Assembly (NCBI RefSeq): GCF_004786015.1
Contig: NZ_CP032096.1
Coordinates: forward strand, 558,001 to 622,000
DNA length: 64,000 nt
Source: Hydrogenovibrio crunogenus
GTDB lineage: Bacteria > Pseudomonadota > Gammaproteobacteria > Thiomicrospirales > Thiomicrospiraceae
Reading direction: 5' to 3'
Each line of letters begins with the position of its first letter. The first letter of the stretch is position 1. Below, in pieces: positions 1 through 64,000 of the stretch. A program made the position numbers and the translations under genes. The notes below the pieces were generated by a model. It searched no databases. It had not been told where the DNA came from and saw nothing but the letters and a program-made list of their open reading frames with translations.

Positions 1-11
1 AACAATGGGTA

Positions 12-728
12 ATGTCTGATGTCTCACAGGAGTCAGATTTGCAGGTGATGGACGAAAAAGTGTGGGTCAATCTTGAGCCTCGCTTAATGTCTGGTGCGAA
101 GATGGCTATTTGGCGCCCGGATGCAATCGAGTTGTCTCAGGAAGCATTCGAACAGACTATGCTGGATGTACTGTCTCAGCAAGAGGTTGAGGTTTTTTTG
201 CTGGAGACGCTCCCTGAAGTGAGGGGAGAGAATCAGCGAGTTCATTCGTTAAAGTCTTCCTGTGGTAAAGACTGGCCAATTGACTCACTCATGTTAACCT
301 CGGCACCGTTAGCTCAGGCCTTGTTGCCGGCTGTCTTATCTCGCCCAATGGCAAATTCTTTGGTGAGTTTTTTTAAAGTATACCCTGGGTTTTTAAAGCA
401 CCTTGTTCAGGTGAATGGACTTTTATTGATGCCACAGAAAGATGGCCATTTGTCTGTCAGAAGTAAGCAACCTTTTGAGTCGAATGTTGATTTGGCAGAT
501 GCGGAAAATCAGCTTTGGGAAGCCTTGCAAGAAGTCTATCCAGAAATGGGGATGTTTGAACCGCTAGAAAGCGTTTTTTTATCGGATGATCATTTTGCTG
601 AAGTGTCGACGACATTTGAAAATGTTTCCATTGTGTCGGCCGATTATGCAGCCGGAATGTTGCAAGCTTTTCACCAAATCATGCAATTTTCCAAACAGCT
701 AAGCGAGAGAGATTACTCTTTGCAGTAG
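12..728 (+). CDS. Hypothetical protein, possibly 5'-partial
   Basis: I do not recognise this 238-residue protein. It has no signal peptide or clear membrane segment, is acidic overall, and mixes helical stretches with short hydrophobic strands (for example LLLMPQKDG near residue 138). The frame stays open to the window's first base, so the ATG at 12 may be internal and the true start may lie upstream; another in-frame ATG is at 48. No convincing ribosome binding site is visible because only 11 bases precede the ATG. Its 3' end overlaps a small convergent minus-strand ORF by 16 bases. Coding is supported by the long frame and normal codon use, not by homology. Confidence 0.6.
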   Translation: MSDVSQESDLQVMDEKVWVNLEPRLMSGAKMAIWRPDAIELSQEAFEQTMLDVLSQQEVEVFLLETLPEVRGENQRVHSLKSSCGKDWPIDSLMLTSAPLAQALLPAVLSRPMANSLVSFFKVYPGFLKHLVQVNGLLLMPQKDGHLSVRSKQPFESNVDLADAENQLWEALQEVYPEMGMFEPLESVFLSDDHFAEVSTTFENVSIVSADYAAGMLQAFHQIMQFSKQLSERDYSLQ

Positions 729-886
729 TGAGGTTTATCCAACAACTCTGGTTTGATGAGTTGTTCAGAAGAGCTGGTTTTGTGAATTTTTTCTAGATGA
801 TTGGCCAGTTTGGTTAATCGGCTTTGCATTTTCCAAAACAGATAAGCCGGGTATTCACAAATATCATCTTTTGGTAGCTTGATCAT
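713..886 (-). CDS. Small 57-residue hypothetical protein
   Basis: A minus-strand ORF runs from ATG at 886 to TAA at 713. An AGAGAGGG stretch about 6 bases before the ATG makes a good ribosome binding site. The product begins MIKLPKDDICEYPAYLFWKM and continues with a lysine-rich, probably helical middle (RLTKLANHLEKIHK). It has no signal peptide or membrane segment. It overlaps the end of the convergent upstream gene by 16 bases. I know no family for it. The start signal and balanced composition favour a real small gene, but length alone cannot prove it. Confidence 0.4.
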   Translation of the reverse strand: MIKLPKDDICEYPAYLFWKMQSRLTKLANHLEKIHKTSSSEQLIKPELLDKPHYCKE

Positions 887-992
887 GAACGTCCCTCTCT
901 TAGAGGTGAAATGATATTAATTTAGTATTATTATAGGGTTAATTTATAAATAATACGTTGATGCTACCCGCTTGTAAAGCGCTTTTCAAAGA

Positions 993-2234
993 TTAGCTTT
1001 GGTTTTCACGTAGGATTTGTAACATTCTAAAAGACGGGTACCCATCCGCTGGCAACCCTTTCTGAGTTTGATACTTGCGAATCGCAGTGCGCGTTTTATT
1101 GCCGGCAATACCATCTGCTTTTCCAACGTCTATCCCGGCCATGGAGAGACGTTCCTGCATTTCAATCATCTGCTGACGGGTCAAGGATTTATCATCATTA
1201 GGCGCTTCTTTGGTTAGAGGGGCGCGTCCTACAATTCGATCCGCTAAATGACCGACCGCTAAAGCATAGCTATCCGATCGATTCCAACGTTTAATGACCT
1301 CAAAGTTATGAAAAACTAAAAACACCGGGCCACGGTAATCATAAGGTAACAGCAACTTAGCTTGCATGTCTTCTACCGGTAGTTCACGACCATCAGCCAG
1401 GGTTAGACCCATGTCTTTCCATTCTTGAAGAGAACGCTCAGTCTTACCATCCGCCAAAGCTAAATCGAACCCTTTAGGTAAAGTCACTTCACGTCCCCAG
1501 TTTTCTTGTTTTTGCCAGCCTAGCGTATTTAAGAAGTTACCCATAGAATAAAACACATCATCTAAACTGTTCCATAAGTCTCTCTTACCGGAATTATCGG
1601 CATCCACAGCATATTTGAGATAATTACTTGGCATGAACTGGCATTGCCCCATTGCTCCTGCCCAAGAGCCTTTCATTTGTTCCGGGTTGATGTTGCCTTG
1701 TTGAATGATTTTTAAGGCGGCCATCAATTCTTTTTGAAAGAAATCAGTACGGCGCGGGTCATACGATAAGGTTGCTAAGGATTCAATAATCGGCGTGTTG
1801 CCGGTATAGCCTCCGAAGTTGGTTTCCATTCCCCAGAAAGCAATTAAGAATCGACCTGGAATACCATATTTCCGAGTCACTTCTCTTAGTTTCGGACGGT
1901 ATTTTTCATATAATTCCTGACCTGTTTGAATGCGCCAATCGGTCACTGCTCGATTAAAGTATTGCCAAAACGTTCGGGTAAATTCAGGTTGGCGACGATC
2001 CAGTTCAAGCACACGTTGGTTTAGGTGAACATCTTTAAAGGCTTTTCTAAGGGTGGCTTTTGAGATGCCTTGTTGATGTGCTTTCTTTTTAAATTGCACC
2101 AGCCACGTTTGGAAGTCAGACTCTGACTGTGGCGGCGGAGTATAGGCATAAGCTTGAGGACCTGATAAAAGGATAAAGGCCATACAAACCATGAAAAAAT
2201 GTCGGTAAAATTTTGGTGTCATAGTGATGTTCAA
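993..2234 (-). CDS. Lytic murein transglycosylase, MltB/SLT_2 family, with peptidoglycan-binding domain
   Basis: This predicted periplasmic enzyme cleaves the MurNAc-GlcNAc bond of peptidoglycan to form 1,6-anhydro ends. Residues 1-30 form a signal peptide ending AYA. The SLT_2 catalytic region follows. Its WGMETNFG motif places the expected catalytic glutamate near residue 137, and the family block WAGAMGQCQFMPSNY is near 191-205. A C-terminal PG_binding_1 domain spans about residues 350-410. The length (413) suits the MltB_2 subgroup, which carries this C-terminal domain. No lipobox is visible, so it is probably soluble. The gene stands alone, divergent from rlmKL. Confidence 0.9.
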   Translation of the reverse strand: MNITMTPKFYRHFFMVCMAFILLSGPQAYAYTPPPQSESDFQTWLVQFKKKAHQQGISKATLRKAFKDVHLNQRVLELDRRQPEFTRTFWQYFNRAVTDWRIQTGQELYEKYRPKLREVTRKYGIPGRFLIAFWGMETNFGGYTGNTPIIESLATLSYDPRRTDFFQKELMAALKIIQQGNINPEQMKGSWAGAMGQCQFMPSNYLKYAVDADNSGKRDLWNSLDDVFYSMGNFLNTLGWQKQENWGREVTLPKGFDLALADGKTERSLQEWKDMGLTLADGRELPVEDMQAKLLLPYDYRGPVFLVFHNFEVIKRWNRSDSYALAVGHLADRIVGRAPLTKEAPNDDKSLTRQQMIEMQERLSMAGIDVGKADGIAGNKTRTAIRKYQTQKGLPADGYPSFRMLQILRENQS

Positions 2235-2423
2235 ATGTGCTTATAGTTGTTGTGTTTGTTATGCAGTCTGGACCGTTTTAATTGGAAGTGCAAGTCCTAA
2301 ACATTGACTAAATCATGGCCGTCAATGAATCAACCGTCCAAGTGTTTGATTTAGGTAGGCCATTTTACTAAAGTGTTGGGCCGGAATGCAGTAAAATAAC
2401 GTTTTTAAAGATAGGTAATTTCA

Positions 2424-4628
2424 ATGTGTCGTTTTTTTGCAACTGCGCCTAAAGGGTTAAATGAACTGCTTCGAGAGGAGCTGACCACTTTCGGTGCCGA
2501 GAATATCAAAACCCAGCCGACCGGGGCTACTTTTGATGGAGAGTTAGAAGTTGGTTATCGCAGTTGTTTGTGGTCTCGTTTGGCCAATCGGATATATTTG
2601 GTGCTACTGGAAACGGAATTACCGAATCAAGAGGCCTTAAGTTCGGTCGTACAGTCTATTGACTGGTCACAACATTTAGATAAAGAAGGCACTTTTGCCG
2701 TCTCATTTTCTGGGCAGGGACTGGGGATTACACACAGTCATTATGGGGCGTTAAAAATCAAAGATGGGATTGTCGATTATTACCGAGAACATTATCAAGT
2801 GCGACCTTCTATTGACACCGAAGTGCCTGATATTCGAGTGCATGGGCACTTGAATCGTAACCAATTGACGTTAAGTCTGGACTTGTCGGGTTATAGCTTG
2901 CATCAACGTGGATATCGTGAGGGGATTCAAGTTGAAGCGCCCTTGAAAGAAAATGTCGCCGCAGCGATTTTGATGCGCGCCAATTGGCCGGAGATTGCAC
3001 GACAAGGGGGGGCTTTCTACGACCCCATGTGTGGGTCGGGAACCTTTTTAGTGGAAGCTGCTTTGATGGCATCCGATACCGCACCAGGGTTAGCCAAATC
3101 CGGTGAAATGTTATTGAATTACTGGCTGGGACACAATGAATTATTGTGGCAAAACTTGGTTGATGAAGCTGAACAGCGAGAACAGGCTGGTTTAAGGCAT
3201 TTACCGAATATTTATGGTTCCGACATTTCTCATAAGTCATTGGATGTGGCGCGCAACAGTATTCAAGCGGCGGGTTATGATGATGTGATTGAAATCAAGC
3301 AAATGGCAGTTGAACAAGGCCGAAAGTGGGGGGATTGGCAACCCGGTTTGATTGTTTGTAACCCGCCTTACGGTGAGCGTCTTGGAGAAGAAGAGACCGT
3401 TAAACAAGTTTATTTAAAGCTTGGTGAGTATCTGAAGGCGGAATTTGTTCACTGGAAAGCCGCGGTATTGACGTGTCATACCGAGCTGGGCATGTTTTTA
3501 GGCATTAAGGCTAAACGTTCTCATGACTTTTTTAACGGCGCAATGGCGTGTCGTTTATTCCGCTTTGAGATTGAAGAAGAATGGTTTAGGCAGCCGGCGT
3601 TACAGCCCAAACAAGATTTGGCGGAACAGGTTTTGCAACTACAGCCAGATTTGGCTAACACCGACAATGCGAAGATGGTCTCGAACCGTATTCGCAAGAA
3701 TATGAAAGGCTTAAAATCCTGGGTGAAGCAAAATGATATTTCAGCCTACCGCGTGTACGATGCGGATATCCCTGAATATGCTTTAGCCATTGACTTATAC
3801 GACACTTTGGAATCGGGGCTTTGGGTGGTAGTTGCTGAGTATGCGCCGCCGAAAACTGTCAACCCAACCAAAGCCAAGCGCCGTTTGTATGAAGCCATGT
3901 CGGTATTACCCTCGGTCTTTAATGTCTCGCCTGAAAGAATCGTCTTTAAGGTGCGTAGTCAACAAAAAGGTCAGGATCAATATGAGCGTTTGGACGAGCA
4001 AAAAGCGTTCTTCACCATTGTCGAAAACCAAACGCGTTTACGAGTGAATTTTACTGACTATTTAGACACGGGGATTTTTTTGGACCATCGTCAGGTGCGC
4101 CAAGAAGTGGCCAAATTAGCAGCGGGTAAACGGCTGCTGAATTTGTTTTGCTATACCGCAACCGCCACGGCGGAAGCGGTGAAAGCCGGCTGTAAAAGCA
4201 GTTTGAGTTTGGATATGTCAAAAACCTATTTGTATTGGGCAAAACACAATTTTATGTGTAATGACATTAACGAAAAACAGCATGTTTTACAGCAGGAGAA
4301 TGTACTGGAATGGTTGGAGACAGCGACTCAAAACCCGAAAGATTTATTTGATGTGATTTTTTTGGATCCGCCTTCGTTTTCAACGTCGAAACGCATGGAA
4401 GGTACCTTGGATATTCAACGTGACCATGTTGATTTAATTCAAAAAACACTGAAGTTGTTGTCAAAAGATGGCAAACTTATCTTCTCAACCAACTTAAGAA
4501 AATTTAAATTAGATAAGGCAATCTTTGAGCCAGACTATCAAATCGAAAATATCACTCAAAGAACCATGCCAAAAGACTATGCTCGAAATATGAAAATTCA
4601 CCAGGCCTGGCTGTTTTCTCGTCAGTAG
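2424..4628 (+). CDS. rlmL: Bifunctional 23S rRNA methyltransferase RlmKL
   Basis: The N-terminal half should make m2G2445 (RlmL) and the C-terminal half m7G2069 (RlmK) on 23S rRNA, as in enterobacteria. A THUMP RNA-binding region occupies roughly residues 40-155. The first methyltransferase has a DPMCGSG SAM motif near 200 and the catalytic NPPYG motif near 313. The second Rossmann domain has NLFCYTATA near 572 and DPPSF near 648. At 734 residues it is close to E. coli RlmKL (702), so both domains look complete. The last codons contain an exact CCAGGCCTGG palindrome (4601-4610, read as HQAW). Confidence 0.95.
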   Translation: MCRFFATAPKGLNELLREELTTFGAENIKTQPTGATFDGELEVGYRSCLWSRLANRIYLVLLETELPNQEALSSVVQSIDWSQHLDKEGTFAVSFSGQGLGITHSHYGALKIKDGIVDYYREHYQVRPSIDTEVPDIRVHGHLNRNQLTLSLDLSGYSLHQRGYREGIQVEAPLKENVAAAILMRANWPEIARQGGAFYDPMCGSGTFLVEAALMASDTAPGLAKSGEMLLNYWLGHNELLWQNLVDEAEQREQAGLRHLPNIYGSDISHKSLDVARNSIQAAGYDDVIEIKQMAVEQGRKWGDWQPGLIVCNPPYGERLGEEETVKQVYLKLGEYLKAEFVHWKAAVLTCHTELGMFLGIKAKRSHDFFNGAMACRLFRFEIEEEWFRQPALQPKQDLAEQVLQLQPDLANTDNAKMVSNRIRKNMKGLKSWVKQNDISAYRVYDADIPEYALAIDLYDTLESGLWVVVAEYAPPKTVNPTKAKRRLYEAMSVLPSVFNVSPERIVFKVRSQQKGQDQYERLDEQKAFFTIVENQTRLRVNFTDYLDTGIFLDHRQVRQEVAKLAAGKRLLNLFCYTATATAEAVKAGCKSSLSLDMSKTYLYWAKHNFMCNDINEKQHVLQQENVLEWLETATQNPKDLFDVIFLDPPSFSTSKRMEGTLDIQRDHVDLIQKTLKLLSKDGKLIFSTNLRKFKLDKAIFEPDYQIENITQRTMPKDYARNMKIHQAWLFSRQ
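4601..4610. repeat. CCAGGCCTGG palindrome, copy 1 (inside rlmL)
   Basis: Exact 10-bp palindrome, flanked by A and C. It is coding here and starts at a third codon position, giving Gln-Ala-Trp. It is one of eight exact copies in the window. Confidence 0.9.
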
Positions 4629-4691
4629 CCAGTAAAAGGAATTGTCCTTTGTTGCACAAGGACTCTGAACTCAAAAGATAGGTGGCGACGT

Positions 4692-6068
4692 ATGATTCAT
4701 ATCAGTACGATAAAAGAAATGGTCAGAATCAGCCCTCTCGATAAACTGGAAGTCGAGAAGCATTATTCTTACTTACTGGAACAAGAACCTCAATTTGAGC
4801 AAAGTGTGGCTCAATGGATTGAGGCTTATCAGTTACATGCCTTAACGCCAGAATTGCTTCTGGCAAATGATTATTATCAAAAACTGATTCATGGTGTGTA
4901 TCAGAACAGTTTTTATAATGTTCAGTATCATCAAGCGCTTTATTGGTTAAAAAGCGGGCTGACACAAAATCAAATCTTGTTGTTGTTCGCGCATATGCGA
5001 ATGCAATTTATCATGTATGCCGAAGGCCTGGAAAGTGATGCGTTGGCCAGCAGTTTATGTCATGTTCTGGATGTCGGGCAATCCATTGTCGCAACGATTT
5101 TTACTGTGGCAGAATCAATTGAGCGAATGAAAGCTCGATCCAGTCAAGAAATTCGTCGACTTAAAAATTCTTATCGCTTGGTGGCATTTGATTTACCAAA
5201 AGATGTCTTACAAGCTTATATTGACCACCAAACTTGGAAAATTTCAGCATTTGAACTTTCGTTGGGATATGAAACAAATATTCATGGGTTTGAAACAAGC
5301 CACCTAAAATGTTGTTTAGCCAAATGGTTGGACAATGGTGGACTGGAGTTGATTCCGAAATCCAAGCGCCGTAAGTTTTTAAATGCCCATGAACAAGTTC
5401 ACCGTTTAGGCACGATGGCAATTGAAGAATCAAACCATAACCGGCCTGAAAATATTGTTGAACTGTTATTCGAGATGGAAGTGGCTTCTGAAGATGTGAT
5501 GGAAGTGTTGCTGAACTTGATCGAACAGGAGTTTGTGGCAGCAGCTAATGCCGATTCGCTCACCGGCTTTCCCAACCGTCGAGCATTTGATTTGGAATTT
5601 GATAAAGCACTGGCTTTTGCGAAACGCCATGACTTTTGGTTGGATTTGGTAATTGTGGATGTTGATTTCTTTAAGGCGGTTAATGACGAACATGGCCATG
5701 TGGTGGGCGATGCTGTTCTAAAACGAGTGGCTGAGATTTTAGATCACGTAGCGCGAACAGAAGATATGCTGTTTCGCTGGGGGGGTGAGGAATTTGTGAT
5801 CATTACCTTAGATAAGGACTCTGAAGGCTCGGAAATGTTGGCTGAAAGAATTCGTAAGGCGGTAGAAGAGGAAGTATTTTTTGCTGGCACCGAACAGGAA
5901 ATGCATTTAACGGTCAGTTGTGGCGCTCTGAGTTACTGGGCTGGATTAAGCTTGTCGGAAGAAGAGGTTTTTGAGCTGGCAGACAAACAGCTTTATTTGG
6001 CGAAAGAAAATGGTCGGAACCAAGTTTGCCATCAAGTCTATGACGTGATTCCAATCCAAAAACCATAA
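4692..6068 (+). CDS. Diguanylate cyclase with globin-like N-terminus, CZB-like zinc sensor and GGDEF domain
   Basis: This enzyme is predicted to make cyclic di-GMP from two GTP in the cytoplasm. The C-terminal GGDEF domain (about residues 290-450) has an intact GGEEF active site near 363 and an RTED inhibitory (RxxD) site five residues before it. The middle (about 190-255) fits the chemoreceptor zinc-binding (CZB) pattern: HLKCCLAKW followed by HEQVH, giving likely His/Cys ligands as in E. coli DgcZ. The first 160 residues are helical and may be a protoglobin-type sensor (YYQKLIHGVY, QNQILLLF), but I cannot confirm a haem ligand. There is no membrane segment. The gene is single, 63 bases after rlmL. 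Confidence 0.82.
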   Translation: MIHISTIKEMVRISPLDKLEVEKHYSYLLEQEPQFEQSVAQWIEAYQLHALTPELLLANDYYQKLIHGVYQNSFYNVQYHQALYWLKSGLTQNQILLLFAHMRMQFIMYAEGLESDALASSLCHVLDVGQSIVATIFTVAESIERMKARSSQEIRRLKNSYRLVAFDLPKDVLQAYIDHQTWKISAFELSLGYETNIHGFETSHLKCCLAKWLDNGGLELIPKSKRRKFLNAHEQVHRLGTMAIEESNHNRPENIVELLFEMEVASEDVMEVLLNLIEQEFVAAANADSLTGFPNRRAFDLEFDKALAFAKRHDFWLDLVIVDVDFFKAVNDEHGHVVGDAVLKRVAEILDHVARTEDMLFRWGGEEFVIITLDKDSEGSEMLAERIRKAVEEEVFFAGTEQEMHLTVSCGALSYWAGLSLSEEEVFELADKQLYLAKENGRNQVCHQVYDVIPIQKP

Positions 6069-6094
6069 AGCGCATTGCTAATAGACACGAAAGA

Positions 6095-6108
6095 TTGATT
6101 TATATTAA
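6095..6108 (+). promoter_or_regulatory. Possible FNR/Anr box upstream of hemN
   Basis: TTGAT-TTAT-ATTAA matches nine of ten specified bases of the FNR consensus TTGAT-N4-ATCAA. It lies 124 bases before hemN, a gene under FNR-type control in several gammaproteobacteria. A TAGAAT -10-like element at 6148-6153 is nearby. The box also falls in the loop of an 8-bp inverted repeat (ACGAAAGA / TCTTTCGT), so a terminator for the cyclase gene is the alternative reading. Confidence 0.35.
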
Positions 6109-6231
6109 GTCTGTTGACGGTCTTTCGTTGGTTCTCTTTTTTTTTGATAGAATTCTTTGGCTTTGAAAATGAAGGCAGATTATCGTAAACCTGGAAATAG
6201 CTGCCTATTTAAATGATAAAAGAGATGCTCT

Positions 6232-7614
6232 ATGGAACAATCTATTCGATTTGATGAAGATCTAATTAAGCGCTATAACCAATCAGGTCCAAGGTATACG
6301 TCTTATCCAACAGCAGTACAGTTTGATGAAACGTTTGGCGTGGCGGACTATCAAGCAGCTGCAGAACGCAGCAATGCATCAGATCGAAATCTCTCATTAT
6401 ATTTTCATATTCCTTTCTGCGATACGGTGTGCTTTTTCTGCGCCTGTAATAAAGTCTGGACACGCGATCGTAGCAAAACCACGCCTTATTTAGCGCGTTT
6501 GTATCAAGAGATCGAAATGCAGGCTAAATTATTTGATTCAAACCGAAAAGTAGACCAGCTGCATTGGGGAGGCGGTACGCCAACTTTTATCAACATGGAT
6601 GAAATGCGAGAATTGATGGCCGTTACCCGTCAGCATTTTAATTTACATGATGATGATTCAGGCGAGTACTCGATTGAAATTGATCCGAGAGAAGCCAATA
6701 AAGAGTCGGTTAAACTATTGCGAGAGCTTGGGTTTAATCGTATGAGCTTAGGGGTTCAAGATTTTGATCCTAAGGTTCAAAAAGCGGTGAATCGTATTCA
6801 AACGGAAGCGCAAACGTTTGAAGTCTTGGAGGGCGCTCGTGAAGCCGGGTTTATGTCGGTGAACGTGGATTTGATTTACGGGTTGCCGCATCAAACCGAA
6901 GCGGGCTTTATGGCAACGTTAGACAAGGTTTTGGAAGTTGCACCAGATCGTTTTTCGATTTTTAACTATGCCCATATGCCGAGCATGTTTCCAACACAGA
7001 AAAAAATGAACGAAGCGGACATGCCTTCACCGGATGAGAAACTGGCCATTTTGCATGCCACAACCAACCGCCTGCTGGAAGCGGGGTATGTTTATATTGG
7101 CATGGATCATTTTGCTAAACCCGACGATGAACTTGCCATTGCTCAACGAAATGAAACCCTTTATCGTAACTTTCAGGGGTATTCTACCCATGCAGAATGC
7201 GATTTGATTGGCATGGGCGCTACCTCGATTTCGTTGATTAATAATACCTATGCGCAGAATTATAAAAGTCTGAATGACTATTATCAGGCGATTGATGCCG
7301 GGCACCTTGCTGTCTTCAGAGGGGTGGAGCTGACTGAAGATGATGAGCTGCGCCGTGATGTGATTACGCGTTTAATCAGTCATTTTCATCTGAATTTCAA
7401 CAGTATTGAAGCTCAGTGGGGTATTGTGTTTAAAGAATATTTTGAGCAAGAAATGAACGCATTGGCTCCAATGATTGAAGATGGCTTGGTTGAATTGTCT
7501 GATTCGGATCTCTATGTCACTGCGGCAGGACGACTCTTAATTCGAAATATTTGTATGGCATTTGATGCTTATTTAAAACAAGGCACACAAAATCGTTTTT
7601 CAAAAGTGATTTAA
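6232..7614 (+). CDS. hemN: Oxygen-independent coproporphyrinogen III oxidase
   Basis: HemN is a radical-SAM enzyme that decarboxylates coproporphyrinogen III to protoporphyrinogen IX without oxygen, for haem synthesis under low oxygen. The radical-SAM motif CDTVCFFC puts cysteines at about 63, 67 and 70. The preceding YFHIPFC and the following GGGTPTF are typical. At 460 residues it matches true HemN (about 457) rather than the shorter HemW. The gene is monocistronic, ending at a perfect 26-bp palindromic terminator shared with convergent waaA. A possible FNR box lies upstream. Confidence 0.95.
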   Translation: MEQSIRFDEDLIKRYNQSGPRYTSYPTAVQFDETFGVADYQAAAERSNASDRNLSLYFHIPFCDTVCFFCACNKVWTRDRSKTTPYLARLYQEIEMQAKLFDSNRKVDQLHWGGGTPTFINMDEMRELMAVTRQHFNLHDDDSGEYSIEIDPREANKESVKLLRELGFNRMSLGVQDFDPKVQKAVNRIQTEAQTFEVLEGAREAGFMSVNVDLIYGLPHQTEAGFMATLDKVLEVAPDRFSIFNYAHMPSMFPTQKKMNEADMPSPDEKLAILHATTNRLLEAGYVYIGMDHFAKPDDELAIAQRNETLYRNFQGYSTHAECDLIGMGATSISLINNTYAQNYKSLNDYYQAIDAGHLAVFRGVELTEDDELRRDVITRLISHFHLNFNSIEAQWGIVFKEYFEQEMNALAPMIEDGLVELSDSDLYVTAAGRLLIRNICMAFDAYLKQGTQNRFSKVI

Positions 7615-7629
7615 ACCGATGGTAAACTT

Positions 7630-7655
7630 AAAAATGACCAGGCCTGGTCATTTTT
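7630..7655. terminator. Bidirectional terminator between hemN and waaA built on CCAGGCCTGG
   Basis: Perfect 26-bp palindrome: A5-TGA, then CCAGGCCTGG (7638-7647), then TCA-T5. It offers a U-tract on both strands and sits between the convergent 3' ends of hemN and waaA. Confidence 0.85.
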
Positions 7656-7659
7656 GGGT

Positions 7660-8970
7660 TCATTCTGTTGGCGGAAGTAGTTGACCAATTTCATGCATTA
7701 ATTTCGGTAAAGCCCCGGATTGTTTTTCAAAGCAAGCATAGGCTTCTTCGGCTTTTTGATTGCGCCATTCAGGAGAGTCGGCCAATTGAATCAACTGTTG
7801 AGCCAGTTCGTTTTCATCTTGAGAAATCAAGATGGCTTCGTCTTGTTTGAACGAATCATAGAGCGCTTGCAGGTTTTGATGATACTGTCCAGACAAAACC
7901 GGCTTTTTCAGCGCGGCCGGCTCCAAGATATTATGTCCGCCAAAAGGTACCAGACTGCCACCTATAAATGCAGCGTCACAAGCTGCAAACCAATTCATCA
8001 GTTCTCCAATGGTATCGGCCAAATAAACTTGCGTGTCTGATTGAATCAGTTCATCTTTAGAACGGCTTGCAAACGGGATGTGTTTGTCAGACAGTAAGTC
8101 AGCCACTTCCAAAAATCGATCTGTGTGGCGAGGAACCAGTATCAACAGTGCATTAGGGTGTTGCTGTCTGAGCTGTTGATGCGCTTCTAGCATCAGCGTT
8201 TCTTCTTCCGCATGTGTGCTGGCAGCGACCCAAATGAATTTATTCTCAAGTCCATATTCCTGACGCCATTGTTGCATGTCTGTCATTAAATCTTTTGGGA
8301 TATGAATATCAAATTTTAAGTTGCCCAACTGTTTGATGCGAGCTGGGTGAGCGCCTAGAGCGATTAAATGGTCAGTATCCAGTGCAAACTGGCTGGCAAT
8401 TAAGCGGGTTTGGTTCAGTGCATTGGCAATCAGTTTTCCGCCCCATTTTTGATAGGCATAAAATGATTTTTCTTTTACTCGGGCATTGGCCAAAATTAAA
8501 GGGATTTGCTGATCCCAGCACGCCTGATATAAATTAGGCCAGATTTCTGTTTCCACCATAATCACGAGGCGTGGTTGTAGTTTTTTCAAGAATCGTTTGA
8601 CAGCCCCCGGATAATCATAGGGAATCATCTGATGTTGTATGGGGATAGGTGCAAAACGTAAAGCTTGCTGGGCGCCTTGCGTTGAGCCGTTTGTAACAGT
8701 GATAGGTAAGTCTGGATAGGTTTTTTTAAGTGCTGTCAGTAATGGAAAGATGGAGCGCGTTTCACCCACGGAAACAGCATGCACCCATATACCACCTTGT
8801 TGAAACGGTTGACGACTCCATCCAAAGCGCGCAGCAAAGCAGTGAGGAATGGGGGCATAATCGGAATCTTTTTCAGCCTGCTTTTTCGCTCGATGACAAC
8901 GTTTCCAACCAGAATAAGCAATCAGTGGTGATGCAAGAATCAGTAAGAAACGGTAAAGCCATAAAGACAT
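7660..8970 (-). CDS. waaA: 3-deoxy-D-manno-octulosonic acid (Kdo) transferase
   Basis: WaaA (KdtA) transfers Kdo from CMP-Kdo to lipid IVA at the inner membrane, starting the LPS inner core. The N-terminal hydrophobic segment (residues 2-19) is the usual membrane anchor. The GT-B fold follows, with HAVSVGET containing the conserved glutamate and GGHNILEPA in the nucleotide-binding half. The length of 436 is close to E. coli WaaA (425). The start is 15 bases after the kdsD stop, so pagL-like, kdsD and waaA probably form one minus-strand operon linking Kdo supply to its transfer. Confidence 0.93.
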   Translation of the reverse strand: MSLWLYRFLLILASPLIAYSGWKRCHRAKKQAEKDSDYAPIPHCFAARFGWSRQPFQQGGIWVHAVSVGETRSIFPLLTALKKTYPDLPITVTNGSTQGAQQALRFAPIPIQHQMIPYDYPGAVKRFLKKLQPRLVIMVETEIWPNLYQACWDQQIPLILANARVKEKSFYAYQKWGGKLIANALNQTRLIASQFALDTDHLIALGAHPARIKQLGNLKFDIHIPKDLMTDMQQWRQEYGLENKFIWVAASTHAEEETLMLEAHQQLRQQHPNALLILVPRHTDRFLEVADLLSDKHIPFASRSKDELIQSDTQVYLADTIGELMNWFAACDAAFIGGSLVPFGGHNILEPAALKKPVLSGQYHQNLQALYDSFKQDEAILISQDENELAQQLIQLADSPEWRNQKAEEAYACFEKQSGALPKLMHEIGQLLPPTE

Positions 8971-8985
8971 GAAGACAACCCGTAA

Positions 8986-9921
8986 TTAATTATTTAAATC
9001 GTAAATTTGAATGACACCCACAATCTGATTCTGATCAGAGACGAGTAAAGAGGTGATTTTTTTCTGAGTCATCATTTCTTCTGCATCGGATAATCGGGCT
9101 TCTGAATCGATCATTTTAGGATGGATTCCCATGATGTCACCAGCAGTTTTTTGCATGAAGTTCGCTGGGTCTTCTTCCATCTGACGACGTAAATCACCAT
9201 CGGTAATGATGCCTTCTCCTTGGTTGACAATGCACAGCCCGAGTCGTCCGTCTGTCATGGTATGAATGACGTCTTTCATGGAAGCTGATTTTTCAACAAA
9301 AGGCAGGTTTTCCGATTTCATTTCATGTTTGACACGCGTCAGAAGTTTACGTCCTAAACTGCCGCCAGGATGGAAGCGAGCAAAATCCTGTGGTTGGAAA
9401 TCACGCTTTTCCATTAATGCCACTGCCAGAGCATCCCCCATGACGAGTGTTGCTGTCGTAGAGGAGGTTGGAGCCAATTGGTGCGGGCAAGCTTCTTGCG
9501 GCACGGCGATATTCAAATGGAAATTTGAGTTTTTTGCTAAGGTGGAGTCAGGTCGACCAGTCATGGAAATGATTGTGTTGCCATTGTCCTTTAAAAAAGG
9601 AATTAATTTGATGACTTCTTCCGTTTCCCCTGAATTAGAGAGCGCAATAAAGACATCTTTGGGTGAAACCATTCCTAAGTCACCATGGAATGCTTCGCCA
9701 GGGTGCATAAAAAAACAAGGTGTGCCAGTGCTGGCCAGTGTGGCCATGATTTTTTTGCCAATGAGGCCCGATTTCCCCATGCCACATATGACGACACGAC
9801 CTTCGGTCGCTAAAATGGCATCAACACTTTGAGAAAAGTTCTGATCAAGCAATGATTTGAGGTGGTTAACGGCTTCCGCTTCAATGTCGAAAACGCGTTT
9901 GGCAATCGTTAGAGTATCCAT
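8986..9921 (-). CDS. kdsD: D-arabinose 5-phosphate isomerase
   Basis: KdsD interconverts ribulose 5-phosphate and arabinose 5-phosphate, the first committed step to Kdo. An N-terminal SIS domain (about residues 35-170) carries GMGKSGLIGKK and the family segment HPGEAFHGDLGM. Two CBS repeats follow (about 205-311). At 311 residues it is slightly shorter than E. coli KdsD (328). It sits in an operon just before waaA, which uses the end product, and after a lipid A deacylase-like gene. GutQ-type paralogues have the same domains, but the Kdo context favours kdsD. Confidence 0.92.
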   Translation of the reverse strand: MDTLTIAKRVFDIEAEAVNHLKSLLDQNFSQSVDAILATEGRVVICGMGKSGLIGKKIMATLASTGTPCFFMHPGEAFHGDLGMVSPKDVFIALSNSGETEEVIKLIPFLKDNGNTIISMTGRPDSTLAKNSNFHLNIAVPQEACPHQLAPTSSTTATLVMGDALAVALMEKRDFQPQDFARFHPGGSLGRKLLTRVKHEMKSENLPFVEKSASMKDVIHTMTDGRLGLCIVNQGEGIITDGDLRRQMEEDPANFMQKTAGDIMGIHPKMIDSEARLSDAEEMMTQKKITSLLVSDQNQIVGVIQIYDLNN

Positions 9922-9965
9922 AATGTGTTTGTAATTTTCTCGTTGTTGTCGTTTGAATGTCGGCC

Positions 9966-10622
9966 TTAAAATTTAAGACCTAAATGTAAATTGTGGAAAT
10001 CGGTTCCTGGGTTTGGTAATTCAATATTGGCATTTGAAATATGCAGATAGCGATAACCAATTTCAAAACGGTTTGTTTGAATACCCAGTCCTAGAATGCT
10101 TCCAAATTGAAATTGAGTTGACTTAAATTCATTTTCAATGGTTACGTCGGATAAATATTGCGGTCCGCCGCCCAGCTCTAAAAATGGTTTTACACTACCT
10201 GTCTTCCAAGTGTAATTGAATACGGGTGTCAGGCCAACAATGTAGCCACTTTTATTTACAGGATGCTTCTTTGAAGAGTGCCAGCGGTTGATATTGACTT
10301 CCCAGCGACCGTTTATCTCAAAGTGTTTGTTTTCAAATAGGGCTTCATGCCAGTCCGCACCCAGTGCAATACGTTCATTATGGGTGCTGTTATCGGCTCC
10401 CACATCTAAACTTAAGGTTAAGCGATCTGTGTTCAAAGGGTCAAGTGAACATGGGCCTTTTCCTTCATAGCAGGCATATCCTAACGAGCCAATAGCTCCC
10501 AGAATTGTCAGATTCATCATCATGTCATTTGAAGTGTCTGCTGCGCGTGAATTTGAAGTAGATAGCATGAAGAGTGTGCAGATGAAAAGAAATGACGGTC
10601 TGAACCTTTTAAAAATGAACAT
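9966..10622 (-). CDS. PagL-like lipid A 3-O-deacylase, outer membrane
   Basis: PagL-family enzymes are small outer-membrane beta-barrels that remove the 3-O acyl chain from lipid A. A signal peptide covers about residues 1-27. The C-terminal half shows the family pattern FEIGYRYLHISNA followed by PNPGTD and ends in Phe, as expected for a barrel. The catalytic His and Ser of PagL correspond to H and S in HIS. The third catalytic position (Glu, 14 residues after His in Pseudomonas PagL) is Asp here. Its place in a run of LPS genes fits the role. Activity is unproven because of the Glu-to-Asp change. Confidence 0.72.
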   Translation of the reverse strand: MFIFKRFRPSFLFICTLFMLSTSNSRAADTSNDMMMNLTILGAIGSLGYACYEGKGPCSLDPLNTDRLTLSLDVGADNSTHNERIALGADWHEALFENKHFEINGRWEVNINRWHSSKKHPVNKSGYIVGLTPVFNYTWKTGSVKPFLELGGGPQYLSDVTIENEFKSTQFQFGSILGLGIQTNRFEIGYRYLHISNANIELPNPGTDFHNLHLGLKF

Positions 10623-10699
10623 TAAATACGAATCCTGTTAGACTTATAACTTAGTTTTTATCATAATAAAATTTATCAATATTTTAATCTAATCAACTC

Positions 10700-12142
10700 A
10701 TGAATATGCACGATTTTTCCAAAACCAAAATTTTAGTTGTTGGTGACGTTATGCTGGATCAATATTGGTCCGGAAGAGCGGGCCGAATTTCTCCAGAAGC
10801 GCCTGTCCCTGTAGTGAAAGTGGCAGATGAAAACGTCCGAGCTGGGGGCGCTGCCAATGTGGCGCTTAATATTGCCGATCTAGGAGCGGACGTCAACTTA
10901 ATGGGGGTGATTGGTCAAGACAGCTTTGGTCAGCAGTTAAATCAAGTGCTGGAGCATGCCGGTGTTGCTTCTGACTGGGTGTATTCTGAGTCGGGTACGA
11001 TATGTAAGCTACGTGTTCTGAGTCATCATCAACAATTGATTCGGATGGATTTTGAAAATGCCGTTCCTGAACTTTCGGCGAAAAATCTAGCCAAGTTAGT
11101 GGCTGAAAAAGTAGCGGAATATGATGTTTTAGTCATTTCGGATTATGCCAAAGGCGCATTGCAGTTTGTTGAAGAAATGATTCAAGCCGCTAATACTCAT
11201 CAGATTCCGGTTTTAATCGATCCGAAAGGGAATGATTTTTCACGTTACGCCGGCGCGACTTTGGTCAAACCGAATCAAGGGGAGTTTGAGCTGATTGTCG
11301 GTGCTTGTGCTGATCAAGAAGATTTGATTGAGAAAGCTCAGCAGTTAATTCAAGAGATTGATATTGATGCTTTGTTGGTGACTCGCAGTGAACATGGCAT
11401 GGCATTGATTGAAAAGGATGCTGGTGCAACCATTTTAAAATCTCGTGCACAGGAAGTGTTTGATGTTACTGGTGCCGGCGATACGGTTATTGCGACTTTG
11501 GCGACCGCTTTTGGAAGTGGGTTGAGTCTGCCTAAATCGGTTAAGCTGGCGAATGAAGCTGCCAGTATTGTGGTGCGTAAAGTGGGTACTTCAACGGTTT
11601 CAAAAGTAGAATTAGAAGAGCAGTTAAATGCCTCTATGCGCCATCAGGGGTATGCCTCAATGAGCGAGGATGAGGTTCATTCCTTGATTCAGATTGCCCA
11701 GTCTAAAGGTGAAAAAGTGGTGTTTACCAATGGGTGTTTTGATTTATTGCACAGTGGGCATGTCCGCTATTTAAATGAAGCTGCTCGTCAAGGCGATCGT
11801 TTGGTGGTTGCAGTGAATTCAGATGAATCGGTTAAGGCCTTAAAGGGCGACAGTCGTCCAATAGTGGAATTAGCTGGACGGATGGAGTTGTTGTCTGCAT
11901 TGAGTTGTGTTGATTGGGTCGTTCCTTTTAGTGAGGAAACCCCAGAACGTTTAATTTGTAAACTCGCGCCGGATGTTTTGGTTAAAGGTGGCGATTATAA
12001 GCCTGACGAAATTGCCGGTGCACAATGTGTGTGGGATAAAGGTGGTGAAGTCGCCGTCCTTTCCTTTTGGGAAGGGTATTCCACTACGCGCATGGTCGAT
12101 AAGATTCAAGATGCTGAAATAAAAGAAGGTGTGGCACAGTGA
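10700..12142 (+). CDS. hldE: Bifunctional heptose 7-phosphate kinase / heptose 1-phosphate adenylyltransferase
   Basis: HldE phosphorylates D-glycero-beta-D-manno-heptose 7-phosphate at C1 and later adenylylates the heptose 1-phosphate, giving ADP-heptose for the LPS core. The N-terminal ribokinase-type domain (about 1-320) has RAGGAANVA and the DVTGAGDT catalytic motif. The C-terminal nucleotidyltransferase has TNGCFDLLHSGH near residue 348. The length of 480 matches E. coli HldE (477). Its last four bases overlap the gmhA start (GTGA), so the two are translationally coupled. A second in-frame ATG is at 10706; neither start has a strong ribosome binding site. Confidence 0.96.
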   Translation: MNMHDFSKTKILVVGDVMLDQYWSGRAGRISPEAPVPVVKVADENVRAGGAANVALNIADLGADVNLMGVIGQDSFGQQLNQVLEHAGVASDWVYSESGTICKLRVLSHHQQLIRMDFENAVPELSAKNLAKLVAEKVAEYDVLVISDYAKGALQFVEEMIQAANTHQIPVLIDPKGNDFSRYAGATLVKPNQGEFELIVGACADQEDLIEKAQQLIQEIDIDALLVTRSEHGMALIEKDAGATILKSRAQEVFDVTGAGDTVIATLATAFGSGLSLPKSVKLANEAASIVVRKVGTSTVSKVELEEQLNASMRHQGYASMSEDEVHSLIQIAQSKGEKVVFTNGCFDLLHSGHVRYLNEAARQGDRLVVAVNSDESVKALKGDSRPIVELAGRMELLSALSCVDWVVPFSEETPERLICKLAPDVLVKGGDYKPDEIAGAQCVWDKGGEVAVLSFWEGYSTTRMVDKIQDAEIKEGVAQ

Positions 12143-12696
12143 ACTTAGACCATGCATTACAAGAGCATAATCGCGCGATTCTGTCTGTCATGGAATCTTC
12201 ACAAAAGCTGTCAGAACTGGTTGCTAGAATGGTGGAAAGCCTAAATGCAGGTGGCAAAGTACTTTGGATGGGGAACGGAGGAAGTGCAGCGGATGCACAA
12301 CATATGGCGGCAGAATTGATGGTGCGTTATGTGAAAAACCGAAAGCCCTTGGCTTCCATTGCTTTGACAACAGACAGCTCAATTTTAACGGCGCACAGTA
12401 ACGATTATGAGTTTGAAACGGTTTTTGCTCGGCAAGTTGAGGGGTTAGCTCAATCAGGTGACATTGTCATTGGGTTGTCGACTTCCGGTACAAGCGCCAA
12501 CGTCGTTAAAGCAATGGAACAGGCTAAAAAACAGGGGTGTATTACGGTGTCAATGACGGGAAAATCCGATTCAGTCCTGTCTGAAATCAGTGATTTTTGT
12601 TTTCAAGTCAATTCCTTGGAAACGGCACGAATTCAAGAAGCGCATAGTTTTATTAGCCACCTTCTCTGTGAAGGGTTAGACGACTTTTTTGGGTAG
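12139..12696 (+). CDS. gmhA: Sedoheptulose 7-phosphate isomerase
   Basis: GmhA converts sedoheptulose 7-phosphate to D-glycero-D-manno-heptose 7-phosphate, the substrate of HldE encoded just upstream. It is a single SIS-domain protein of 185 residues, close to E. coli GmhA (192). Typical motifs are GNGGSAADAQH, LTTDSS and GLSTSGTS, and the C-terminal QEAHSFISH supplies conserved Glu and His. The start is a GTG overlapping the hldE stop. DiaA is a close relative, but the heptose context favours gmhA. Confidence 0.94.
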   Translation: MNLDHALQEHNRAILSVMESSQKLSELVARMVESLNAGGKVLWMGNGGSAADAQHMAAELMVRYVKNRKPLASIALTTDSSILTAHSNDYEFETVFARQVEGLAQSGDIVIGLSTSGTSANVVKAMEQAKKQGCITVSMTGKSDSVLSEISDFCFQVNSLETARIQEAHSFISHLLCEGLDDFFG

Positions 12697-12754
12697 GAAG
12701 CTCTAATCACATAATATGGGGCTTCCTTTAGTAAGCAATGCTTAAGGATGCTCA

Positions 12755-13717
12755 ATGTCTTTTATTTTAGCAGGCGATGTCGGTGCCACCAAAGTACTCT
12801 TACAAGCCTACCATCAAGGTGAGCAACGGCTCCTGGCTGAAAAACGCTATCTGAGCGCTGATTTTTTTTCACTGACCCTTCTTGTTCAGCATTTTCAAAA
12901 TGAATTTGACCTTCCTTATTTTTCGGCAGCCTGTTTTGGTGTGCCTGGCCCTGTTGTTGGTCGACAAGTACAGTTAACCAACCTACCTTGGGTGATTCGG
13001 GCTGATGAATTGACTCATGCTTGTCAGATTGAACACGTTGAAATCATCAATGATTTTTATGCTGCGGCACTGGGTATCGATGAACTCACCGAATCAGATT
13101 TGATTTGTTTGCAAGATGGGCAGTACGAAACTTCTGGAAATCGTCTTGTGGTTGGTGCCGGATCTGGTTTAGGGGTCGCACCCGTCAAAAATTGTCAAGG
13201 CACTTTTTTACCTCAAGCGTCTGAAGGTGGGCATATGGATTTTGCACCACTGAATGGACATCAAATCAATATTTTAACGTGGTTACAGCAAAAATGGCCG
13301 CATGTGTCTTACGAACGACTCTTGTCCGGCGAAGGGCTAGAAACGTTGTATTTTTTCTACAATATTCAATCACATGGGCATGGTAAAAAAAGTGTGACGG
13401 CGGCACAAATATATCAAGAAGCCATCAACGGCGAAAAAATCGCCTGTCAAACACTGGATACTTTTGTACAGATTTATGGCGCCTTTACAGGCAATGCAGC
13501 GCTTATTTGGGAGGCGCAAGCCGGCATTTTTATTGCCGGAGGGATTGCACCCAAAATTAAGGATTGGCTGTTAAAGCCTTTGTTTATGGAAGCTTTTTTA
13601 AGTAAAGGTCGAATGCGTAAGGTGGTTGAAACATTTCCTGTGTATTTAGTAATGAATGAAAAAGTTGGTCTGTTTGGCGCAATGCGGCGAGCTCAAGCAA
13701 TCAATGGAGAACAATAA
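12755..13717 (+). CDS. glk: Glucokinase
   Basis: Glk phosphorylates glucose to glucose 6-phosphate with ATP. The N-terminal phosphate motif is LAGDVGATK, GAGSGLGVA follows near residue 133, and SEGGHMDFAP corresponds to the substrate-binding region of proteobacterial glucokinases. The length of 320 matches E. coli Glk (321). It is the first gene of the glycogen block, 76 bases before glgC. This suggests recycling of glucose released during glycogen or maltodextrin turnover. Confidence 0.93.
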   Translation: MSFILAGDVGATKVLLQAYHQGEQRLLAEKRYLSADFFSLTLLVQHFQNEFDLPYFSAACFGVPGPVVGRQVQLTNLPWVIRADELTHACQIEHVEIINDFYAAALGIDELTESDLICLQDGQYETSGNRLVVGAGSGLGVAPVKNCQGTFLPQASEGGHMDFAPLNGHQINILTWLQQKWPHVSYERLLSGEGLETLYFFYNIQSHGHGKKSVTAAQIYQEAINGEKIACQTLDTFVQIYGAFTGNAALIWEAQAGIFIAGGIAPKIKDWLLKPLFMEAFLSKGRMRKVVETFPVYLVMNEKVGLFGAMRRAQAINGEQ

Positions 13718-13793
13718 TCGATAAAGTTTAAAACAGTGCGCTCAGGTGCGTGCTTGAGTCTTTAAATTCCCCTTTATGAAGTAGGAGGACGGG

Positions 13794-15062
13794 ATGAAGT
13801 ATTATTGCGAAACCAAGTCGGCGACAGATTTGACCCGAAAGACATTGGCATTAGTGCTGGCAGGAGGAGAAGGGAGTCGTTTAAAGGATTTAACCAAATG
13901 GCGTGCGAAACCTGCCGTGCCCTTTGGCGGGAAATATCGGATTATTGATTTTGTCCTATCTAACTGCGTGAATTCCGGAATTCGAAAAATAGGTGTGTTG
14001 ACTCAGTATAAATCGCACTCCCTGATTCGTCATGTTCAACGCGCGTGGTCTTTTATGCGCTATGAAGTCGGTGAGTTTGTTGAATTGTTGCCGGCACAGC
14101 AACGTGTTGATAAAGGATGGTATCAAGGAACCGCCGATGCCCTTTATCAAAATCTCGATATCATGCGCCGCCACACCCCGGATTATGTTCTGGTATTAGG
14201 AGGGGATCATATTTATTCGATGGATTACAGCAAAATGCTCTACGAGCATGCGGAATCTGGAGCCGATGTCACCATTGGTTGTATTGAGGTACCTAGGATG
14301 GAAGCCACCGGCTTTGGTGTCATGTCTGTGGATGAATGTTTCAAAATAACCAAATTTACCGAGAAACCCGCTGATCCGGATGCCATGCCACATAAACCTG
14401 ATAAGGCGCTTGCTTCAATGGGGATTTATGTTTTTTCAACAGAGTTTCTCTTTCAAAAGTTGATTGAAGATGCTGATAATCCTAATTCCTCGCGCGATTT
14501 TGGTAAAGACATCATTCCTTCTATTATTGAAGATTGGAAAGTTCGGGCTTTTCCGTTTGAAGATGAAATGAGGGTTCCGGTCTATTGGCGAGATGTCGGA
14601 ACTATTGAGTCGTATTGGAAAGCCAGTCTGGATTTGTGTTCGATTACCCCTGATTTGAACTTGTATGATGAAGATTGGCCAATATGGACTTATCAGGCTC
14701 AAATGCCGCCCGCAAAATTTATTTTTGATGATGAAGGGCGCCGAGGAGAGGCGATTGATTCTTTAGTGGCGGGTGGTTGCATTATTTCAGGCGCAAGAAT
14801 CAAACGTTCAGTGATTTCCAGTGGAAGTCATGTGCATAGTTTTTGTCTGATCAAAGATTCAGTGCTCTTGCCCAGAGTGAAAGTTGAACGCAATTGCCGG
14901 ATTCAAAATGCGGTCATTGATAAGGGATGTGTGATTCCAGAAGGGACCGTTATTGGGGAAGATCTGGAAGCCGACAGAAAGCGGTTCTATGTTGAAGAGG
15001 CTTCGGGCATCGTTTTAGTGACGCCAGATATGTTGGGTCAACGATTACACATAACCCGTTAG
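13794..15062 (+). CDS. glgC: Glucose-1-phosphate adenylyltransferase (ADP-glucose pyrophosphorylase)
   Basis: GlgC makes ADP-glucose from glucose 1-phosphate and ATP, the committed and usually allosterically controlled step of bacterial glycogen synthesis. The nucleotidyltransferase motif [20 protein letters not shown] lies at about residues 23-42, and [10 protein letters not shown] contains the metal-binding Asp. A left-handed beta-helix C-terminus completes 422 residues (E. coli GlgC 431). A good AGGAGG-type ribosome binding site precedes the ATG. It lies in one operon with the rest of the glg genes. Confidence 0.97.
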
Positions 15063-15111
15063 TCTTTTGGTATGGGTAATTTGTTTCAAATTAAAGGGTT
15101 AAGAGTAACTT

Positions 15112-16839
15112 ATGGAACAGAAGAAAATTAAATTGGTTTTATGTTGGCATATGCATCAGCCGCATTATCGTGATGGCTTGAATGGTGAATATCGTTTACC
15201 TTGGGTGTATTTGCATGCGATTAAAGACTATACCGATATGGCGGCTCACTTAGAAAATCATGCCAGTGCAAAGGTGGTGGTCAACTTCGCTCCGGTCTTG
15301 CTTGAACAACTCCAAGATTACGCCAAACAAATTCGATCCTGGTTGCAGTCAGGATCGCATATTCAAGATGCCTTGTTGAATTTATTATCCGGGGAAACTC
15401 CTATTTCGTCAGATGTAGCAACACGACTTGAAATTATTCAAGCCTGCCAAAAAGCGTTTGCTCCAACAATGATTGATACGCTTCCGCCTTTTAAGAAACT
15501 GTTGAGTATGACTCGTTGTGATGAGTTGACAACACTGGAAGAAGCAACTTGCCTAACATACTTTAATGAACAATTTTTTATCGACCTGTTGATGTGGTAT
15601 CACCTCGCTTGGATGGGAGAAAGTTTAAGGCAGCAAGATATCCGGGTGCAAAAATTATTGGAAATTGGTTGCAGTGCGATTCATTTCACGAATGAAGATC
15701 GCCGACTGATGCTGGAAGTGATTGCTGATGCGATTGAAAGCATTATTCCACGTTATCGATCATTAATGGAAAAAGGGCAGATTGAGCTGTCGATGACGCC
15801 TTATGGGCATCCAATCGTGCCTTTATTGATTGATTTTAACAGTATGAAAGATGCACAGCCACATGATCCAATGCCTGCATCCGACTGCTATCCAGAGGGG
15901 TATGAACGTGCAAAATGGCACATAGAACACGGCATGACCGTTTTTGAAGGTCATTTTGGGATCAAGCCAAAGGGGATCTGGTTATCTGAAGGTGCGATTA
16001 GCAGTGCCGCGATAGGCTTGCTCGATCATTATGAAATCAAATGGACAGCCTCAGGTGAAGGCGTGTGGCGCCATTCTTGTGAAGCATCTCACTTAGATCA
16101 TCATGATATTGCTTCAAAACGGGCTTTGTACCAACCTTTGCAACATGCCTCGCAAGAGTGCGCGATTTTCTTCAGAGATGATGGTTTATCCGATTTAATT
16201 GGGTTTCAGTATAAAGATTGGGATCCACAAGATGCTGCAAATAACTTCGCTCATCATTTGAGCAATATTGCCAATTCTTTAGGAGACCAAGTTGAAGATT
16301 ATGTCGTTTCGGTGATATTGGATGGTGAAAATGCCTGGGAATATTATTCGGATAATGGGTATGACTTTTTATCGACGCTTTACCATACGTTGATTCAGCA
16401 CCCACAGATTGAAATGTCGACCTTTTCTGAGGTTTTAGAAGGAGGGGGTCGACCTAGACATCTGCCGATTTTAAAAGCGGGCAGCTGGGTTTACGGCTCT
16501 TTTTCAACGTGGATTGGAGAGCCGGATAAAAATGCGGGGTGGGACTTGTTGGTGGATGCCAAGCTTACTTATGACAAAGTGATTGCCTCTGGTAAATTGT
16601 CTGCTGAACAAGAAGCCTTGGCGACTGAACAGTTAGCGATTTGTGAAGGGTCTGACTGGTTTTGGTGGTTTGGGGATTATAACCCTTCAGGCAGTGTTAA
16701 GGATTTTGATCAACTTTATCGGCGCCATCTTGAAAAACTCTTTTTATTATTAGGAGAAAAGCCTCCCGAACAACTTTCGATTCCGCTGTCATATGGGGGA
16801 GGGGAAATGGAAAATGCAGGCACAATGAGACGCAATTAA
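15112..16839 (+). CDS. Glycoside hydrolase family 57 alpha-glucan enzyme
   Basis: GH57 enzymes act on alpha-1,4/1,6 glucans (amylases, amylopullulanases, branching enzymes). The N-terminus shows the hallmark WHMHQPHYRD, and later GIWLSEGAI matches the region around the GH57 catalytic nucleophile Glu (within LSEGA). There is no signal peptide, so it should act in the cytoplasm on glycogen. Its position between glgC and malQ, with a glgB (GH13) branching enzyme nearby, suggests glycogen debranching or trimming rather than branching. No glgX is seen, so it may fill that role. The exact specificity cannot be read from sequence. Confidence 0.88.
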   Translation: MEQKKIKLVLCWHMHQPHYRDGLNGEYRLPWVYLHAIKDYTDMAAHLENHASAKVVVNFAPVLLEQLQDYAKQIRSWLQSGSHIQDALLNLLSGETPISSDVATRLEIIQACQKAFAPTMIDTLPPFKKLLSMTRCDELTTLEEATCLTYFNEQFFIDLLMWYHLAWMGESLRQQDIRVQKLLEIGCSAIHFTNEDRRLMLEVIADAIESIIPRYRSLMEKGQIELSMTPYGHPIVPLLIDFNSMKDAQPHDPMPASDCYPEGYERAKWHIEHGMTVFEGHFGIKPKGIWLSEGAISSAAIGLLDHYEIKWTASGEGVWRHSCEASHLDHHDIASKRALYQPLQHASQECAIFFRDDGLSDLIGFQYKDWDPQDAANNFAHHLSNIANSLGDQVEDYVVSVILDGENAWEYYSDNGYDFLSTLYHTLIQHPQIEMSTFSEVLEGGGRPRHLPILKAGSWVYGSFSTWIGEPDKNAGWDLLVDAKLTYDKVIASGKLSAEQEALATEQLAICEGSDWFWWFGDYNPSGSVKDFDQLYRRHLEKLFLLLGEKPPEQLSIPLSYGGGEMENAGTMRRN

Positions 16840-16877
16840 GTTAAAGATTTTAATCATACGGTTAAAAAGGAAGAGTT

Positions 16878-18242
16878 ATGTCGCACAAAAAAGCAGGTGT
16901 TTTACTCCATCCCACATCATTGCCTTCAGGTAGGTTGGATGAGCAGGCCTGGCGGTTTCTAGACTGGATGGCGCAAGCACATCTGTCCGTTTGGCAAATG
17001 CTGCCGTTAACCCATCCTGTGCAAGGATTGTCGCCTTATCAAAGTGTTTCTGCCTTTGCGATGAATCCCGCTTTACTGCCGGTCAACTGGTTAGAGATGA
17101 TTGATGAAGAAACGTTTCAGTCGTTTGAACAGGAACCACCACACTGGTTAAATGATTATGCTTTATTTATGGCTTTGCGGCAGCATTTTAAGATGACTTC
17201 TTGGGCAGAATGGCCAGATGCATATCGCTACCGTGATTTTGAGGCTTTGACGTTATTTGCAGAAACGCATGCGTATGAAATTCGATTTTTAAAAAAGCAG
17301 CAATTCGTGCTACGTCAAATATGGCAGAATCTGAAAGACACTGCGCATGAAAAAGGGATTACCCTGTTTGGAGATATGCCTATTTTTGTCGCCTATGACA
17401 GTGTTGATGTTTGGGCAAACCCACATTTATTTAAACTGGATGACGACCTCAATCCAACAGTTGTGACCGGCGTCCCCCCTGATTATTTTTCTGAAACAGG
17501 ACAACGTTGGGGAAATCCGCATTATGATTGGCAAGAGATGCAAAAAGATGGGTTTAAATGGTGGCATCATCGCATTCAATCTGACTTGTCGTTGTTCGAT
17601 TTGATTCGAATTGATCACTTCAGGGGACTGGAAGCGAGCTGGGAAATTGCAGTGGATGAAGAAACAGCGGTGAATGGGCATTGGGTGAAAGTGCCCGGGC
17701 AATTGTTTTTAGATTCTTTACAACAGGCCTTTCCTAAACTCCCCTTGGTCGCAGAAGACTTAGGTATTATCACGCCTGAAGTGATGGCATTGAAAGAGCG
17801 ATATCATTTACCCGGTATGTCAGTGCTTCAATTTGGTTTTAATGGATTGCCTGATAATCCTCATGCCTTGGCAGAACAGGTTGAAAATTCCGTGGTATAT
17901 ACCGGAACACATGATAATGACACCAGTTTGGGATGGTGGAATTCGTTAGAGGATAATGACTATAAACAGTGGGTGTCATCACAATTGCCTGCTTCTGAAG
18001 ACCCGATGCCTTGGCCCCTGATTGAAGCCGCTTTTCAATCGGTTGCTTATTTGGCGATGATACCGATGCAGGATTTTTTGAGTTTGGGAGCCGAGGATCG
18101 AATGAACACACCAGGTACGGTTGAAAATAATTGGACTTGGCAGTTCAGATGGGATCAAGTTTCGTCAGAAATAACTGAAAAAATCGCAGGCCTGGTCAAT
18201 GCTTCAGATCGAGATGCGACACGAGAGGGTGCTGTTTTATGA
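16878..18242 (+). CDS. malQ: 4-alpha-glucanotransferase (amylomaltase)
   Basis: MalQ (GH77) transfers maltooligosaccharide segments between alpha-glucans, releasing glucose. The N-terminal [10 protein letters not shown] is typical of the short bacterial type. The catalytic nucleophile is expected in IRIDHFRGL (Asp), the acid in LVAEDLG (Glu), and YTGTHDNDT follows. At 454 residues it is slightly shorter than many plant and bacterial amylomaltases (about 500). A strong AAGGAAGAG ribosome binding site is present. It overlaps the glgB start by four bases (ATGA). Two near-copies of the CCAGGCCTGG palindrome lie inside the gene. Confidence 0.95.
16944..16952. repeat. Near-copy of the CCAGGCCTGG palindrome (malQ, 5' end)
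   Basis: GCAGGCCTGG (one mismatch, first base) followed by C. It is coding for Gln-Ala-Trp, the same reading as in rlmL and the HlyD-like gene. Confidence 0.6.
18187..18195. repeat. Near-copy of the CCAGGCCTGG palindrome (malQ, 3' end)
   Basis: GCAGGCCTGG (one mismatch, first base) followed by T. It is read as Ala-Gly-Leu-Val, a different frame from the first malQ copy. Confidence 0.6.
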
Positions 18243-20419
18243 TGAATCAAACCATGACGGAAGAAGCCGTTCAAAGGCTTGTTGAAGGATCGCACCATGA
18301 CCCTTTTCAAATTTTAGGGTGTCATGCCGCTGGTAAAAGATGGGAAATCCGTGTGTGGCTCCCCACGGCTGAAACCGCTTCTGTGGAAGGGTTGCATGCT
18401 TTGTCGCGTGTGGAAGGTACCAGTTTATTCGTTGCTAGCTTGACAGAGAAACAGAAAAAAGAACTTCCGTTACACTTTAAAGTGAGTTGGGTTGAAGCAA
18501 ACGGCTCTGAACATACTGTGGTGTCTCCCTATACCTTTTTACCTCAGTTGGGCGATTTGGATTTACATCTATATGCTGAAGGGCGTCACTGGCATATATA
18601 TGATGTGTTGGGAGCACAAGTAACGGAAATAGACCGCATTTCAGGCGTTCAATTTTCGGTTTGGGCGCCTGCGGCCAGCCGTGTCTCTGTTGTTGGAGAT
18701 TTTAATGGTTGGAATGGTTTGCGTCATCCCATGCGCACGAATGGACAGTCAGGTGTTTGGGAACTTTTTATTCCTGGGCTGGTTTCAGGGGATATATATA
18801 AATTTGAAATTCGAAACCATCAAACCGGTCAACTTTTGGTCAAAACGGATCCGTATGCGAAAGCGATGGAATTTAGGCCTCAAACCGGATCAATTGTGTA
18901 TGATTCCAAATTCAAGTGGCAAGATCATGATTGGCTAACTTCTCGCGTTGATTTTGATTGGCAAAACTCTCCCATTAATATTTATGAAGTTCATTTGGGG
19001 TCTTGGCAACGAGATCATGACGGTTCTTTCCTGAGCTATAAAGAAATTGCGCATCGACTTGTCGATTATGTGAAGTGGATGGGATATACCCATATTGAGT
19101 TGCTACCAATTTCAGAACACCCTTTAGACGAGTCGTGGGGATACCAGGCGACAGGCTATTTTTCTCCTACGAGCCGTTTTGGTTCGCCAGATGATTTTCG
19201 ATATTTTGTGAATTACTGTCATGAAAATAATATCGGCGTCTTTTTGGATTGGGTTCCAGCACATTTTCCAAAAGATGAGTTTGCTTTGGCTCGCTTTGAC
19301 GGTACAGCACTGTATGAACATGAAGACCCTAGAAGAGGAGAGCATCAGGACTGGGGAACCTACATTTTTAATTATGGTCGAAATGAAGTGCGAAACTTTC
19401 TAATTGCCAATGCGCTCTATTGGTTGAAAGAATTGCATATTGATGGATTGCGTGTTGATGCTGTGGCGTCCATGCTCTATCTGGATTATTCGCGTAAAGA
19501 TGGAGATTGGTTGCCGAACCAGTATGGTGGGCGAGAAAATATTGAAGCGATTGAATTTTTAAAAACCCTCAATGCCGAGGTGCATGCACAGTGTCCTGGC
19601 ACTTTGATGATGGCAGAAGAATCAACTTCATGGCCGATGGTTTCACGTCCTACTTGGATGGGAGGGCTTGGGTTTTCAATGAAGTGGAATATGGGGTGGA
19701 TGAATGACACGCTCGATTTTTTCCAGCAAGACCCTATTTATCGACCGTACCATCATAATCAGCTGACATTTAGTCAGATGTACGCCTATTCGGAAAATTT
19801 TGTTTTGCCTTTATCTCATGATGAAGTCGTGCATATGAAGCATTCATTGATCAGTAAAATGCCAGGAGATACATGGCAAAAAATGGCGAATATGAGGCTG
19901 CTCATGGGGTACCAAGCGTTAAACCCCGGGAAAAAACTGCTCTTTATGGGCGGCGAATTCGCGCAATGGCAAGAATGGAGCGAAAGCCGTGGATTAGATT
20001 GGTATCTTTGTGATCAACCGGCCAATCGAGGGGTGCAGATGCTGGTGCGGGATTTGAATTTGTTGTATCACGTTTCTCCCGCATTATATCTTCATGATTT
20101 TGATCAAGAAGGGTTTGAGTGGATCGATTGTCATGATTATGAGCAATCGGTTTTGAGTTTTTTAAGGGTTTCAGAAAAGGAATCTTTAATCTGCATTTTT
20201 AATTTTACGCCGGTGCCACGTTATGATTATCGTATCGGATTGCCGGAAACGGGTATTTATGAGGAAGTGCTTAATTCCGATTCCGAACTCTATGGTGGCA
20301 GTAATGTAGGTAATGCAGGGCAATTAATAACAGAAGACCTGCACTGGATGAATCGACCTTGTTCAACGACGTTAGTGCTACCGCCGCTTGCGGTGATTGT
20401 GTTAAGAAAAAAATCCTAA
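18239..20419 (+). CDS. glgB: 1,4-alpha-glucan branching enzyme
   Basis: GlgB forms alpha-1,6 branches in glycogen. The order is an N-terminal beta-sandwich (about 1-110), CBM48 (about 115-210) with [15 protein letters not shown], and a GH13 catalytic barrel. [15 protein letters not shown] contains the nucleophile Asp, MAEESTSWP the acid Glu, and PLSHDEVVH the transition-state Asp. The length of 726 equals the usual E. coli size (728). The start codon overlaps the malQ stop (ATGATGA), indicating coupling. Confidence 0.97.
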
Positions 20420-20434
20420 GAACAGAGAATTAAA

Positions 20435-21910
20435 ATGAAAATATTGTTTGCCACTTCTGAGGCACATCCTTTAATTAAAACAGGCGGCTTGGCAGATGTT
20501 TCTGGCAGTTTGCCTGATGCATACCACCATTTAAAACAAAAGGTTAGAATGATCATACCTGCCTATGGTGATATTTGGGAGAAGGTCTTTGATGTAAAGC
20601 AACTTTCGGAGTTGAGTATTACCGCTTGTGGGAGGCATCTACACGTCAGAATTCACGTGGCTTCGGCGGAAGGCATCGATGTGCCAATCTGGTTGGTTGA
20701 TGTTCCTGAGCTTTTCCACCGCCCCGGTAATCCTTATTTGGCTTTAGATGGTAAAGATTGGTGGGATAATGGGGAGCGTTTTGGCGTTTTCTCCAAGGTG
20801 GTGACAGAGGTTGCCATGAACCGTGCAGGGCTAAAGTGGCAACCGGATTTGGTTCAAACTAATGATTGGCAAACCGGGTTGGTCCCGGCGTTGTTAACAC
20901 TGGAGCGAGAGAGACCTAAAACGGTCTTTACCATTCATAATATGGCTTATGCTGGATTATTTCCTAAATCATTGTTTGAAGGCTTAGGGCTTCCGTGGAA
21001 GTGGTGGGAAGCTTATAACGGCATTGAGTTTTATGGCAATATGTCCATGTTAAAAGCCGGGATTCAAATGGCGGACTGGGTCACGACGGTCAGTCCAACT
21101 TATGCGAAAGAAATTACCTTCCCCGAGTATGCTTATGGGCTTGAAGGATTATTGATTAAGCGATTGGAGCAAAGACGCTTGCTGGGGATATTGAATGGCA
21201 TTGACGAGGATGTATGGAACCCGAAAACAGACCCGTTTATCCGCTATCATTATTCAGTTGAAAAAGGGCGGGTGGTATCTAAAAAGCGTAATAAAAAAGA
21301 CATGCTGGATTTCTGGGATTTACCTACATCTGTACTGGATGCGGATGATCCTGTAATTGGCTTAGTAGGGCGTTTGGTACCGCAAAAAGGCATCGACCTA
21401 GTGCTGGATGTTTTACCTGAGTTAATCGAGCAAACGAATGCTCGGTTTGTTATTGTCGGCACGGGCGATAGCCTGTTTGAATATCAATTAACGGAATTAG
21501 CGCATCAGTATCCGGATAGGCTCATGGTTTATATTGGATATTCTGAATCCTTAGCGCATAAGGTCGAAGCGGGTGCGGATTTATTTTTAATGCCTTCTCG
21601 ATTTGAGCCGTGTGGTCTCAATCAGTTGTACAGCCTTGTTTATGGCACACCGCCGATTGTTCATTCAACGGGGGGGCTGTCAGATACGGTGGTGAATGCC
21701 ACCAAAGAAAACCTGGCGACTGGACAAGCGACCGGGTTTGTTTTTTATGATCCAAGTCGTCAAGCACTCAAGTCAACTATCTTGCATGCACTGCATCTTT
21801 TTAGTAAAAAAGGAACATGGCAGAAGTTACAAAAAAACGGGATGCGACAAGATTTTAGTTGGACGCGTAGCGCAAAACAGTATTTGGTTTTGTTTAAAGC
21901 GATGGTTTAA
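20435..21910 (+). CDS. glgA: Glycogen synthase (ADP-glucose)
   Basis: GlgA elongates alpha-1,4-glucan from ADP-glucose. This GT5 enzyme begins with the family ATSEAHPLIKTGGLADV stretch, whose KTGGL lysine (near residue 15) binds ADP-glucose. The C-terminal half has GLVGRLVPQKG and the EPCGLNQLYS motif with the conserved Glu. At 491 residues it is close to E. coli GlgA (477). It starts 15 bases after glgB in the same operon and uses GlgC's product. Confidence 0.97.
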   Translation: MKILFATSEAHPLIKTGGLADVSGSLPDAYHHLKQKVRMIIPAYGDIWEKVFDVKQLSELSITACGRHLHVRIHVASAEGIDVPIWLVDVPELFHRPGNPYLALDGKDWWDNGERFGVFSKVVTEVAMNRAGLKWQPDLVQTNDWQTGLVPALLTLERERPKTVFTIHNMAYAGLFPKSLFEGLGLPWKWWEAYNGIEFYGNMSMLKAGIQMADWVTTVSPTYAKEITFPEYAYGLEGLLIKRLEQRRLLGILNGIDEDVWNPKTDPFIRYHYSVEKGRVVSKKRNKKDMLDFWDLPTSVLDADDPVIGLVGRLVPQKGIDLVLDVLPELIEQTNARFVIVGTGDSLFEYQLTELAHQYPDRLMVYIGYSESLAHKVEAGADLFLMPSRFEPCGLNQLYSLVYGTPPIVHSTGGLSDTVVNATKENLATGQATGFVFYDPSRQALKSTILHALHLFSKKGTWQKLQKNGMRQDFSWTRSAKQYLVLFKAMV

Positions 21911-21983
21911 GTTAGAAGTTGGTTTTTATTTTGGCAATGACGCCTGAATCTTTTTATTCAAAAATTTGAAGTGTGAGGTCATT

Positions 21984-24482
21984 ATGGCGCAGAACAAAAA
22001 ATCCGTACCAAGTACAAAGCAAGAAAAACACATTGCAGAATTACTCAAAAAAATGGGTATGAGTGTGACCGATATCGAACAAGACTTTGTGAACTATCTT
22101 TACAATATGCTTGGACGTGATATTCACTCTGATCCTTATGATCAATTTAAAGCAATGTCTTATACCATTCGTGACCGGCTGATGACATACTGGAAAGAAA
22201 CTTGGAATGCCTATAACAAAGATAAAACGAAAAAAGCTTATTATCTTTCGATGGAATTTCTTATTGGTCGCTCTTTGTCGAATAATCTACTCAACTTAGG
22301 AATTGAAACGGAAACAGAAAAGGCCATGTATCGTTTAGGTGCTTCCTTGGAGGCAATAGAGGAGGCTGAACGAGATGCCGGGCTCGGTAATGGCGGGCTT
22401 GGACGATTAGCGGCTTGCTTTATGGATTCATGCGCAACCCTACAACTTCCCGTTATTGGGTATGGATTGCGCTATGAATATGGCATGTTCAAACAATTGA
22501 TTCAGAATGGCTTTCAAATTGAAGAGCCAGACCATTGGTTAGGGTTTGGTTACTACCCATGGGAAATTCAACGCTCGGAATATACGCGTACCGTTTATTT
22601 CGGGGGGCGCAGTCGCCATTACAAAGATCCTCACACCGGCGAGTTGACGGTGCATTGGGAAGACGCTGAAGAAGTATTAGCCGTACCGTTTGATGTTCCG
22701 ATTCCCGGGTTTGAAAATAAAACTGTGAATACATTGCGCTTATGGTCAGCGGAGGCCGCAGAAGGCTTTAATTTGTCAGAGTTTAACCAAGGCTCCTACT
22801 TTGAAGCGGTGGCAAGCAAAAGCGAAGCAGAAAATATTACCATGGTTCTTTACCCTAACGACAGTAGTGAGAACGGTAAAGAGTTACGGTTGCGTCAGCA
22901 ATATTTTCTTGTGTCGGCCTCCTTGCAAGATGTGGTCAGCCAATGGTCAGAAAAATATGGCAATGATTTCTCCGATTTTGCTGAATATAATGTTTTCCAA
23001 TTAAATGATACACACCCCAGTTTAGCCGTTGCTGAACTGATGCGAATTTTAATTGACGACAAAAAACTTTCCTGGGAAGCCGCCTGGACTATTGTCAGTC
23101 AGTCAATGGCTTATACCAATCATACTTTATTGCCTGAAGCGTTAGAGCGCTGGCCGGTTTCATTATTTAATAAACTCCTTCCGAGAGTGTTAGAAATTAT
23201 TTATGAAATCAATGCTCGGTTTTTAAAACTGGTTGCTATGAAATGGCCGGGTGATCAAGCGAGACAGGCACGCATGTCGATTATAGATCCCGATGATAAT
23301 GTCTGTATGGCGTATTTAGCGATTGTTGGCAGTTTTTCGATTAACGGGGTGGCTGCGCTTCACTCCCAGCTTCTCAAAGAAGGGTTGTTTCATGAGTTTT
23401 ATGAACTATGGCCTGAGCGGTTTAATAATAAAACCAATGGCGTTACGCAAAGACGCTGGATGGCGAGCAGTAATCCAGGATTAAAAGCGCTCTTGAATGA
23501 AAAAATCGGTCGTCACTGGATAACCGATTTAACGCAACTCAGTAAAATCGAATCTTTTGTAAATGACAAATCTTTCCGACAAGAATGGATGCGAGTCAAG
23601 CGAGAGAATAAACAACGCCTGGCGGATATGGTAGAAAAAGACACTGGTGTGAAGTTTGATGTTACGGCTTTATTTGATGTACAAGTCAAACGTATCCATG
23701 AATATAAACGACAACTGTTGAATGTTCTGCATGTCATTCACCTGTATGCCCGAATTAAACGAGGGGATACAGATAACTGGACCAATCGTTGTGTGATTAT
23801 TGGCGGAAAGGCGGCACCTGGATATGTCATGGCCAAAAAAATCATTAAATTGATTAATAATGTTGCCGAGGTCGTTAACAACGATCCGGATGTTGGGGAC
23901 AAGCTTAAGTTGGTTTTTATACCCAATTACCGAGTGTCGGCCATGGAAATCATTTCCCCTGGTGCGGACTTGTCTGAACAGATTTCCACCGCCGGAAAAG
24001 AAGCTTCTGGAACGGGAAATATGAAATTCATGATGAATGGTGCCATTACCATCGGCACATTGGATGGGGCCAATGTTGAGATTTTAGAAGCCGTAGGAGA
24101 GGAGAACTTTTTCTTATTTGGTTTGAAAACACCTGAAGTAGCCAAGCTTCGTGGCCATTATTACCCTGAAAACTTCATTGAAGAAGACAGTGATTTGCAA
24201 GCAGTGTTCAGTTTACTGGAATCGGGCCACTTTAACCAATTTGAACCGGGCTTATTTGACGATATTATCAATTCTATGAAAAGTTCGAAGGATCCTTGGA
24301 TGACGCTGGCTGATTTTAGAAGTTATGTGAACGCTCAGCATGAAGTTGCATTGGCCTTTCAAAATCATAGTCGTTGGAATACGATGAGCATTATTAATTC
24401 GGCGCGAAGTGGTATTTTCTCAACAGATCGTACCATGCAAGAATATAACGACGATATTTGGAAATTGACTCCTATTAAATGA
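21984..24482 (+). CDS. glgP: Glycogen/starch/alpha-glucan phosphorylase
   Basis: GlgP releases glucose 1-phosphate from glycogen chain ends using phosphate and PLP. EASGTGNMKFMMNGA holds the PLP-binding lysine, and GLGNGGLGRLAACFMDS is the conserved N-terminal block. I choose the ATG at 21984 (MAQNKK) because GAGG lies just before it. A longer frame from 21966 is possible but lacks support. The product is 832 residues (E. coli GlgP 815). As last gene of the operon, it places synthesis and breakdown enzymes on one transcript, followed by two terminators. Confidence 0.96.
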   Translation: MAQNKKSVPSTKQEKHIAELLKKMGMSVTDIEQDFVNYLYNMLGRDIHSDPYDQFKAMSYTIRDRLMTYWKETWNAYNKDKTKKAYYLSMEFLIGRSLSNNLLNLGIETETEKAMYRLGASLEAIEEAERDAGLGNGGLGRLAACFMDSCATLQLPVIGYGLRYEYGMFKQLIQNGFQIEEPDHWLGFGYYPWEIQRSEYTRTVYFGGRSRHYKDPHTGELTVHWEDAEEVLAVPFDVPIPGFENKTVNTLRLWSAEAAEGFNLSEFNQGSYFEAVASKSEAENITMVLYPNDSSENGKELRLRQQYFLVSASLQDVVSQWSEKYGNDFSDFAEYNVFQLNDTHPSLAVAELMRILIDDKKLSWEAAWTIVSQSMAYTNHTLLPEALERWPVSLFNKLLPRVLEIIYEINARFLKLVAMKWPGDQARQARMSIIDPDDNVCMAYLAIVGSFSINGVAALHSQLLKEGLFHEFYELWPERFNNKTNGVTQRRWMASSNPGLKALLNEKIGRHWITDLTQLSKIESFVNDKSFRQEWMRVKRENKQRLADMVEKDTGVKFDVTALFDVQVKRIHEYKRQLLNVLHVIHLYARIKRGDTDNWTNRCVIIGGKAAPGYVMAKKIIKLINNVAEVVNNDPDVGDKLKLVFIPNYRVSAMEIISPGADLSEQISTAGKEASGTGNMKFMMNGAITIGTLDGANVEILEAVGEENFFLFGLKTPEVAKLRGHYYPENFIEEDSDLQAVFSLLESGHFNQFEPGLFDDIINSMKSSKDPWMTLADFRSYVNAQHEVALAFQNHSRWNTMSIINSARSGIFSTDRTMQEYNDDIWKLTPIK

Positions 24483-24509
24483 ACGGTGAATGTTGTCAAT
24501 GCTGCTTGA

Positions 24510-24534
24510 AACCAGCCAGGCCTGGTTGTTTTTA
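24510..24534 (+). terminator. Terminator 1 after glgP containing CCAGGCCTGG
   Basis: AACCAG pairs with CTGGTT around a 6-base loop. An exact palindrome copy (24516-24525) lies inside, and a T-rich run follows (GTTTTTAT). Confidence 0.7.
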
Positions 24535-24553
24535 TATAAAAAGCCTTTGGAAG

Positions 24554-24574
24554 CACTCGCAGTGAGTGTTTTTT
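24554..24574 (+). terminator. Terminator 2 after glgP
   Basis: CACTC-GCAGT-GAGTG hairpin followed directly by six T. With the preceding hairpin it makes a tandem terminator closing the glycogen operon. Confidence 0.65.
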
Positions 24575-24680
24575 CGGTGGTTTTTTGTGTAATTTACATT
24601 AAAATGTCTTCAGAGTTTAGTCAGTAATCTTACGATGATTTTCGATAAGATAAAAATGAAAGACATGAAAGGATGATGTA

Positions 24681-25013
24681 ATGGAGTATGTGATTGACGC
24701 AGTTTCGACAGTATCGGGTTGGATGAGACCTTATTTATCTGAGATTGGGCTTTCCATGGCCGCAACCTTACTCGTGATTTTCGGAGACGACATTGTCAAT
24801 TTTCTTAAAAAGCAGATTGGGTCGCTAAAGTTCTTTTTAAAACTGACGCTGTTTATTCTGTTCTGTGCGTTTGGGTTTGCTTTTTTAACTTCTTTTGTGA
24901 CTCCATTACTCATTAAACAACTCGCCAGTGTGCCAAATCTTTGGCTGGCACCCATGATTATTTTAATTTTTTACGGAATCGGATTGCTGGCACAAAAAAA
25001 GAATATGTTGTAA
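24681..25013 (+). CDS. DUF3392-like small membrane protein
   Basis: This 110-residue protein has about three to four hydrophobic segments: IGLSMAATLLVIFG near 22-36, LTLFILFCAFGFAFLTSFV near 57-75, and LAPMIILIFYGIGLLA near 90-105. It ends in lysines on the probable cytoplasmic side. The pattern resembles the DUF3392 inner-membrane family of gammaproteobacteria, for which I know no function. A GGATG-type ribosome binding site precedes the ATG. greB begins 14 bases after its stop, so they are likely co-transcribed. Confidence 0.7.
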   Translation: MEYVIDAVSTVSGWMRPYLSEIGLSMAATLLVIFGDDIVNFLKKQIGSLKFFLKLTLFILFCAFGFAFLTSFVTPLLIKQLASVPNLWLAPMIILIFYGIGLLAQKKNML

Positions 25014-25027
25014 GTGCTGATTGTTGA

Positions 25028-25492
25028 ATGAACTACATCACACAAGAAGGGTTTTATCGTTTAACGGAAGAATTGAGTTTTTTATGGAAAACCAAGCGAC
25101 CTGAAATTGTCCGGGCGATATCAACTGCAGCGGCAGAAGGGGATCGGTCGGAGAATGCGGAGTATATCTACCGTAAAAAAGAATTGCGTGAAACGGATCG
25201 TAAAATTCGTTATTTAGAGCGACATTTGAAAGATATCAATGTGGTGCGAGATAAGCCGCGCCAGCAAGACAAGGTGTTTTTTGGCGCTTATGTATTGTTG
25301 GAGGATGAAAACGGTCAACAAAAACAATACCGTATTGTCGGGGGGATTGAAGCACGGGGTGAAGAAAATGAAATCTCAGTTAAGTCCCCCGTTGCTCAAG
25401 CTTTAATTGGTAAACTGTTGGACGAAGAAGTTGAAGTGTTATTGCCGGATAAGCGTAAAATTTGCTATACCATTTTAGACATTAAGTACTAG
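25028..25492 (+). CDS. greB: Transcription elongation factor GreB
   Basis: GreB enters the RNA polymerase secondary channel and stimulates cleavage of backtracked RNA. The N-terminal coiled coil (about 1-78) carries the acidic tip as EGDRSENAEYIYRKK, with the catalytic acidic residues. The C-terminal FKBP-like domain has SPVAQALIGK. The length of 154 and the tip sequence favour GreB over GreA. It lies just after the DUF3392 gene. Confidence 0.93.
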   Translation: MNYITQEGFYRLTEELSFLWKTKRPEIVRAISTAAAEGDRSENAEYIYRKKELRETDRKIRYLERHLKDINVVRDKPRQQDKVFFGAYVLLEDENGQQKQYRIVGGIEARGEENEISVKSPVAQALIGKLLDEEVEVLLPDKRKICYTILDIKY

Positions 25493-25565
25493 AATTAAAA
25501 AATGCCCTGTTTCAAATTCAGCTGAATAGCACGTTGTGAATATTATAATAAAAGGATCTTAACGT

Positions 25566-26165
25566 ATGAAGAATCGCTCTCTCATTGCTTTACTGGTATC
25601 AGCAGGTGTTTTAAGTGCTTGTAGTTCAACTGAGGTTAAAGAGGAAAAGACCCCTAATTACTCAGGCGTGAGTTGTGTCTTCCCAAACTCCAAGGAAGCG
25701 GCACCTGGCTGGGTTTGTGATGAACCTGTTCCTGGCTTGGTGTTGAGTGCCGTTGGGATCGCAGAACCTTCGCAAGCCGGTATCAGTTATATGAAAGATA
25801 TGGCAGCAGCAGATGGGAGAGGCCGATTGGCAGAGCAGATGCAAGTGCAAGTGCAGAAAATGGTTAAGCAATACTTGGGCACAACCGGTAAAGGTGACTG
25901 GGAAACCGTTGATGCCGCCGCCAGTACTACCTTGAAAACCATTACCAATGAAGCTCTCGTTGGTTCAAAGGTGCATGGTATGCGTTTTGGACCTAATGGA
26001 AAACTGTATGCACTTGTGGGCATTGATGAAGCTGCAAAGAGTAATATTGTCAAAACGGCTGTATCAACCTCCATGCGCAATAATGAAGCCTTATGGCAAC
26101 AGTTTAAGTCTAAACAGAGTTTTGATGAAATGTCAGAAGCGATTGCCAAACAACCCATTCAGTGA
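25566..26165 (+). CDS. LPP20-family lipoprotein
   Basis: The lipobox LSAC places the lipidated cysteine at residue 19, after a short signal peptide, so this is an outer- or inner-membrane lipoprotein. The body contains a PGWVCDEPVPG segment and a region (about 70-165) resembling the LPP20 fold found in Helicobacter and Vibrio lipoproteins, with GRGRLAEQMQ-type and YALVGID elements. The role is unknown in this group. It is probably monocistronic, 73 bases after greB, with an AAAGGA ribosome binding site. Confidence 0.75.
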   Translation: MKNRSLIALLVSAGVLSACSSTEVKEEKTPNYSGVSCVFPNSKEAAPGWVCDEPVPGLVLSAVGIAEPSQAGISYMKDMAAADGRGRLAEQMQVQVQKMVKQYLGTTGKGDWETVDAAASTTLKTITNEALVGSKVHGMRFGPNGKLYALVGIDEAAKSNIVKTAVSTSMRNNEALWQQFKSKQSFDEMSEAIAKQPIQ

Positions 26166-26238
26166 ACTGAAAAAAGCGTGTTTGGCGAATATTTTGCTTT
26201 GATAGATACAATCATAAAACGGACTTAAGGAGTAAGAA

Positions 26239-26520
26239 ATGGGTTGGGTAATTAAAGATCACTATGAAGATGAATATGATTTTGAAATGGATCGTATGAA
26301 TCTTGAGTCCATGGATATTACCGCCTTTTCTTGCCCAAAGCTACGAATTATCGAAGTCCCTGTGGATGAAGATGATCTGGAAAAAATGGAGCAGATATAT
26401 GAACTTCTTTTTCCAGGGTTGTTTGAAGATATGGAAGAAATGATGGCTTCAGAAGACAAAGACCCATATAAAGTACGCTACTATTATAAGGTTCGAAAGT
26501 CAGATTCCGAGTCATTATAA
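26239..26520 (+). CDS. Small acidic hypothetical protein
   Basis: I do not recognise this 93-residue protein. It is strongly acidic (DHYEDEYDFEMD near the start, VDEDDLEKMEQ in the middle) with a more basic tail (YKVRYYYKVRK). It has no signal peptide or membrane segment. A good AAGGAG ribosome binding site lies 8 bases before the ATG, supporting translation. It stands alone between the lipoprotein gene and the ectoine leader. No function is proposed. Confidence 0.65.
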   Translation: MGWVIKDHYEDEYDFEMDRMNLESMDITAFSCPKLRIIEVPVDEDDLEKMEQIYELLFPGLFEDMEEMMASEDKDPYKVRYYYKVRKSDSESL

Positions 26521-26917
26521 AAGAATGTCTCTTTAAAAATTTATGTTTCAATTCAATAGGTTGTATTGGTTTTGCTTTGCGTTTTTCTAAGTAAAATTTG
26601 CCAATGCATTCGGGTTTTGTTACAATGATGTCAATTTCATAACCCGATAGGTTAAGTTATCTCTATTTCAGCTGTATTTAATACACTGTCATTTGCGTTT
26701 AGACGCTTTTCATTTTTAAGCCCGCTTGGGTCGAGTCTAATCCAAAGGATCAGTCCTGAGGAATCAATCGTCTGGCATTATTTTGCGCTAGTATTACCCT
26801 TTCACGGGATTCATGCGTCCAAAAAGATTGCTATCTGTTCTCCTGTTTTGGCGAGCAACGCCCCTACCTCTTTGCGATTGGTTGAATTGTTAACATTTCA
26901 ATACAATAAGAAGAATC
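26521..26917 (+). promoter_or_regulatory. Long ectA upstream region with sigma-70 promoter and about 285-nt leader
   Basis: A near-consensus promoter, TTGCCA (26598-26603), 17-bp spacer, TACAAT (26621-26626), predicts transcription from about 26633. That leaves roughly 285 bases of untranslated leader before ectA. The leader has several short complementary stretches but no riboswitch or leader peptide I recognise. A weaker TTGGTT-18-TACAAT pair ends 10 bases before the ATG and leaves no room for a leader. No regulator gene sits beside the operon. Confidence 0.6.
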
Positions 26918-27448
26918 ATGAAAACACATAATGAACAAAATTTAATTTTTAGAAAACCCACGTTAGATGATGGACATGCCATTTATCACTTGATTAAGAG
27001 TTCCCCACCATTAGACGTGAACTCGAGTTATCTCTATTTTTTACAAGCCTCCCATTTTGCAGATACGTGTATTGTGGTTGAGAGCGATCAAAAAATTGTT
27101 GGGTTTGTTTCAGCTTATTATCGCCCCGATCAGCCAGGCTCCTTGTTTGTTTGGCAGGTTGCGGTTGCCGAGACGATGCGTGGCGTAGGGTTAGCGAAAA
27201 GAATGTTGCTGGCTTTGGTTGAAAATCAAAAAGGTGATGCCGACTTAAAAGAGTTGTGCTGCACTATCAGTCCATCTAACAAAGCATCGCAAGGACTGTT
27301 TAAATCCTTTGCTAAAAATTATGGGTTGACGTTAACGGTTACCCCTTTTATTACGGAAGCGCACTTTGGTGACGAAGGGCACGAAGCAGAAGAGCTATAC
27401 GTATTAAAATCAGATACACAAGAAAATTTAACTAAATTAATTTTTTAA
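26918..27448 (+). CDS. ectA: L-2,4-diaminobutyrate acetyltransferase
   Basis: EctA acetylates diaminobutyrate at N4 in the second dedicated step of ectoine synthesis. The GNAT fold shows VAVAETMRGVGLAKRML as the acetyl-CoA-binding motif, and the N-terminal FRKPTLDDG is typical of EctA. The length of 176 is normal. AAGAAG precedes the ATG. It is first in ectABC, with a 10-base gap to ectB. The product protects against osmotic stress, which suggests a saline habitat. Confidence 0.95.
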   Translation: MKTHNEQNLIFRKPTLDDGHAIYHLIKSSPPLDVNSSYLYFLQASHFADTCIVVESDQKIVGFVSAYYRPDQPGSLFVWQVAVAETMRGVGLAKRMLLALVENQKGDADLKELCCTISPSNKASQGLFKSFAKNYGLTLTVTPFITEAHFGDEGHEAEELYVLKSDTQENLTKLIF

Positions 27449-27458
27449 GGAAATAAAA

Positions 27459-28718
27459 ATGACATTAGAAATATTTAATAAATATGAATCCGAAGTTCGT
27501 GGTTATATCCGATCTTTTCCAGTAATTTTTGAAAGAGCCAAAATGGCTGAAATCTGGGATGAAACCGGTAAGCGTTATGTTGACTTTTTCGCCGGTGCAG
27601 GGGCTTTGAACTACGGACACAACAACCCAGATATTAACGCGGCATTGATTGATTATCTTCAACACGACGGTATCGGTCATGCATTGGATATGGGGACGGT
27701 CGCGAAGAAAGATTTTATTGAAAGCTTTGTTCATAACATCCTTGAACCTAGAGGCTTGGAATACAAACTTCAGTTTGTTGGGCCTACGGGGACCAATGCG
27801 ATTGAAACGGCATTGAAGATCGCACGTAAGGTAAAAGGGCGTAAACAAGTCATGTCTTTCACTAACGGTTTCCACGGGATGTCAATGGGGTCATTGAGTA
27901 TCACAGGGAACAGTTATTACCATGATGAAAGTTATGGTGTTCCAGGATACACCACTCAGGTGCCTTTCCATAAATACTTAGGGGATAAAGTCGATACCAT
28001 CGCTTACCTGCGTAAGATTCTGGAAGATGCCTCAAGTGGTACAGAGTTACCGGCAGCGATTGTATTAGAAACGATCCAAGCAGAAGGTGGGATTAACGTT
28101 TCTGGAGAGCAATGGTTAAGAGATCTTCGTCAGATCTGTGATGATTTCGACATCTTGATGGTTGCGGATGAAATTCAAGTGGGTAATGGACGTTCTTCTG
28201 ATTTCTTCAGTTTTGAAAGAGCGGGTATCAAGCCAGATATCGTGACATTGTCAAAATCAATCGGTGCAGGTCAACCAATGGCAATGGTGTTGTTGAAGCC
28301 TGAGCTAGACCAATGGAGTCCAGGGGAGCATTCAGGAACTTTCCGTGGAAATAACTTGGCCTTCGTTTCTTCAAGTGTCGCTTTGAAAAAATATTGGTCA
28401 GACGACAGCTTCTCAAAAGAAGTGAAGAAGAAGTCTAAGCTGGTACAAGAAAGAATGGAAAAAATGGCATTGCGTTTCCCTGAGTATATTCGTGAAATTC
28501 GCGGTCACGGTATGATTTGGGGGGCGGAATTTAAAAACCCTGAAATGACGGGTGACGTATGTTCTCAAGCATTTGAAGATGGATTAGTGATTGAAACAGC
28601 CGGTGCTGGAGATGAAGTCATTAAGTTCTTAGGGCCATTGGTGATTACAGAAGACCTGATCAATGAAGGGTTCGATATCCTGGAAGGCGCTGTTGAAAAG
28701 GTTGGCAAAAAACAATAA
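27459..28718 (+). CDS. ectB: Diaminobutyrate--2-oxoglutarate transaminase
   Basis: EctB converts aspartate semialdehyde to L-2,4-diaminobutyrate with glutamate as amino donor, the first step to ectoine. It is a class-III PLP aminotransferase: GPTGTNAIETALK, then VADEIQVGNGRSS, with the PLP lysine expected in TLSKSIGAGQ. The length of 419 is typical. It lies in the operon between ectA and ectC, with 17 bases to ectC. Confidence 0.96.
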   Translation: MTLEIFNKYESEVRGYIRSFPVIFERAKMAEIWDETGKRYVDFFAGAGALNYGHNNPDINAALIDYLQHDGIGHALDMGTVAKKDFIESFVHNILEPRGLEYKLQFVGPTGTNAIETALKIARKVKGRKQVMSFTNGFHGMSMGSLSITGNSYYHDESYGVPGYTTQVPFHKYLGDKVDTIAYLRKILEDASSGTELPAAIVLETIQAEGGINVSGEQWLRDLRQICDDFDILMVADEIQVGNGRSSDFFSFERAGIKPDIVTLSKSIGAGQPMAMVLLKPELDQWSPGEHSGTFRGNNLAFVSSSVALKKYWSDDSFSKEVKKKSKLVQERMEKMALRFPEYIREIRGHGMIWGAEFKNPEMTGDVCSQAFEDGLVIETAGAGDEVIKFLGPLVITEDLINEGFDILEGAVEKVGKKQ

Positions 28719-28735
28719 AGAATAGGAGACGATAA

Positions 28736-29131
28736 ATGATTGTTAAAAATTTATATGATGATGTCATTGGTACAGAAGCAGATGTTGATTCGAAACAATG
28801 GACAAGTCGTCGTCTTCTATTAGCGAAAGACGGAATGGGTTTTTCTTTGCATGATACTTTGATTAAAGAAGGTGAAGAGCTTCACCTTTGGTATAAAAAC
28901 CATTTAGAAGCCGTTTACTGTATTGAAGGTGAAGGTGAAATCGAAGAAAAGAAAAATGGGAAAGTCCATGCCATTCGAGAAGGAACGGTTTATGCCTTAA
29001 ATGAGCATGATCAGCATATTCTAAAAGCCAATAAAGGCTCTCAAATGCGTATGGTCTGCGTGTTTAACCCGCCTGTTACCGGGCGAGAAACACATGATAA
29101 AGACGGGTCATATGTGTTGGTAGAAGAATAA
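28736..29131 (+). CDS. ectC: L-ectoine synthase
   Basis: EctC closes N4-acetyl-diaminobutyrate to ectoine. It is a small cupin of 131 residues with MIVKNLYDDVIGTEADV at the start and HLWYKNHLEAVYCIEGEGEI containing the metal-site region. A GGAGA ribosome binding site precedes the ATG. A terminator follows directly. No ectD (hydroxylase) is present in the window, so ectoine rather than hydroxyectoine is the expected product here. Confidence 0.96.
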   Translation: MIVKNLYDDVIGTEADVDSKQWTSRRLLLAKDGMGFSLHDTLIKEGEELHLWYKNHLEAVYCIEGEGEIEEKKNGKVHAIREGTVYALNEHDQHILKANKGSQMRMVCVFNPPVTGRETHDKDGSYVLVEE

Positions 29132-29156
29132 CCATCTCCGCTGTCTTTAAGTGATG

Positions 29157-29185
29157 AAAAATGACCAGTCCTGGTCATTTTTCGT
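29157..29185 (+). terminator. Terminator after ectC with a variant palindrome
   Basis: A5-TGACCAG-TC-CTGGTCA-T5 hairpin. The core CCAGTCCTGG (29165-29174) differs from the recurring palindrome by one base. It lies between ectC and the aspartokinase, so the latter may depend on read-through or on its own promoter. Confidence 0.8.
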
Positions 29186-29231
29186 CTCAATATCAATTAA
29201 AAATGAGGGTGTTTTTTACAACAGAGTAACC

Positions 29232-30677
29232 ATGTCAAATACTCAAAAAACAACATTAAGTGTCGAAAAAATCGGTGGCACTTCAATGAGTGATTACCAA
29301 GCCGTTCGGGATAACATTATTCTTTATCCTGAAAATTTCTATAATCGAATTTTTGTTGTCTCAGCTTATGGTGGGATTACAGATGACTTGTTAGAACACA
29401 AGAAAACAGATCAGCCAGGAGTGTATGGTTTGTTTGCGAATGACGATGTAGATGATGATTGGCGTATTGCATTGGATCAGTTGAGCTTGAAGCTGAATAA
29501 GATCAATGCCAATTTGTTTGCTGATGATGAGCTGCGTCTCAAAGCCAATGACTTTATTGATGAGCGCATTGCAGAAACCAAACAGCTGCTGAATCATTTA
29601 CAAGACTTGTGTCGTCATGGACATTTTTCGTTAGAAAGCCACTTATTAACGGTAAGAGAGTTACTGGCGAGTTTAGGGGAAGCGCATAGTGCGTGGAACT
29701 TAGCGCATCTGTTACAAACAGAAGGCGTGAACGCCCGTTTTGTTGATTTAACCGGTTGGCAGGCAGATGAAGCATTGCCTTTGGATGCGATGATTGAAAC
29801 GCATTTAGGGGAAATCGACTTTACGAAAGAGTTGCCGATTGTTACAGGGTATACGCATTGTCGTGAAAACTTGATGTATACGTTTGACCGTGGCTATAGT
29901 GAAATGACTTTCAGTCGCATCGCGGTGTTATGCCAAGCTTCGGAAGCCGTGATTCATAAAGAATATCACTTGAGCAGTGCCGATCCTCGCTTGGTGGGTG
30001 AAGAAAATGTTGTGCCGATTGGTAAAACCAATTATGACATTGCCGATCAATTAGCGAACTTAGGTATGGAAGCCGTTCATCCAAGAGCTGCTCAAGGGTT
30101 AAGGCAAGCACAGATTCCATTGAGAATTAAAAATACGTTTGATCCTGGACATCACGGAACAATTTTTACTGAAGATTATGTCAGTGAGTACCCACAGGTT
30201 GAGATTATCGCCGGGATGCAACACCTGATTGCTTTAGAGGTCTTTGACCAAGAAATGATGGGGCAGCAAGGGACTTATGAAAAAGTCATCATCGATGCGA
30301 CCAATCGATTGAAGTGTCAAGTGATTACCAAAGACTTTAATGCGAATACCATCACAATTTACTTGAAAGCCTCCCTGAAAAAAGTAAAACGTTTGGCAGA
30401 ACAGTTGAAGCAAGGGTTGCCAACCGCAACGATTAATACCAGTAAAGTGGCGTTAGCGTCTGCGATGGGAAGTGATATGCGTATTAAAGGTTTATTGGCA
30501 AAAGCGGTTCAAACGTTGTTTGACCAAGGCATCAATGTGGAAGCAATTCATCAGAATACACGTCAGGTTGAAATGCAATTCTTTGTCAATGAAACCGACT
30601 ATGAAAAAGCAGTCAAAGCGCTTCATTCGAATCTGATTGAAGTTCATAATCATGGGAAAGCTATATGCGAGCATTGA
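29232..30677 (+). CDS. ask: Aspartate kinase, ectoine-associated type
   Basis: This kinase phosphorylates aspartate, feeding aspartate semialdehyde to EctB. The N-terminal motif KIGGTSM is the aspartokinase signature (usually KFGGTS). ACT-like segments lie in the C-terminal third (about residues 350-480). Ask_Ect enzymes form a separate clade found beside ect genes, and the context fits. I start at 29232 (MSNTQK): an earlier in-frame ATG at 29151 lies before the terminator hairpin and would translate through it. The product is 481 residues. It overlaps the next gene by 13 bases. Confidence 0.88.
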   Translation: MSNTQKTTLSVEKIGGTSMSDYQAVRDNIILYPENFYNRIFVVSAYGGITDDLLEHKKTDQPGVYGLFANDDVDDDWRIALDQLSLKLNKINANLFADDELRLKANDFIDERIAETKQLLNHLQDLCRHGHFSLESHLLTVRELLASLGEAHSAWNLAHLLQTEGVNARFVDLTGWQADEALPLDAMIETHLGEIDFTKELPIVTGYTHCRENLMYTFDRGYSEMTFSRIAVLCQASEAVIHKEYHLSSADPRLVGEENVVPIGKTNYDIADQLANLGMEAVHPRAAQGLRQAQIPLRIKNTFDPGHHGTIFTEDYVSEYPQVEIIAGMQHLIALEVFDQEMMGQQGTYEKVIIDATNRLKCQVITKDFNANTITIYLKASLKKVKRLAEQLKQGLPTATINTSKVALASAMGSDMRIKGLLAKAVQTLFDQGINVEAIHQNTRQVEMQFFVNETDYEKAVKALHSNLIEVHNHGKAICEH

Positions 30678-31546
30678 TTGTCATTGCTTTATTGAGTGTT
30701 TTTATCGCACCGGTTTCGGCTGCTGAAAGACACACGAAGGAAACGCAGGATGTAAATCAGTTGAAAGAACCGATGTACAACCCTTTTATTGAGCGTTATG
30801 TCATGGATGAGTTAAAGCAATTGCGTGTTGATATGAATGACTTGGAAGTGACCTTGACTAAAGAGGTTGTTAACCGTGAGTTATCGGCGACGTCTCGAGC
30901 GGTCGGTTATGCAACTGATACGGTGACTTACTTTTTCTATTTAATTGCCGGGATCTCCTCCGTTCTGTTATTAGTAGGGTGGAACTCTATCCGTGAAATT
31001 AAAGATAAGGTGCTGAATCTGGCTGATACCAAAGTCAGTAAAGTGATTAAAGAGTATGAAGCGCGTCTTGAAAAACTGGAAGACGAGTTGAATCGAAAAT
31101 CACGTGGTATTACCAGTGCGCAAAAACGATTGTCGCAACATCAAGATATTCACAGCTTGTGGTTAAAAGCAGGTCAAGAACAAATTCTGAGCAATCGTAT
31201 GGCGATTTATGATCAGATTTTGGAGTTGGACCCTGATAATACAGAAGCGATGACCTATAAAGCTGATATTGCAATTGAAATGGATGAACCTCAATGGGCG
31301 ATTAACTTATGTAATCAAGCCTTGAGAATTGATCCTGAAAATAAACATGCCTTTTATCAATTGGCCGGAGCTTATGCCATGATGGAGAAGCACGGTGAAG
31401 CCATTGAATATCTGCAAAAAGCATTGCAAGATTCTGAAGGCTATAAAGAACAGGTTCAAAATGACCCTGTCTTTAGAACCATGAGAGAAGACGCTGAGTT
31501 TAAAAAACTGATTGAGGAAGGGGATACCGCTACCTCTTCAACTTAA
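30665..31546 (+). CDS. Membrane-anchored TPR protein
   Basis: The first about 19 residues form a signal or anchor sequence (ALIVIALLSVFIAPVSA). A transmembrane segment follows near 82-105 (YFFYLIAGISSVLLLVGW). A charged coiled coil (about 110-160) and then TPR repeats (about 170-260, with LELDPDNTEA and LRIDPENKHA as consecutive helices) follow. TPRs mediate protein contacts; no enzyme motif is visible. It overlaps the aspartokinase stop by 13 bases, so it is co-transcribed with the ectoine precursor gene, though a link to ectoine is only inferred. A terminator follows. Confidence 0.75.
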   Translation: MRALIVIALLSVFIAPVSAAERHTKETQDVNQLKEPMYNPFIERYVMDELKQLRVDMNDLEVTLTKEVVNRELSATSRAVGYATDTVTYFFYLIAGISSVLLLVGWNSIREIKDKVLNLADTKVSKVIKEYEARLEKLEDELNRKSRGITSAQKRLSQHQDIHSLWLKAGQEQILSNRMAIYDQILELDPDNTEAMTYKADIAIEMDEPQWAINLCNQALRIDPENKHAFYQLAGAYAMMEKHGEAIEYLQKALQDSEGYKEQVQNDPVFRTMREDAEFKKLIEEGDTATSST

Positions 31547-31558
31547 ATTCTGCGTTTT

Positions 31559-31604
31559 AATGTATTGTGGGGTGCAATGTTTCTCCCTGCGATACATTTT
31601 TTTA
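31559..31604 (+). terminator. Terminator after the TPR gene
   Basis: Nine-base stem AATGTATTG (31559-31567) pairs with CGATACATT (31590-31598), one G-U pair, followed by a run of T. Confidence 0.7.
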
Positions 31605-31657
31605 CTTCCTGTTAACCCTTCCTTAAACTTCCATTTTTAATACACATTATTTCCTTT

Positions 31658-31691
31658 CTTTGTCTGTATAAATATTCGTTATTAGACAAAG
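31658..31691. promoter_or_regulatory. Inverted repeat upstream of the thioredoxin/TolC/HlyD genes
   Basis: CTTTGTCT (31658-31665) and AGACAAAG (31684-31691) are perfect 8-bp arms 18 bases apart in the promoter region of the next gene. No T-run follows, so an operator is more likely than a terminator. The binding protein is unknown. Confidence 0.4.
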
Positions 31692-31796
31692 CTAAATTCA
31701 GCATGCTATGCTTTCGAAAATTTTACGGATGTGCCGAAAGCACTGTTACGTAGAGCTTATTGTGATTTTCAACTTTAATAAAAAGATACTTCTCTA

Positions 31797-32303
31797 ATGA
31801 AAAAATGGGCATTGATTTTAGGTTTATTGGGTTCACTGTTTTTTAGTGTAAATACAATGGCCGCAGACTTTTTTGATGAAACTTTTGGTAATCTTCAAGA
31901 AGAATTAGAAACGGCAAGGGACGAAGGGAAACAAGGTATTTTTATTTTCTTTCATATGGAAGAATGCCCTTTCTGTGACCGTATGAAAAAAACCATTTTG
32001 AACCAGCCCGAAGTGATCGCATTCTACAAAAAACATTTTTTAACCTATCAAATTGACATTGAAGGAGCCAATCAAATGGTTGACTTCGATGGTACCGAGG
32101 CGACAGCACAAACGATTTCAGAAAAGAAATACCGTGTGCGTGCCACACCCGTGATGATGATTTTTGATTTGAATGGTCAACCGATTGTGCGCTATACCGG
32201 TCCAACTCGCACGCAAAAGGAATTCATGTTGTTAGGGCAGTTTGTTTTGGATGGCAGCTATAAAACAACCTCCTTCACTCGCTATAAAAGAGCTCATAAA
32301 TAG
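31797..32303 (+). CDS. Periplasmic thioredoxin-fold protein
   Basis: The signal peptide spans about residues 1-22, so the protein is exported. The redox motif is CPFC at residues 57-60 (FHMEECPFCDRM), and a cis-proline region follows (VRATPVMMIFD). It resembles the Thioredoxin_7/SoxW-like group, which reduces or isomerises periplasmic disulfides. At 168 residues it is complete. It is followed after 6 bases by a TolC-family gene, implying one transcript and possibly maintenance of that export system. The physiological substrate cannot be told. Confidence 0.82.
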   Translation: MKKWALILGLLGSLFFSVNTMAADFFDETFGNLQEELETARDEGKQGIFIFFHMEECPFCDRMKKTILNQPEVIAFYKKHFLTYQIDIEGANQMVDFDGTEATAQTISEKKYRVRATPVMMIFDLNGQPIVRYTGPTRTQKEFMLLGQFVLDGSYKTTSFTRYKRAHK

Positions 32304-32309
32304 GCGTTA

Positions 32310-33686
32310 TTGATGTTTCAACCTACGGTTTATAAAGTCACGCTCCTGAGCTTAATTACCATTACCCTGTCGCCACTGACAAGCATTGCTTCCGATTCAA
32401 CTGGCGAGGTGCAAGCCAACAAGCAAATTACCCAACCCATGATGGCGAGGCCTGAAAAACAAGCTCCAGTTTATGACTTGCCAGAACCTCTTACGCTAAA
32501 AAGTGTTTTAGCGCTACCAGAATCGGTCAGTCCACAAGTTGTTGCTTCCCAAGCAAGGCAAGCACAAGCTCAAGCAGAATATGACCTGCAGGATGCAACG
32601 GATGCGGTGGAGTTAAATGCTTTAGGTCGTATCGGGTGGAGAGAATATGCTGATCACATTGAAGACAATCATTTATTGGCGCTTCATGTTGGTAAGAAAT
32701 TATATGATTTTGGTCAAACACAGGCGTTGATTGATGCTCAAGAGAAAGTATCAGCAGCTCAAACCGAGCTGTATGAAGATCAAGTCCTTCAATTTAAAAT
32801 TCAATTGATGCAGTCATTTTTTAATGTGATTTTAGCCGACTTTCAATACCGTATTGAAAATGAGGCGATGGCCGTGGCTTATGTTGCATTGGATAAAGCC
32901 AAAGATCGTTATGAGTTGAACCGAATCTCAGATGTGGATTATTTAAAGTTACAGGCGGATTATGAAAAGATTTTGGTTAAACGGTCCCGTGCGGAGTATG
33001 AGCAGCGCCGAACGCGCGCCGCTTTAGCCAATTTGATCGGGCAGCCGCACCGACTTCCCGATAAGTTGTTATTCCCACGTTTAGAATCCGTTGAAAAGCG
33101 AACATTACAAGAGTTGGAAGCGTACCAAGAACAAGCCTTGGCCAGCAACTATGAATTGAAAAGCTTATTATTGAAGCAACAGGCTGCGCAGTATCGTTTG
33201 GAAGGCGAATCCGCTACAGATAAACCGACTTTCAGGGTCGATGCTTGGGGTGGCAAGCTGTCAACATATGAATACCAAAGAGAGGGGCGTTGGCGTTTTG
33301 ATTTATCAATGGATTATCCACTGTATGACGGTGGTGTTCGGTCAGCCAAAATGAGTCGGGCAAGAGCTGGCGTTCAAGAAATTGAAGCTCAAATCACCGC
33401 TTTAGAGCAACGCTTACGCGACCAAGTGGCAGATTTATATTTCAAATTAAAGCTCTCCGATGCAGAAAAGAAGCAGAATAAAGTATTTGGCGACTACGCC
33501 GACTTGTATTTGGATTATAGTCGCGCACTTTATGAAAATGAATCGACTACCGATTTAGGAGATTCAATGGTGCGGCTATCAGAAGCGAACTTCCAAGTGA
33601 TTTCACAACAATTTAAACAAGCCCTGTATTGGGCGCAACTGGATTATTTGACGGGAACGTCCATCCAGTTATCAGCCACCCCTTAA
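32310..33686 (+). CDS. TolC-family outer membrane efflux protein
   Basis: TolC-family trimers form outer-membrane channels with long periplasmic helical tunnels. A signal sequence lies at about residues 1-27. Two long helical repeats follow (for example QARQAQAQAEYDLQDA and, in the second half, QITALEQRLRDQVADLYFKL), which is the OEP pattern. At 458 residues it is of normal size. It sits between a thioredoxin-like gene and a small HlyD-like adaptor, but no inner-membrane pump is encoded here. Confidence 0.85.
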   Translation: MMFQPTVYKVTLLSLITITLSPLTSIASDSTGEVQANKQITQPMMARPEKQAPVYDLPEPLTLKSVLALPESVSPQVVASQARQAQAQAEYDLQDATDAVELNALGRIGWREYADHIEDNHLLALHVGKKLYDFGQTQALIDAQEKVSAAQTELYEDQVLQFKIQLMQSFFNVILADFQYRIENEAMAVAYVALDKAKDRYELNRISDVDYLKLQADYEKILVKRSRAEYEQRRTRAALANLIGQPHRLPDKLLFPRLESVEKRTLQELEAYQEQALASNYELKSLLLKQQAAQYRLEGESATDKPTFRVDAWGGKLSTYEYQREGRWRFDLSMDYPLYDGGVRSAKMSRARAGVQEIEAQITALEQRLRDQVADLYFKLKLSDAEKKQNKVFGDYADLYLDYSRALYENESTTDLGDSMVRLSEANFQVISQQFKQALYWAQLDYLTGTSIQLSATP

Positions 33687-33708
33687 CTGGATGAAGGAGT
33701 AGAAACAG

Positions 33709-34215
33709 ATGAAAAAAGCGATATGGTCATTGAGCGGAACGATTGTCTTGATGGCAATGATGACACCCGTTTTTGCTAAAACCATTCAAATTGGTGCTTT
33801 GGTGGCCGGTCAGGTTGAAAAGGTTTATGTTCAAGCCGGTCAACAGGTTAAACCGGGACAGTTGTTAGTTAAAATTGACGATACTCGTTATCAGGCAAAG
33901 ATGAAAGTCTTGCAAGCCAGTGTTGAAATGACGCGTTTAAAATTGGCAGATGCGAAAATTGAATTGGATCAAGCGTTAGATTTATATGATAGAACGGTTT
34001 CGGCCAAGCGAGAGTTGGATGCGGCTCAGCTTGCTTATGATGTCGCGCAACAATTGCACTTAAAAGCCCAAGCAGAACTTGAAATGAGCCAGGCCTGGTC
34101 AAAATATTATGTGATAAAAGCCCCGGTGGCAGGCAAAATTAAAACGATTGATGCGCCAAAAGGGGCGACCGTTTATAAAGAAAATACCCCAGTCATTCAG
34201 ATTGAAGCACCTTAA
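33709..34215 (+). CDS. Minimal HlyD/RND-type periplasmic adaptor
   Basis: Adaptor proteins link an inner-membrane pump to TolC. A signal peptide ends near residue 23 (PVFA). Two half-lipoyl segments are visible: VEKVYVQAGQQVKPGQLLVKID and IKAPVAGKIKTIDAPKGATV. A short helical hairpin (about 60-130) lies between them. At 168 residues it lacks the beta-barrel and membrane-proximal domains of usual adaptors (about 350-400). It may be a degenerate or specialised adaptor. It contains an exact CCAGGCCTGG at 34089-34098. It lies 22 bases after the TolC gene. Confidence 0.78.
   Translation: MKKAIWSLSGTIVLMAMMTPVFAKTIQIGALVAGQVEKVYVQAGQQVKPGQLLVKIDDTRYQAKMKVLQASVEMTRLKLADAKIELDQALDLYDRTVSAKRELDAAQLAYDVAQQLHLKAQAELEMSQAWSKYYVIKAPVAGKIKTIDAPKGATVYKENTPVIQIEAP
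34089..34098. repeat. CCAGGCCTGG palindrome inside the HlyD-like gene
   Basis: Exact copy, flanked by G and T, coding for Gln-Ala-Trp (starts at a third codon position). Confidence 0.9.
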
Positions 34216-34227
34216 AGGAAGAGGTTT

Positions 34228-34587
34228 TTAAATTTGTTCGTTTCCAAATCCAAAAAAACTTCCTTCAATCGCTTTTTGCTTTTCTAGTGCACTTAATCCT
34301 TTTATTGAGCGCACAACCAACCAAACAATCCACCATAAAATAATAAATCCGCCAATGACAATAGGCATTAACAGCAAACCCGCTACAAAGTAAGCCAGCC
34401 CATACCAAAAGGTTTGAATTTGATAGTGGTAATGCGCTGTTAACCATGCCGGCGCATCTTTATCAGGGCGCTTGGTATAGGCGATAACAACTCCTATAAT
34501 TGCCGTAACACCCGCCACTAAACTGCACAAATACAGTATATAAGTGACTTTTGCCATCGTTGTGTCAGGTGTTATGGTTTGTGACAT
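34228..34587 (-). CDS. Small DUF4870-like membrane protein
   Basis: The 119-residue protein has about three hydrophobic segments: VTYILYLCSLVAGVTAIIGVVIAY near 14-37, FWYGLAYFVAGLLLMP near 60-75, and VIGGFIILWWIVWLVVRS near 77-94. The layout with a soluble HYHYQIQTFW link resembles DUF4870/YccF-like families of unknown function. Its 3' end is 12 bases from the convergent HlyD-like gene. It lies just downstream of the Old Yellow Enzyme gene on the same strand and may share its transcript. Confidence 0.65.
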   Translation of the reverse strand: MSQTITPDTTMAKVTYILYLCSLVAGVTAIIGVVIAYTKRPDKDAPAWLTAHYHYQIQTFWYGLAYFVAGLLLMPIVIGGFIILWWIVWLVVRSIKGLSALEKQKAIEGSFFGFGNEQI

Positions 34588-34628
34588 GAGACCCCCTTAT
34601 AAAGTCATCAGTTTCTTGCGCAAAAGAT

Positions 34629-35738
34629 TTAGTTTGATGGTGATCCATCCATAAATGGATAATCAGTATAACCTTCTGTGCTGCCGCCGTAAAAAGTATC
34701 AGGGTTGGGTGTATTCAGTTCTGCTCCCTGTTTAAAGCGCGCCACTAAGTCAGGGTTGGCAATAAATGCGCGCCCGAATGCGATGGCATCGGCCAAGCCC
34801 TTGGCGAGTGTCTGTTCTGCTTTTTCTGCATCATAGTTACCGCAGAAAATTAACGCCCCTTTAAACTGATCTCGCAATGCAGAACGAAACGCATCTGTTA
34901 ACGGTGCGCCGCCCGCCCAGTCGGGTTCAGCAATATGTAGATACGCAATTCCGCGTTTGGTAAACTCTTTGGCTAAATATAATGTCATTTCTTCTGACGT
35001 TTCATCATTCATATCATGTGCTACGAAGTTAGGGGATAAACGCACGCCGACTTTCTCCTTCCCTACCTCTTTGATTACCGCATCCAATACCTCCAAAACC
35101 AAACGGGCGCGGTTTTGAATACTGCCGCCATATTCATCGGTTCGATGGTTAGTGTTGGTCGCCAAAAATTGATGCAGTAAATAGCCATTAGCTGAATGAA
35201 CCTCAAAAAAATCAAACCCGGCTTTTGCACCACGAATTGTTGCTTGACGATATTGTTCAACAATACCCGGTAACTCATCCGTATCTAATGCTCTAGGCAT
35301 GGCACAAGGCATCATTTTTAAAGAGCCGCCTTCTACAGGGGCACTACATTGACTGTTTTCTGCCTGGATGGCAGAGGGAGCGACTGGCGCTCTTCCACCA
35401 TCTTGAAGTTCGGTATTTGAAATCCGCCCAACATGCCATAGTTGCAATGACATATGACCCCCTTTAGCGTGAACACTATCCACAACTTTTTTCCAGCCTG
35501 CTTCTTGGGCATCGGTATAGATACCAGGGGTATACGCATAGCCTTGTCCTTGTTGAGAAACTGGCGTGGCTTCGGTGACAATTAGCCCAGCAGTTGCACG
35601 CTGTGTGTAATATTTTACATTCAAGTCACCGGGTACGTTACCTGGCTGTTGAGCGCGACTTCTGGTTAAAGGCGCCATGAAGATACGATTAGGTAACTCT
35701 GTGTGTCCTATTGTGAGAGGGGATAGCAGATGTTTCAT
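34629..35738 (-). CDS. nemA: Old Yellow Enzyme family alkene reductase
   Basis: OYE flavoenzymes use NADPH and FMN to reduce activated C=C bonds or electrophiles such as N-ethylmaleimide. The TIM barrel begins with PNRIFMAPLTRSRA. FEVHSANGYLLHQFLA contains the conserved HSANGYL block with active-site His/Asn, and CGNYDAEKAEQ and AFGRAFIANPDLVARF form the FMN phosphate site. The length of 369 matches E. coli NemA (365). No nemR-like repressor is adjacent, but a perfect CTCATTATGAG palindrome lies at 35771-35781 just upstream. Confidence 0.88.
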   Translation of the reverse strand: MKHLLSPLTIGHTELPNRIFMAPLTRSRAQQPGNVPGDLNVKYYTQRATAGLIVTEATPVSQQGQGYAYTPGIYTDAQEAGWKKVVDSVHAKGGHMSLQLWHVGRISNTELQDGGRAPVAPSAIQAENSQCSAPVEGGSLKMMPCAMPRALDTDELPGIVEQYRQATIRGAKAGFDFFEVHSANGYLLHQFLATNTNHRTDEYGGSIQNRARLVLEVLDAVIKEVGKEKVGVRLSPNFVAHDMNDETSEEMTLYLAKEFTKRGIAYLHIAEPDWAGGAPLTDAFRSALRDQFKGALIFCGNYDAEKAEQTLAKGLADAIAFGRAFIANPDLVARFKQGAELNTPNPDTFYGGSTEGYTDYPFMDGSPSN

Positions 35739-35998
35739 GGTGCACTCCGGAGTGTTATTAAAAAGTTAATCTCATTATGAGGAACAAAGTGAGTCAATAC
35801 AACCTAAACAAAATGACGGCATAATGAATGAATCGCATGGTAGGGTTGCTATTCATTACAGGCTATATTTTTGTTTTTTCTAAAATTATTTCAAGACAAT
35901 TAAAAGAACTGAAGCCTAATCGAGAAATGAAGTCACCTTGCCTCATGAATAGAGCCGCCTCTAAAGGAAGGAAAGTTACAATTTTTTTGAAAAAAGGG
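35739..35998. promoter_or_regulatory. Spacer between nemA and tRNA-Asn
   Basis: This holds the nemA upstream region, with the 11-bp palindrome CTCATTATGAG at 35771-35781 (33 bases from the start codon, a possible operator). No convincing gene lies in the rest; a 65-codon plus-strand ORF here runs into the tRNA promoter and is rejected. Confidence 0.35.
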
Positions 35999-36026
35999 TT
36001 GTCAGAGCGAAAAAATTCTCTATAAT
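35999..36026 (+). promoter_or_regulatory. Sigma-70 promoter of tRNA-Asn
   Basis: TTGTCA (35999-36004), 16-bp spacer and perfect TATAAT (36021-36026), followed by a GC-containing discriminator (ACGCCTC). The mature tRNA begins about 26 bases after the predicted start. Confidence 0.75.
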
Positions 36027-36058
36027 ACGCCTCATCAAGTTAACGCTTGAACGAAAAT

Positions 36059-36134
36059 TCCCGATTAGTTCAGTTGGTAGAACACCGGACTGTTAATCCG
36101 TATGTCGCTGGTTCGAGTCCAGCATCGGGAGCCA
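36059..36134 (+). tRNA. tRNA-Asn (GTT)
   Basis: The acceptor stem TCCCGAT pairs with ATCGGGA (36124-36130). The anticodon loop is CTGTTAA with GTT at 36092-36094, the T loop contains GTTCGAGTCC, the discriminator is G, and CCA is encoded. All four stems fold normally. Confidence 0.97.
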
Positions 36135-36140
36135 CATTAT

Positions 36141-36189
36141 AAAGCCAGATATTTCAACCACTTAGGTGAGCTTGAAGTCTGGCTTTTTT
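36141..36189 (+). terminator. Terminator after tRNA-Asn
   Basis: AAAGCCAGA (36141-36149) pairs with TCTGGCTTT (36178-36186) around a 28-base loop, and the T-run continues to 36189. Confidence 0.65.
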
Positions 36190-36289
36190 CGTTTCTAGAA
36201 TAGCGGAGTGTATTAAATCTGTTCTAGAGATTTTTAATATGATTCAGTTAATATTTTATTCCAATAATAATTGCCTTTAATTAGACTTC

Positions 36290-37894
36290 TTACTCGTCAT
36301 TTTCTTGCATGATAGCAATCTGATTACGCCCGTTGTTCTTAGCTTGATAGAGTGCTTTATCAGCAAGGTGCCAAAATTCCTCTAGAGTTCCTATTGCTGG
36401 AGCGATTCCTATGCTAGCAGTAATTGAAAATTGAACATCGGTATTGGGTACTTGAATCGTTAAGTTTTGAATATTTTTGAGGATTGTATTTGCAATTTTG
36501 TTAGCTTCTTCTAAGTTCGTGTCTACTAGAAGTATGCCGAACTCTTCGCCACCAAGTCTCGCGACGATATCATGTTTACGTCTGTTTTTTGAAATGGTTT
36601 TGGCAAAACTGATTAAAGTGACATCGCCAGCGGGGTGTCCATAGGTGTCGTTAATGTGTTTGAAGTTATCGATATCAAGCATTAAAAAAATACAGGGTGA
36701 GTTGTGTCTCTTAGCTTGGCTCAGAACAATAGACGCTTCTTCAAACAAGCCGTGTCGGTTTTTTATTTGAGTCAGTTGGTCAATGATGGCAAGCTCCTCG
36801 AGCATTTGGTTGCTTTTCTTTAGATCGAGAGAAAGTTTTCTAAACTTAAAAATAATAAGGCATGCAATAAGGAGTAAGATGGCACTGGCAACAGAAATTG
36901 CAGCAACCAAAGTGTAATCTGTTTTTTTATTGTCTTTAAAGAGAAATCCATCTAGATTTCCGTCAGCCGTTGTCATGTTTAAATCACGATAGCTTTTAGC
37001 AATAAATTTCCAACGGCCTGGGTTCATATGTCCAATTTGTACCAGTTCAGGCATAATCAATTTTTTTAAAGTTTGCGCTTCAAACCGAAGATGGTTAAGT
37101 GTTTTATTCGGTGCATATTTTTGATGGATTAGTTGGACGGTTTCTTCTATATGCTTCAGTGCATATTCCCAGCCCTGTAATGTGGCTTCCTTAAAGTTTT
37201 TGACTAAAGTGGGGTTCTTTTTAACCATTTTTTCACTTGTAATTAGAACGTCACTATAGAAGTTGATACCATAATCTTTTGGATTGATTATGTTGTATTC
37301 AATTCCTCGTTGTTTAAGAAAATAGGGTTCATTGGAGATATAGCCATCATAAGCATCCGCCTTGCCGTCAATAAGGTCTTCAATTCGGTAACTGGTATCT
37401 TGGATGTTAAGTCGGTTTTTAGGTATGCCTTCATACGCCAACATCGTCAGTAATTCGGCACTTTCTGGTGGAGGCATAATAAGTAATTTACGGTCGGCCA
37501 TATCTTGTGGCGTTCTGATTTGTGATGATTTCAAAGTAATCCAGACGATGGGTGATGTTTGCATGATAGCAGCCAGCGCAACGACTGGCTTGCCTTCCAT
37601 TCTATCAATGATGACTCCTGAGCCGGTGATGGCGAAATCCACTTTTTCATTTAAGACGTCATCAATGGGTTTTAAGGCATCAGGGCCACCAGGAATCAAC
37701 TCGACATTCAACCCTTTTTCCTTGTAATAGCCTTTTTCTAAGGCAATATAGTAGCCAGCAAATTGAAATTGATGTAACCAGCGCAGTTGGACTTTTACGG
37801 TTTCTGAAGCAGAAATAGACGGACTTATTGTTATAAAAGCGAGAACAAGTAAGAAGGGGATTAATAAACGAGGATGTATAAGACTGGTTTTCAT
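36290..37894 (-). CDS. NMT1/THI5-type periplasmic-binding sensor fused to a GGDEF diguanylate cyclase
   Basis: This is a predicted membrane receptor that makes c-di-GMP in response to a small ligand. A signal/anchor is at about 1-30. The substrate-binding-protein-like region (about 33-300) begins WLHQFQFAGYYIALEKGYYK, as in NMT1/THI5-like proteins. A transmembrane helix lies near 332-352. The GGDEF domain (about 370-530) has the active GGEEF motif and an RKHD inhibitory site five residues before it. The ligand is unknown; THI5-like folds bind pyrimidine/thiamin-type or sulfonate compounds. The gene is monocistronic, after the tRNA. Confidence 0.86.
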   Translation of the reverse strand: MKTSLIHPRLLIPFLLVLAFITISPSISASETVKVQLRWLHQFQFAGYYIALEKGYYKEKGLNVELIPGGPDALKPIDDVLNEKVDFAITGSGVIIDRMEGKPVVALAAIMQTSPIVWITLKSSQIRTPQDMADRKLLIMPPPESAELLTMLAYEGIPKNRLNIQDTSYRIEDLIDGKADAYDGYISNEPYFLKQRGIEYNIINPKDYGINFYSDVLITSEKMVKKNPTLVKNFKEATLQGWEYALKHIEETVQLIHQKYAPNKTLNHLRFEAQTLKKLIMPELVQIGHMNPGRWKFIAKSYRDLNMTTADGNLDGFLFKDNKKTDYTLVAAISVASAILLLIACLIIFKFRKLSLDLKKSNQMLEELAIIDQLTQIKNRHGLFEEASIVLSQAKRHNSPCIFLMLDIDNFKHINDTYGHPAGDVTLISFAKTISKNRRKHDIVARLGGEEFGILLVDTNLEEANKIANTILKNIQNLTIQVPNTDVQFSITASIGIAPAIGTLEEFWHLADKALYQAKNNGRNQIAIMQENDE

Positions 37895-38049
37895 ATTTAT
37901 AGTTTTTTATATAACTTCTTCAAATATTAGCATAATTACTAGGGATTGAAAAAATAATATACATGGCTTGGAATTGGGTGTTATAGAGAGGGAAGAGTCT
38001 TTTTTTGAACTCTAATAAGAGTTGCTAGTTTGCTTGATACATACGAAGG

Positions 38050-38080
38050 CATAAAAAAACCTGCCGAAGCAGGTTAAAAA
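38050..38080 (-). terminator. Terminator of the DUF2202 gene
   Basis: AACCTGC-CGAA-GCAGGTT hairpin (38058-38075). Read on the minus strand it is followed by seven T. It lies about 80 bases beyond the stop of the minus-strand DUF2202 gene. Confidence 0.75.
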
Positions 38081-38153
38081 GGGGAACTATCATTTAATTA
38101 ACCCACCTGTTGCATCAAGTGAGTTAATTTGGCTAGGTTAGTAGCCTAGGGGT

Positions 38154-38753
38154 TTATTCCATTGGAGAATTCACGATTTCGTAGAATTCTTCTTCTGAAA
38201 TATATTGTGGTTCATAAACCAAATTATTTTCTTCAAATAAACGCCAGAATGAACGCAAATGGTTTCGTGAGCCTTTCATTAGGTTTTCGTAAACCTCGAC
38301 AATGTCAGGGTTATTTTCTACTTTGCTGATTTTTTCAGCAATATCACGAATGTCTAGTTCTTCAATCTGAATTCCCACTCGAAGCGCTTCTTCATAGCTT
38401 TCTGATCCCGCGTCTGTTAGGGCGACATAAAGCTCTGTAAAGTGGTAATCCGTAAAGATCCCAATTGAATCATCTAATACTGGATCTGGCAGTGCGTATT
38501 TATCCAGTAACGATTTAATCGTTTCTGTATGCGTTTGCTCAGACTTGGCAATATTTTCGAAAATATTCACTTCCCAGCGATCATAAAGGGTTAGATAAAC
38601 ATCTCGAGCCAGCTTTTCTTCTTCTCTCATGTAAAGCAAGCCTGCTTCTTCATCACTTGATATTTGCCCAATGTATGTATCTGTGGCATGCGATTGAGTT
38701 GTTAAAGCGGTTAAAAAACTGGTTAGTAATAAACTTAAAAGTGCATTTTTCAT
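38154..38753 (-). CDS. Exported DUF2202 ferritin-like protein
   Basis: A signal peptide covers about residues 1-23 (ends SHA). The core shows the DUF2202 signature MREEEKLARDVY followed by EQTHTETIKSLLDKY, with Glu and His residues arranged as in ferritin-like four-helix bundles that may bind metal. The function of the family is not established. At 199 residues it looks complete. It is monocistronic with its own terminator. Confidence 0.8.
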   Translation of the reverse strand: MKNALLSLLLTSFLTALTTQSHATDTYIGQISSDEEAGLLYMREEEKLARDVYLTLYDRWEVNIFENIAKSEQTHTETIKSLLDKYALPDPVLDDSIGIFTDYHFTELYVALTDAGSESYEEALRVGIQIEELDIRDIAEKISKVENNPDIVEVYENLMKGSRNHLRSFWRLFEENNLVYEPQYISEEEFYEIVNSPME

Positions 38754-39031
38754 AACTTGTTACCTCGTTTTTTGCTCTTTCGGGTGTCATCATATCAAGG
38801 TTTTCAAATAAATGTAAATATTTTACATATAAAGTTTTCTATCGCTAAGTATAAAATTTTGTGATGTACTGATAAAGTACGATTATATAGGGTTGCTCAT
38901 AGGGTGCGCTTTTAATTACAGTCAGAAAAAAGTTGGATGTCAGTTGTAGTGGTCGCTAAAAGGGGGTGTTTTTTTGGATTTTTTCAAGGGATTGGCTTTA
39001 AATTTTGAAGAATTCGTGTATCATTCAACGC
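38754..39031 (+). promoter_or_regulatory. Upstream region of the SRP RNA genes
   Basis: This AT-rich spacer separates the DUF2202 gene from the first 4.5S RNA. Its end carries TTCGTGTATCATT (39013-39025), with TATCAT as a -10 element 7 bases before the RNA. The same element (TTCGTGTATGATT) stands at 39235-39247 before the second copy. I find no gene in the rest. Confidence 0.5.
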
Positions 39032-39139
39032 GGTAACTTGTTCGTCCCCTCGCGACGATAGGTTGGGAACCCCGCCAGGTCCGGAAGGAAGCAACGGTAC
39101 CTTCTGATTCGTGCGCCGAGGTAAGGCGGGCAGGTTACC
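39032..39139 (+). ncRNA. ffs: 4.5S / SRP RNA, copy 1
   Basis: The SRP RNA guides co-translational targeting with Ffh. The conserved apical domain is present (CCAGGTCCGGAAGGAAGCAA at 39075-39094, with the GGAA tetraloop and the asymmetric internal loop). The outer stem GGTAACTTG (39032-39040) pairs with CAGGTTACC (39131-39139), giving a molecule of about 108 nt like E. coli 4.5S. A T-rich stretch follows. It is duplicated 223 bases downstream. Confidence 0.93.
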
Positions 39140-39252
39140 TCTATTTTCTCCTCTGAAATTTATCTTTTTCGTTAAATATTTATTTGTATTTTCTTTCCAA
39201 TTATTTAGTTGTTCTGGGTTTTATAACGCCTTACTTCGTGTATGATTGATAC

Positions 39253-39364
39253 GGGTGGCTCTGTTCGTCCCCTCGCGACGATAGGTTGGGAACCCCGCCA
39301 GGTCCGGAAGGAAGCAACGGTACCTTCTGATTCGTGCGCCGAGATCAGGCGGGCAGGGTCACCT
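39253..39364 (+). ncRNA. ffs: 4.5S / SRP RNA, copy 2 (tandem duplicate)
   Basis: The 81-nt core (39263-39343) is identical to that of copy 1 (39040-39120). The outer stem has diverged on both sides yet still pairs: GGGTGGCTCTG (39253-39263) with CAGGGTCACCT (39354-39364). This compensatory change implies selection for folding, so copy 2 is probably functional. A shared -10 element precedes it. dnaX starts 108 bases downstream. Confidence 0.92.
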
Positions 39365-39472
39365 CTTCTATTTACCCGTGCAAAACGGTTCAAAATTCTT
39401 TATCTAATTAAACTCGCATTCCTTCTTTTTCACGTTAAAATAGACTTATTTCAAATCTTAAGAACTTAACTT

Positions 39473-41557
39473 GTGACTGATACTGTTTTAGCCCGTAAGT
39501 GGCGACCGAAAAACTTTTCTGAATTAGTCGGACAAACTCACGTGATGCAGGCGCTTTCTAATGCGCTGGATCAGCAAAGATTGCATCATGCCTATTTGTT
39601 CACTGGTACACGAGGGGTTGGAAAGACGACGATTGCTCGTATTTTTTCTAAAGCGTTGAATTGTGAGCAAGGCATTACATCCAAACCTTGTGGTGTTTGT
39701 TCCACGTGCCGGTCTATCGATGAAGGGCGTTTTGTTGATTTGATTGAAGTGGACGCGGCCTCTAAAACCAAAGTCGAGGATACACGCGAGTTATTGGAAA
39801 ATGTCCAGTATGCTCCTGTTCAAGGGCGTTACAAAGTTTACCTGATCGATGAAGTTCACATGTTATCCAAGAGCAGTTTCAATGCTTTGTTGAAAACGCT
39901 GGAAGAGCCACCGGAACATGTCAAGTTCTTGTTGGCGACAACGGATCCTCACAAATTACCCATCACCGTTCTTTCTCGTTGCTTGCAGTTCAACTTAATG
40001 CGATTAACACTGCCGCAGATTCAGCAGCACTTAGCTTATATTTTGCAACAAGAACAAGTCCCTTTTGAAGAAACAGCATTGGCCATGATTGCCAAAAGCG
40101 CTGATGGGTCTGCCAGGGATTCTTTAAGTATTTTGGATCAAGCGATTGCTTACGGTGGTGGAAAGGTTCAATACGATGCTGTTCAAGCTATGTTGGGGCT
40201 GGTAGATCAACAATTTACCTTAAATATTCTATCTGCATTAGCTAATGAGTCGGCAGATGAGTTAAAAGAAGTGATCCAACAATTAGCCTTGATGGGGGTG
40301 GATTACACAGCATTGAATGCACAATTGATTGAAGCCTTGCATCAGATGAGTCTGTTGCAGGTATTGGGTGATTTGACTGAAAGCAGTTTAATTGAGGTCG
40401 AAATGCTACAACAGTTGAGTCAACAATTGTCGCCAGAGCGTATTCAGGTGTTATATCAAATTGCGTTGCTGGCTAAACAAGATATGGCACTGGCTCCGGA
40501 TATTCGTATCGGCTTTGAGATGTCTCTTTTGAGAATGCTGGCTTTTAAACCGGTTTTTACTGAAACGGTGTCTTCTATGGCGCATGAAAAGCCAGAAGAG
40601 GGGATGAATCGTCCAGAGAGTGTAACAACAACCAGGCCTGGTCAAAATGAGTCTGTGGTCCCGCCTGTGCAGCAAGGCGCAACAGAGCAAATTCGTTCAG
40701 ATATTGAAACGCCTCAACATATAGAAACTCCTTCTGTATCTACGCCTGAGCCTCAAATGACCGCTCCTTCGCCTGTCGCTTCTCAACCTTCTGAAGAAAT
40801 GGATCATTTAGCGGATTTAAAAGCGAGGTTAGATTCGACGCTGGGAAAGTCTGAAGCGCCAATCAAGCATCGTGAGAGTCACGATGCGAAGGTGCCTGAG
40901 TCTGTCGTAGTCAATCGCCAGCCATTGGATCAATCAACACCCGTTGCTACAGAAAACCGGCAAGAAGCTATAGAGCCGAATCTGGAGGCGGTTACGCATC
41001 ATGTATCTTCCAGTAGTCCAATGCAAAAAACGGTAGAAGAATCACCGACCCCTCCTGTATTTGAGCAGCCTGGAATCGAAAGCGTTTCTTTGAATGCACA
41101 AGAAAATTTTGTATCGGAAACGCCTTTTGAGACCGCCGAGACAGCCGTATCAAGTGAGATGGATGCTGGTGTGGTGTCAGTAACGGATTGGATTGCGTTG
41201 ATTGCTGACCTACAATTAGAGGGCATGGCCGCTGAGCTGGCAAGGCAGTCGGTTTTAATTAAGCGAGATACTCAGAGTCTCTCGTTAAGCGTTGATCCGG
41301 AGCAGGCGCATGCAAAAACAGAACTAGCCCTTCAGCGATTGGAAGAACAAGTGAAAGCACAGTTAGGTGTGCGGGTGATTTTTGTGAACTACCCGGAAGA
41401 TCATTGGACGCCGGCTAAGCATTTCGCTGCTGAAGCAAAGGCAAAGCAAGGGAATGCTGCAGAAAGCATTCAGAATGACACCATTGTGCAGAATTTAATA
41501 CAAACATTGAATTTGAAAGTGATTGAATCTTCGATTCAACCGATTACTAAATCATAA
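39473..41557 (+). CDS. dnaX: DNA polymerase III subunit gamma/tau
   Basis: DnaX is the motor of the clamp loader. The AAA+ domain has Walker [10 protein letters not shown], a four-cysteine zinc module (residues about 64-79, ending CGVCSTC), Walker B LIDEVHML and the LSRC sensor. A proline/glutamate-rich linker (about 365-555) precedes a tau-like C-terminus. The start is GTG. I see no A-rich slippery heptamer in the correct frame after domain III, so gamma production by frameshift as in E. coli is not supported. The linker contains an exact CCAGGCCTGG. It begins the dnaX-ybaB-recR operon. Confidence 0.95.
40632..40641. repeat. CCAGGCCTGG palindrome inside dnaX
   Basis: Exact copy, flanked by A and T, in the non-conserved linker. 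It is read as Thr-Arg-Pro-Gly (starts at a second codon position). Confidence 0.9.
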
Positions 41558-41567
41558 AGGAGAAGCC

Positions 41568-41897
41568 ATGTTAGGTGGAAAAGGTGGTTTGGGCAACTTG
41601 ATGAAGCAAGCCCAGGAAATGCAAAAAAATATGCAGGCAGCACAGGACGAAATCGCCAAGATGGAAATTCCAGGCGAAGCAGGTGGTGGCATGGTAAAAG
41701 TTGTTATGACGGGAAAGCATGAGCTTGTTAAAGTCGAGATTGATGACAGCTTGATGGATGACAAGGAAATGTTGGAAGATTTGTTTGCGGCTGCTGTGAA
41801 CAGTGCCGCACGTCGTGTTGAAGAAACTACACAAGAAAAAATGGGTGGTCTAACGGGTGGAATCGATTTGCCGCCAGGTATGAAGATGCCATTTTAA
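41568..41897 (+). CDS. ybaB: YbaB/EbfC nucleoid-associated protein
   Basis: This small DNA-binding protein forms dimers shaped like tweezers. [17 protein letters not shown] at the start and the [13 protein letters not shown]-like segment are typical. I start at 41568 because AAGGAG lies 7 bases before it; a longer frame from 41523 overlaps dnaX and lacks a signal. The product is 109 residues (E. coli YbaB 109). It lies between dnaX and recR, the conserved bacterial order. Confidence 0.95.
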
Positions 41898-41918
41898 AGG
41901 TGTTAACGAGTTTTTTAC

Positions 41919-42512
41919 ATGCAAAGCCCTGTTATTAATGAATTAATCGATGCATTTAAGTTGTTGCCTACCATTGGGCCAAAGTCGGCTCAACGTTTGG
42001 CTTATTTCTTATTGCAAAACCACCAGCAAGATGGTCATCGTCTGGCATCTGCCATAGAAGCCGCACTGGAAAAAGTGGGGTACTGTCAACAGTGCCGAAA
42101 CTTGTCTGAAGCCGAAGTATGCGGAGTCTGTGCATCAAAATCCAGACAGGCGGATCAGCTGTGCATCGTTGAAATGCCAACGGATGTGGTGGCGATTGAA
42201 CAGTCAGGTATCTACAGAGGTCAGTATTTTGTATTGATGGGACATTTATCACCGATTGATGGCGTTGGTCCCGATGAACTTGGGCTGCCTATCTTACGGG
42301 ATAGATTGGCTCAAGGTGAAATACAAGAATTGATTTTAGCCACGAATCCGACAGTGGAAGGTGAGGCGACCGCGCATTATATTCAGCAGATGGCGATAGA
42401 GTTCAATATCTCTGTAACCCGCTTGGCTCAAGGGATTCCTTTAGGGGGTGAGTTAGAGTACATCGATAGTGGGACTTTAGGTCAGGCATTTGCTGGTCGT
42501 AAAGCGGTGTAG
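41919..42512 (+). CDS. recR: Recombination mediator protein RecR
   Basis: RecR acts with RecO/RecF to load RecA on gapped DNA. It has an N-terminal helix-hairpin-helix (LLPTIGPKSAQRLAYFLL), a zinc finger of four cysteines (CQQC...CGVC, about residues 56-71), and a Toprim domain with EMPTDVVAIE and LATNPTVEGE. The length of 197 matches E. coli RecR (201). It is the last gene of the dnaX operon, followed by an inverted repeat. Confidence 0.96.
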   Translation: MQSPVINELIDAFKLLPTIGPKSAQRLAYFLLQNHQQDGHRLASAIEAALEKVGYCQQCRNLSEAEVCGVCASKSRQADQLCIVEMPTDVVAIEQSGIYRGQYFVLMGHLSPIDGVGPDELGLPILRDRLAQGEIQELILATNPTVEGEATAHYIQQMAIEFNISVTRLAQGIPLGGELEYIDSGTLGQAFAGRKAV

Positions 42513-42520
42513 GAAGCTGT

Positions 42521-42570
42521 TTAAGCTTATGCGCTCGATTAAACCAACTCGAGTGAGCGCATAAGATTAA
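42521..42570. terminator. Long hairpin between convergent recR and argF
   Basis: CTTATGCGCTC (42526-42536) pairs with GAGCGCATAAG (42555-42565). TTAA on each side lengthens the stem across one mismatch. The 18-base loop contains ACTCGAGT. No strong T-run follows, so it may be a bidirectional terminator or a processing site. Confidence 0.45.
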
Positions 42571-42586
42571 ACGGTCTTAAGAAAAT

Positions 42587-43495
42587 TTAAGCCTTGGCCA
42601 TTAAATATTCAAGCAATGCTTTTTGAGCATGAAGACGGTTTTCTGCTTCATCCCAAACCACACTGTCTTTCGCATCCATCACTTCAGCAGACACTTCTTC
42701 ACCTCGGTGTGCCGGTAAACAATGCATAAATAAAGCATCTGGATTGGCCTGGTTCATCAAGGCTGTGTTGACTTGATAGTCTTTGAATGCTTTTTCACGC
42801 TTTTTCTGTTCTTCTTCTTGTCCCATGCTGGCCCAAACATCGGTTACGATTAGGTCAACATTTTCTGCGGCATCCATTGGGTTGCGTACTATTTCAACAT
42901 GTGCCCGGTTCGCCTCAACAATGCTCGGGTTTGGATCATAGTCTTCAGGCGCAGAAATACGCAATTTAAAGCCATATTGTTTAGCCGCATTGATATATGA
43001 GTGACACATATTGTTGCCATCGCCAACCCATAAGACAGTTTTACCTTCAATTGAACCGCGATGTTCATAATAGGTTTGCATGTCGGCAAGCAATTGACAA
43101 GGATGGTAATCATCGGTCAAAGCGTTAATCACAGGGACTTGAGAATGCTCAGCCATTTTTTCAACGACTTCATGTCCAAAAGTACGGATCATGATCCCGT
43201 CAGCCATGCTGGAGATGACTTTTGCAGTGTCTTCAATCGGTTCCCCTCGTCCTAGCTGTGTGTCACGAGGAGATAAGAATAGAGCGTGTCCGCCAAGTTG
43301 GCTCATTCCAATTTCAAATGAAATGCGTGTTCGCGTCGAAGATTTTTCAAAAATCATCGCAAGGGTTTTGTTTTTCAGCGGTTCAAAGATCTCGCCTGAC
43401 TTTTGAATCTTTTTAAGTTCAATGGCACGCAGCATCAATTGTTTTAGCTCAGCTGGTGAAAAGTCTTGTAGGGTTAAAAAGTGTTTAATGCTCAT
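42587..43495 (-). CDS. argF: Ornithine carbamoyltransferase
   Basis: ArgF makes citrulline from ornithine and carbamoyl phosphate. The carbamoyl-phosphate motif SSTRTR is near residue 53. The ornithine-binding DVWASMG is near 217, and the C-terminal [10 protein letters not shown] is conserved. At 302 residues it has the normal length. The gene follows argD on the minus strand with a 32-base gap, forming a short arginine operon (argD-argF). Confidence 0.95.
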
Positions 43496-43527
43496 TGGCG
43501 TTCTTCTTTTTAGGTTAGTTAAACAAG

Positions 43528-44712
43528 TTAGGTACTTGTTTGAGTAAGTTCATCAATTAGTTCAACAAGGGTACTGATTAGCTGATCTGTTTGGTCATTC
43601 GACATGACGAATGTCGGTAATAAGCGAATCGTGTTGCCTTGAGTGACATTAATCAAGAGATGTTTTTTCAAAGCCTTTTGAACCAGTTCCGCACAAGGAC
43701 GATCAAGCTCAATACCGATCATATAGCCTAAACCACGTACGTTGACAACCGCTTTGTTCTGTTCCAGTGCTTCTTGTAAGCGCGCAACAAGTAAGGCGCC
43801 TTTTGCATCAACATGCTCGATAAAATTGTGGAAAGTAAGCGTTTTGATAACCGCAAGCCCCGTTGCGCACGCAAGCGGATTGCCTCCAAATGTAGTGCCA
43901 TGGTTACCCGGAACCAATAAATCAGCAGCTTTGTTTCCTGCCAAGCAAGCTCCAATTGGTACGCCGTTACCAAGCGCCTTTGCTAAGGTCATAACGTCTG
44001 GCAAAATTTCTTCGTGCTGGTGGGCAAACCATTTACCCGTCCGTCCAATACCTGTTTGAATTTCATCTAACATGAGTAACCAGTTGTTTTGATCACAGAT
44101 ATCACGTAACGCTTTTAAGTAACCGCGGTCAGGAATGTTAACGCCTCCTTCTCCTTGAATAGGTTCAACGAGAATGGCCACAATATCCGAGTCGGTAGAT
44201 AAATTTTGTACGGCTTCCACGTCATTGTAAGGAACACGAATAAAGCCTTCGACAAGCGGCTCGAACCCTTGTTGCACTTTAGGATTACCCGTTGCAGAGA
44301 GTGTGGCTAATGTTCGACCATGAAAGCTGTTTTCCATCACGATGATCTTGGGGGATTGAATCTGTTGTTGATGAGCAAATTTTCGTGCCATCTTGATTGC
44401 TGTTTCATTGGCTTCTGCACCTGAGTTACAGAAAAATACTTTTTCAAGATTTGAAATTTCAATCAACTCATCGGCAAGCTGGGTTTGTTTTTCGATGCCA
44501 TACAAATTAGATGTATGAATTAATTGTTGGCTTTGTTCACAGATAGTTCTGGAGATTTCCGGATGAGCATGACCTAAGCTGCAGACGGCAATGCCGCTTA
44601 TAGCATCCAAGTATCCTTGCCCTTCCGTATCGTATAGCATCGCGCCTTGACCGGATTCAAATGTAACCGGAAGTCTTGCATAAGTGTTCATTAAATGATC
44701 TTGTGAGTTCAT
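43528..44712 (-). CDS. argD: Acetylornithine aminotransferase
   Basis: ArgD transfers an amino group from glutamate to N-acetylglutamate semialdehyde in arginine synthesis. This class-III PLP enzyme has [32 protein letters not shown], and the PLP lysine in [14 protein letters not shown]. The length of 394 is typical. It is first in the argD-argF pair. A strong hairpin with poly-T on both strands sits 30 bases upstream of its start codon. Confidence 0.93.
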
Positions 44713-44741
44713 GCTGATCTTTATTTACCATTTATTAAAAT

Positions 44742-44780
44742 AAAAAAGCAATCGCAAGACGAGCTTGGGATTGCTTTTTT
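44742..44780. terminator. Bidirectional terminator-like hairpin upstream of argD
   Basis: AAAAAAGCAATC (44742-44753) and GATTGCTTTTTT (44769-44780) are perfect 12-bp arms. Inside the 15-base loop CAAG and CTTG can also pair. Both strands give U-tracts. No annotated gene ends here: argD starts 30 bases away on the minus strand and ilvE 189 bases away on the plus strand, so it could be an attenuator or the end of a small RNA. Confidence 0.75.
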
Positions 44781-44968
44781 GAATCGAATTAAATTTATTT
44801 TGACATTCAAAAGAATGATTTTAAACATATGGTGGGTAATTTCAAGCAAAAATATAGTGCTGTTGACCTCGTTCTTCTTTTTTGGGTGTGTAAATGTTGT
44901 GCTGAAGAAGCCGTTTTAGGATAAAATATTGCGATTAAACCCTGTGGAAATTAAGAAGGACTTTTGCA

Positions 44969-45895
44969 ATGCAAACAATGAGTGATCGTGACGGATTTAT
45001 CTGGCTTGATGGAGAGATGGTTGATTGGCGTGATGCTAAAACGCACGTTTTAACCCATACCTTACATTATGGGATGGGAGTCTTTGAAGGTGTCAGAGCT
45101 TATGAAGCCGAGCAGGGAACCTCTATTTTCCGTTTAGAAGCCCATACAGATCGCTTGTTTAACTCCGCAAAGATTATGAATATGCCGATGCCGTATTCAA
45201 AAGAAGAATTGAATGAGGCGCAACGTGCTGCGGTGCGAGATAATGATTTGAAGTCAGCTTATATTCGTCCGATGGTTTTTTATGGTTCGGAAGGAATGGG
45301 GTTGAGAGCCGACAATCTGAAAACACATGTTATGGTTGCTGCCTGGGAGTGGGGTGCCTACATGGGTGAAGAAAACCTTCAAAAAGGGATTAAGATTGCG
45401 ACTTCCTCTTTTACGCGTCATCATGTCAATGTGACAATGACAAAAGCCAAGTCAAATGGGGCTTATATGAATTCGATGCTGGCGTTGCAAGAAGCGGTCA
45501 GTCACGGATGCGATGAAGCGTTGTTGCTGGATACGGAAGGATATGTGTCTGAAGGGTCTGGAGAAAATTTCTTTATGGTGAAGGATGGCATTATTTTTAC
45601 CCCTGAGTTGACTTCTGCGCTAGATGGAATTACGCGTAAAACGATTATGCAGTTGGCGAAAGAAGCAGGGTATGAAGTGCGTGAAAAGCGCATCACGCGC
45701 GATGAAGTGTATATTGCGGATGAAGCTTTTTTCACCGGAACGGCCGCTGAAGTCACGCCGATTCGTGAACTAGATAATCGTCCAATTGGTCAGGGAAGTC
45801 GTGGTCCAGTGACCGAGTTGCTTCAGGCAAAATACTTTGATGTTGTGCATGGCCGTTCACAGCAACATTTAGATTGGTTAACCACAGTGGTTTAA
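44969..45895 (+). CDS. ilvE: Branched-chain amino acid aminotransferase
   Basis: IlvE transaminates Leu, Ile and Val with 2-oxoglutarate. It is a fold-type IV PLP enzyme. Its N-terminal DGEMVDWRDAKTHVLTHTLHYG segment is typical, the PLP lysine is expected in TMTKAKSNGAYMNS, and VSEGSGENFF follows. The length of 308 matches E. coli IlvE (309). An AGAAGGA ribosome binding site is present; a second in-frame ATG is at 44978. It is followed by a zinc-ribbon gene. Confidence 0.95.
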   Translation: MQTMSDRDGFIWLDGEMVDWRDAKTHVLTHTLHYGMGVFEGVRAYEAEQGTSIFRLEAHTDRLFNSAKIMNMPMPYSKEELNEAQRAAVRDNDLKSAYIRPMVFYGSEGMGLRADNLKTHVMVAAWEWGAYMGEENLQKGIKIATSSFTRHHVNVTMTKAKSNGAYMNSMLALQEAVSHGCDEALLLDTEGYVSEGSGENFFMVKDGIIFTPELTSALDGITRKTIMQLAKEAGYEVREKRITRDEVYIADEAFFTGTAAEVTPIRELDNRPIGQGSRGPVTELLQAKYFDVVHGRSQQHLDWLTTVV

Positions 45896-45940
45896 TCCGT
45901 CGTCGATAAAAAAATATTCTGAATTTGAAGGATAGAGCGA

Positions 45941-46132
45941 ATGAGTAAACAAAAATTAATTGAAGTGACTTATGATGATTTGCCTTTGTCGTGTCCTAGA
46001 CCAGAAGACACTCAATGGAATTCACATCCGAAAGTGATGCTGCCTATTGAAGAGACTGGGGCGGCTAAGTGTCCTTATTGTGGAACGGATTATGTTTTGA
46101 AAGACTGGGATCCAAGTCACAGTCATCATTAA
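45941..46132 (+). CDS. zf-CHCC zinc-finger protein
   Basis: This 63-residue protein matches the zf-CHCC family, which is related to the Zn-binding NDUFS6 subunit of complex I. Ligand candidates are SCPRP, the NSHPKV histidine, and the CPYC pair. Family members are common beside ilvE in gammaproteobacteria, but their role is unclear. The ribosome binding site AAGGA lies before the ATG. It probably shares the ilvE transcript. Confidence 0.82.
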   Translation: MSKQKLIEVTYDDLPLSCPRPEDTQWNSHPKVMLPIEETGAAKCPYCGTDYVLKDWDPSHSHH

Positions 46133-46146
46133 GGTGGTAAAAGTAG

Positions 46147-46156
46147 CCAGGCCTGG
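46147..46156. repeat. CCAGGCCTGG palindrome after the zinc-finger gene
   Basis: Exact copy in the spacer, extended to AGCCAGGCCTGGCT. It has no T-run of its own; the terminator hairpin follows 16 bases later. Confidence 0.9.
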
Positions 46157-46172
46157 CTTGTTATGGTCAATT

Positions 46173-46197
46173 AAAGCCTCTTAATTGAGGTTTTTTT
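46173..46197 (+). terminator. Terminator of the ilvE / zinc-finger unit
   Basis: AAGCCTC-TTAATT-GAGGTTT hairpin followed by seven T. Confidence 0.65.
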
Positions 46198-46233
46198 GTA
46201 TCTGAAACAAAATATTTATAAATGTCAGGTAAT

Positions 46234-46260
46234 AAAAAACCCGCTCGAGGCGGGTTTTTT
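46234..46260. terminator. Terminator of glnA, bidirectional
   Basis: AAAAAACCCGC (46234-46244) and GCGGGTTTTTT (46250-46260) form a perfect 11-bp stem around TCGAG. U-tracts on both strands serve glnA on the minus strand. Confidence 0.85.
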
Positions 46261-46281
46261 ATTATCAACTTCTTTGGAAGT

Positions 46282-47688
46282 TTAAGAAGAGTAGTACATG
46301 TCAAACTCAATTGGGTGAGTTGTTGCACGCATACGAGTCACTTCTTCCATCTTAAGGCTGATATATGAATCAATTGCTTCATCAGTGAAGACGCCACCAG
46401 CTTTCAAGAATTCTCTGTCTGCATCAAGTGCAGCCAAAGCTTCTTCTAAAGATGCACAAACTGTTTCGTATGTTGCTTCTTCTTCTGGCGGTAGATCATA
46501 TAGATCTTTTTCAGCAGGCTCGCCTGGATCGATTTTATTCATGATACCGTCAAGTCCAGCCATCAATGACGCTGAGAATGCTAAGTATGGGTTCGCTGTT
46601 GGATCAGGGAAGCGTAACTCAACACGACGAGAGCGTTCTGAAGGTGCATAAGGGATACGAATCGATGCAGAACGGTTTGAACCTGAGTAAGCCAATAAAA
46701 TTGGTGCTTCAAAGCCTGGTACCAGACGCTTATATGAGTTAGTACCTGGGTTTGTGAAGGCGTTCAATGCACGCGCATGCTTCATTAGACCACCGATATA
46801 CCATAGCGCTTCTTGAGAAAGACCTGCGTAGACATCTCCTGCAAAAATGTTTTTACCATTTTTAGATAAAGATTGGTTGATGTGCATACCTGAACCGTTA
46901 TCGCCAACGATTGGCTTAGGCATGAATGTCGCTGTTTTTCCTAACGCTTGACAAGTGTTGTGTACGGCATATTTTAGAATTTGTACTTCGTCCGCTTTAG
47001 CCGTTAATGTATTACCAGCAACGGCTAACTCACATTGTCCACCTGATGCTACTTCGTGGTGATGTGCTTCTAGTTTTAAGCCCATTGCTTCAGCCATGGC
47101 GCAAATATCTGCACGCACTTCGTGTAGTTGGTCAACCGGTGGTACTGGGAAGTATCCGCCTTTTACTTTAGGGCGGTGACCAATGTTTCCACCTTCAAAT
47201 ACTTTTTCAGAGTTCCATGCCGCTTCGTTACCATCTAATTTTACAAAGCAACCAGACATGTCCGCGCCCCAACGAACGTCATCAAAGATAAAGAATTCTG
47301 GTTCAGGACCGAAGAAAGCAGAATCGGCGATGCCTGTTGATGCTAGATACGCTTCAGCATTCTTTGCGATGCCGCGAGGATCTTTTTCGTAAGCTTCCAT
47401 AGTTGAAGGTTCAACAATCATGCAGCGAATGATTAGTGTTGGATCATTCGTGAAAGGGTCTAGATAGAAACCGTCTGTTTGCGGCATTAATAACATATCT
47501 GAGTTATGAATCCCTTTCCAGCCCTGGATTGAAGAACCGTCAAAAGTTTCACCGTCAGCGAAGAAGTCTTCATCTACGCTGTCAGCAGGAATGGTCACAT
47601 GTTGCTCTTTACCGTGAGTGTCGGTAAAGCGAAGATCTACCCATTTAACGTCATTGTCTTTGATTAAATCAAAAATTTCTTGCGACAT
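46282..47688 (-). CDS. glnA: Glutamine synthetase, type I
   Basis: GlnA makes glutamine from glutamate, ammonia and ATP as a dodecamer. [11 protein letters not shown], the ATP-binding [12 protein letters not shown], and [14 protein letters not shown] are typical. The adenylylation tyrosine is present in DLYDLPPEE, so activity is probably controlled by GlnE. The length of 468 matches E. coli (469). It is a single gene with a terminator and a sigma-54-like promoter upstream. Confidence 0.97.
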
Positions 47689-47771
47689 AAGTGTGTCCTT
47701 TTCGATAGTTTACGAATTCTGTTGTTTGCATGGAACAAGTTGTTTAGTTGTTGCGTAATACATTTCCAGTC

Positions 47772-47800
47772 AAAATAGGCTGATGCGCTCATGTGCACAA
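47772..47800 (-). promoter_or_regulatory. Possible sigma-70 promoter of glnA
   Basis: On the minus strand TTGTGC (47800-47795), 17-bp spacer, TATTTT (47777-47772). The -35 matches 4 of 6 and the -10 matches 4 of 6. E. coli glnA also uses paired sigma-70 and sigma-54 promoters. Confidence 0.35.
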
Positions 47801-47916
47801 AATCACATTTTGACAGCATGTTGTATTATTTTGAATTTTGTTGAGGCAACTTTAAAAGCGAGGCTTTTATTCGGCTTTCGACTCGAATTTCCTTACTTTT
47901 TTATCCTGCTGATGAT

Positions 47917-47932
47917 AGCTTGAACCGTGCCA
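47917..47932 (-). promoter_or_regulatory. Sigma-54-like promoter of glnA
   Basis: On the minus strand TGGCACGGTTCAAGCT carries the -24 element TGGCACG and the -12 GC at the correct spacing, though the two T before GC are A. It lies about 230 bases before the glnA start codon, and transcription would begin near 47906. Confidence 0.5.
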
Positions 47933-48032
47933 AAATTCCAATTTTTTTTAAAACTATTTTAAGTTGTTGATGTACCAATAAAAACAAGAGTGCTGCTTAT
48001 CTCTATCTTAGAGAGGTATGTTTTTAAAAGGA

Positions 48033-48067
48033 AAGTTTATGGTGCAATTTTGAAGTTTATGGTGCAA
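48033..48067. promoter_or_regulatory. Tandem 15-bp repeats resembling NtrC half sites
   Basis: AAGTTTATGGTGCAA occurs at 48033-48047 and again at 48053-48067, exactly 20 bp apart. TGGTGCA is half of the NtrC palindrome. They lie about 130-160 bp upstream of the putative sigma-54 start of glnA, the usual enhancer distance. Confidence 0.45.
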
Positions 48068-48220
48068 AACAAATAAGGAAAAATATAAATGGGTCGGTAC
48101 AATACATTTATTTTTATGGGCATAAAAAGCAAGTTTTTTAATAATTTTTAAGATTTAACTTGTTTGTAATATTTAACCTGTAATATCTTCTAACCTCTAT
48201 TTGATTTGCTAGGAATATCG

Positions 48221-50488
48221 ATGAATCAGGAAGCGCAAGAAGCATTGGATAAGGCTTTAAAAGGGCCTAAATTTGAAAAACGTATCAAGCGAAGAAACCT
48301 GATTGATAAAGGGTGGGCGTCGAGTATTTCAGTGGGCGGCGTCGGTGTTATTTTGTCTGTTTTACTGATTATGGTTTTTTTGGTGTACGTGGTGGCACCC
48401 TTGTTCATGACCGCGACCGTTGATAAACACTCCGAGTATGATTTGCCCGGCAGTGCAGAAGAAAAGACGCTGTTTTATGGGATGGATGAGTATAAAGAAA
48501 CCGCTATGCGGATTACTCAATCGGGCAAGATGATTGGGTTTGACGCCCGTGATGGCCATGTCCTAGCTGAATCCGATTTGCCATTGAGCGGACAAAAAGT
48601 GACCAGTTTTGCTACCGTCAATAATCCTAATAAAATTATTGCATTTGGGTTGTCGGATGGAACAGTACTGTTTGCAAAATATGATTACGAAGTGTCTTAT
48701 CCAAATAATGTTCGAACCATTACGCCTTCTCTAACCTTTCCTTATGGTGAAGACCCGCTTGAACTCGGGGATACGGCGATTAAAAAAGTCGCTGCACGAG
48801 TCAATGATTCTCAGTTGGTACTGGCTTATCAAGTCGAAGGCGATAACACTATCCACTTGAAGCAATTTGATAAAATCGAATCAATGCTGACCGAAGGTGT
48901 GACGCTTGAAGAGTATGCCTCAGGCACTGTCTCTAATAACCTAAACACAAATTGGTTGATGCTGGGCGGTAATATGCGAAACCTTTATCTGGTTTCAAAT
49001 AATGGCGCGGCTCTTTATTTTAATATTGGTGATATTTCAAACCCAGAATTGTTACAAAAAGTGAATTTGGTCACTGGAGACGAGACCATTTCATCACTTC
49101 ATTTTTTATTAGGGGATTATTCCTTGATGGTGGGTACCAACAAGGGGCGGGTTTTGCAGTGGTTTCCGGTAAGAGATGAAAACAATAACTTTCAATTAGA
49201 ATCGATTCGCAGCTTCAACGTTTCCAGTAAACCTGTCACCTACATTGCGATAGAGCATAACCGTAAAGGTTTTGTAACGCTCGATCAATCAAATCAAATC
49301 AATTTATATAATGCCACGTCTGAACGTCATTTAGCTTCTGAACAATTATCATCAGGCTTGAATTATATCTTAATCGCGCAAAGAGCGAACGGTGCCCTGG
49401 TGGAAACCGCAGATGGCAAAATCGTTACTTATGATATTGAAAATGAACACCCAGACGTCTCGTTTTCAAGCTTATGGGGTAAAGTCTGGTATGAAGGATA
49501 TGAAGAGCCTTCATATACTTGGCAGTCATCGTCTGCCAGTGCCGATTTTGAACCTAAGTTTTCAATGGTTCCTTTGACTTTCGGTACGATTAAAGCCGCG
49601 TTGTATTCGATGTTGTTTGCGGTGCCGATCGCCGTTTTGGCCGCCATTTATACAGCGTTTTTTATGGATAATAAAACCCGTCAAGTTGTTAAACCAGCCA
49701 TTGAATTGATTGAAGCACTTCCGACGGTTATTTTAGGGTTTTTGGCAGGGCTTTGGCTGGCGCCGTATATGGAGGCGAACCTTGCCGGATTCTTTGCTAT
49801 TGTGGTTGTCGTACCGCTTGGCGTCATGCTCTTTGGGTTCGGTTGGTCCAAGCTTCCAGAGCCATTGCGCTTACTGGTTCCGACAGGAAAACGTGCCATT
49901 TTAATGATTCCCGTGGTGATCTTTTTGGGGTGGGTTGCCTTATCCTTAAGTTCACCTATAGAAAATACATTCTTTCATGGTGACATGCGCCACTGGTTGA
50001 CCTACAGTGCAGGTATTGACTTCGATCAACGTAATGCTTTGGTTATTGGTTTTGCCATGGGGTTTGCGCTGATTCCAACCATTTTCTCAGTGGCAGAAGA
50101 TGCTATCTACAATGTACCAAGCTACTTGGTGAATGGGTCGCTAGCGTTAGGAGCAAGTGGTTGGCAAACCTTAGTTGGTGTGGTTTTGCCAACGGCAAGT
50201 CCCGGTATTTTCTCCGCGATTATGCTTGGGTTCGGGCGTGGTATCGGTGAAACGATGATTGTCTTAATGGCTTCCGGTAACACACCATTGATGGATGTGA
50301 ATATTTTCCAAGGGATGAGAACTTTGTCTGCCAACTTGGCTGTTGAAATGCCTGAAGCAGAAGTTTACAGCTCGCACTATCGAGTGTTGTTCTTATCGGG
50401 ATTGATTTTGTTTATCTTCACATTTGTCTTCAATACGCTGGCGGAAGTAGTGCGTGAGCGTATGCGTCGTAAGTATGGATCTTTATAA
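48221..50488 (+). CDS. pstC: Phosphate ABC transporter permease PstC, long form
   Basis: PstC is half of the inner-membrane channel for phosphate import. It is 755 residues, more than twice E. coli PstC (319). After a first membrane helix (about 33-57) comes a periplasmic insert of about 390 residues without cysteine-rich or enzyme motifs. The usual permease core starts near 450, with SLALGASGWQTLVGVVLPTASPG as the EAA loop. Such long forms occur in other marine gammaproteobacteria. I choose the ATG at 48221 (AGGA 6 bases before) over a TTG at 48206. It is first in pstCAB-phoU-phoBR. Confidence 0.92.
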   Translation: MNQEAQEALDKALKGPKFEKRIKRRNLIDKGWASSISVGGVGVILSVLLIMVFLVYVVAPLFMTATVDKHSEYDLPGSAEEKTLFYGMDEYKETAMRITQSGKMIGFDARDGHVLAESDLPLSGQKVTSFATVNNPNKIIAFGLSDGTVLFAKYDYEVSYPNNVRTITPSLTFPYGEDPLELGDTAIKKVAARVNDSQLVLAYQVEGDNTIHLKQFDKIESMLTEGVTLEEYASGTVSNNLNTNWLMLGGNMRNLYLVSNNGAALYFNIGDISNPELLQKVNLVTGDETISSLHFLLGDYSLMVGTNKGRVLQWFPVRDENNNFQLESIRSFNVSSKPVTYIAIEHNRKGFVTLDQSNQINLYNATSERHLASEQLSSGLNYILIAQRANGALVETADGKIVTYDIENEHPDVSFSSLWGKVWYEGYEEPSYTWQSSSASADFEPKFSMVPLTFGTIKAALYSMLFAVPIAVLAAIYTAFFMDNKTRQVVKPAIELIEALPTVILGFLAGLWLAPYMEANLAGFFAIVVVVPLGVMLFGFGWSKLPEPLRLLVPTGKRAILMIPVVIFLGWVALSLSSPIENTFFHGDMRHWLTYSAGIDFDQRNALVIGFAMGFALIPTIFSVAEDAIYNVPSYLVNGSLALGASGWQTLVGVVLPTASPGIFSAIMLGFGRGIGETMIVLMASGNTPLMDVNIFQGMRTLSANLAVEMPEAEVYSSHYRVLFLSGLILFIFTFVFNTLAEVVRERMRRKYGSL

Positions 50489-50499
50489 AGGATATTGAC

Positions 50500-52146
50500 A
50501 TGAAAGAGTGGTTTAAAAAAGGCGAGCATTGGGTTTGGTTTAGTGCGTCAACTGTCAGTATCAGTGTTGTATTGGTGATTGGGTTGTTGTTAATGATTTC
50601 ATTTCGTGGGTTGGTACATTTTTGGCCCCATGAAGTGTATGAATATGAAGTAAAGACAGACAATGGCAAAATTGAGCAGGTTGTCGGCGAGCTACATGAC
50701 ACCAAACTAAAAGAATTCCAGGATAAATCTTATAAAGATGGGATTAAGAAAATTCCTCAGTTCTTGGTTAAGGTTGGGAACAGAGATGTTTATGGGATCG
50801 ATTTCCGTTGGATCAATACCGCACAAATCGTTGGACGCCAAGATGTGTTAGCCGATGATGTGACGGTTGTCGAACGATATGAGTGGGGAAATGTGTATGG
50901 GCAGTTAGCCTCTATTAAACAAGATGGGAAAGTCCTCGCAACAGGAGAAAATGTTCTTCCAAAAATGCAAAAGCTTGTGGATGATGGACAAGCTATTAAT
51001 GCTGAAATTAATCATATTGAAAAAGTTGTTCTAGGAGGGATTAACTATGAACTGGAACAACTGCGTTTAGAACAAAAACGCTTAGAGGCGAAAGGCTCAT
51101 ATTCAGATGAAAAGGCACGAGAGCTTGATGAAAAGCGTAAAGAGCTTAATGCTAAGTTTGAATCGCATCAAGCGTCCTTAAAAAAACTGTATAAAGAATC
51201 AAAAGATTTAGGTGAAGTTACGCTTGATATTGCGGGTGGAAAAGTCATTCATGTGCCTATTAAATCGATTGTGCGCTTCTGGCAACCCAATAATATGGCG
51301 TTGAGTGAAAAAGTTGGTTTTTTCTTTGACTCGATTGGACACTTTTTATTGGATGAACCGCGTGAAGCGAATACCGAAGGTGGGGTTTTTCCAGCAATAA
51401 TCGGGACCATTACGATGGTGATTCTGATGGCAATCTTTGTCACCCCAATGGGCGTCATCGCCGCCATTTATATGAGCGAATATGCCAGAAACGGATTGGT
51501 CTTGAGAACGGTTAGAATTTCCATCAATAACCTTGCAGGAGTGCCCTCTATTGTATTTGGTATCTTTGGGTTGGGATTCTTTGTTTATATTATAGGGGGG
51601 TCAATTGATGAACTCTTCTATAGTTATGCTTTGCCAAGCCCAACCTTTGGGACCCCTGCCTTGTTGTGGGCCTCTTTGACTATGGCTTTGTTGACTTTGC
51701 CTGTGGTTATTGTCTCAACGCAGGAAGGGCTTTCTCGTATTCCAAGAGCTTTAAGAGAAGGTGGTCTGGCCTTGGGTGCGACCAAATCAGAAACCATTAT
51801 GAAAATTGTGCTTCCTATGTCGATGCCTGCAATTATGACAGGGTTGATTCTGGCAGTTGCTCGTGCAGCGGGGGAAGTGGCCCCGTTGATGTTAGTCGGA
51901 GTGGTGAAATTAGCGCCTGAGCTGCCTATTGATTTGAATGCTCCATTTGTGCATTTGGATAGAAAATTTATGCACCTTGGTTTTCATATTTATGATGTAG
52001 GCTTCCAGAGTCCCAATGTTGAAGCTTCTCAGCCTTTAGTGTATGCCACATCATTATTATTGGTATTAATCATTGTCGGCTTGAATTTAGGGGCGATTAC
52101 CATTCGTAATAAGTTAAGAGAGAAATACAAAGCCTTGGATAATTAA
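50500..52146 (+). CDS. pstA: Phosphate ABC transporter permease PstA, long form (DUF3333)
   Basis: PstA pairs with PstC. At 548 residues (E. coli 296) it has an N-terminal extension: a membrane helix (about 14-36), then a periplasmic part including a charged coiled coil (about 180-235, with KRLEAKGSYSDEKARELDEK). This matches the DUF3333 extension of some PstA proteins. The permease core follows from about 305, with GGLALGATKSETIMKIVLPMS as the EAA loop. It starts 11 bases after pstC. Both permeases being enlarged suggests their periplasmic parts contact each other or PstS. Confidence 0.92.
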   Translation: MKEWFKKGEHWVWFSASTVSISVVLVIGLLLMISFRGLVHFWPHEVYEYEVKTDNGKIEQVVGELHDTKLKEFQDKSYKDGIKKIPQFLVKVGNRDVYGIDFRWINTAQIVGRQDVLADDVTVVERYEWGNVYGQLASIKQDGKVLATGENVLPKMQKLVDDGQAINAEINHIEKVVLGGINYELEQLRLEQKRLEAKGSYSDEKARELDEKRKELNAKFESHQASLKKLYKESKDLGEVTLDIAGGKVIHVPIKSIVRFWQPNNMALSEKVGFFFDSIGHFLLDEPREANTEGGVFPAIIGTITMVILMAIFVTPMGVIAAIYMSEYARNGLVLRTVRISINNLAGVPSIVFGIFGLGFFVYIIGGSIDELFYSYALPSPTFGTPALLWASLTMALLTLPVVIVSTQEGLSRIPRALREGGLALGATKSETIMKIVLPMSMPAIMTGLILAVARAAGEVAPLMLVGVVKLAPELPIDLNAPFVHLDRKFMHLGFHIYDVGFQSPNVEASQPLVYATSLLLVLIIVGLNLGAITIRNKLREKYKALDN

Positions 52147-52202
52147 GCTTTGAGCCATTAAAAATTTATTGAAAATAGAATTTAAGAAATAGGAATTTTG
52201 TT

Positions 52203-53021
52203 ATGAGCGAACAAAATATGAGTATTGCGATTGATCGTCACCACCGTGGAATGACTTTGGACAGTGAGCAAACCGCCATTGTCGTTAAGAACTGGAATCT
52301 ATATTATGGATCAAAGCAAGCCTTACACAATATTACGATGAAGCTACCGCAAAACCGTGTCACCGCTTTTATTGGGCCATCTGGGTGTGGTAAATCGACC
52401 TTATTGCGTTGTTTTAATCGAATGAATGATTTGATTGACATTGTCAGCGTAGAGGGAGAAATGCTACTGCATGGTGAAAATATGTATGCCAAAGAAATGG
52501 ATGTGGCAGCGTTAAGACGTCGTGTGGGTATGGTGTTTCAGAAACCAAACCCGTTTCCTAAGTCTATTTATGAAAACGTTTGTTATGGTTTACGCTTACA
52601 GGGTATTAATGATAAAAATGTGTTAGATGAGACGGTAGAGTGGGCATTGAAAGGTGCAGGGCTTTGGGAAGAAGCCAAAGATCGTTTGGATGAAAATGCA
52701 TTGGGACTTTCTGGCGGACAACAACAGCGTTTGTGTATTGCTCGTGCTATTGCCATCAAGCCGGAAGTGTTGTTACTGGATGAGCCAACTTCTGCATTGG
52801 ATCCAATTTCGACATTGGCCATTGAAGAACTTATCTTTGAATTAAAGAAAGATTTTACAATTTTGATTGTGACGCATAATATGCAACAAGCAGCAAGGGT
52901 TTCGGACTATACCGCATTTATGTATATGGGAGACTTAATAGAGTATACCGATACGGATTCACTCTTTACGAACCCTCAAGTTAAACGCACCGAAGATTAT
53001 ATCTCTGGTCGTTACGGCTAG
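52203..53021 (+). CDS. pstB: Phosphate ABC transporter ATP-binding protein
   Basis: PstB hydrolyses ATP to drive phosphate import. It carries Walker [10 protein letters not shown], signature LSGGQQQR, Walker [13 protein letters not shown] and the switch THNMQQA. The length of 272 is slightly longer than E. coli (257) because of the N-terminus. It follows pstA in the operon and is followed by phoU, as usual. Confidence 0.97.
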
Positions 53022-53064
53022 TCTTTTTATTGGGTTAAAATAACAATAAGTAAGGAGTTTACGC

Positions 53065-53808
53065 ATGGATAAGCAAGAATTTAGCACACATATTTCTGAA
53101 ATGCTGAATCGAAATCTGGAAGATTTATTCAACCACATTCTAGAAATGGGTGGGATGGTTGAACGCCAACTTGAAAATGCGCTTCAGTCTTTGGGCAGCT
53201 CAGACATTGATAAAGCACAGGAAGTGATTTCGTTTGACAAAGCAATCAATCAAGCGGAAATGGAAATTGACCGTTTGTGCGCCAAAGTACTGGCTCGCCA
53301 GCAACCTACTGCATCTGATTTACGTTTGATATTGGCTGCGATTCGTATCGCGATTGACCTTGAAAGAATGGGCGATGAAGTGGTGAAGCTTGCCAAAATG
53401 GTTCTTGTTTTCGGTAAGCATGATGGCGTGAAATGTTCAGATATCCAAGGCTATCCTGAGTTGGTTGATATTTCAAACCGTTCAAGTGTGATGCTTAAAA
53501 TGACATTGGATTCTTTCGCCAGAGTGTCAACCGATGGCGTTGGTAAAGTCATTCGAGAGGAAGAAGTGATTGATGATATCTTCAAAAAAATAGAAAAAGA
53601 TCTTAAAGAGTCATTAAAAACATCCCCGGATAAAATCGAATGTTTAATGGAAATGATTATTGCATTAAGAGCGGCCGAGCGCGTTTCAGATCATGCCAGA
53701 AATATTGTTGAAAGTATTTTGTATCTGGTTCAAGGTGATGATGTTAGAAACCTGGATGAAGCTCGGTTGAATGAACTATTAAAAACATTAGAGTCACCGA
53801 AAGGATAA
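53065..53808 (+). CDS. phoU: Phosphate transport regulator PhoU
   Basis: PhoU links Pst transport to PhoR signalling and limits phosphate uptake. It consists of two three-helix bundles with the PhoU repeats visible as FDKAINQAEMEIDRLC and RMGDEVVKLAK in the first half and AAERVSDHARNIVES in the second. The length of 247 is near E. coli (241). AAGGAG precedes the ATG. It starts 43 bases after pstB and ends 6 before phoB. Confidence 0.96.
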   Translation: MDKQEFSTHISEMLNRNLEDLFNHILEMGGMVERQLENALQSLGSSDIDKAQEVISFDKAINQAEMEIDRLCAKVLARQQPTASDLRLILAAIRIAIDLERMGDEVVKLAKMVLVFGKHDGVKCSDIQGYPELVDISNRSSVMLKMTLDSFARVSTDGVGKVIREEEVIDDIFKKIEKDLKESLKTSPDKIECLMEMIIALRAAERVSDHARNIVESILYLVQGDDVRNLDEARLNELLKTLESPKG

Positions 53809-53814
53809 TCCAGT

Positions 53815-54507
53815 ATGGCTGAGCAATGCATTTTAGTTGTGGAAGATGAGGCAGCGATTCGTGACATGTTAAGTTTCACCTTAACCGCTGCAAACTATAA
53901 AGTCATTGAGGCACCAAATGCAGAGCAAGGCTGGAAATTGCTGCTTGAGCATCAACCCGACTGTGTATTATTAGACTGGATGCTTCCTGGTGTGTCAGGA
54001 ATCTCTTTGGCACAGCGAATTCGTCAAAATGATCAAACAGCCACCACGCCCATTATTATGCTGACTGCACGAGGAGAAGAAAATGATCAAGTGCAAGGCT
54101 TTGAGTCTGGCGCAGATGATTATGTGGTTAAACCCTTTTCTCCAAGAGCGCTGGTCGCACGAGTGAAAGCTTTATTACGGCGCCAATCTCCTGAAAAAAG
54201 CACCTTAGATTTGATTAAAACCGGGCCACTTAAACTGGACCTGTCCAGCTATCGTTTTACAGTGAATGATGAAGAAGTTAAACTGGGGCCGACAGAATTT
54301 AAATTAATGCAGTTCTTTATGACGCATTCAAACCGCGTTTATACACGGGTTCAGTTACTGGATCAGGTTTGGGGTGAAAATGTCGTTGTAGAGGAAAGAA
54401 CGGTTGATGTTCATATCCGACGTTTAAGAAAGCTATTAGATCCGGTCGGAGCTGCGGATTATATTCAAACCGTCAGGGGAGCTGGCTACCGTTTCTCCGT
54501 CGATTAA
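53815..54507 (+). CDS. phoB: Phosphate regulon response regulator PhoB
   Basis: PhoB is the OmpR-type regulator that binds Pho boxes. The receiver domain has EDE acidic residues (VVEDEAAIRD), the phosphoacceptor Asp in LLDWMLP (about residue 54) and the switch Lys in VVKPFSP. The winged-helix domain (about 130-228) ends with RTVDVHIRRLRKLLD and GAGYRF. It is 230 residues. It probably controls pstS through the Pho box at 57599-57616. Confidence 0.96.
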   Translation: MAEQCILVVEDEAAIRDMLSFTLTAANYKVIEAPNAEQGWKLLLEHQPDCVLLDWMLPGVSGISLAQRIRQNDQTATTPIIMLTARGEENDQVQGFESGADDYVVKPFSPRALVARVKALLRRQSPEKSTLDLIKTGPLKLDLSSYRFTVNDEEVKLGPTEFKLMQFFMTHSNRVYTRVQLLDQVWGENVVVEERTVDVHIRRLRKLLDPVGAADYIQTVRGAGYRFSVD

Positions 54508-54522
54508 GGAGCGTTAGCGTCA

Positions 54523-55857
54523 GTGTCGAAAGGAATTTCTAGAGAACTAACCTGGATCGTGGCAGGTTTATGGATTGCTCTTTTCTTTGGCTGGGCAACC
54601 GATTTATGGACAATCACCCTTTTAGCCTATTTTCTCTTTTATGTTGCCCGCCAACTTTATAGTATCAAACGCTTTGAACAGTGGATGAAAGGGTCAACTA
54701 AAGTTCCTTATCCACCAAGTTCCGGTTTGTGGGGAGAGCTGAGTTACTTAGTGTCTCGCAAACAGCGTTCGCTTGAAAAGCACGCAGACCTACAATTTTA
54801 CAAATCAGAACAATTCTTAGCCGCTTCCATGACGATTCCGGATGCGATCATTTCCTTAAATGAATATAACCAGATTGAGTGGTTTAATAAGTCCGCTAAA
54901 AAAATCTTCAAACTCAAGCACAGCGATACCGGGCGTAAAATTGAAACCTTGTTTCGTCATCCGGATTTTATTCAGTATTTAAAATCAAAACATTATGGCA
55001 AAGGGATGATTTTGCAATCCTTAAACGGAATGCCTAGAGTGTTTAATATCAAACTGTTTCCATATTTTAAAGAACATAAACTTTTGATTGTGAAGGATAT
55101 TCATGAGCTGTATAACTTGGCTCAGATTAGGCGAGATTTCGTGGCCAACGCTTCGCATGAATTACGGACGCCATTAACCGTGTTGAATGGCTATCTTGAA
55201 GTCATGATTGACAGTATTGAACCTTCATCAACCTGGCAAAAACCGTTGGAGCAGATGCATCAGCAGTCTTATCGAATGCAATCCATTATTGATGACCTGT
55301 TGACGCTGTCTTCCATGGAGTCGGAAACGATCACCGGGAAGCAAAAACAAGTGAATGTGCCGCAAATTTTGCAGGAAATGCATATTGATGCGGAACAAAT
55401 GAGCCACGGCAGACACTCGATTGATTTTAAAGTCGACATGAATTTGGCTTTAAAGGGATTTGAAGAGCCGTTAAAAAGTGTGTTTATGAACTTAATTTCA
55501 AATGCCATTCGTTACACGCCAGAAAATAAATCCATTGAAGTGCGTTGGTATCATGACAAAAGAGGCGCGCATTTTGAAGTGCAAGACCATGGCATTGGGA
55601 TCGCGCAAGAGCATTTGAGTCGTTTAACTGAGCGTTTTTATCGGGTGGATACGGCTCGTTCAAGAGACACTGGCGGAACAGGACTGGGTCTTGCCATCGT
55701 AAAACACATTCTGGAAAGGCATCACGCTAAATTAGTCGTGACCAGTCAGCTGGGAATAGGGTCTGTCTTTCGATGTGACTTCCCAAATAGAGCGGTGATT
55801 CTATTACAGGACTCCGACAGTGAGTCGCGGGATAAAAAAATACCTAGTCGAAGCTAG
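54523..55857 (+). CDS. phoR: Phosphate regulon sensor kinase PhoR
   Basis: PhoR phosphorylates PhoB when phosphate is scarce. Two membrane helices lie in the first 45 residues, followed by a charged linker and a PAS domain (about 90-190). The H box is ANASHELRTPL and the catalytic domain has NLISNAIRYTPE, HGIGIA and GGTGLGLAIVK. The start is GTG with AAGGAG 11 bases upstream. The length of 444 matches E. coli (431). Its last codons form part of the terminator hairpin, so the stop lies inside the stem. Confidence 0.95.
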   Translation: MSKGISRELTWIVAGLWIALFFGWATDLWTITLLAYFLFYVARQLYSIKRFEQWMKGSTKVPYPPSSGLWGELSYLVSRKQRSLEKHADLQFYKSEQFLAASMTIPDAIISLNEYNQIEWFNKSAKKIFKLKHSDTGRKIETLFRHPDFIQYLKSKHYGKGMILQSLNGMPRVFNIKLFPYFKEHKLLIVKDIHELYNLAQIRRDFVANASHELRTPLTVLNGYLEVMIDSIEPSSTWQKPLEQMHQQSYRMQSIIDDLLTLSSMESETITGKQKQVNVPQILQEMHIDAEQMSHGRHSIDFKVDMNLALKGFEEPLKSVFMNLISNAIRYTPENKSIEVRWYHDKRGAHFEVQDHGIGIAQEHLSRLTERFYRVDTARSRDTGGTGLGLAIVKHILERHHAKLVVTSQLGIGSVFRCDFPNRAVILLQDSDSESRDKKIPSRS

Positions 55858-55864
55858 GTATTTT
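55837..55864. terminator. Bidirectional terminator overlapping the phoR stop
   Basis: AAAATACCTAG (55837-55847) and CTAGGTATTTT (55854-55864) form a perfect 11-bp stem. The phoR stop codon is at 55855-55857, within the right arm. The minus strand supplies a T-run for the convergent PiT gene. Confidence 0.8.
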
Positions 55865-55889
55865 ATAAGAAACGTATATCATTGACACA

Positions 55890-57461
55890 TTACGGAAGCA
55901 TCATTCCTCGAATGGTGAAATAGATGATGGCTGCTAGCATGGCTGAAGCCGGTACGGTGATGATCCAAGCGGCGACAATTTTTAAAAATGCAGAGCGTTT
56001 GACCAACTCTTTTTGATATACCTTATTTAAAGATTTACGTTCTTTTTTACTCAGTTCTACTTCGGCTTTATGTTGTTTGAGTTCTGCCAGCATGAGTTTC
56101 TTTTGCTGAATGCTCGCTTGGCTGAAGCGTTCAATATATTGTTCAATCTCATCATGGTTTGCGCCGTCATGATGATCTCGAATTTGTTGCAAGGTCTTTG
56201 CATAGTTACGTTTGAGGTACTCTCGTAGGAAACCGACCCCAAAAATACCACCAACCGCAATATGTGTCGAACTTACTGGTAATCCGAGTTGTGAGGCAAT
56301 AATCACTGTGATCGCCGCTGCCATGGCAATGGAAAAAGCACGCATTTGATCCAGCTCAGTGATTTCGGAACCCACGGTTTTAATTAATTTTGGACCGAAC
56401 AGTAACAGCCCTAAACTGATCCCGATGGCACCAATCAACATGACCCATAACGGAATTTCTGCTTTAGAAGACACCCCATGGCTGTGAATGGCATCGTTAA
56501 TGGCCGCCAAAGGCCCAACCGCATTGGCGACATCGTTCGCGCCGTGCGCAAAACTTAATAAGGCTGCAGCAAAGATTAGCGGAATGGTGAATAACGTATT
56601 AACACCCGACTTGTTGCTTTTTAAGTGTTCAGCTTGTCGAGCAATCATTGGACGAACCGCTAAATAAATAAAGCTTGCGATGGCTAATCCGACGATGGCA
56701 GCGGTTAAAAAATCGACTTTCCAGACTTTTTTAAGCCCTTTTAAAATCAGATAGGTTGAAAAGGCCCAAGCCATGATAGCGACGAGTATGGGAACCATTT
56801 TTTTCGCGGCGGTCAGCATATCTGTCTGATAGGTTATGCTACGTTTGATCCAGAATAAAAATAATGCGGCAATCAACCCCCCGATGACTGGCGAAATCAC
56901 CCAGCTGGCTGCAATGGCGCCCATTTTATCCCAGTTAGCAATATTCCAACCGGCAGCTGCCACACCTGCTCCGAGAACCCCGCCTACAATAGAGTGTGTT
57001 GTGGAAACGGGTGCTCCCATTGCCGTCGCCAAATTTAACCAGATGGCCCCTGATAGAAGCGCCGCAATCATTAGCCAGATAAAGGTTTGGCTATCCGTGA
57101 TAAGGGCCGGGTCAATAATGCCTTTTTTAATGGTGCTGATAACTTCCCCACCGGCAATCAATGCTCCGGAGGATTCAAAGATGGCGGCTAAGATAATAGC
57201 GCCTGTTAAGGTGAGTGCTTTAGAACCAACGGCTGGCCCGACATTGTTGGCGACGTCGTTGGCGCCGATATTCATCGCCATGTAACCGCCAATCATAGCT
57301 GCAATGACTAACTCGACACTGACTGTCCCTGTGCCCATTTGCAGGTTGGCAGAAAATAACATGATTAAAATAATAAAAAGGAGTGCGGAACCAAAGCGAA
57401 ACATTTCTTTTCGACTTTTGGAAGTTGCGTCTTCTATATCGTTGATATCACGGAATTCCAT
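55890..57461 (-). CDS. PiT-family inorganic phosphate transporter
   Basis: PiT proteins move phosphate with cations across the inner membrane at low affinity. Both signature repeats are present: GANDVANNVGPAVG near residue 62 and GANDVANAVGPLAA near 305, with about ten membrane helices. A long charged loop (about 415-485) follows the second repeat. At 523 residues it resembles the longer PiT group. It sits between phoR and pstS and shares its upstream region with pstS. Confidence 0.92.
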   Translation of the reverse strand: MEFRDINDIEDATSKSRKEMFRFGSALLFIILIMLFSANLQMGTGTVSVELVIAAMIGGYMAMNIGANDVANNVGPAVGSKALTLTGAIILAAIFESSGALIAGGEVISTIKKGIIDPALITDSQTFIWLMIAALLSGAIWLNLATAMGAPVSTTHSIVGGVLGAGVAAAGWNIANWDKMGAIAASWVISPVIGGLIAALFLFWIKRSITYQTDMLTAAKKMVPILVAIMAWAFSTYLILKGLKKVWKVDFLTAAIVGLAIASFIYLAVRPMIARQAEHLKSNKSGVNTLFTIPLIFAAALLSFAHGANDVANAVGPLAAINDAIHSHGVSSKAEIPLWVMLIGAIGISLGLLLFGPKLIKTVGSEITELDQMRAFSIAMAAAITVIIASQLGLPVSSTHIAVGGIFGVGFLREYLKRNYAKTLQQIRDHHDGANHDEIEQYIERFSQASIQQKKLMLAELKQHKAEVELSKKERKSLNKVYQKELVKRSAFLKIVAAWIITVPASAMLAAIIYFTIRGMMLP

Positions 57462-57598
57462 AAGTATTTCTCTTTTTATTTGAGCTTCAGGAAAGCGTGA
57501 ATTGTATAAAAAATTGCATTAAGATTGTGATTATGTAACGGTTTTATTTCAAAAAAGTTCATTTTCTTTCGCTAAATCAAAAAAAGATATGGTGCGAG

Positions 57599-57616
57599 AT
57601 GTCATATAACTGTCAT
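57599..57616 (+). promoter_or_regulatory. Pho box of pstS
   Basis: ATGTCAT-ATAA-CTGTCAT matches the two 7-bp repeats of the PhoB box with a 4-bp spacer. It lies 91 bases before pstS. A GATGTT -10-like element stands at 57631-57636. It may also affect the divergent PiT gene. Confidence 0.8.
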
Positions 57617-57706
57617 TTTTGTTTAATTTGGATGTTACGACCGTGCTTCATAATTCTTTCTGTCAACAAAAAATAACTAATTTCTAATTTTTAGGAGAAC
57701 GAAGTA

Positions 57707-58675
57707 ATGAAACGCAATCTATTAATTGCAATGGGACTAGCTGCAGCAGTTGTCTCTAACCCTGTTTTTGCCGCTGGTGTTGATTCTAATATTCCAGATT
57801 ACAAGAAAGTTTCTGGTGTTTCTGGAAACCTATCTTCTGTCGGGTCTGATACCTTAGCAAACCTAATGACACTTTGGGCGGAAGAGTTCAAGCGTACTTA
57901 CCCTAATGTGAACATCCAGATTCAAGCGGCTGGTTCTTCTACTGCACCTCCAGCTCTAACGGAGTCAACGTCAAACATTGGTCCTATGAGCCGTAAAATG
58001 AAGTCTAAAGAAACAGCTATGTTTGAGAAGAAGCATGGTTATAAGCCAACAGCAATCGGCGTTGCAATTGATGCGTTAGCAGTTTACGTTAACAAAGACA
58101 ACCCAATCAAAGGACTGACAATTCCACAAGTGGATGCCATTTTCTCTTCAACTCGTAAGTGTGGTTCAAAAGAAACGATTACAACTTGGGGCCAAGCTGG
58201 TTTAACAGGGGATTGGAAAAACAAATCTGTTCAGCTTTATGGACGTAACTCAGTTTCTGGAACTTACGGTTACTTTAAGAAGAAAGCGCTTTGTAAAGGG
58301 GACTACAAGTCTTCTGTGAATGAGCAACCAGGTTCAGCATCAGTTGTTCAGTCTGTTTCTTCTTCTCTAAACGGGATTGGTTATTCTGGTATCGGTTATA
58401 AAACTGCCGGTGTTAAAGCGGTGCCTCTAACGAAAAAAGAAGGTAAGCCTTTTGTTGAAGCAACACCTAATAATGCTTTGAATGGAACGTATCCTTTGGC
58501 ACGCGTACTTTACGTTTATGTTAACAAAGCACCGAATAAGCCTTTAGAGCCTGTTGTGAAAGAGTTCTTGAACTTGGTTCTTTCTAAAAAAGGTCAGCAA
58601 GACGTGGTAAAAGATGGATATATCCCACTACCAGCTAAAATGGTTGAAAAATACCGTGCAATCGTAAACAAGTAA
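57707..58675 (+). CDS. pstS: Phosphate ABC transporter substrate-binding protein
   Basis: PstS binds phosphate in the periplasm and feeds PstCAB. A signal peptide ends at about residue 23 (VFAAG). [12 protein letters not shown] and [21 protein letters not shown] form the phosphate-binding N-lobe, and [13 protein letters not shown] the C-lobe site. The length of 322 is usual. It is separated from pstCAB by the PiT gene and has its own Pho box and terminator, which allows much higher expression. Confidence 0.95.
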
Positions 58676-58695
58676 TTACGACTTGTCATGCTAAG

Positions 58696-58722
58696 AAAAA
58701 GCCCGCTTGATGCGGGCTTTTT
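58696..58722 (+). terminator. Terminator of pstS
   Basis: AAAAAGCCCGC-TTGAT-GCGGGCTTTTT hairpin with a T-run of seven. Confidence 0.88.
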
Positions 58723-58742
58723 TTATGGCCGAAAAAAATACT

Positions 58743-58751
58743 CAGGCCTGG
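58743..58751. repeat. Near-copy of the palindrome after pstS
   Basis: TCAGGCCTGG, one mismatch from the recurring word, in the spacer between the pstS terminator and the ferredoxin gene. Confidence 0.55.
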
Positions 58752-58773
58752 GCATTATTCGTTAGCAAAAGGC

Positions 58774-59025
58774 TTATATCAGTTCAATCTCAATATCTGT
58801 TAAAGGGATGACGCTGCAAGTCAGGATGTCCTTTCCTTCCGTTTCATACACGGTATCTTGGATGTGCTCCACGTCACCAGATAAAAGTCTGACTTCACAA
58901 GCGCCGCAGTTTCCGCCACGGCAGCTGTATGGCATGTCAAAGCCCGCTTCATCTAACGCATCCAGCAGTGAAAACTGCCCATCAAATTCACACTCTCCTT
59001 GTCCTAATACTGTAATTTTTGGCAT
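58774..59025 (-). CDS. 2Fe-2S ferredoxin
   Basis: This is a small electron carrier of the plant/adrenodoxin-like fold. The cluster motif CRGGNCGAC gives cysteines at the C-x4-C-x2-C spacing, and the fourth is in ILTCSV. I start at the ATG at 59025 (MPKITVLGQG); the longer frame begins at a TTG without support. The product is 83 residues. It lies alone between pstS and the ion-channel gene, so the partner reductase is not known from context. Confidence 0.88.
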   Translation of the reverse strand: MPKITVLGQGECEFDGQFSLLDALDEAGFDMPYSCRGGNCGACEVRLLSGDVEHIQDTVYETEGKDILTCSVIPLTDIEIELI

Positions 59026-59165
59026 CGTATAAAACCTTTTTCCAAGCAATAAAAAAACTTTATTTTAACAATTAAAATAATTTTCTTTGCAGTAAAATAC
59101 GACAAAATTTATGACAACGCATGACGTTATTTAATGGTTAACAATCTTTTCAGAAGGACATCAAC

Positions 59166-59996
59166 ATGACGTGGAGTGAATTCCAGTTCAAGTTTCAACA
59201 TATTCGTGATAACAAGTTATTTGAATTGTTTGTCATCACTGTCATTATCTTATCATCCTTGATGATCGGGCTTAAGACTTATGATTTGCCCTCAGGTGTC
59301 ATGACGTTTTTATGGGTGATGGATTATGCAGTAACGGTTTTCTTTTTAATTGAAATCCTGATTCGAATGGCCGCCGAAGACCGGTTGGTCGATTTCTTTA
59401 AAAAAGGCTGGAATATTTTCGACTTTACCATCGTGGTGGTGAGTTTGATTCCATTGGATGACTCGCAATATGCGTTGATTGCCCGTATGTTACGTTTATT
59501 CCGGGTGATGCGTTTGATTTCCTTTATCCCTGAGTTGAGGGTATTGGTGAGCGCATTGATCAGCGCTTTGCCTCGCATGGGGTATGTTGCCTTGTTGATG
59601 TTTATTATTTTCTATTTGTATGCCGTGATCGGTAATCTGTTGTTTGCGCAAATCAATCCAACTTTGTGGGGCGATTTAGGTATTTCTTTATTGACGCTAT
59701 TCCGAGTTGCAACGTTTGAAGACTGGACCGATGTCATGTATGAAACCATGGCGGTTTATAGTTTGAGTTGGATTTATTATTTGACCTTCATTTTCTTCTC
59801 GGCTTTTGTTTTTTTGAATATGATGATCGGAATCGTGGTGGAAGTGCTAGATGAAGAACATAAGAAGATGATTGCGTTGGAAGAGGAAGTGGCAAGCAAC
59901 GAAGTGATGGCGCATCACGAAAAACTAGAACGTGAAGTGGCTGATTTGCATCGAAAAATTGACGTTTTAATTCAACAGTCCTCGAAAGGTTCTTAA
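59166..59996 (+). CDS. Voltage-gated Nav/Cav-type ion channel
   Basis: Single-domain bacterial channels assemble as tetramers. Helices S1-S6 are visible. S4 has arginines every third residue in ARMLRLFRVMRLISFIPELR. The pore has the selectivity filter TFEDWTD, which differs from NaChBac/NavAb (TLESWSM/TLESWAS) and carries Asp at two positions used in the engineered calcium channel CavAb. S6 (about 195-225) is followed by a C-terminal coiled coil (about 230-270). The length of 276 is typical. Selectivity for calcium is inferred only. Confidence 0.9.
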   Translation: MTWSEFQFKFQHIRDNKLFELFVITVIILSSLMIGLKTYDLPSGVMTFLWVMDYAVTVFFLIEILIRMAAEDRLVDFFKKGWNIFDFTIVVVSLIPLDDSQYALIARMLRLFRVMRLISFIPELRVLVSALISALPRMGYVALLMFIIFYLYAVIGNLLFAQINPTLWGDLGISLLTLFRVATFEDWTDVMYETMAVYSLSWIYYLTFIFFSAFVFLNMMIGIVVEVLDEEHKKMIALEEEVASNEVMAHHEKLEREVADLHRKIDVLIQQSSKGS

Positions 59997-60022
59997 TTAA
60001 GGAAGTAGAAACGTAATAGTAA

Positions 60023-60048
60023 AAAAACGGCCAGGCCTGGCCGTTTTT
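60023..60048. terminator. Bidirectional terminator between channel and DsrE-like gene built on CCAGGCCTGG
   Basis: Perfect 26-bp palindrome: A5-CGG, CCAGGCCTGG (60031-60040), CCG-T5. It lies between convergent genes, the same design as at 7630-7655. Confidence 0.85.
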
Positions 60049-60067
60049 CAAGCGGTTATGGGCTAGA

Positions 60068-60577
60068 TTACCAAACCAGCAATTTGTAACCGTTTTCTTG
60101 TAGTGCGACTAGCGCGGCCGCACCCACTTCAGAATATTCTGCAAATAGACGCATGTCGGCATCAGTCCAATTTAACGTTCTCATCGTGTTACCACACGCA
60201 ATCCAGCGCACGCCATAATCTTTGGCAAAGCTGGCAATACGTTGATAAGTGAGTTTTTCAACTTTACGTTGCGGTTTTTTAGCCAGGGCGTGAATGCCGG
60301 GGCCGATGGCAACCACCGCAATTTGAACATTGCTTCCATATAATCGAATCATTGCTTGAATGGAATTCAAAATATGATGTTGGTAGTCAGGATCGGACTT
60401 GTTCCACATATAAACCGCTTTATGTTCAGCCGGATCCCCGGGGAAATGATCAGATGATATATCTGCCAATTCCGGCATCGGTTTAAGCTGATGTGCTGGC
60501 TGACCATCGGCACTTGCTTGGGCATTTAATACCCACATACTTAACGCTAAGATTGCAAAGGATTTAATAAAAGACAT
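60068..60577 (-). CDS. Exported DsrE/DsrF-like protein
   Basis: DsrE-type proteins carry sulfur or thiol groups in some sulfur oxidisers. A signal peptide (about 1-22, ending ASA) suggests a periplasmic form. The Rossmann-like core shows SIQAMIRLYG and IAVVAIGPGIHAL, with a single cysteine in WIACGNTMRTL, the expected position for a sulfur-carrying residue. At 169 residues it is complete. It is monocistronic. The link to sulfur chemistry is inferred from the family only. Confidence 0.75.
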   Translation of the reverse strand: MSFIKSFAILALSMWVLNAQASADGQPAHQLKPMPELADISSDHFPGDPAEHKAVYMWNKSDPDYQHHILNSIQAMIRLYGSNVQIAVVAIGPGIHALAKKPQRKVEKLTYQRIASFAKDYGVRWIACGNTMRTLNWTDADMRLFAEYSEVGAAALVALQENGYKLLVW

Positions 60578-60673
60578 GACTTCTCTCCTAATTCAGTTTA
60601 GAAAGCGGTTTGAAAATATTATACTCTGCCTGAACGCCAATAGATTAAAGAGATTTTAATAAGGAAACATAAA

Positions 60674-60979
60674 GTGTCATTACAGCAACAAATCGAAAAC
60701 AAAATCAACGGCGCATTTGACGTTACATTTATGCAAATGGAAAATGAAAGTCATATGCACTCGGGACCGGCACAAGAATCGCATTTTAAGCTTACTCTGG
60801 TGTCGCCAGCGTTCGAGGGGATGAATAAAGTGAAACGTCATCAAGCTGTTTACAAGGCATTGGCAGAGGAGATGCCGTTATTTCATGCGTTGGCGTTGCA
60901 TACGTATTCCCCTTCGGAATGGGAAGAGAAACCGACGGTAGCCGCTTCTCCACTTTGTCAGGGCGGAAGCAAGGCTTAA
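60674..60979 (+). CDS. bolA: BolA-family protein
   Basis: BolA proteins work with monothiol glutaredoxins in iron-sulfur handling and affect cell shape. HSGPAQESHFKLTLVSPAFEG includes conserved histidine and the class-II fold, and NKVKRHQAVYKALAEEM follows, then HALALHTYSPSEW. The length of 101 matches BolA (105). The start is GTG with AAGGAAA upstream. It is separate from the neighbouring genes on the other strand. Confidence 0.92.
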   Translation: MSLQQQIENKINGAFDVTFMQMENESHMHSGPAQESHFKLTLVSPAFEGMNKVKRHQAVYKALAEEMPLFHALALHTYSPSEWEEKPTVAASPLCQGGSKA

Positions 60980-60985
60980 ATTGTA

Positions 60986-61624
60986 TTATGCCGCTTGCTT
61001 TCCTGAAGAAGAGATGAGTTTCTCAATCAGCGGCCAAAGCCGTTCCAATATTTTAGGCTGAGCTTTGGCGTTAGGATGCAGCCCGTCGGATTGCATTAAA
61101 TCAGGATCAAGAGCGACATTTTCTATAAAGAAAGGATCGAATAATAGTTGGTTTTGAGTGGCTACCCGTTTGAAAGTGTGTTGTAGCATTTGATCATAAG
61201 CCGGCCCATAGTTAGTCGGCAGCCGGATGCCAAGTAATAAAACTTGGGCGCCTATTTTCCGGCTTAAATCGATGATGGTTTGTAAGTTACGTTGTGTGGC
61301 TTGGAGAGATTGACCGCGTAAGGCGTCATTCGCCCCCAGCTCAACAATCACCCAGTTCGGTCGGTGCGTTTTCAGTAGATCGGGTAAACGATTCTTACCA
61401 CCAGAGGTTGTATCACCACTGATGCTGCCGTTAATGACATGGATATTTTTGGACTGAAGTCGGTCTGCCAATAAGGCCACCCAGCCTTTTGTGACCGGCA
61501 TGCCATAAGCGGCACTTAAACTGTCGCCCAAGACTAATAAATTTTGAGCGGAATTGGTTGACGCAAGATTGGGTTTTTCATAGGCTTGCGTTACACTTGA
61601 GTAACTGAGCGTGGTTAGAAACAT
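60986..61624 (-). CDS. tesA: SGNH-type esterase / lysophospholipase (TesA-like)
   Basis: TesA-type enzymes hydrolyse acyl esters and thioesters in the periplasm. Block I is LGDSLSAAYG (nucleophile Ser), GANDALRG carries the oxyanion Asn, and DGLHPN gives the catalytic Asp and His. I start at the ATG at 61624, giving 212 residues with GDSL near residue 33 as in E. coli TesA (208). An earlier ATG at 61771 would overlap the divergent ABC gene by 96 bases. The signal peptide at this start lacks the usual basic residues, so the start is uncertain. Confidence 0.85.
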   Translation of the reverse strand: MFLTTLSYSSVTQAYEKPNLASTNSAQNLLVLGDSLSAAYGMPVTKGWVALLADRLQSKNIHVINGSISGDTTSGGKNRLPDLLKTHRPNWVIVELGANDALRGQSLQATQRNLQTIIDLSRKIGAQVLLLGIRLPTNYGPAYDQMLQHTFKRVATQNQLLFDPFFIENVALDPDLMQSDGLHPNAKAQPKILERLWPLIEKLISSSGKQAA

Positions 61625-61675
61625 AATAAGAATCTTTTGACGCCAGCGCTCCCAAATTTTTAAGAGTACCTGATT

Positions 61676-62401
61676 ATGACCGAATCGCTGTCTACCATTT
61701 TGTCGGATAAATCCGTCGATCAATCGTTGGAAAATGAGCCTGTTTTGACTTTGGAAAAGGTACATTATCATGTCTCATCTGATGAAGAAGTGCTGTCTAT
61801 CATAAAGGGCTGTGATTTATCTGTCCAGCTAGGTGAAAAGCTGGCGATTGTCGGGCGCTCCGGTTCAGGAAAGTCCACTCTATTGGCGCTGATGGCCGGA
61901 TTGGAATTGCCTTCTTCTGGTGAAATCCGATTGCTTGGTCAAGCGCTTAGCCAGTTAAATGAAGATGAGCGTGCCAAAGTGAGAGCAATGGCGGTCGGAT
62001 TTGTGTTTCAGAATTTTCAATTGATGCCGAGTATGACCGCTTTAGAGAATGTGTTGATGCCGCTGGAGCTTTTTCAAATGCCCAATGCGGAGCAAGAAGC
62101 CAGAAAAGCACTGCAACGGGTCGGTCTGTCCAACCGTTTGACTCATCGTCCATCAGAGTTGTCAGGCGGGGAGCAACAACGCGTGGCGATTGCACGGGCA
62201 TTTGTGACAGGTCCCAAAATTTTATTTGCCGATGAACCGACGGGTAACCTCGATGAAGCCACTGCGGGAGAAATACAAACGCTTTTGTTCCAACTCAATG
62301 ATGAGTTGAAAACTACCTTGATCCTGGTAACACATGATAATCGTTTAGCGCAGCAATGTGACCGTGCATTGTCTTTACAAAATGGACAGTTACGCGGATG
62401 A
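61676..62401 (+). CDS. ABC transporter ATP-binding protein, LolD/YbbA-like
   Basis: This is the nucleotide-binding partner of the following permease. It has Walker A GRSGSGKST, signature LSGGEQQR, Walker B ILFADEPTGNLD, and the H-loop THD. The family (MacB/LolD type) acts in lipoprotein release or envelope functions. The E. coli YbbA gene also lies divergent from tesA, and the same order here makes YbbA the best match. It overlaps the permease start by four bases (ATGA). Confidence 0.9.
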   Translation: MTESLSTILSDKSVDQSLENEPVLTLEKVHYHVSSDEEVLSIIKGCDLSVQLGEKLAIVGRSGSGKSTLLALMAGLELPSSGEIRLLGQALSQLNEDERAKVRAMAVGFVFQNFQLMPSMTALENVLMPLELFQMPNAEQEARKALQRVGLSNRLTHRPSELSGGEQQRVAIARAFVTGPKILFADEPTGNLDEATAGEIQTLLFQLNDELKTTLILVTHDNRLAQQCDRALSLQNGQLRG

Positions 62402-64000
62402 AGCATGCTTATTTTATTGAAGCTCTGACCGCCTCAAAATGGTTTTTGCGTGGCATAAAGCGTGGTGATTGGGTTTGGTTGTTACTGGCGGTGGTGATTG
62501 CCAGCGCAACCGTTACCTTTGTGGAAAAGCTAGGGCAAACGGTCAAACAAAGTATGGTTCGGCAAGCGGCTAATAATCTCGGAGCCGATTATGTCATTCG
62601 CAGTTCGCGACCGATTGATTCTAAATGGGTGCAAAAAGCCCAACAGCTTGAACTGGAAATCGCTCAGAGCCAAAGCCTGGTCACAATGGCATTAAGTGAT
62701 GGTCAGTTTCAACTGGTGCAGTTAAGAGCTGTCTCTGCCAACACGCCTTTACGCTCTCCAACGAACTCCTTCCCTAAAGTCTCAGGTGCGAACCAGGTTT
62801 GGGTTGAACAAAATCTGGTGCCGATGTTGAATTTATCAAAGGGCAGCGAGGTGACCTTAGGTAAACAAACTTTTTCTGTAGCGGGAATGTTCCAGCCGAT
62901 CAGCAGTGGTATTGGCATGAGTGCCTTTGCCTATCAGATGATCATTCCGCTGTCACAGTTAGCCACTACCGATTTGAAAGGACCAGGAAGTCGTATTGAA
63001 TATGAGCTGTCTGTTGCAGGAAAGCCGACGGCCATTAAAGCCTTTGCTCAGCAAGTTGAACAAGCGCAAAACCCACACTTGCAGACGCTTTCTGCTCAAG
63101 CTCCTTCGCAGGATTTGGCCAAATCGCTTGATACAGCTTGGCTATTTTTAGAGTTGTCGGCCTTATCGGCGGTTATGGTTGCCGGACTATCCATTTTGAT
63201 TGCCAGTCGGTTTTATTTACAACGTTGGCAGAACTCCATTGCCTTGATGCGTGCATTTGGCGCACAAAGGGCGCAAATGAGTCGGTTGTTTGCGTTTCAG
63301 TTAAGTTGGTTGGCTATTTTAGGCAGTGGAATGGGGGTTCTGCTTGGTATCGGATTATTTCAATTTGTTATTCCTGTGTTGCATTCTTATTTCAATTCTC
63401 TTGTGATTGCTGATTCAGGTTGGGTGTATTTGCATGGCTTTTTAATGGGCTTTTTGGTGTTGTGGGGGTTTGCTTGGCAAGCGTTTCGCAGTGCAGTGCA
63501 AACCTCTCCGTTACAGCTTCTGAAATCGGTGGGTTCGGCGCCTAAAATGAAGCAATGGTTAATCAGTCTGGGGCTGGTGTTGACCGTGGTGGTTTCCATG
63601 ACAGGTTATGTTTTTTGGGTATTGATAGGCCTGCTTATTACCGGAACGGTGCTTTATTTTGCTGCGGTTGGTTTGTTGAAGCTCGTGCAGCTCTCACAAG
63701 GCAAAAGCAAGGGGTGGTTGAAACTTTCGTTGGCGGCCTTGTCGAAAGAGCCAGGCCTGGTTAAAATTCAATTGATTTCAATCGGGCTGGTATTGTTTGT
63801 GTTGATGTTAATGACGTTTGTACGTCAAGATTTGATGCAGAACTGGCAGACCTCTTTGCCCAAGAACACCCCGGATACGTTTCTAGTCAACGTCCAACCG
63901 GATCAAAAACAAACAGTAATCCAATTGTTAACACGTCATCAAATAAACGCGCCTCTGGTTCCGATGGCGAGGGGACGTCTGGTGGCGGTAAATGACTCTC
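62398..64000 (+). CDS. ABC transporter permease, YbbP/FtsX-like (3'-partial)
   Basis: The frame opens at ATG 62398, overlapping the ATPase stop, and stays open to the window end (534 codons seen). A first membrane helix (about 26-45, WLLLAVVIASATVTFV) is followed by a periplasmic MacB-like domain (about 60-235). FtsX-type helices follow (about 250-270, 300-325, 335-360 and 390 onward). YbbP-type permeases are about 800 residues, so roughly a third is missing. The gene contains an exact CCAGGCCTGG. No shorter ORF on either strand competes with it. Confidence 0.9.
   Translation, partial: MKHAYFIEALTASKWFLRGIKRGDWVWLLLAVVIASATVTFVEKLGQTVKQSMVRQAANNLGADYVIRSSRPIDSKWVQKAQQLELEIAQSQSLVTMALSDGQFQLVQLRAVSANTPLRSPTNSFPKVSGANQVWVEQNLVPMLNLSKGSEVTLGKQTFSVAGMFQPISSGIGMSAFAYQMIIPLSQLATTDLKGPGSRIEYELSVAGKPTAIKAFAQQVEQAQNPHLQTLSAQAPSQDLAKSLDTAWLFLELSALSAVMVAGLSILIASRFYLQRWQNSIALMRAFGAQRAQMSRLFAFQLSWLAILGSGMGVLLGIGLFQFVIPVLHSYFNSLVIADSGWVYLHGFLMGFLVLWGFAWQAFRSAVQTSPLQLLKSVGSAPKMKQWLISLGLVLTVVVSMTGYVFWVLIGLLITGTVLYFAAVGLLKLVQLSQGKSKGWLKLSLAALSKEPGLVKIQLISIGLVLFVLMLMTFVRQDLMQNWQTSLPKNTPDTFLVNVQPDQKQTVIQLLTRHQINAPLVPMARGRLVAVNDS
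63751..63760. repeat. CCAGGCCTGG palindrome inside the YbbP-like gene
   Basis: Exact copy, flanked by G and T, read as Pro-Gly-Leu-Val (starts at a first codon position). Confidence 0.9.

Follow-up and report, generated by a model that had tools for sequence, protein, structure and literature searches.

A recurring palindromic word in Hydrogenovibrio crunogenus: a probable DNA uptake core with dialect spellings in some relatives

The window analysed here, a 64,000-nucleotide stretch of the Hydrogenovibrio crunogenus genome, holds eight exact copies of the 10-bp palindrome CCAGGCCTGG (Table 1), which raises the question of what this word is for. A sequence-only reading of the window had described it as two back-to-back CCWGG sites and offered four answers: an uptake word, a highly iterated palindrome, a methylation target or the site of a binding protein. 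That reading placed all eight exact copies correctly, and its estimate of about 0.03 copies by chance falls between our recomputed values of 0.01 per window (dinucleotide shuffles) and 0.047 (trinucleotide Markov model). All four of its one-mismatch positions were also right, but it missed a fifth near-copy (at 47518), the A/T tracts and the placement after stop codons; the dialects described below were not visible to it. The purine before and pyrimidine after the word hold for all eight copies in the window and weaken to a tendency among the 122 copies counted in 840 kb of the same genome, where the preceding base is A in 0.45, G in 0.41, C in 0.12 and T in 0.01 of cases (both sides counted).

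Table 1. Copies of the word and its one-mismatch variants in the window
Feature	Position	Strand	Context
exact word	4601..4610		in 3' end of ORF 2424..4628 (RlmKL-like by translation reading); word encodes HQAW
exact word	7638..7647		convergent gap, ORFs 6232..7614 (+, HemN-like by reading) / 7660..8970 (-); aaaaatgaCCAGGCCTGGtcattttt
one-off copy GCAGGCCTGG	16943..16952	+	T-rich tract adjoins intact end
one-off copy GCAGGCCTGG	18186..18195	+	A-tract at damaged end only; exception to directional rule
exact word	24516..24525		34 bp past ORF 21966..24482; right-hand T-tract
one-off copy CCAGTCCTGG	29165..29174		tracts both sides (aaaaatga...tcattttt)
exact word	34089..34098		within ORF 33709..34215
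exact word	40632..40641		within ORF 39473..41557 (DnaX-like by translation reading)
exact word	46147..46156		convergent gap, ORFs 44969..45895 (+) / 46282..47688 (-, glutamine-synthetase-like by reading)
one-mismatch copy CCAGCCCTGG	47518..47527		without A/T tracts; possibly chance
one-off copy TCAGGCCTGG	58742..58751	+	tracts both sides; past ORF 57707..58675
exact word	60031..60040		convergent gap, ORFs 59166..59996 (+) / 60068..60577 (-); aaaaacggCCAGGCCTGGccgttttt
exact word	63751..63760		close to window end, past last listed ORF (61676..62401); partial A/T tracts

By counting over the whole 2.45-Mb genome, as the sequence-only reading had proposed, we found 367 copies (one per 6.7 kb), compared with about 2 expected from a Markov model scaled from 840 kb and none for the reversed-pattern control in the same genome. 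Within the 840 kb, 122 copies were observed and 0.67 expected. The word is thus far above Markov expectation genome-wide, as would be expected of a word of the DUS or USS kind. Strand counts on bases 1-840,000, taken as one replichore with its origin at base 1 (the assembly is described as beginning at dnaA; PMC6501319), were 76 on the plus and 65 on the minus strand. The absence of the replication-linked strand bias of Chi (RecBCD) in this region argues against a Chi-like role. We also considered phage avoidance of the word; six stretches with CCAGGCCTGGYNRTTTTT occur in a viral collection of 2.9 million contigs, about the chance number by a rough estimate, and the comparison is uninformative.

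Among the genomes searched, high counts of CCAGGCCTGG are confined to one family: 15 of its 34 members carry 263-747 copies, and each of 271 gammaproteobacterial genomes outside it carries at most 39. Four congeners without CCAGGCCTGG have spellings of their own, CCCCAACCTGGYAGATTTT (in two), CCCAGCCTGGCAGATTTT and CCCACCCCTGGYGATTTT; none of these is a palindrome, and all retain the T-tract and the CCTGG half. Whatever the spelling, CCTGGYNRWTTT occurs 200-523 times per genome (strands summed) in all 11 genomes of the genus, with 1-13 matches for the reversed control; in genus g6 the half-word pattern is sparse (31-65 matches) and the copies have no T-tract. The dominant word is non-palindromic in G001, G004, G008, G010 and G029 and a palindrome where CCAGGCCTGG dominates; other palindromic words are found in G031 (ACCGGCCGGT) and G021 (AACAGGCCTGTT-like). 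The shared piece, CCTGG plus T-tract, is not kept in G031 and G029. De novo word searches yielded only a weak CAGGCGCGCCTG in G016 and nothing in G012 (79 kb), G018 (20 kb) and G024 (80 kb), the genomes of which do carry ComEC and DprA; the G017 sample was fully masked, that of G019 just 4 kb long, and the first of G008 about one third masked and uninformative. The k-mer list of G004 was made with masking because of a swamping repeat, and counts for G001 and G010 come from the unmasked list because 22-base masking had discarded true copies as well. Taken by their spelling, these words form lineage-specific dialects with a shared core within the genus, as is seen for DUS and USS.

The full unit of the word is AAAAANNRCCAGGCCTGGYNNTTTTT and, at the level of the genus, a GC-rich core is followed by three bases and then a T-tract. 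Of 34 one-off copies, 26 have a T-tract next to their intact end and 7 an A-tract next to their damaged end, against a background of 17%. Tracts accompany coding as well as intergenic copies (44 of the 56 in-gene copies have at least one), and many intergenic copies form a 26-bp symmetric unit. Two dialects have a second, weak T-rich segment at a distance of roughly one helical turn; this segment is absent from the own genome's one-off copies. By sequence, the one-sided tracts of one-off copies and the non-palindromic dialects point to an asymmetric, directional recognition unit, as expected of an uptake word. Since near relatives spell the word non-palindromically with the same half and T-tract, and since one-off copies are directional, the palindromic form and the pair of CCWGG sites are likely to be incidental.

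The same evidence bears on a HIP1-type explanation, in which the target of a resident DNA methyltransferase is the palindrome itself or a site nested in it (CCWGG, GGCC, AGGCCT) and the word multiplies through methyl-directed repair. Elhai's HIP1 model provides a precedent and, as described in PMC4390886, HIP1 and the alternate HIPs of cyanobacteria are likewise short GC-rich palindromes that are hugely over-represented and, in some relatives, give way to different palindromes. A perfect palindrome with nested sites, the palindromic words of G031 and G021 and two C5-methyltransferases in the own genome also fit. However, within the C5 class, which alone was surveyed, PF00145 was found in 4 of the 15 high-copy genomes (one of these genomes having just fragments) and not in the other 11, and HIP1 differs in that several dialects here are non-palindromic, A/T tracts flank coding copies too, and one-off copies are directional. 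We consider this explanation decidedly improbable. Of the four answers first offered, the uptake word is the one favoured.

Where the copies lie suggests further alternatives. Over the 840 kb, word spacing is more even than random (CV 0.78 against 0.99, p 0.0015), with 3 word-to-word gaps below 1 kb observed and 16.5 expected. A mobile element behind the largest word-free gap (323.5-362.5 kb) was ruled out; the region carries ribosomal-protein, tuf and rpoBC-like genes by translation reading. Just over half of the copies are intergenic (66/122, 54%), of which 29 lie in convergent gaps and 52 within 60 bp of a stop codon, compared with 17% for random intergenic positions; the remaining 56 are in called genes. 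Mean folding energy over 40 nt is -12.2 kcal/mol at words and -4.7 kcal/mol at random intergenic places. In addition, one inverted pair of local words, 24-27 bp apart and outside long open frames, was found in each 20-kb sample of G001, G004 and G010. The copies at gene ends, predicted to form terminator-like hairpins, resemble those of DUS and USS. The intergenic and convergent placement and the folding energies could come from a group of intrinsic terminators that share one favoured stem, but nearly half of the copies are in called genes, mostly with tracts, and neither a fixed core sequence nor dialects are needed for termination. We find this account scarcely credible, and termination as the sole role is unlikely. 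The even spread and the 26-bp symmetric unit may instead mark the site of a DNA-binding or chromosome-organising protein of fast-changing specificity; this is improbable, as the directionality, the placement after stop codons and the exchange of spellings described next were judged a better fit to uptake words.

At four orthologous loci the spelling of one dialect stands in place of that of another, and two of these loci lie inside genes, with amino-acid change: PGLADLK to PSLADLK in G004 and HQAW to HQGW in G008 (alignments translated by eye). Across 27 related sequences, the word at 4601 is exact in 15, has the local spelling CCAGGGGTGGG in G008 and, in G004, has disappeared through synonymous substitutions (10 unaligned), and the gap at 7638 holds the exact word in G007, the local spelling in G010 and G001, an inverted local pair in G004 and no word in G008 (22 unaligned). 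Of the cross-dialect sites that could be mapped, the majority fail to coincide (78 of 88 in aligned sequence and 13 of 23 in gaps). None of five coincides for G031, and just one of eight does so among same-dialect sites within gaps. In four same-spelling relatives, own-genome words within alignments, which come from few distinct sites and exclude words outside alignments, were kept in nine of nine cases, compared with 5-6% of all aligned 10-mers. The loss at aligned positions that the sequence-only reading had named as telling against it was thus not seen among same-spelling relatives; in relatives with other dialects the word is often absent and sometimes replaced by the local spelling.

The genome has competence machinery, as would be expected with a word of the DUS or USS kind, but its comM is split. 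All 11 genomes of the genus and 32 of the family's 34 have ComEC; DprA is present in every one of the 34 (as a fragment in one), and the own genome encodes an MSHA-like pilus cluster along with a PilT-like ATPase (names by translation reading). In this strain a transposon-like element interrupts the transformation gene comM. Being widespread, competence genes are not specific evidence. FimT/GspH (PF12019) had no match in the 11 genus genomes, and among nine pilin-like proteins that the own genome encodes the only basic ones are those read as GspH and GspI, the MSHA-like pilins being acidic; these two surveys gave no receptor candidate for the word. The gene for a 305-aa pilin itself contains a word and has a match in 25 of 37 genomes. 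This pilin was also considered as the receptor by comparing identity with dialect, but the matrix was set aside, as a neighbouring pilin had been compared for at least G007 and G009, and we claim no dialect link.

Together, we suggest that Hydrogenovibrio and its relatives probably have a DNA uptake sequence, spelled in dialects, of which the word is the core. A surface DNA receptor, acting with a retractable pilus and ComEC, would bind the core, and the T-tract may aid bending of the duplex at the pore. Fragments bearing the local word would enter and recombine more often, and copies would for this reason spread by biased transformation (molecular drive); a shift in receptor taste would lead to words being rewritten in place. 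Copies of the palindromic dialect could be read on both strands alike, and those behind stop codons may double as terminator hairpins. To our knowledge, DUS and USS do not typically have palindromic cores.

Dialects and inverted pairs at terminators are known for the DUS of the Neisseriaceae (GCCGTCTGAA and variants), which, as described in PMC3630211, are also words of 10-12 bases whose in-family dialects share a short invariant piece, with some of the inverted pairs overlapping as dyads. They differ from the words here in their unrelated core, in having no flanking motif (the T-tract belongs only to the Hydrogenovibrio unit) and in numbering thousands rather than hundreds of copies; moreover, the main dialect here is palindromic, and no receptor was found in the pilin surveys above. 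The USS of the Pasteurellaceae (AAGTGCGGT / ACAAGCGGT), described in PMC1626085 as a core plus two AT-rich segments, similarly have a core followed by a T-tract and dialects by lineage, and their second segment has a counterpart in the weak second segment of two dialects here. Here too the core is unrelated, the own genome's one-off copies lack the second segment, and uptake in Hydrogenovibrio is putative. Going by these sources, DUS and USS occur roughly once per kb; the density here is about one seventh of that of USS.

Among the literature matches listed, none described the literal word as a bacterial genome word by title or abstract, nothing relevant appeared for CAGGCCTGG with 'uptake', no study of uptake sequences or competence in the genus and family described the word, and no uptake or transformation data for Hydrogenovibrio and relatives turned up. 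Neisseria and the Pasteurellaceae are called unique in needing uptake words in PMC3630211. We regard it as evenly balanced whether the words form a third, independent uptake-sequence family, in free-living marine sulfur oxidisers, with core plus T-tract words, a main palindromic dialect readable on both strands, five or more further spellings in one family, in-place rewriting even at amino-acid cost, and a receptor unlike ComP, FimT and ComN (for ComN, see PMC12616744). If so, a third system with several spellings within one genus would let changes in uptake specificity be followed as a natural experiment, and could show whether drive or selection spreads such words. The key tests are simple, since these are free-living chemolithoautotrophs and complete genomes exist for some of them; the word might also help to make them transformable in the laboratory.

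The sequence-only reading had placed eight exact copies of a 10-bp palindrome, two back-to-back CCWGG sites, in the window, which spans bases 558001–622000 of the genome. All eight were recovered in place, far above chance, and the whole-genome count that it proposed gave 367 copies of this word in the single 2,453,259-bp contig of the Hydrogenovibrio crunogenus genome (G000) and none of the reversed control. In the 840 kb of this genome examined in full, 122 copies were found compared to 0.67 expected. Among the 34 family genomes, the word has 263–747 copies in 15 and 0–37 in the remaining 19, and the maximum among 271 gammaproteobacteria outside the family is 39. Four genomes of the same genus (G001, G004, G008 and G010) have 0–1 copies each. 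The half-word with its T-tract, CCTGGYNRWTTT, occurs 200–523 times (both strands) in every one of the 11 genus genomes, with 1–13 copies of its reversed control; among the other family members, its counts are high for G013 (338) and G033 (149) and low for genus g6 (31–65), whose word copies lack the T-tract. The exact word was present in 9 of 19 named loci examined, including all four named Thiomicrospira, as ACCAGGCCTGGT or close to that form, and on resemblance to this form alone g6 is taken as Thiomicrospira.

Alignment of the copies gives a unit longer than the word: an A-rich segment from −8 to −4, a pyrimidine at −3, a purine at −1, the core, and then the mirror image. Within the 840 kb, at least one flanking A- or T-run (tract) accompanies 44/56 copies within called genes and 58/66 between genes, and both tracts accompany 12/56 genic compared to 46/66 intergenic copies. 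Copies with a changed first base are enriched in the same 840 kb (C to G, 24 versus 1.3 expected). Since in 34 such copies the T-tract adjoins the intact end in 26 and an A-tract the damaged end in 7, where the background frequency of such a tract is 17%, the best interpretation is a directional unit in which the T-tract follows the core, with the full palindrome representing two overlapping readings.

De novo word searches returned lineage-specific spellings of the word in other genomes (see table). Inverted pairs, 24–27 bp apart, were found once per 20-kb sample of G001, G004 and G010, all outside long open frames. These dialects and terminator pairs resemble the DUS, for which inverted pairs are reported (PMC3630211). 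The layout of the unit is in turn similar to the USS, a core plus AT-rich segments about one helical turn apart (PMC1626085). G010/G001 show a further T-rich segment at +14 to +18 (0.45 versus 0.30); it is weak in G004 (0.39 versus 0.26) and is not seen in one-mismatch copies of the H. crunogenus genome (0.28 versus 0.27).

Spellings, sites compared between genomes and other located features (window and genome positions are those of G000)
Feature	Location	Observation
Spelling CCCCAACCTGGYAGATTTT	G001 and G010, 100 kb each	CCAGGTTGGG, n=13 (G001) and 15 (G010)
Spelling CCCAGCCTGGCAGATTTT	G004, masked 100 kb	CCAGGCTGGG, n=8
Spelling CCCACCCCTGGYGATTTT or close	G008, ~34 kb unmasked sequence	four copies, one being the orthologous site of window 4601, and one near-copy
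Spelling ACCAGGCCTGGTAA	G033, outside genus	
Spelling AACAGGCCTGTT-like	G021, outside genus	
Spelling ACCGGCCGGTAA	G031, outside genus, 60 kb	n=21 versus 0.04 expected
Spelling AACAGGCCGGGT	G029, outside genus, 20 kb	n=6
CAGGCGCGCCTG	G016 C1–C3 (L070–L072), 27 kb	n=3; possibly another dialect, in genus g7
Repeat	G004 C1:1-100000 (L034–L038)	dominates k-mer list; its words ~26–28 times, some at least 55
RlmKL-like gene, 3' end	window 4601	exact word in 15/27 related sequences, 10 unaligned; own spelling at same codons in G008 (HQAW to HQGW); lost through synonymous changes in G004
Word site	window 7638	word in G007; local spelling in G010 and G001; inverted pair of G004 spelling in G004; G008 without word; 22/27 related sequences unaligned
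Word inside gene	genome 116516	PGLADLK (word) opposite PSLADLK in G004 (G004 spelling)
Intergenic word	genome 51937	G010 spelling in G010
Low-GC element, 17.7 kb	222416-241814 (L020, L021), outside window	splits comM (our reading; Pfam matches are ChlI and Mg-chelatase parts); TniB, ORC-CDC6-like and Eco57I-type modification genes; near-perfect 18-bp inverted repeats close to both ends; no word
Low-GC stretch, 13.9 kb	414477-428400 (L121, L122), outside window	two C5-methyltransferase genes; no word
Pilin-like gene	528367-529281 (L127), outside window	word at 528938; in cluster of acidic pilins

Loss at aligned positions in close relatives had been put forward as evidence against the word. In same-spelling relatives aligned words were kept in 9/9 cases, from few distinct sites, compared to 5–6% of 10-mers. 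Copies of other spellings that could be mapped to the H. crunogenus genome coincide with its words in 2/7 cases for G010, 1/1 each for G001 and G008, and 3/5 for G004 (two of the three being one pair); for spellings from outside the genus the counts are 1/3 (G021) and 0/5 (G031). Over all directed comparisons of the 11 genomes, which repeatedly compare few loci, cross-dialect sites coincide in 10/88 aligned and 10/23 gap-bracketed cases and same-dialect sites in 65/115 and 1/8, respectively; random positions coincide at 0.02–0.9%. The word is common in convergent gaps to begin with (29 copies among 71 gaps of this class), and the two coding loci are therefore the cleaner evidence for exchange in place.

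By home-made gene calls, 54% of copies are intergenic although coding sequence makes up 83% of the 840-kb tract. A stop codon lies within 60 bp of 52/66 intergenic copies (17% for random intergenic positions), convergent gaps hold 29 of the 66, and mean folding energy is −12.2 kcal/mol versus −4.7 for random intergenic sequence. The copies are spaced more evenly than random placement would give (CV 0.78 versus 0.99), with 3 gaps below 1 kb compared to 16.5 expected; the longest word-free stretch, 39 kb, is a ribosomal-protein and rpoBC region. No copies occur in the two low-GC islands, where mean spacing predicts ~2.6 (17.7 kb) and ~2.0 (13.9 kb), and their absence is thus not significant.

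Were the word instead the target of a methyltransferase, the enzyme would be expected alongside it. For the C5 class, which is what the survey covered, this explanation fails: a C5-methyltransferase was found in only 4/15 high-copy genomes. As to uptake, ComEC is present in 11/11 genus and 32/34 family genomes and DprA in 34/34 family genomes (a fragment in one), and H. crunogenus itself has four secretion-type ATPases, one of them PilT-like, and an MSHA-like cluster, named by sequence reading rather than by family scan. Because competence genes are so widespread, their presence is permissive, not specific, for an uptake word. We provisionally suggest, from the sequence comparisons, that the word is a member of the uptake-sequence class. 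A putative surface receptor would read the core and T-tract, and copies of the word may have spread by biased transformation.
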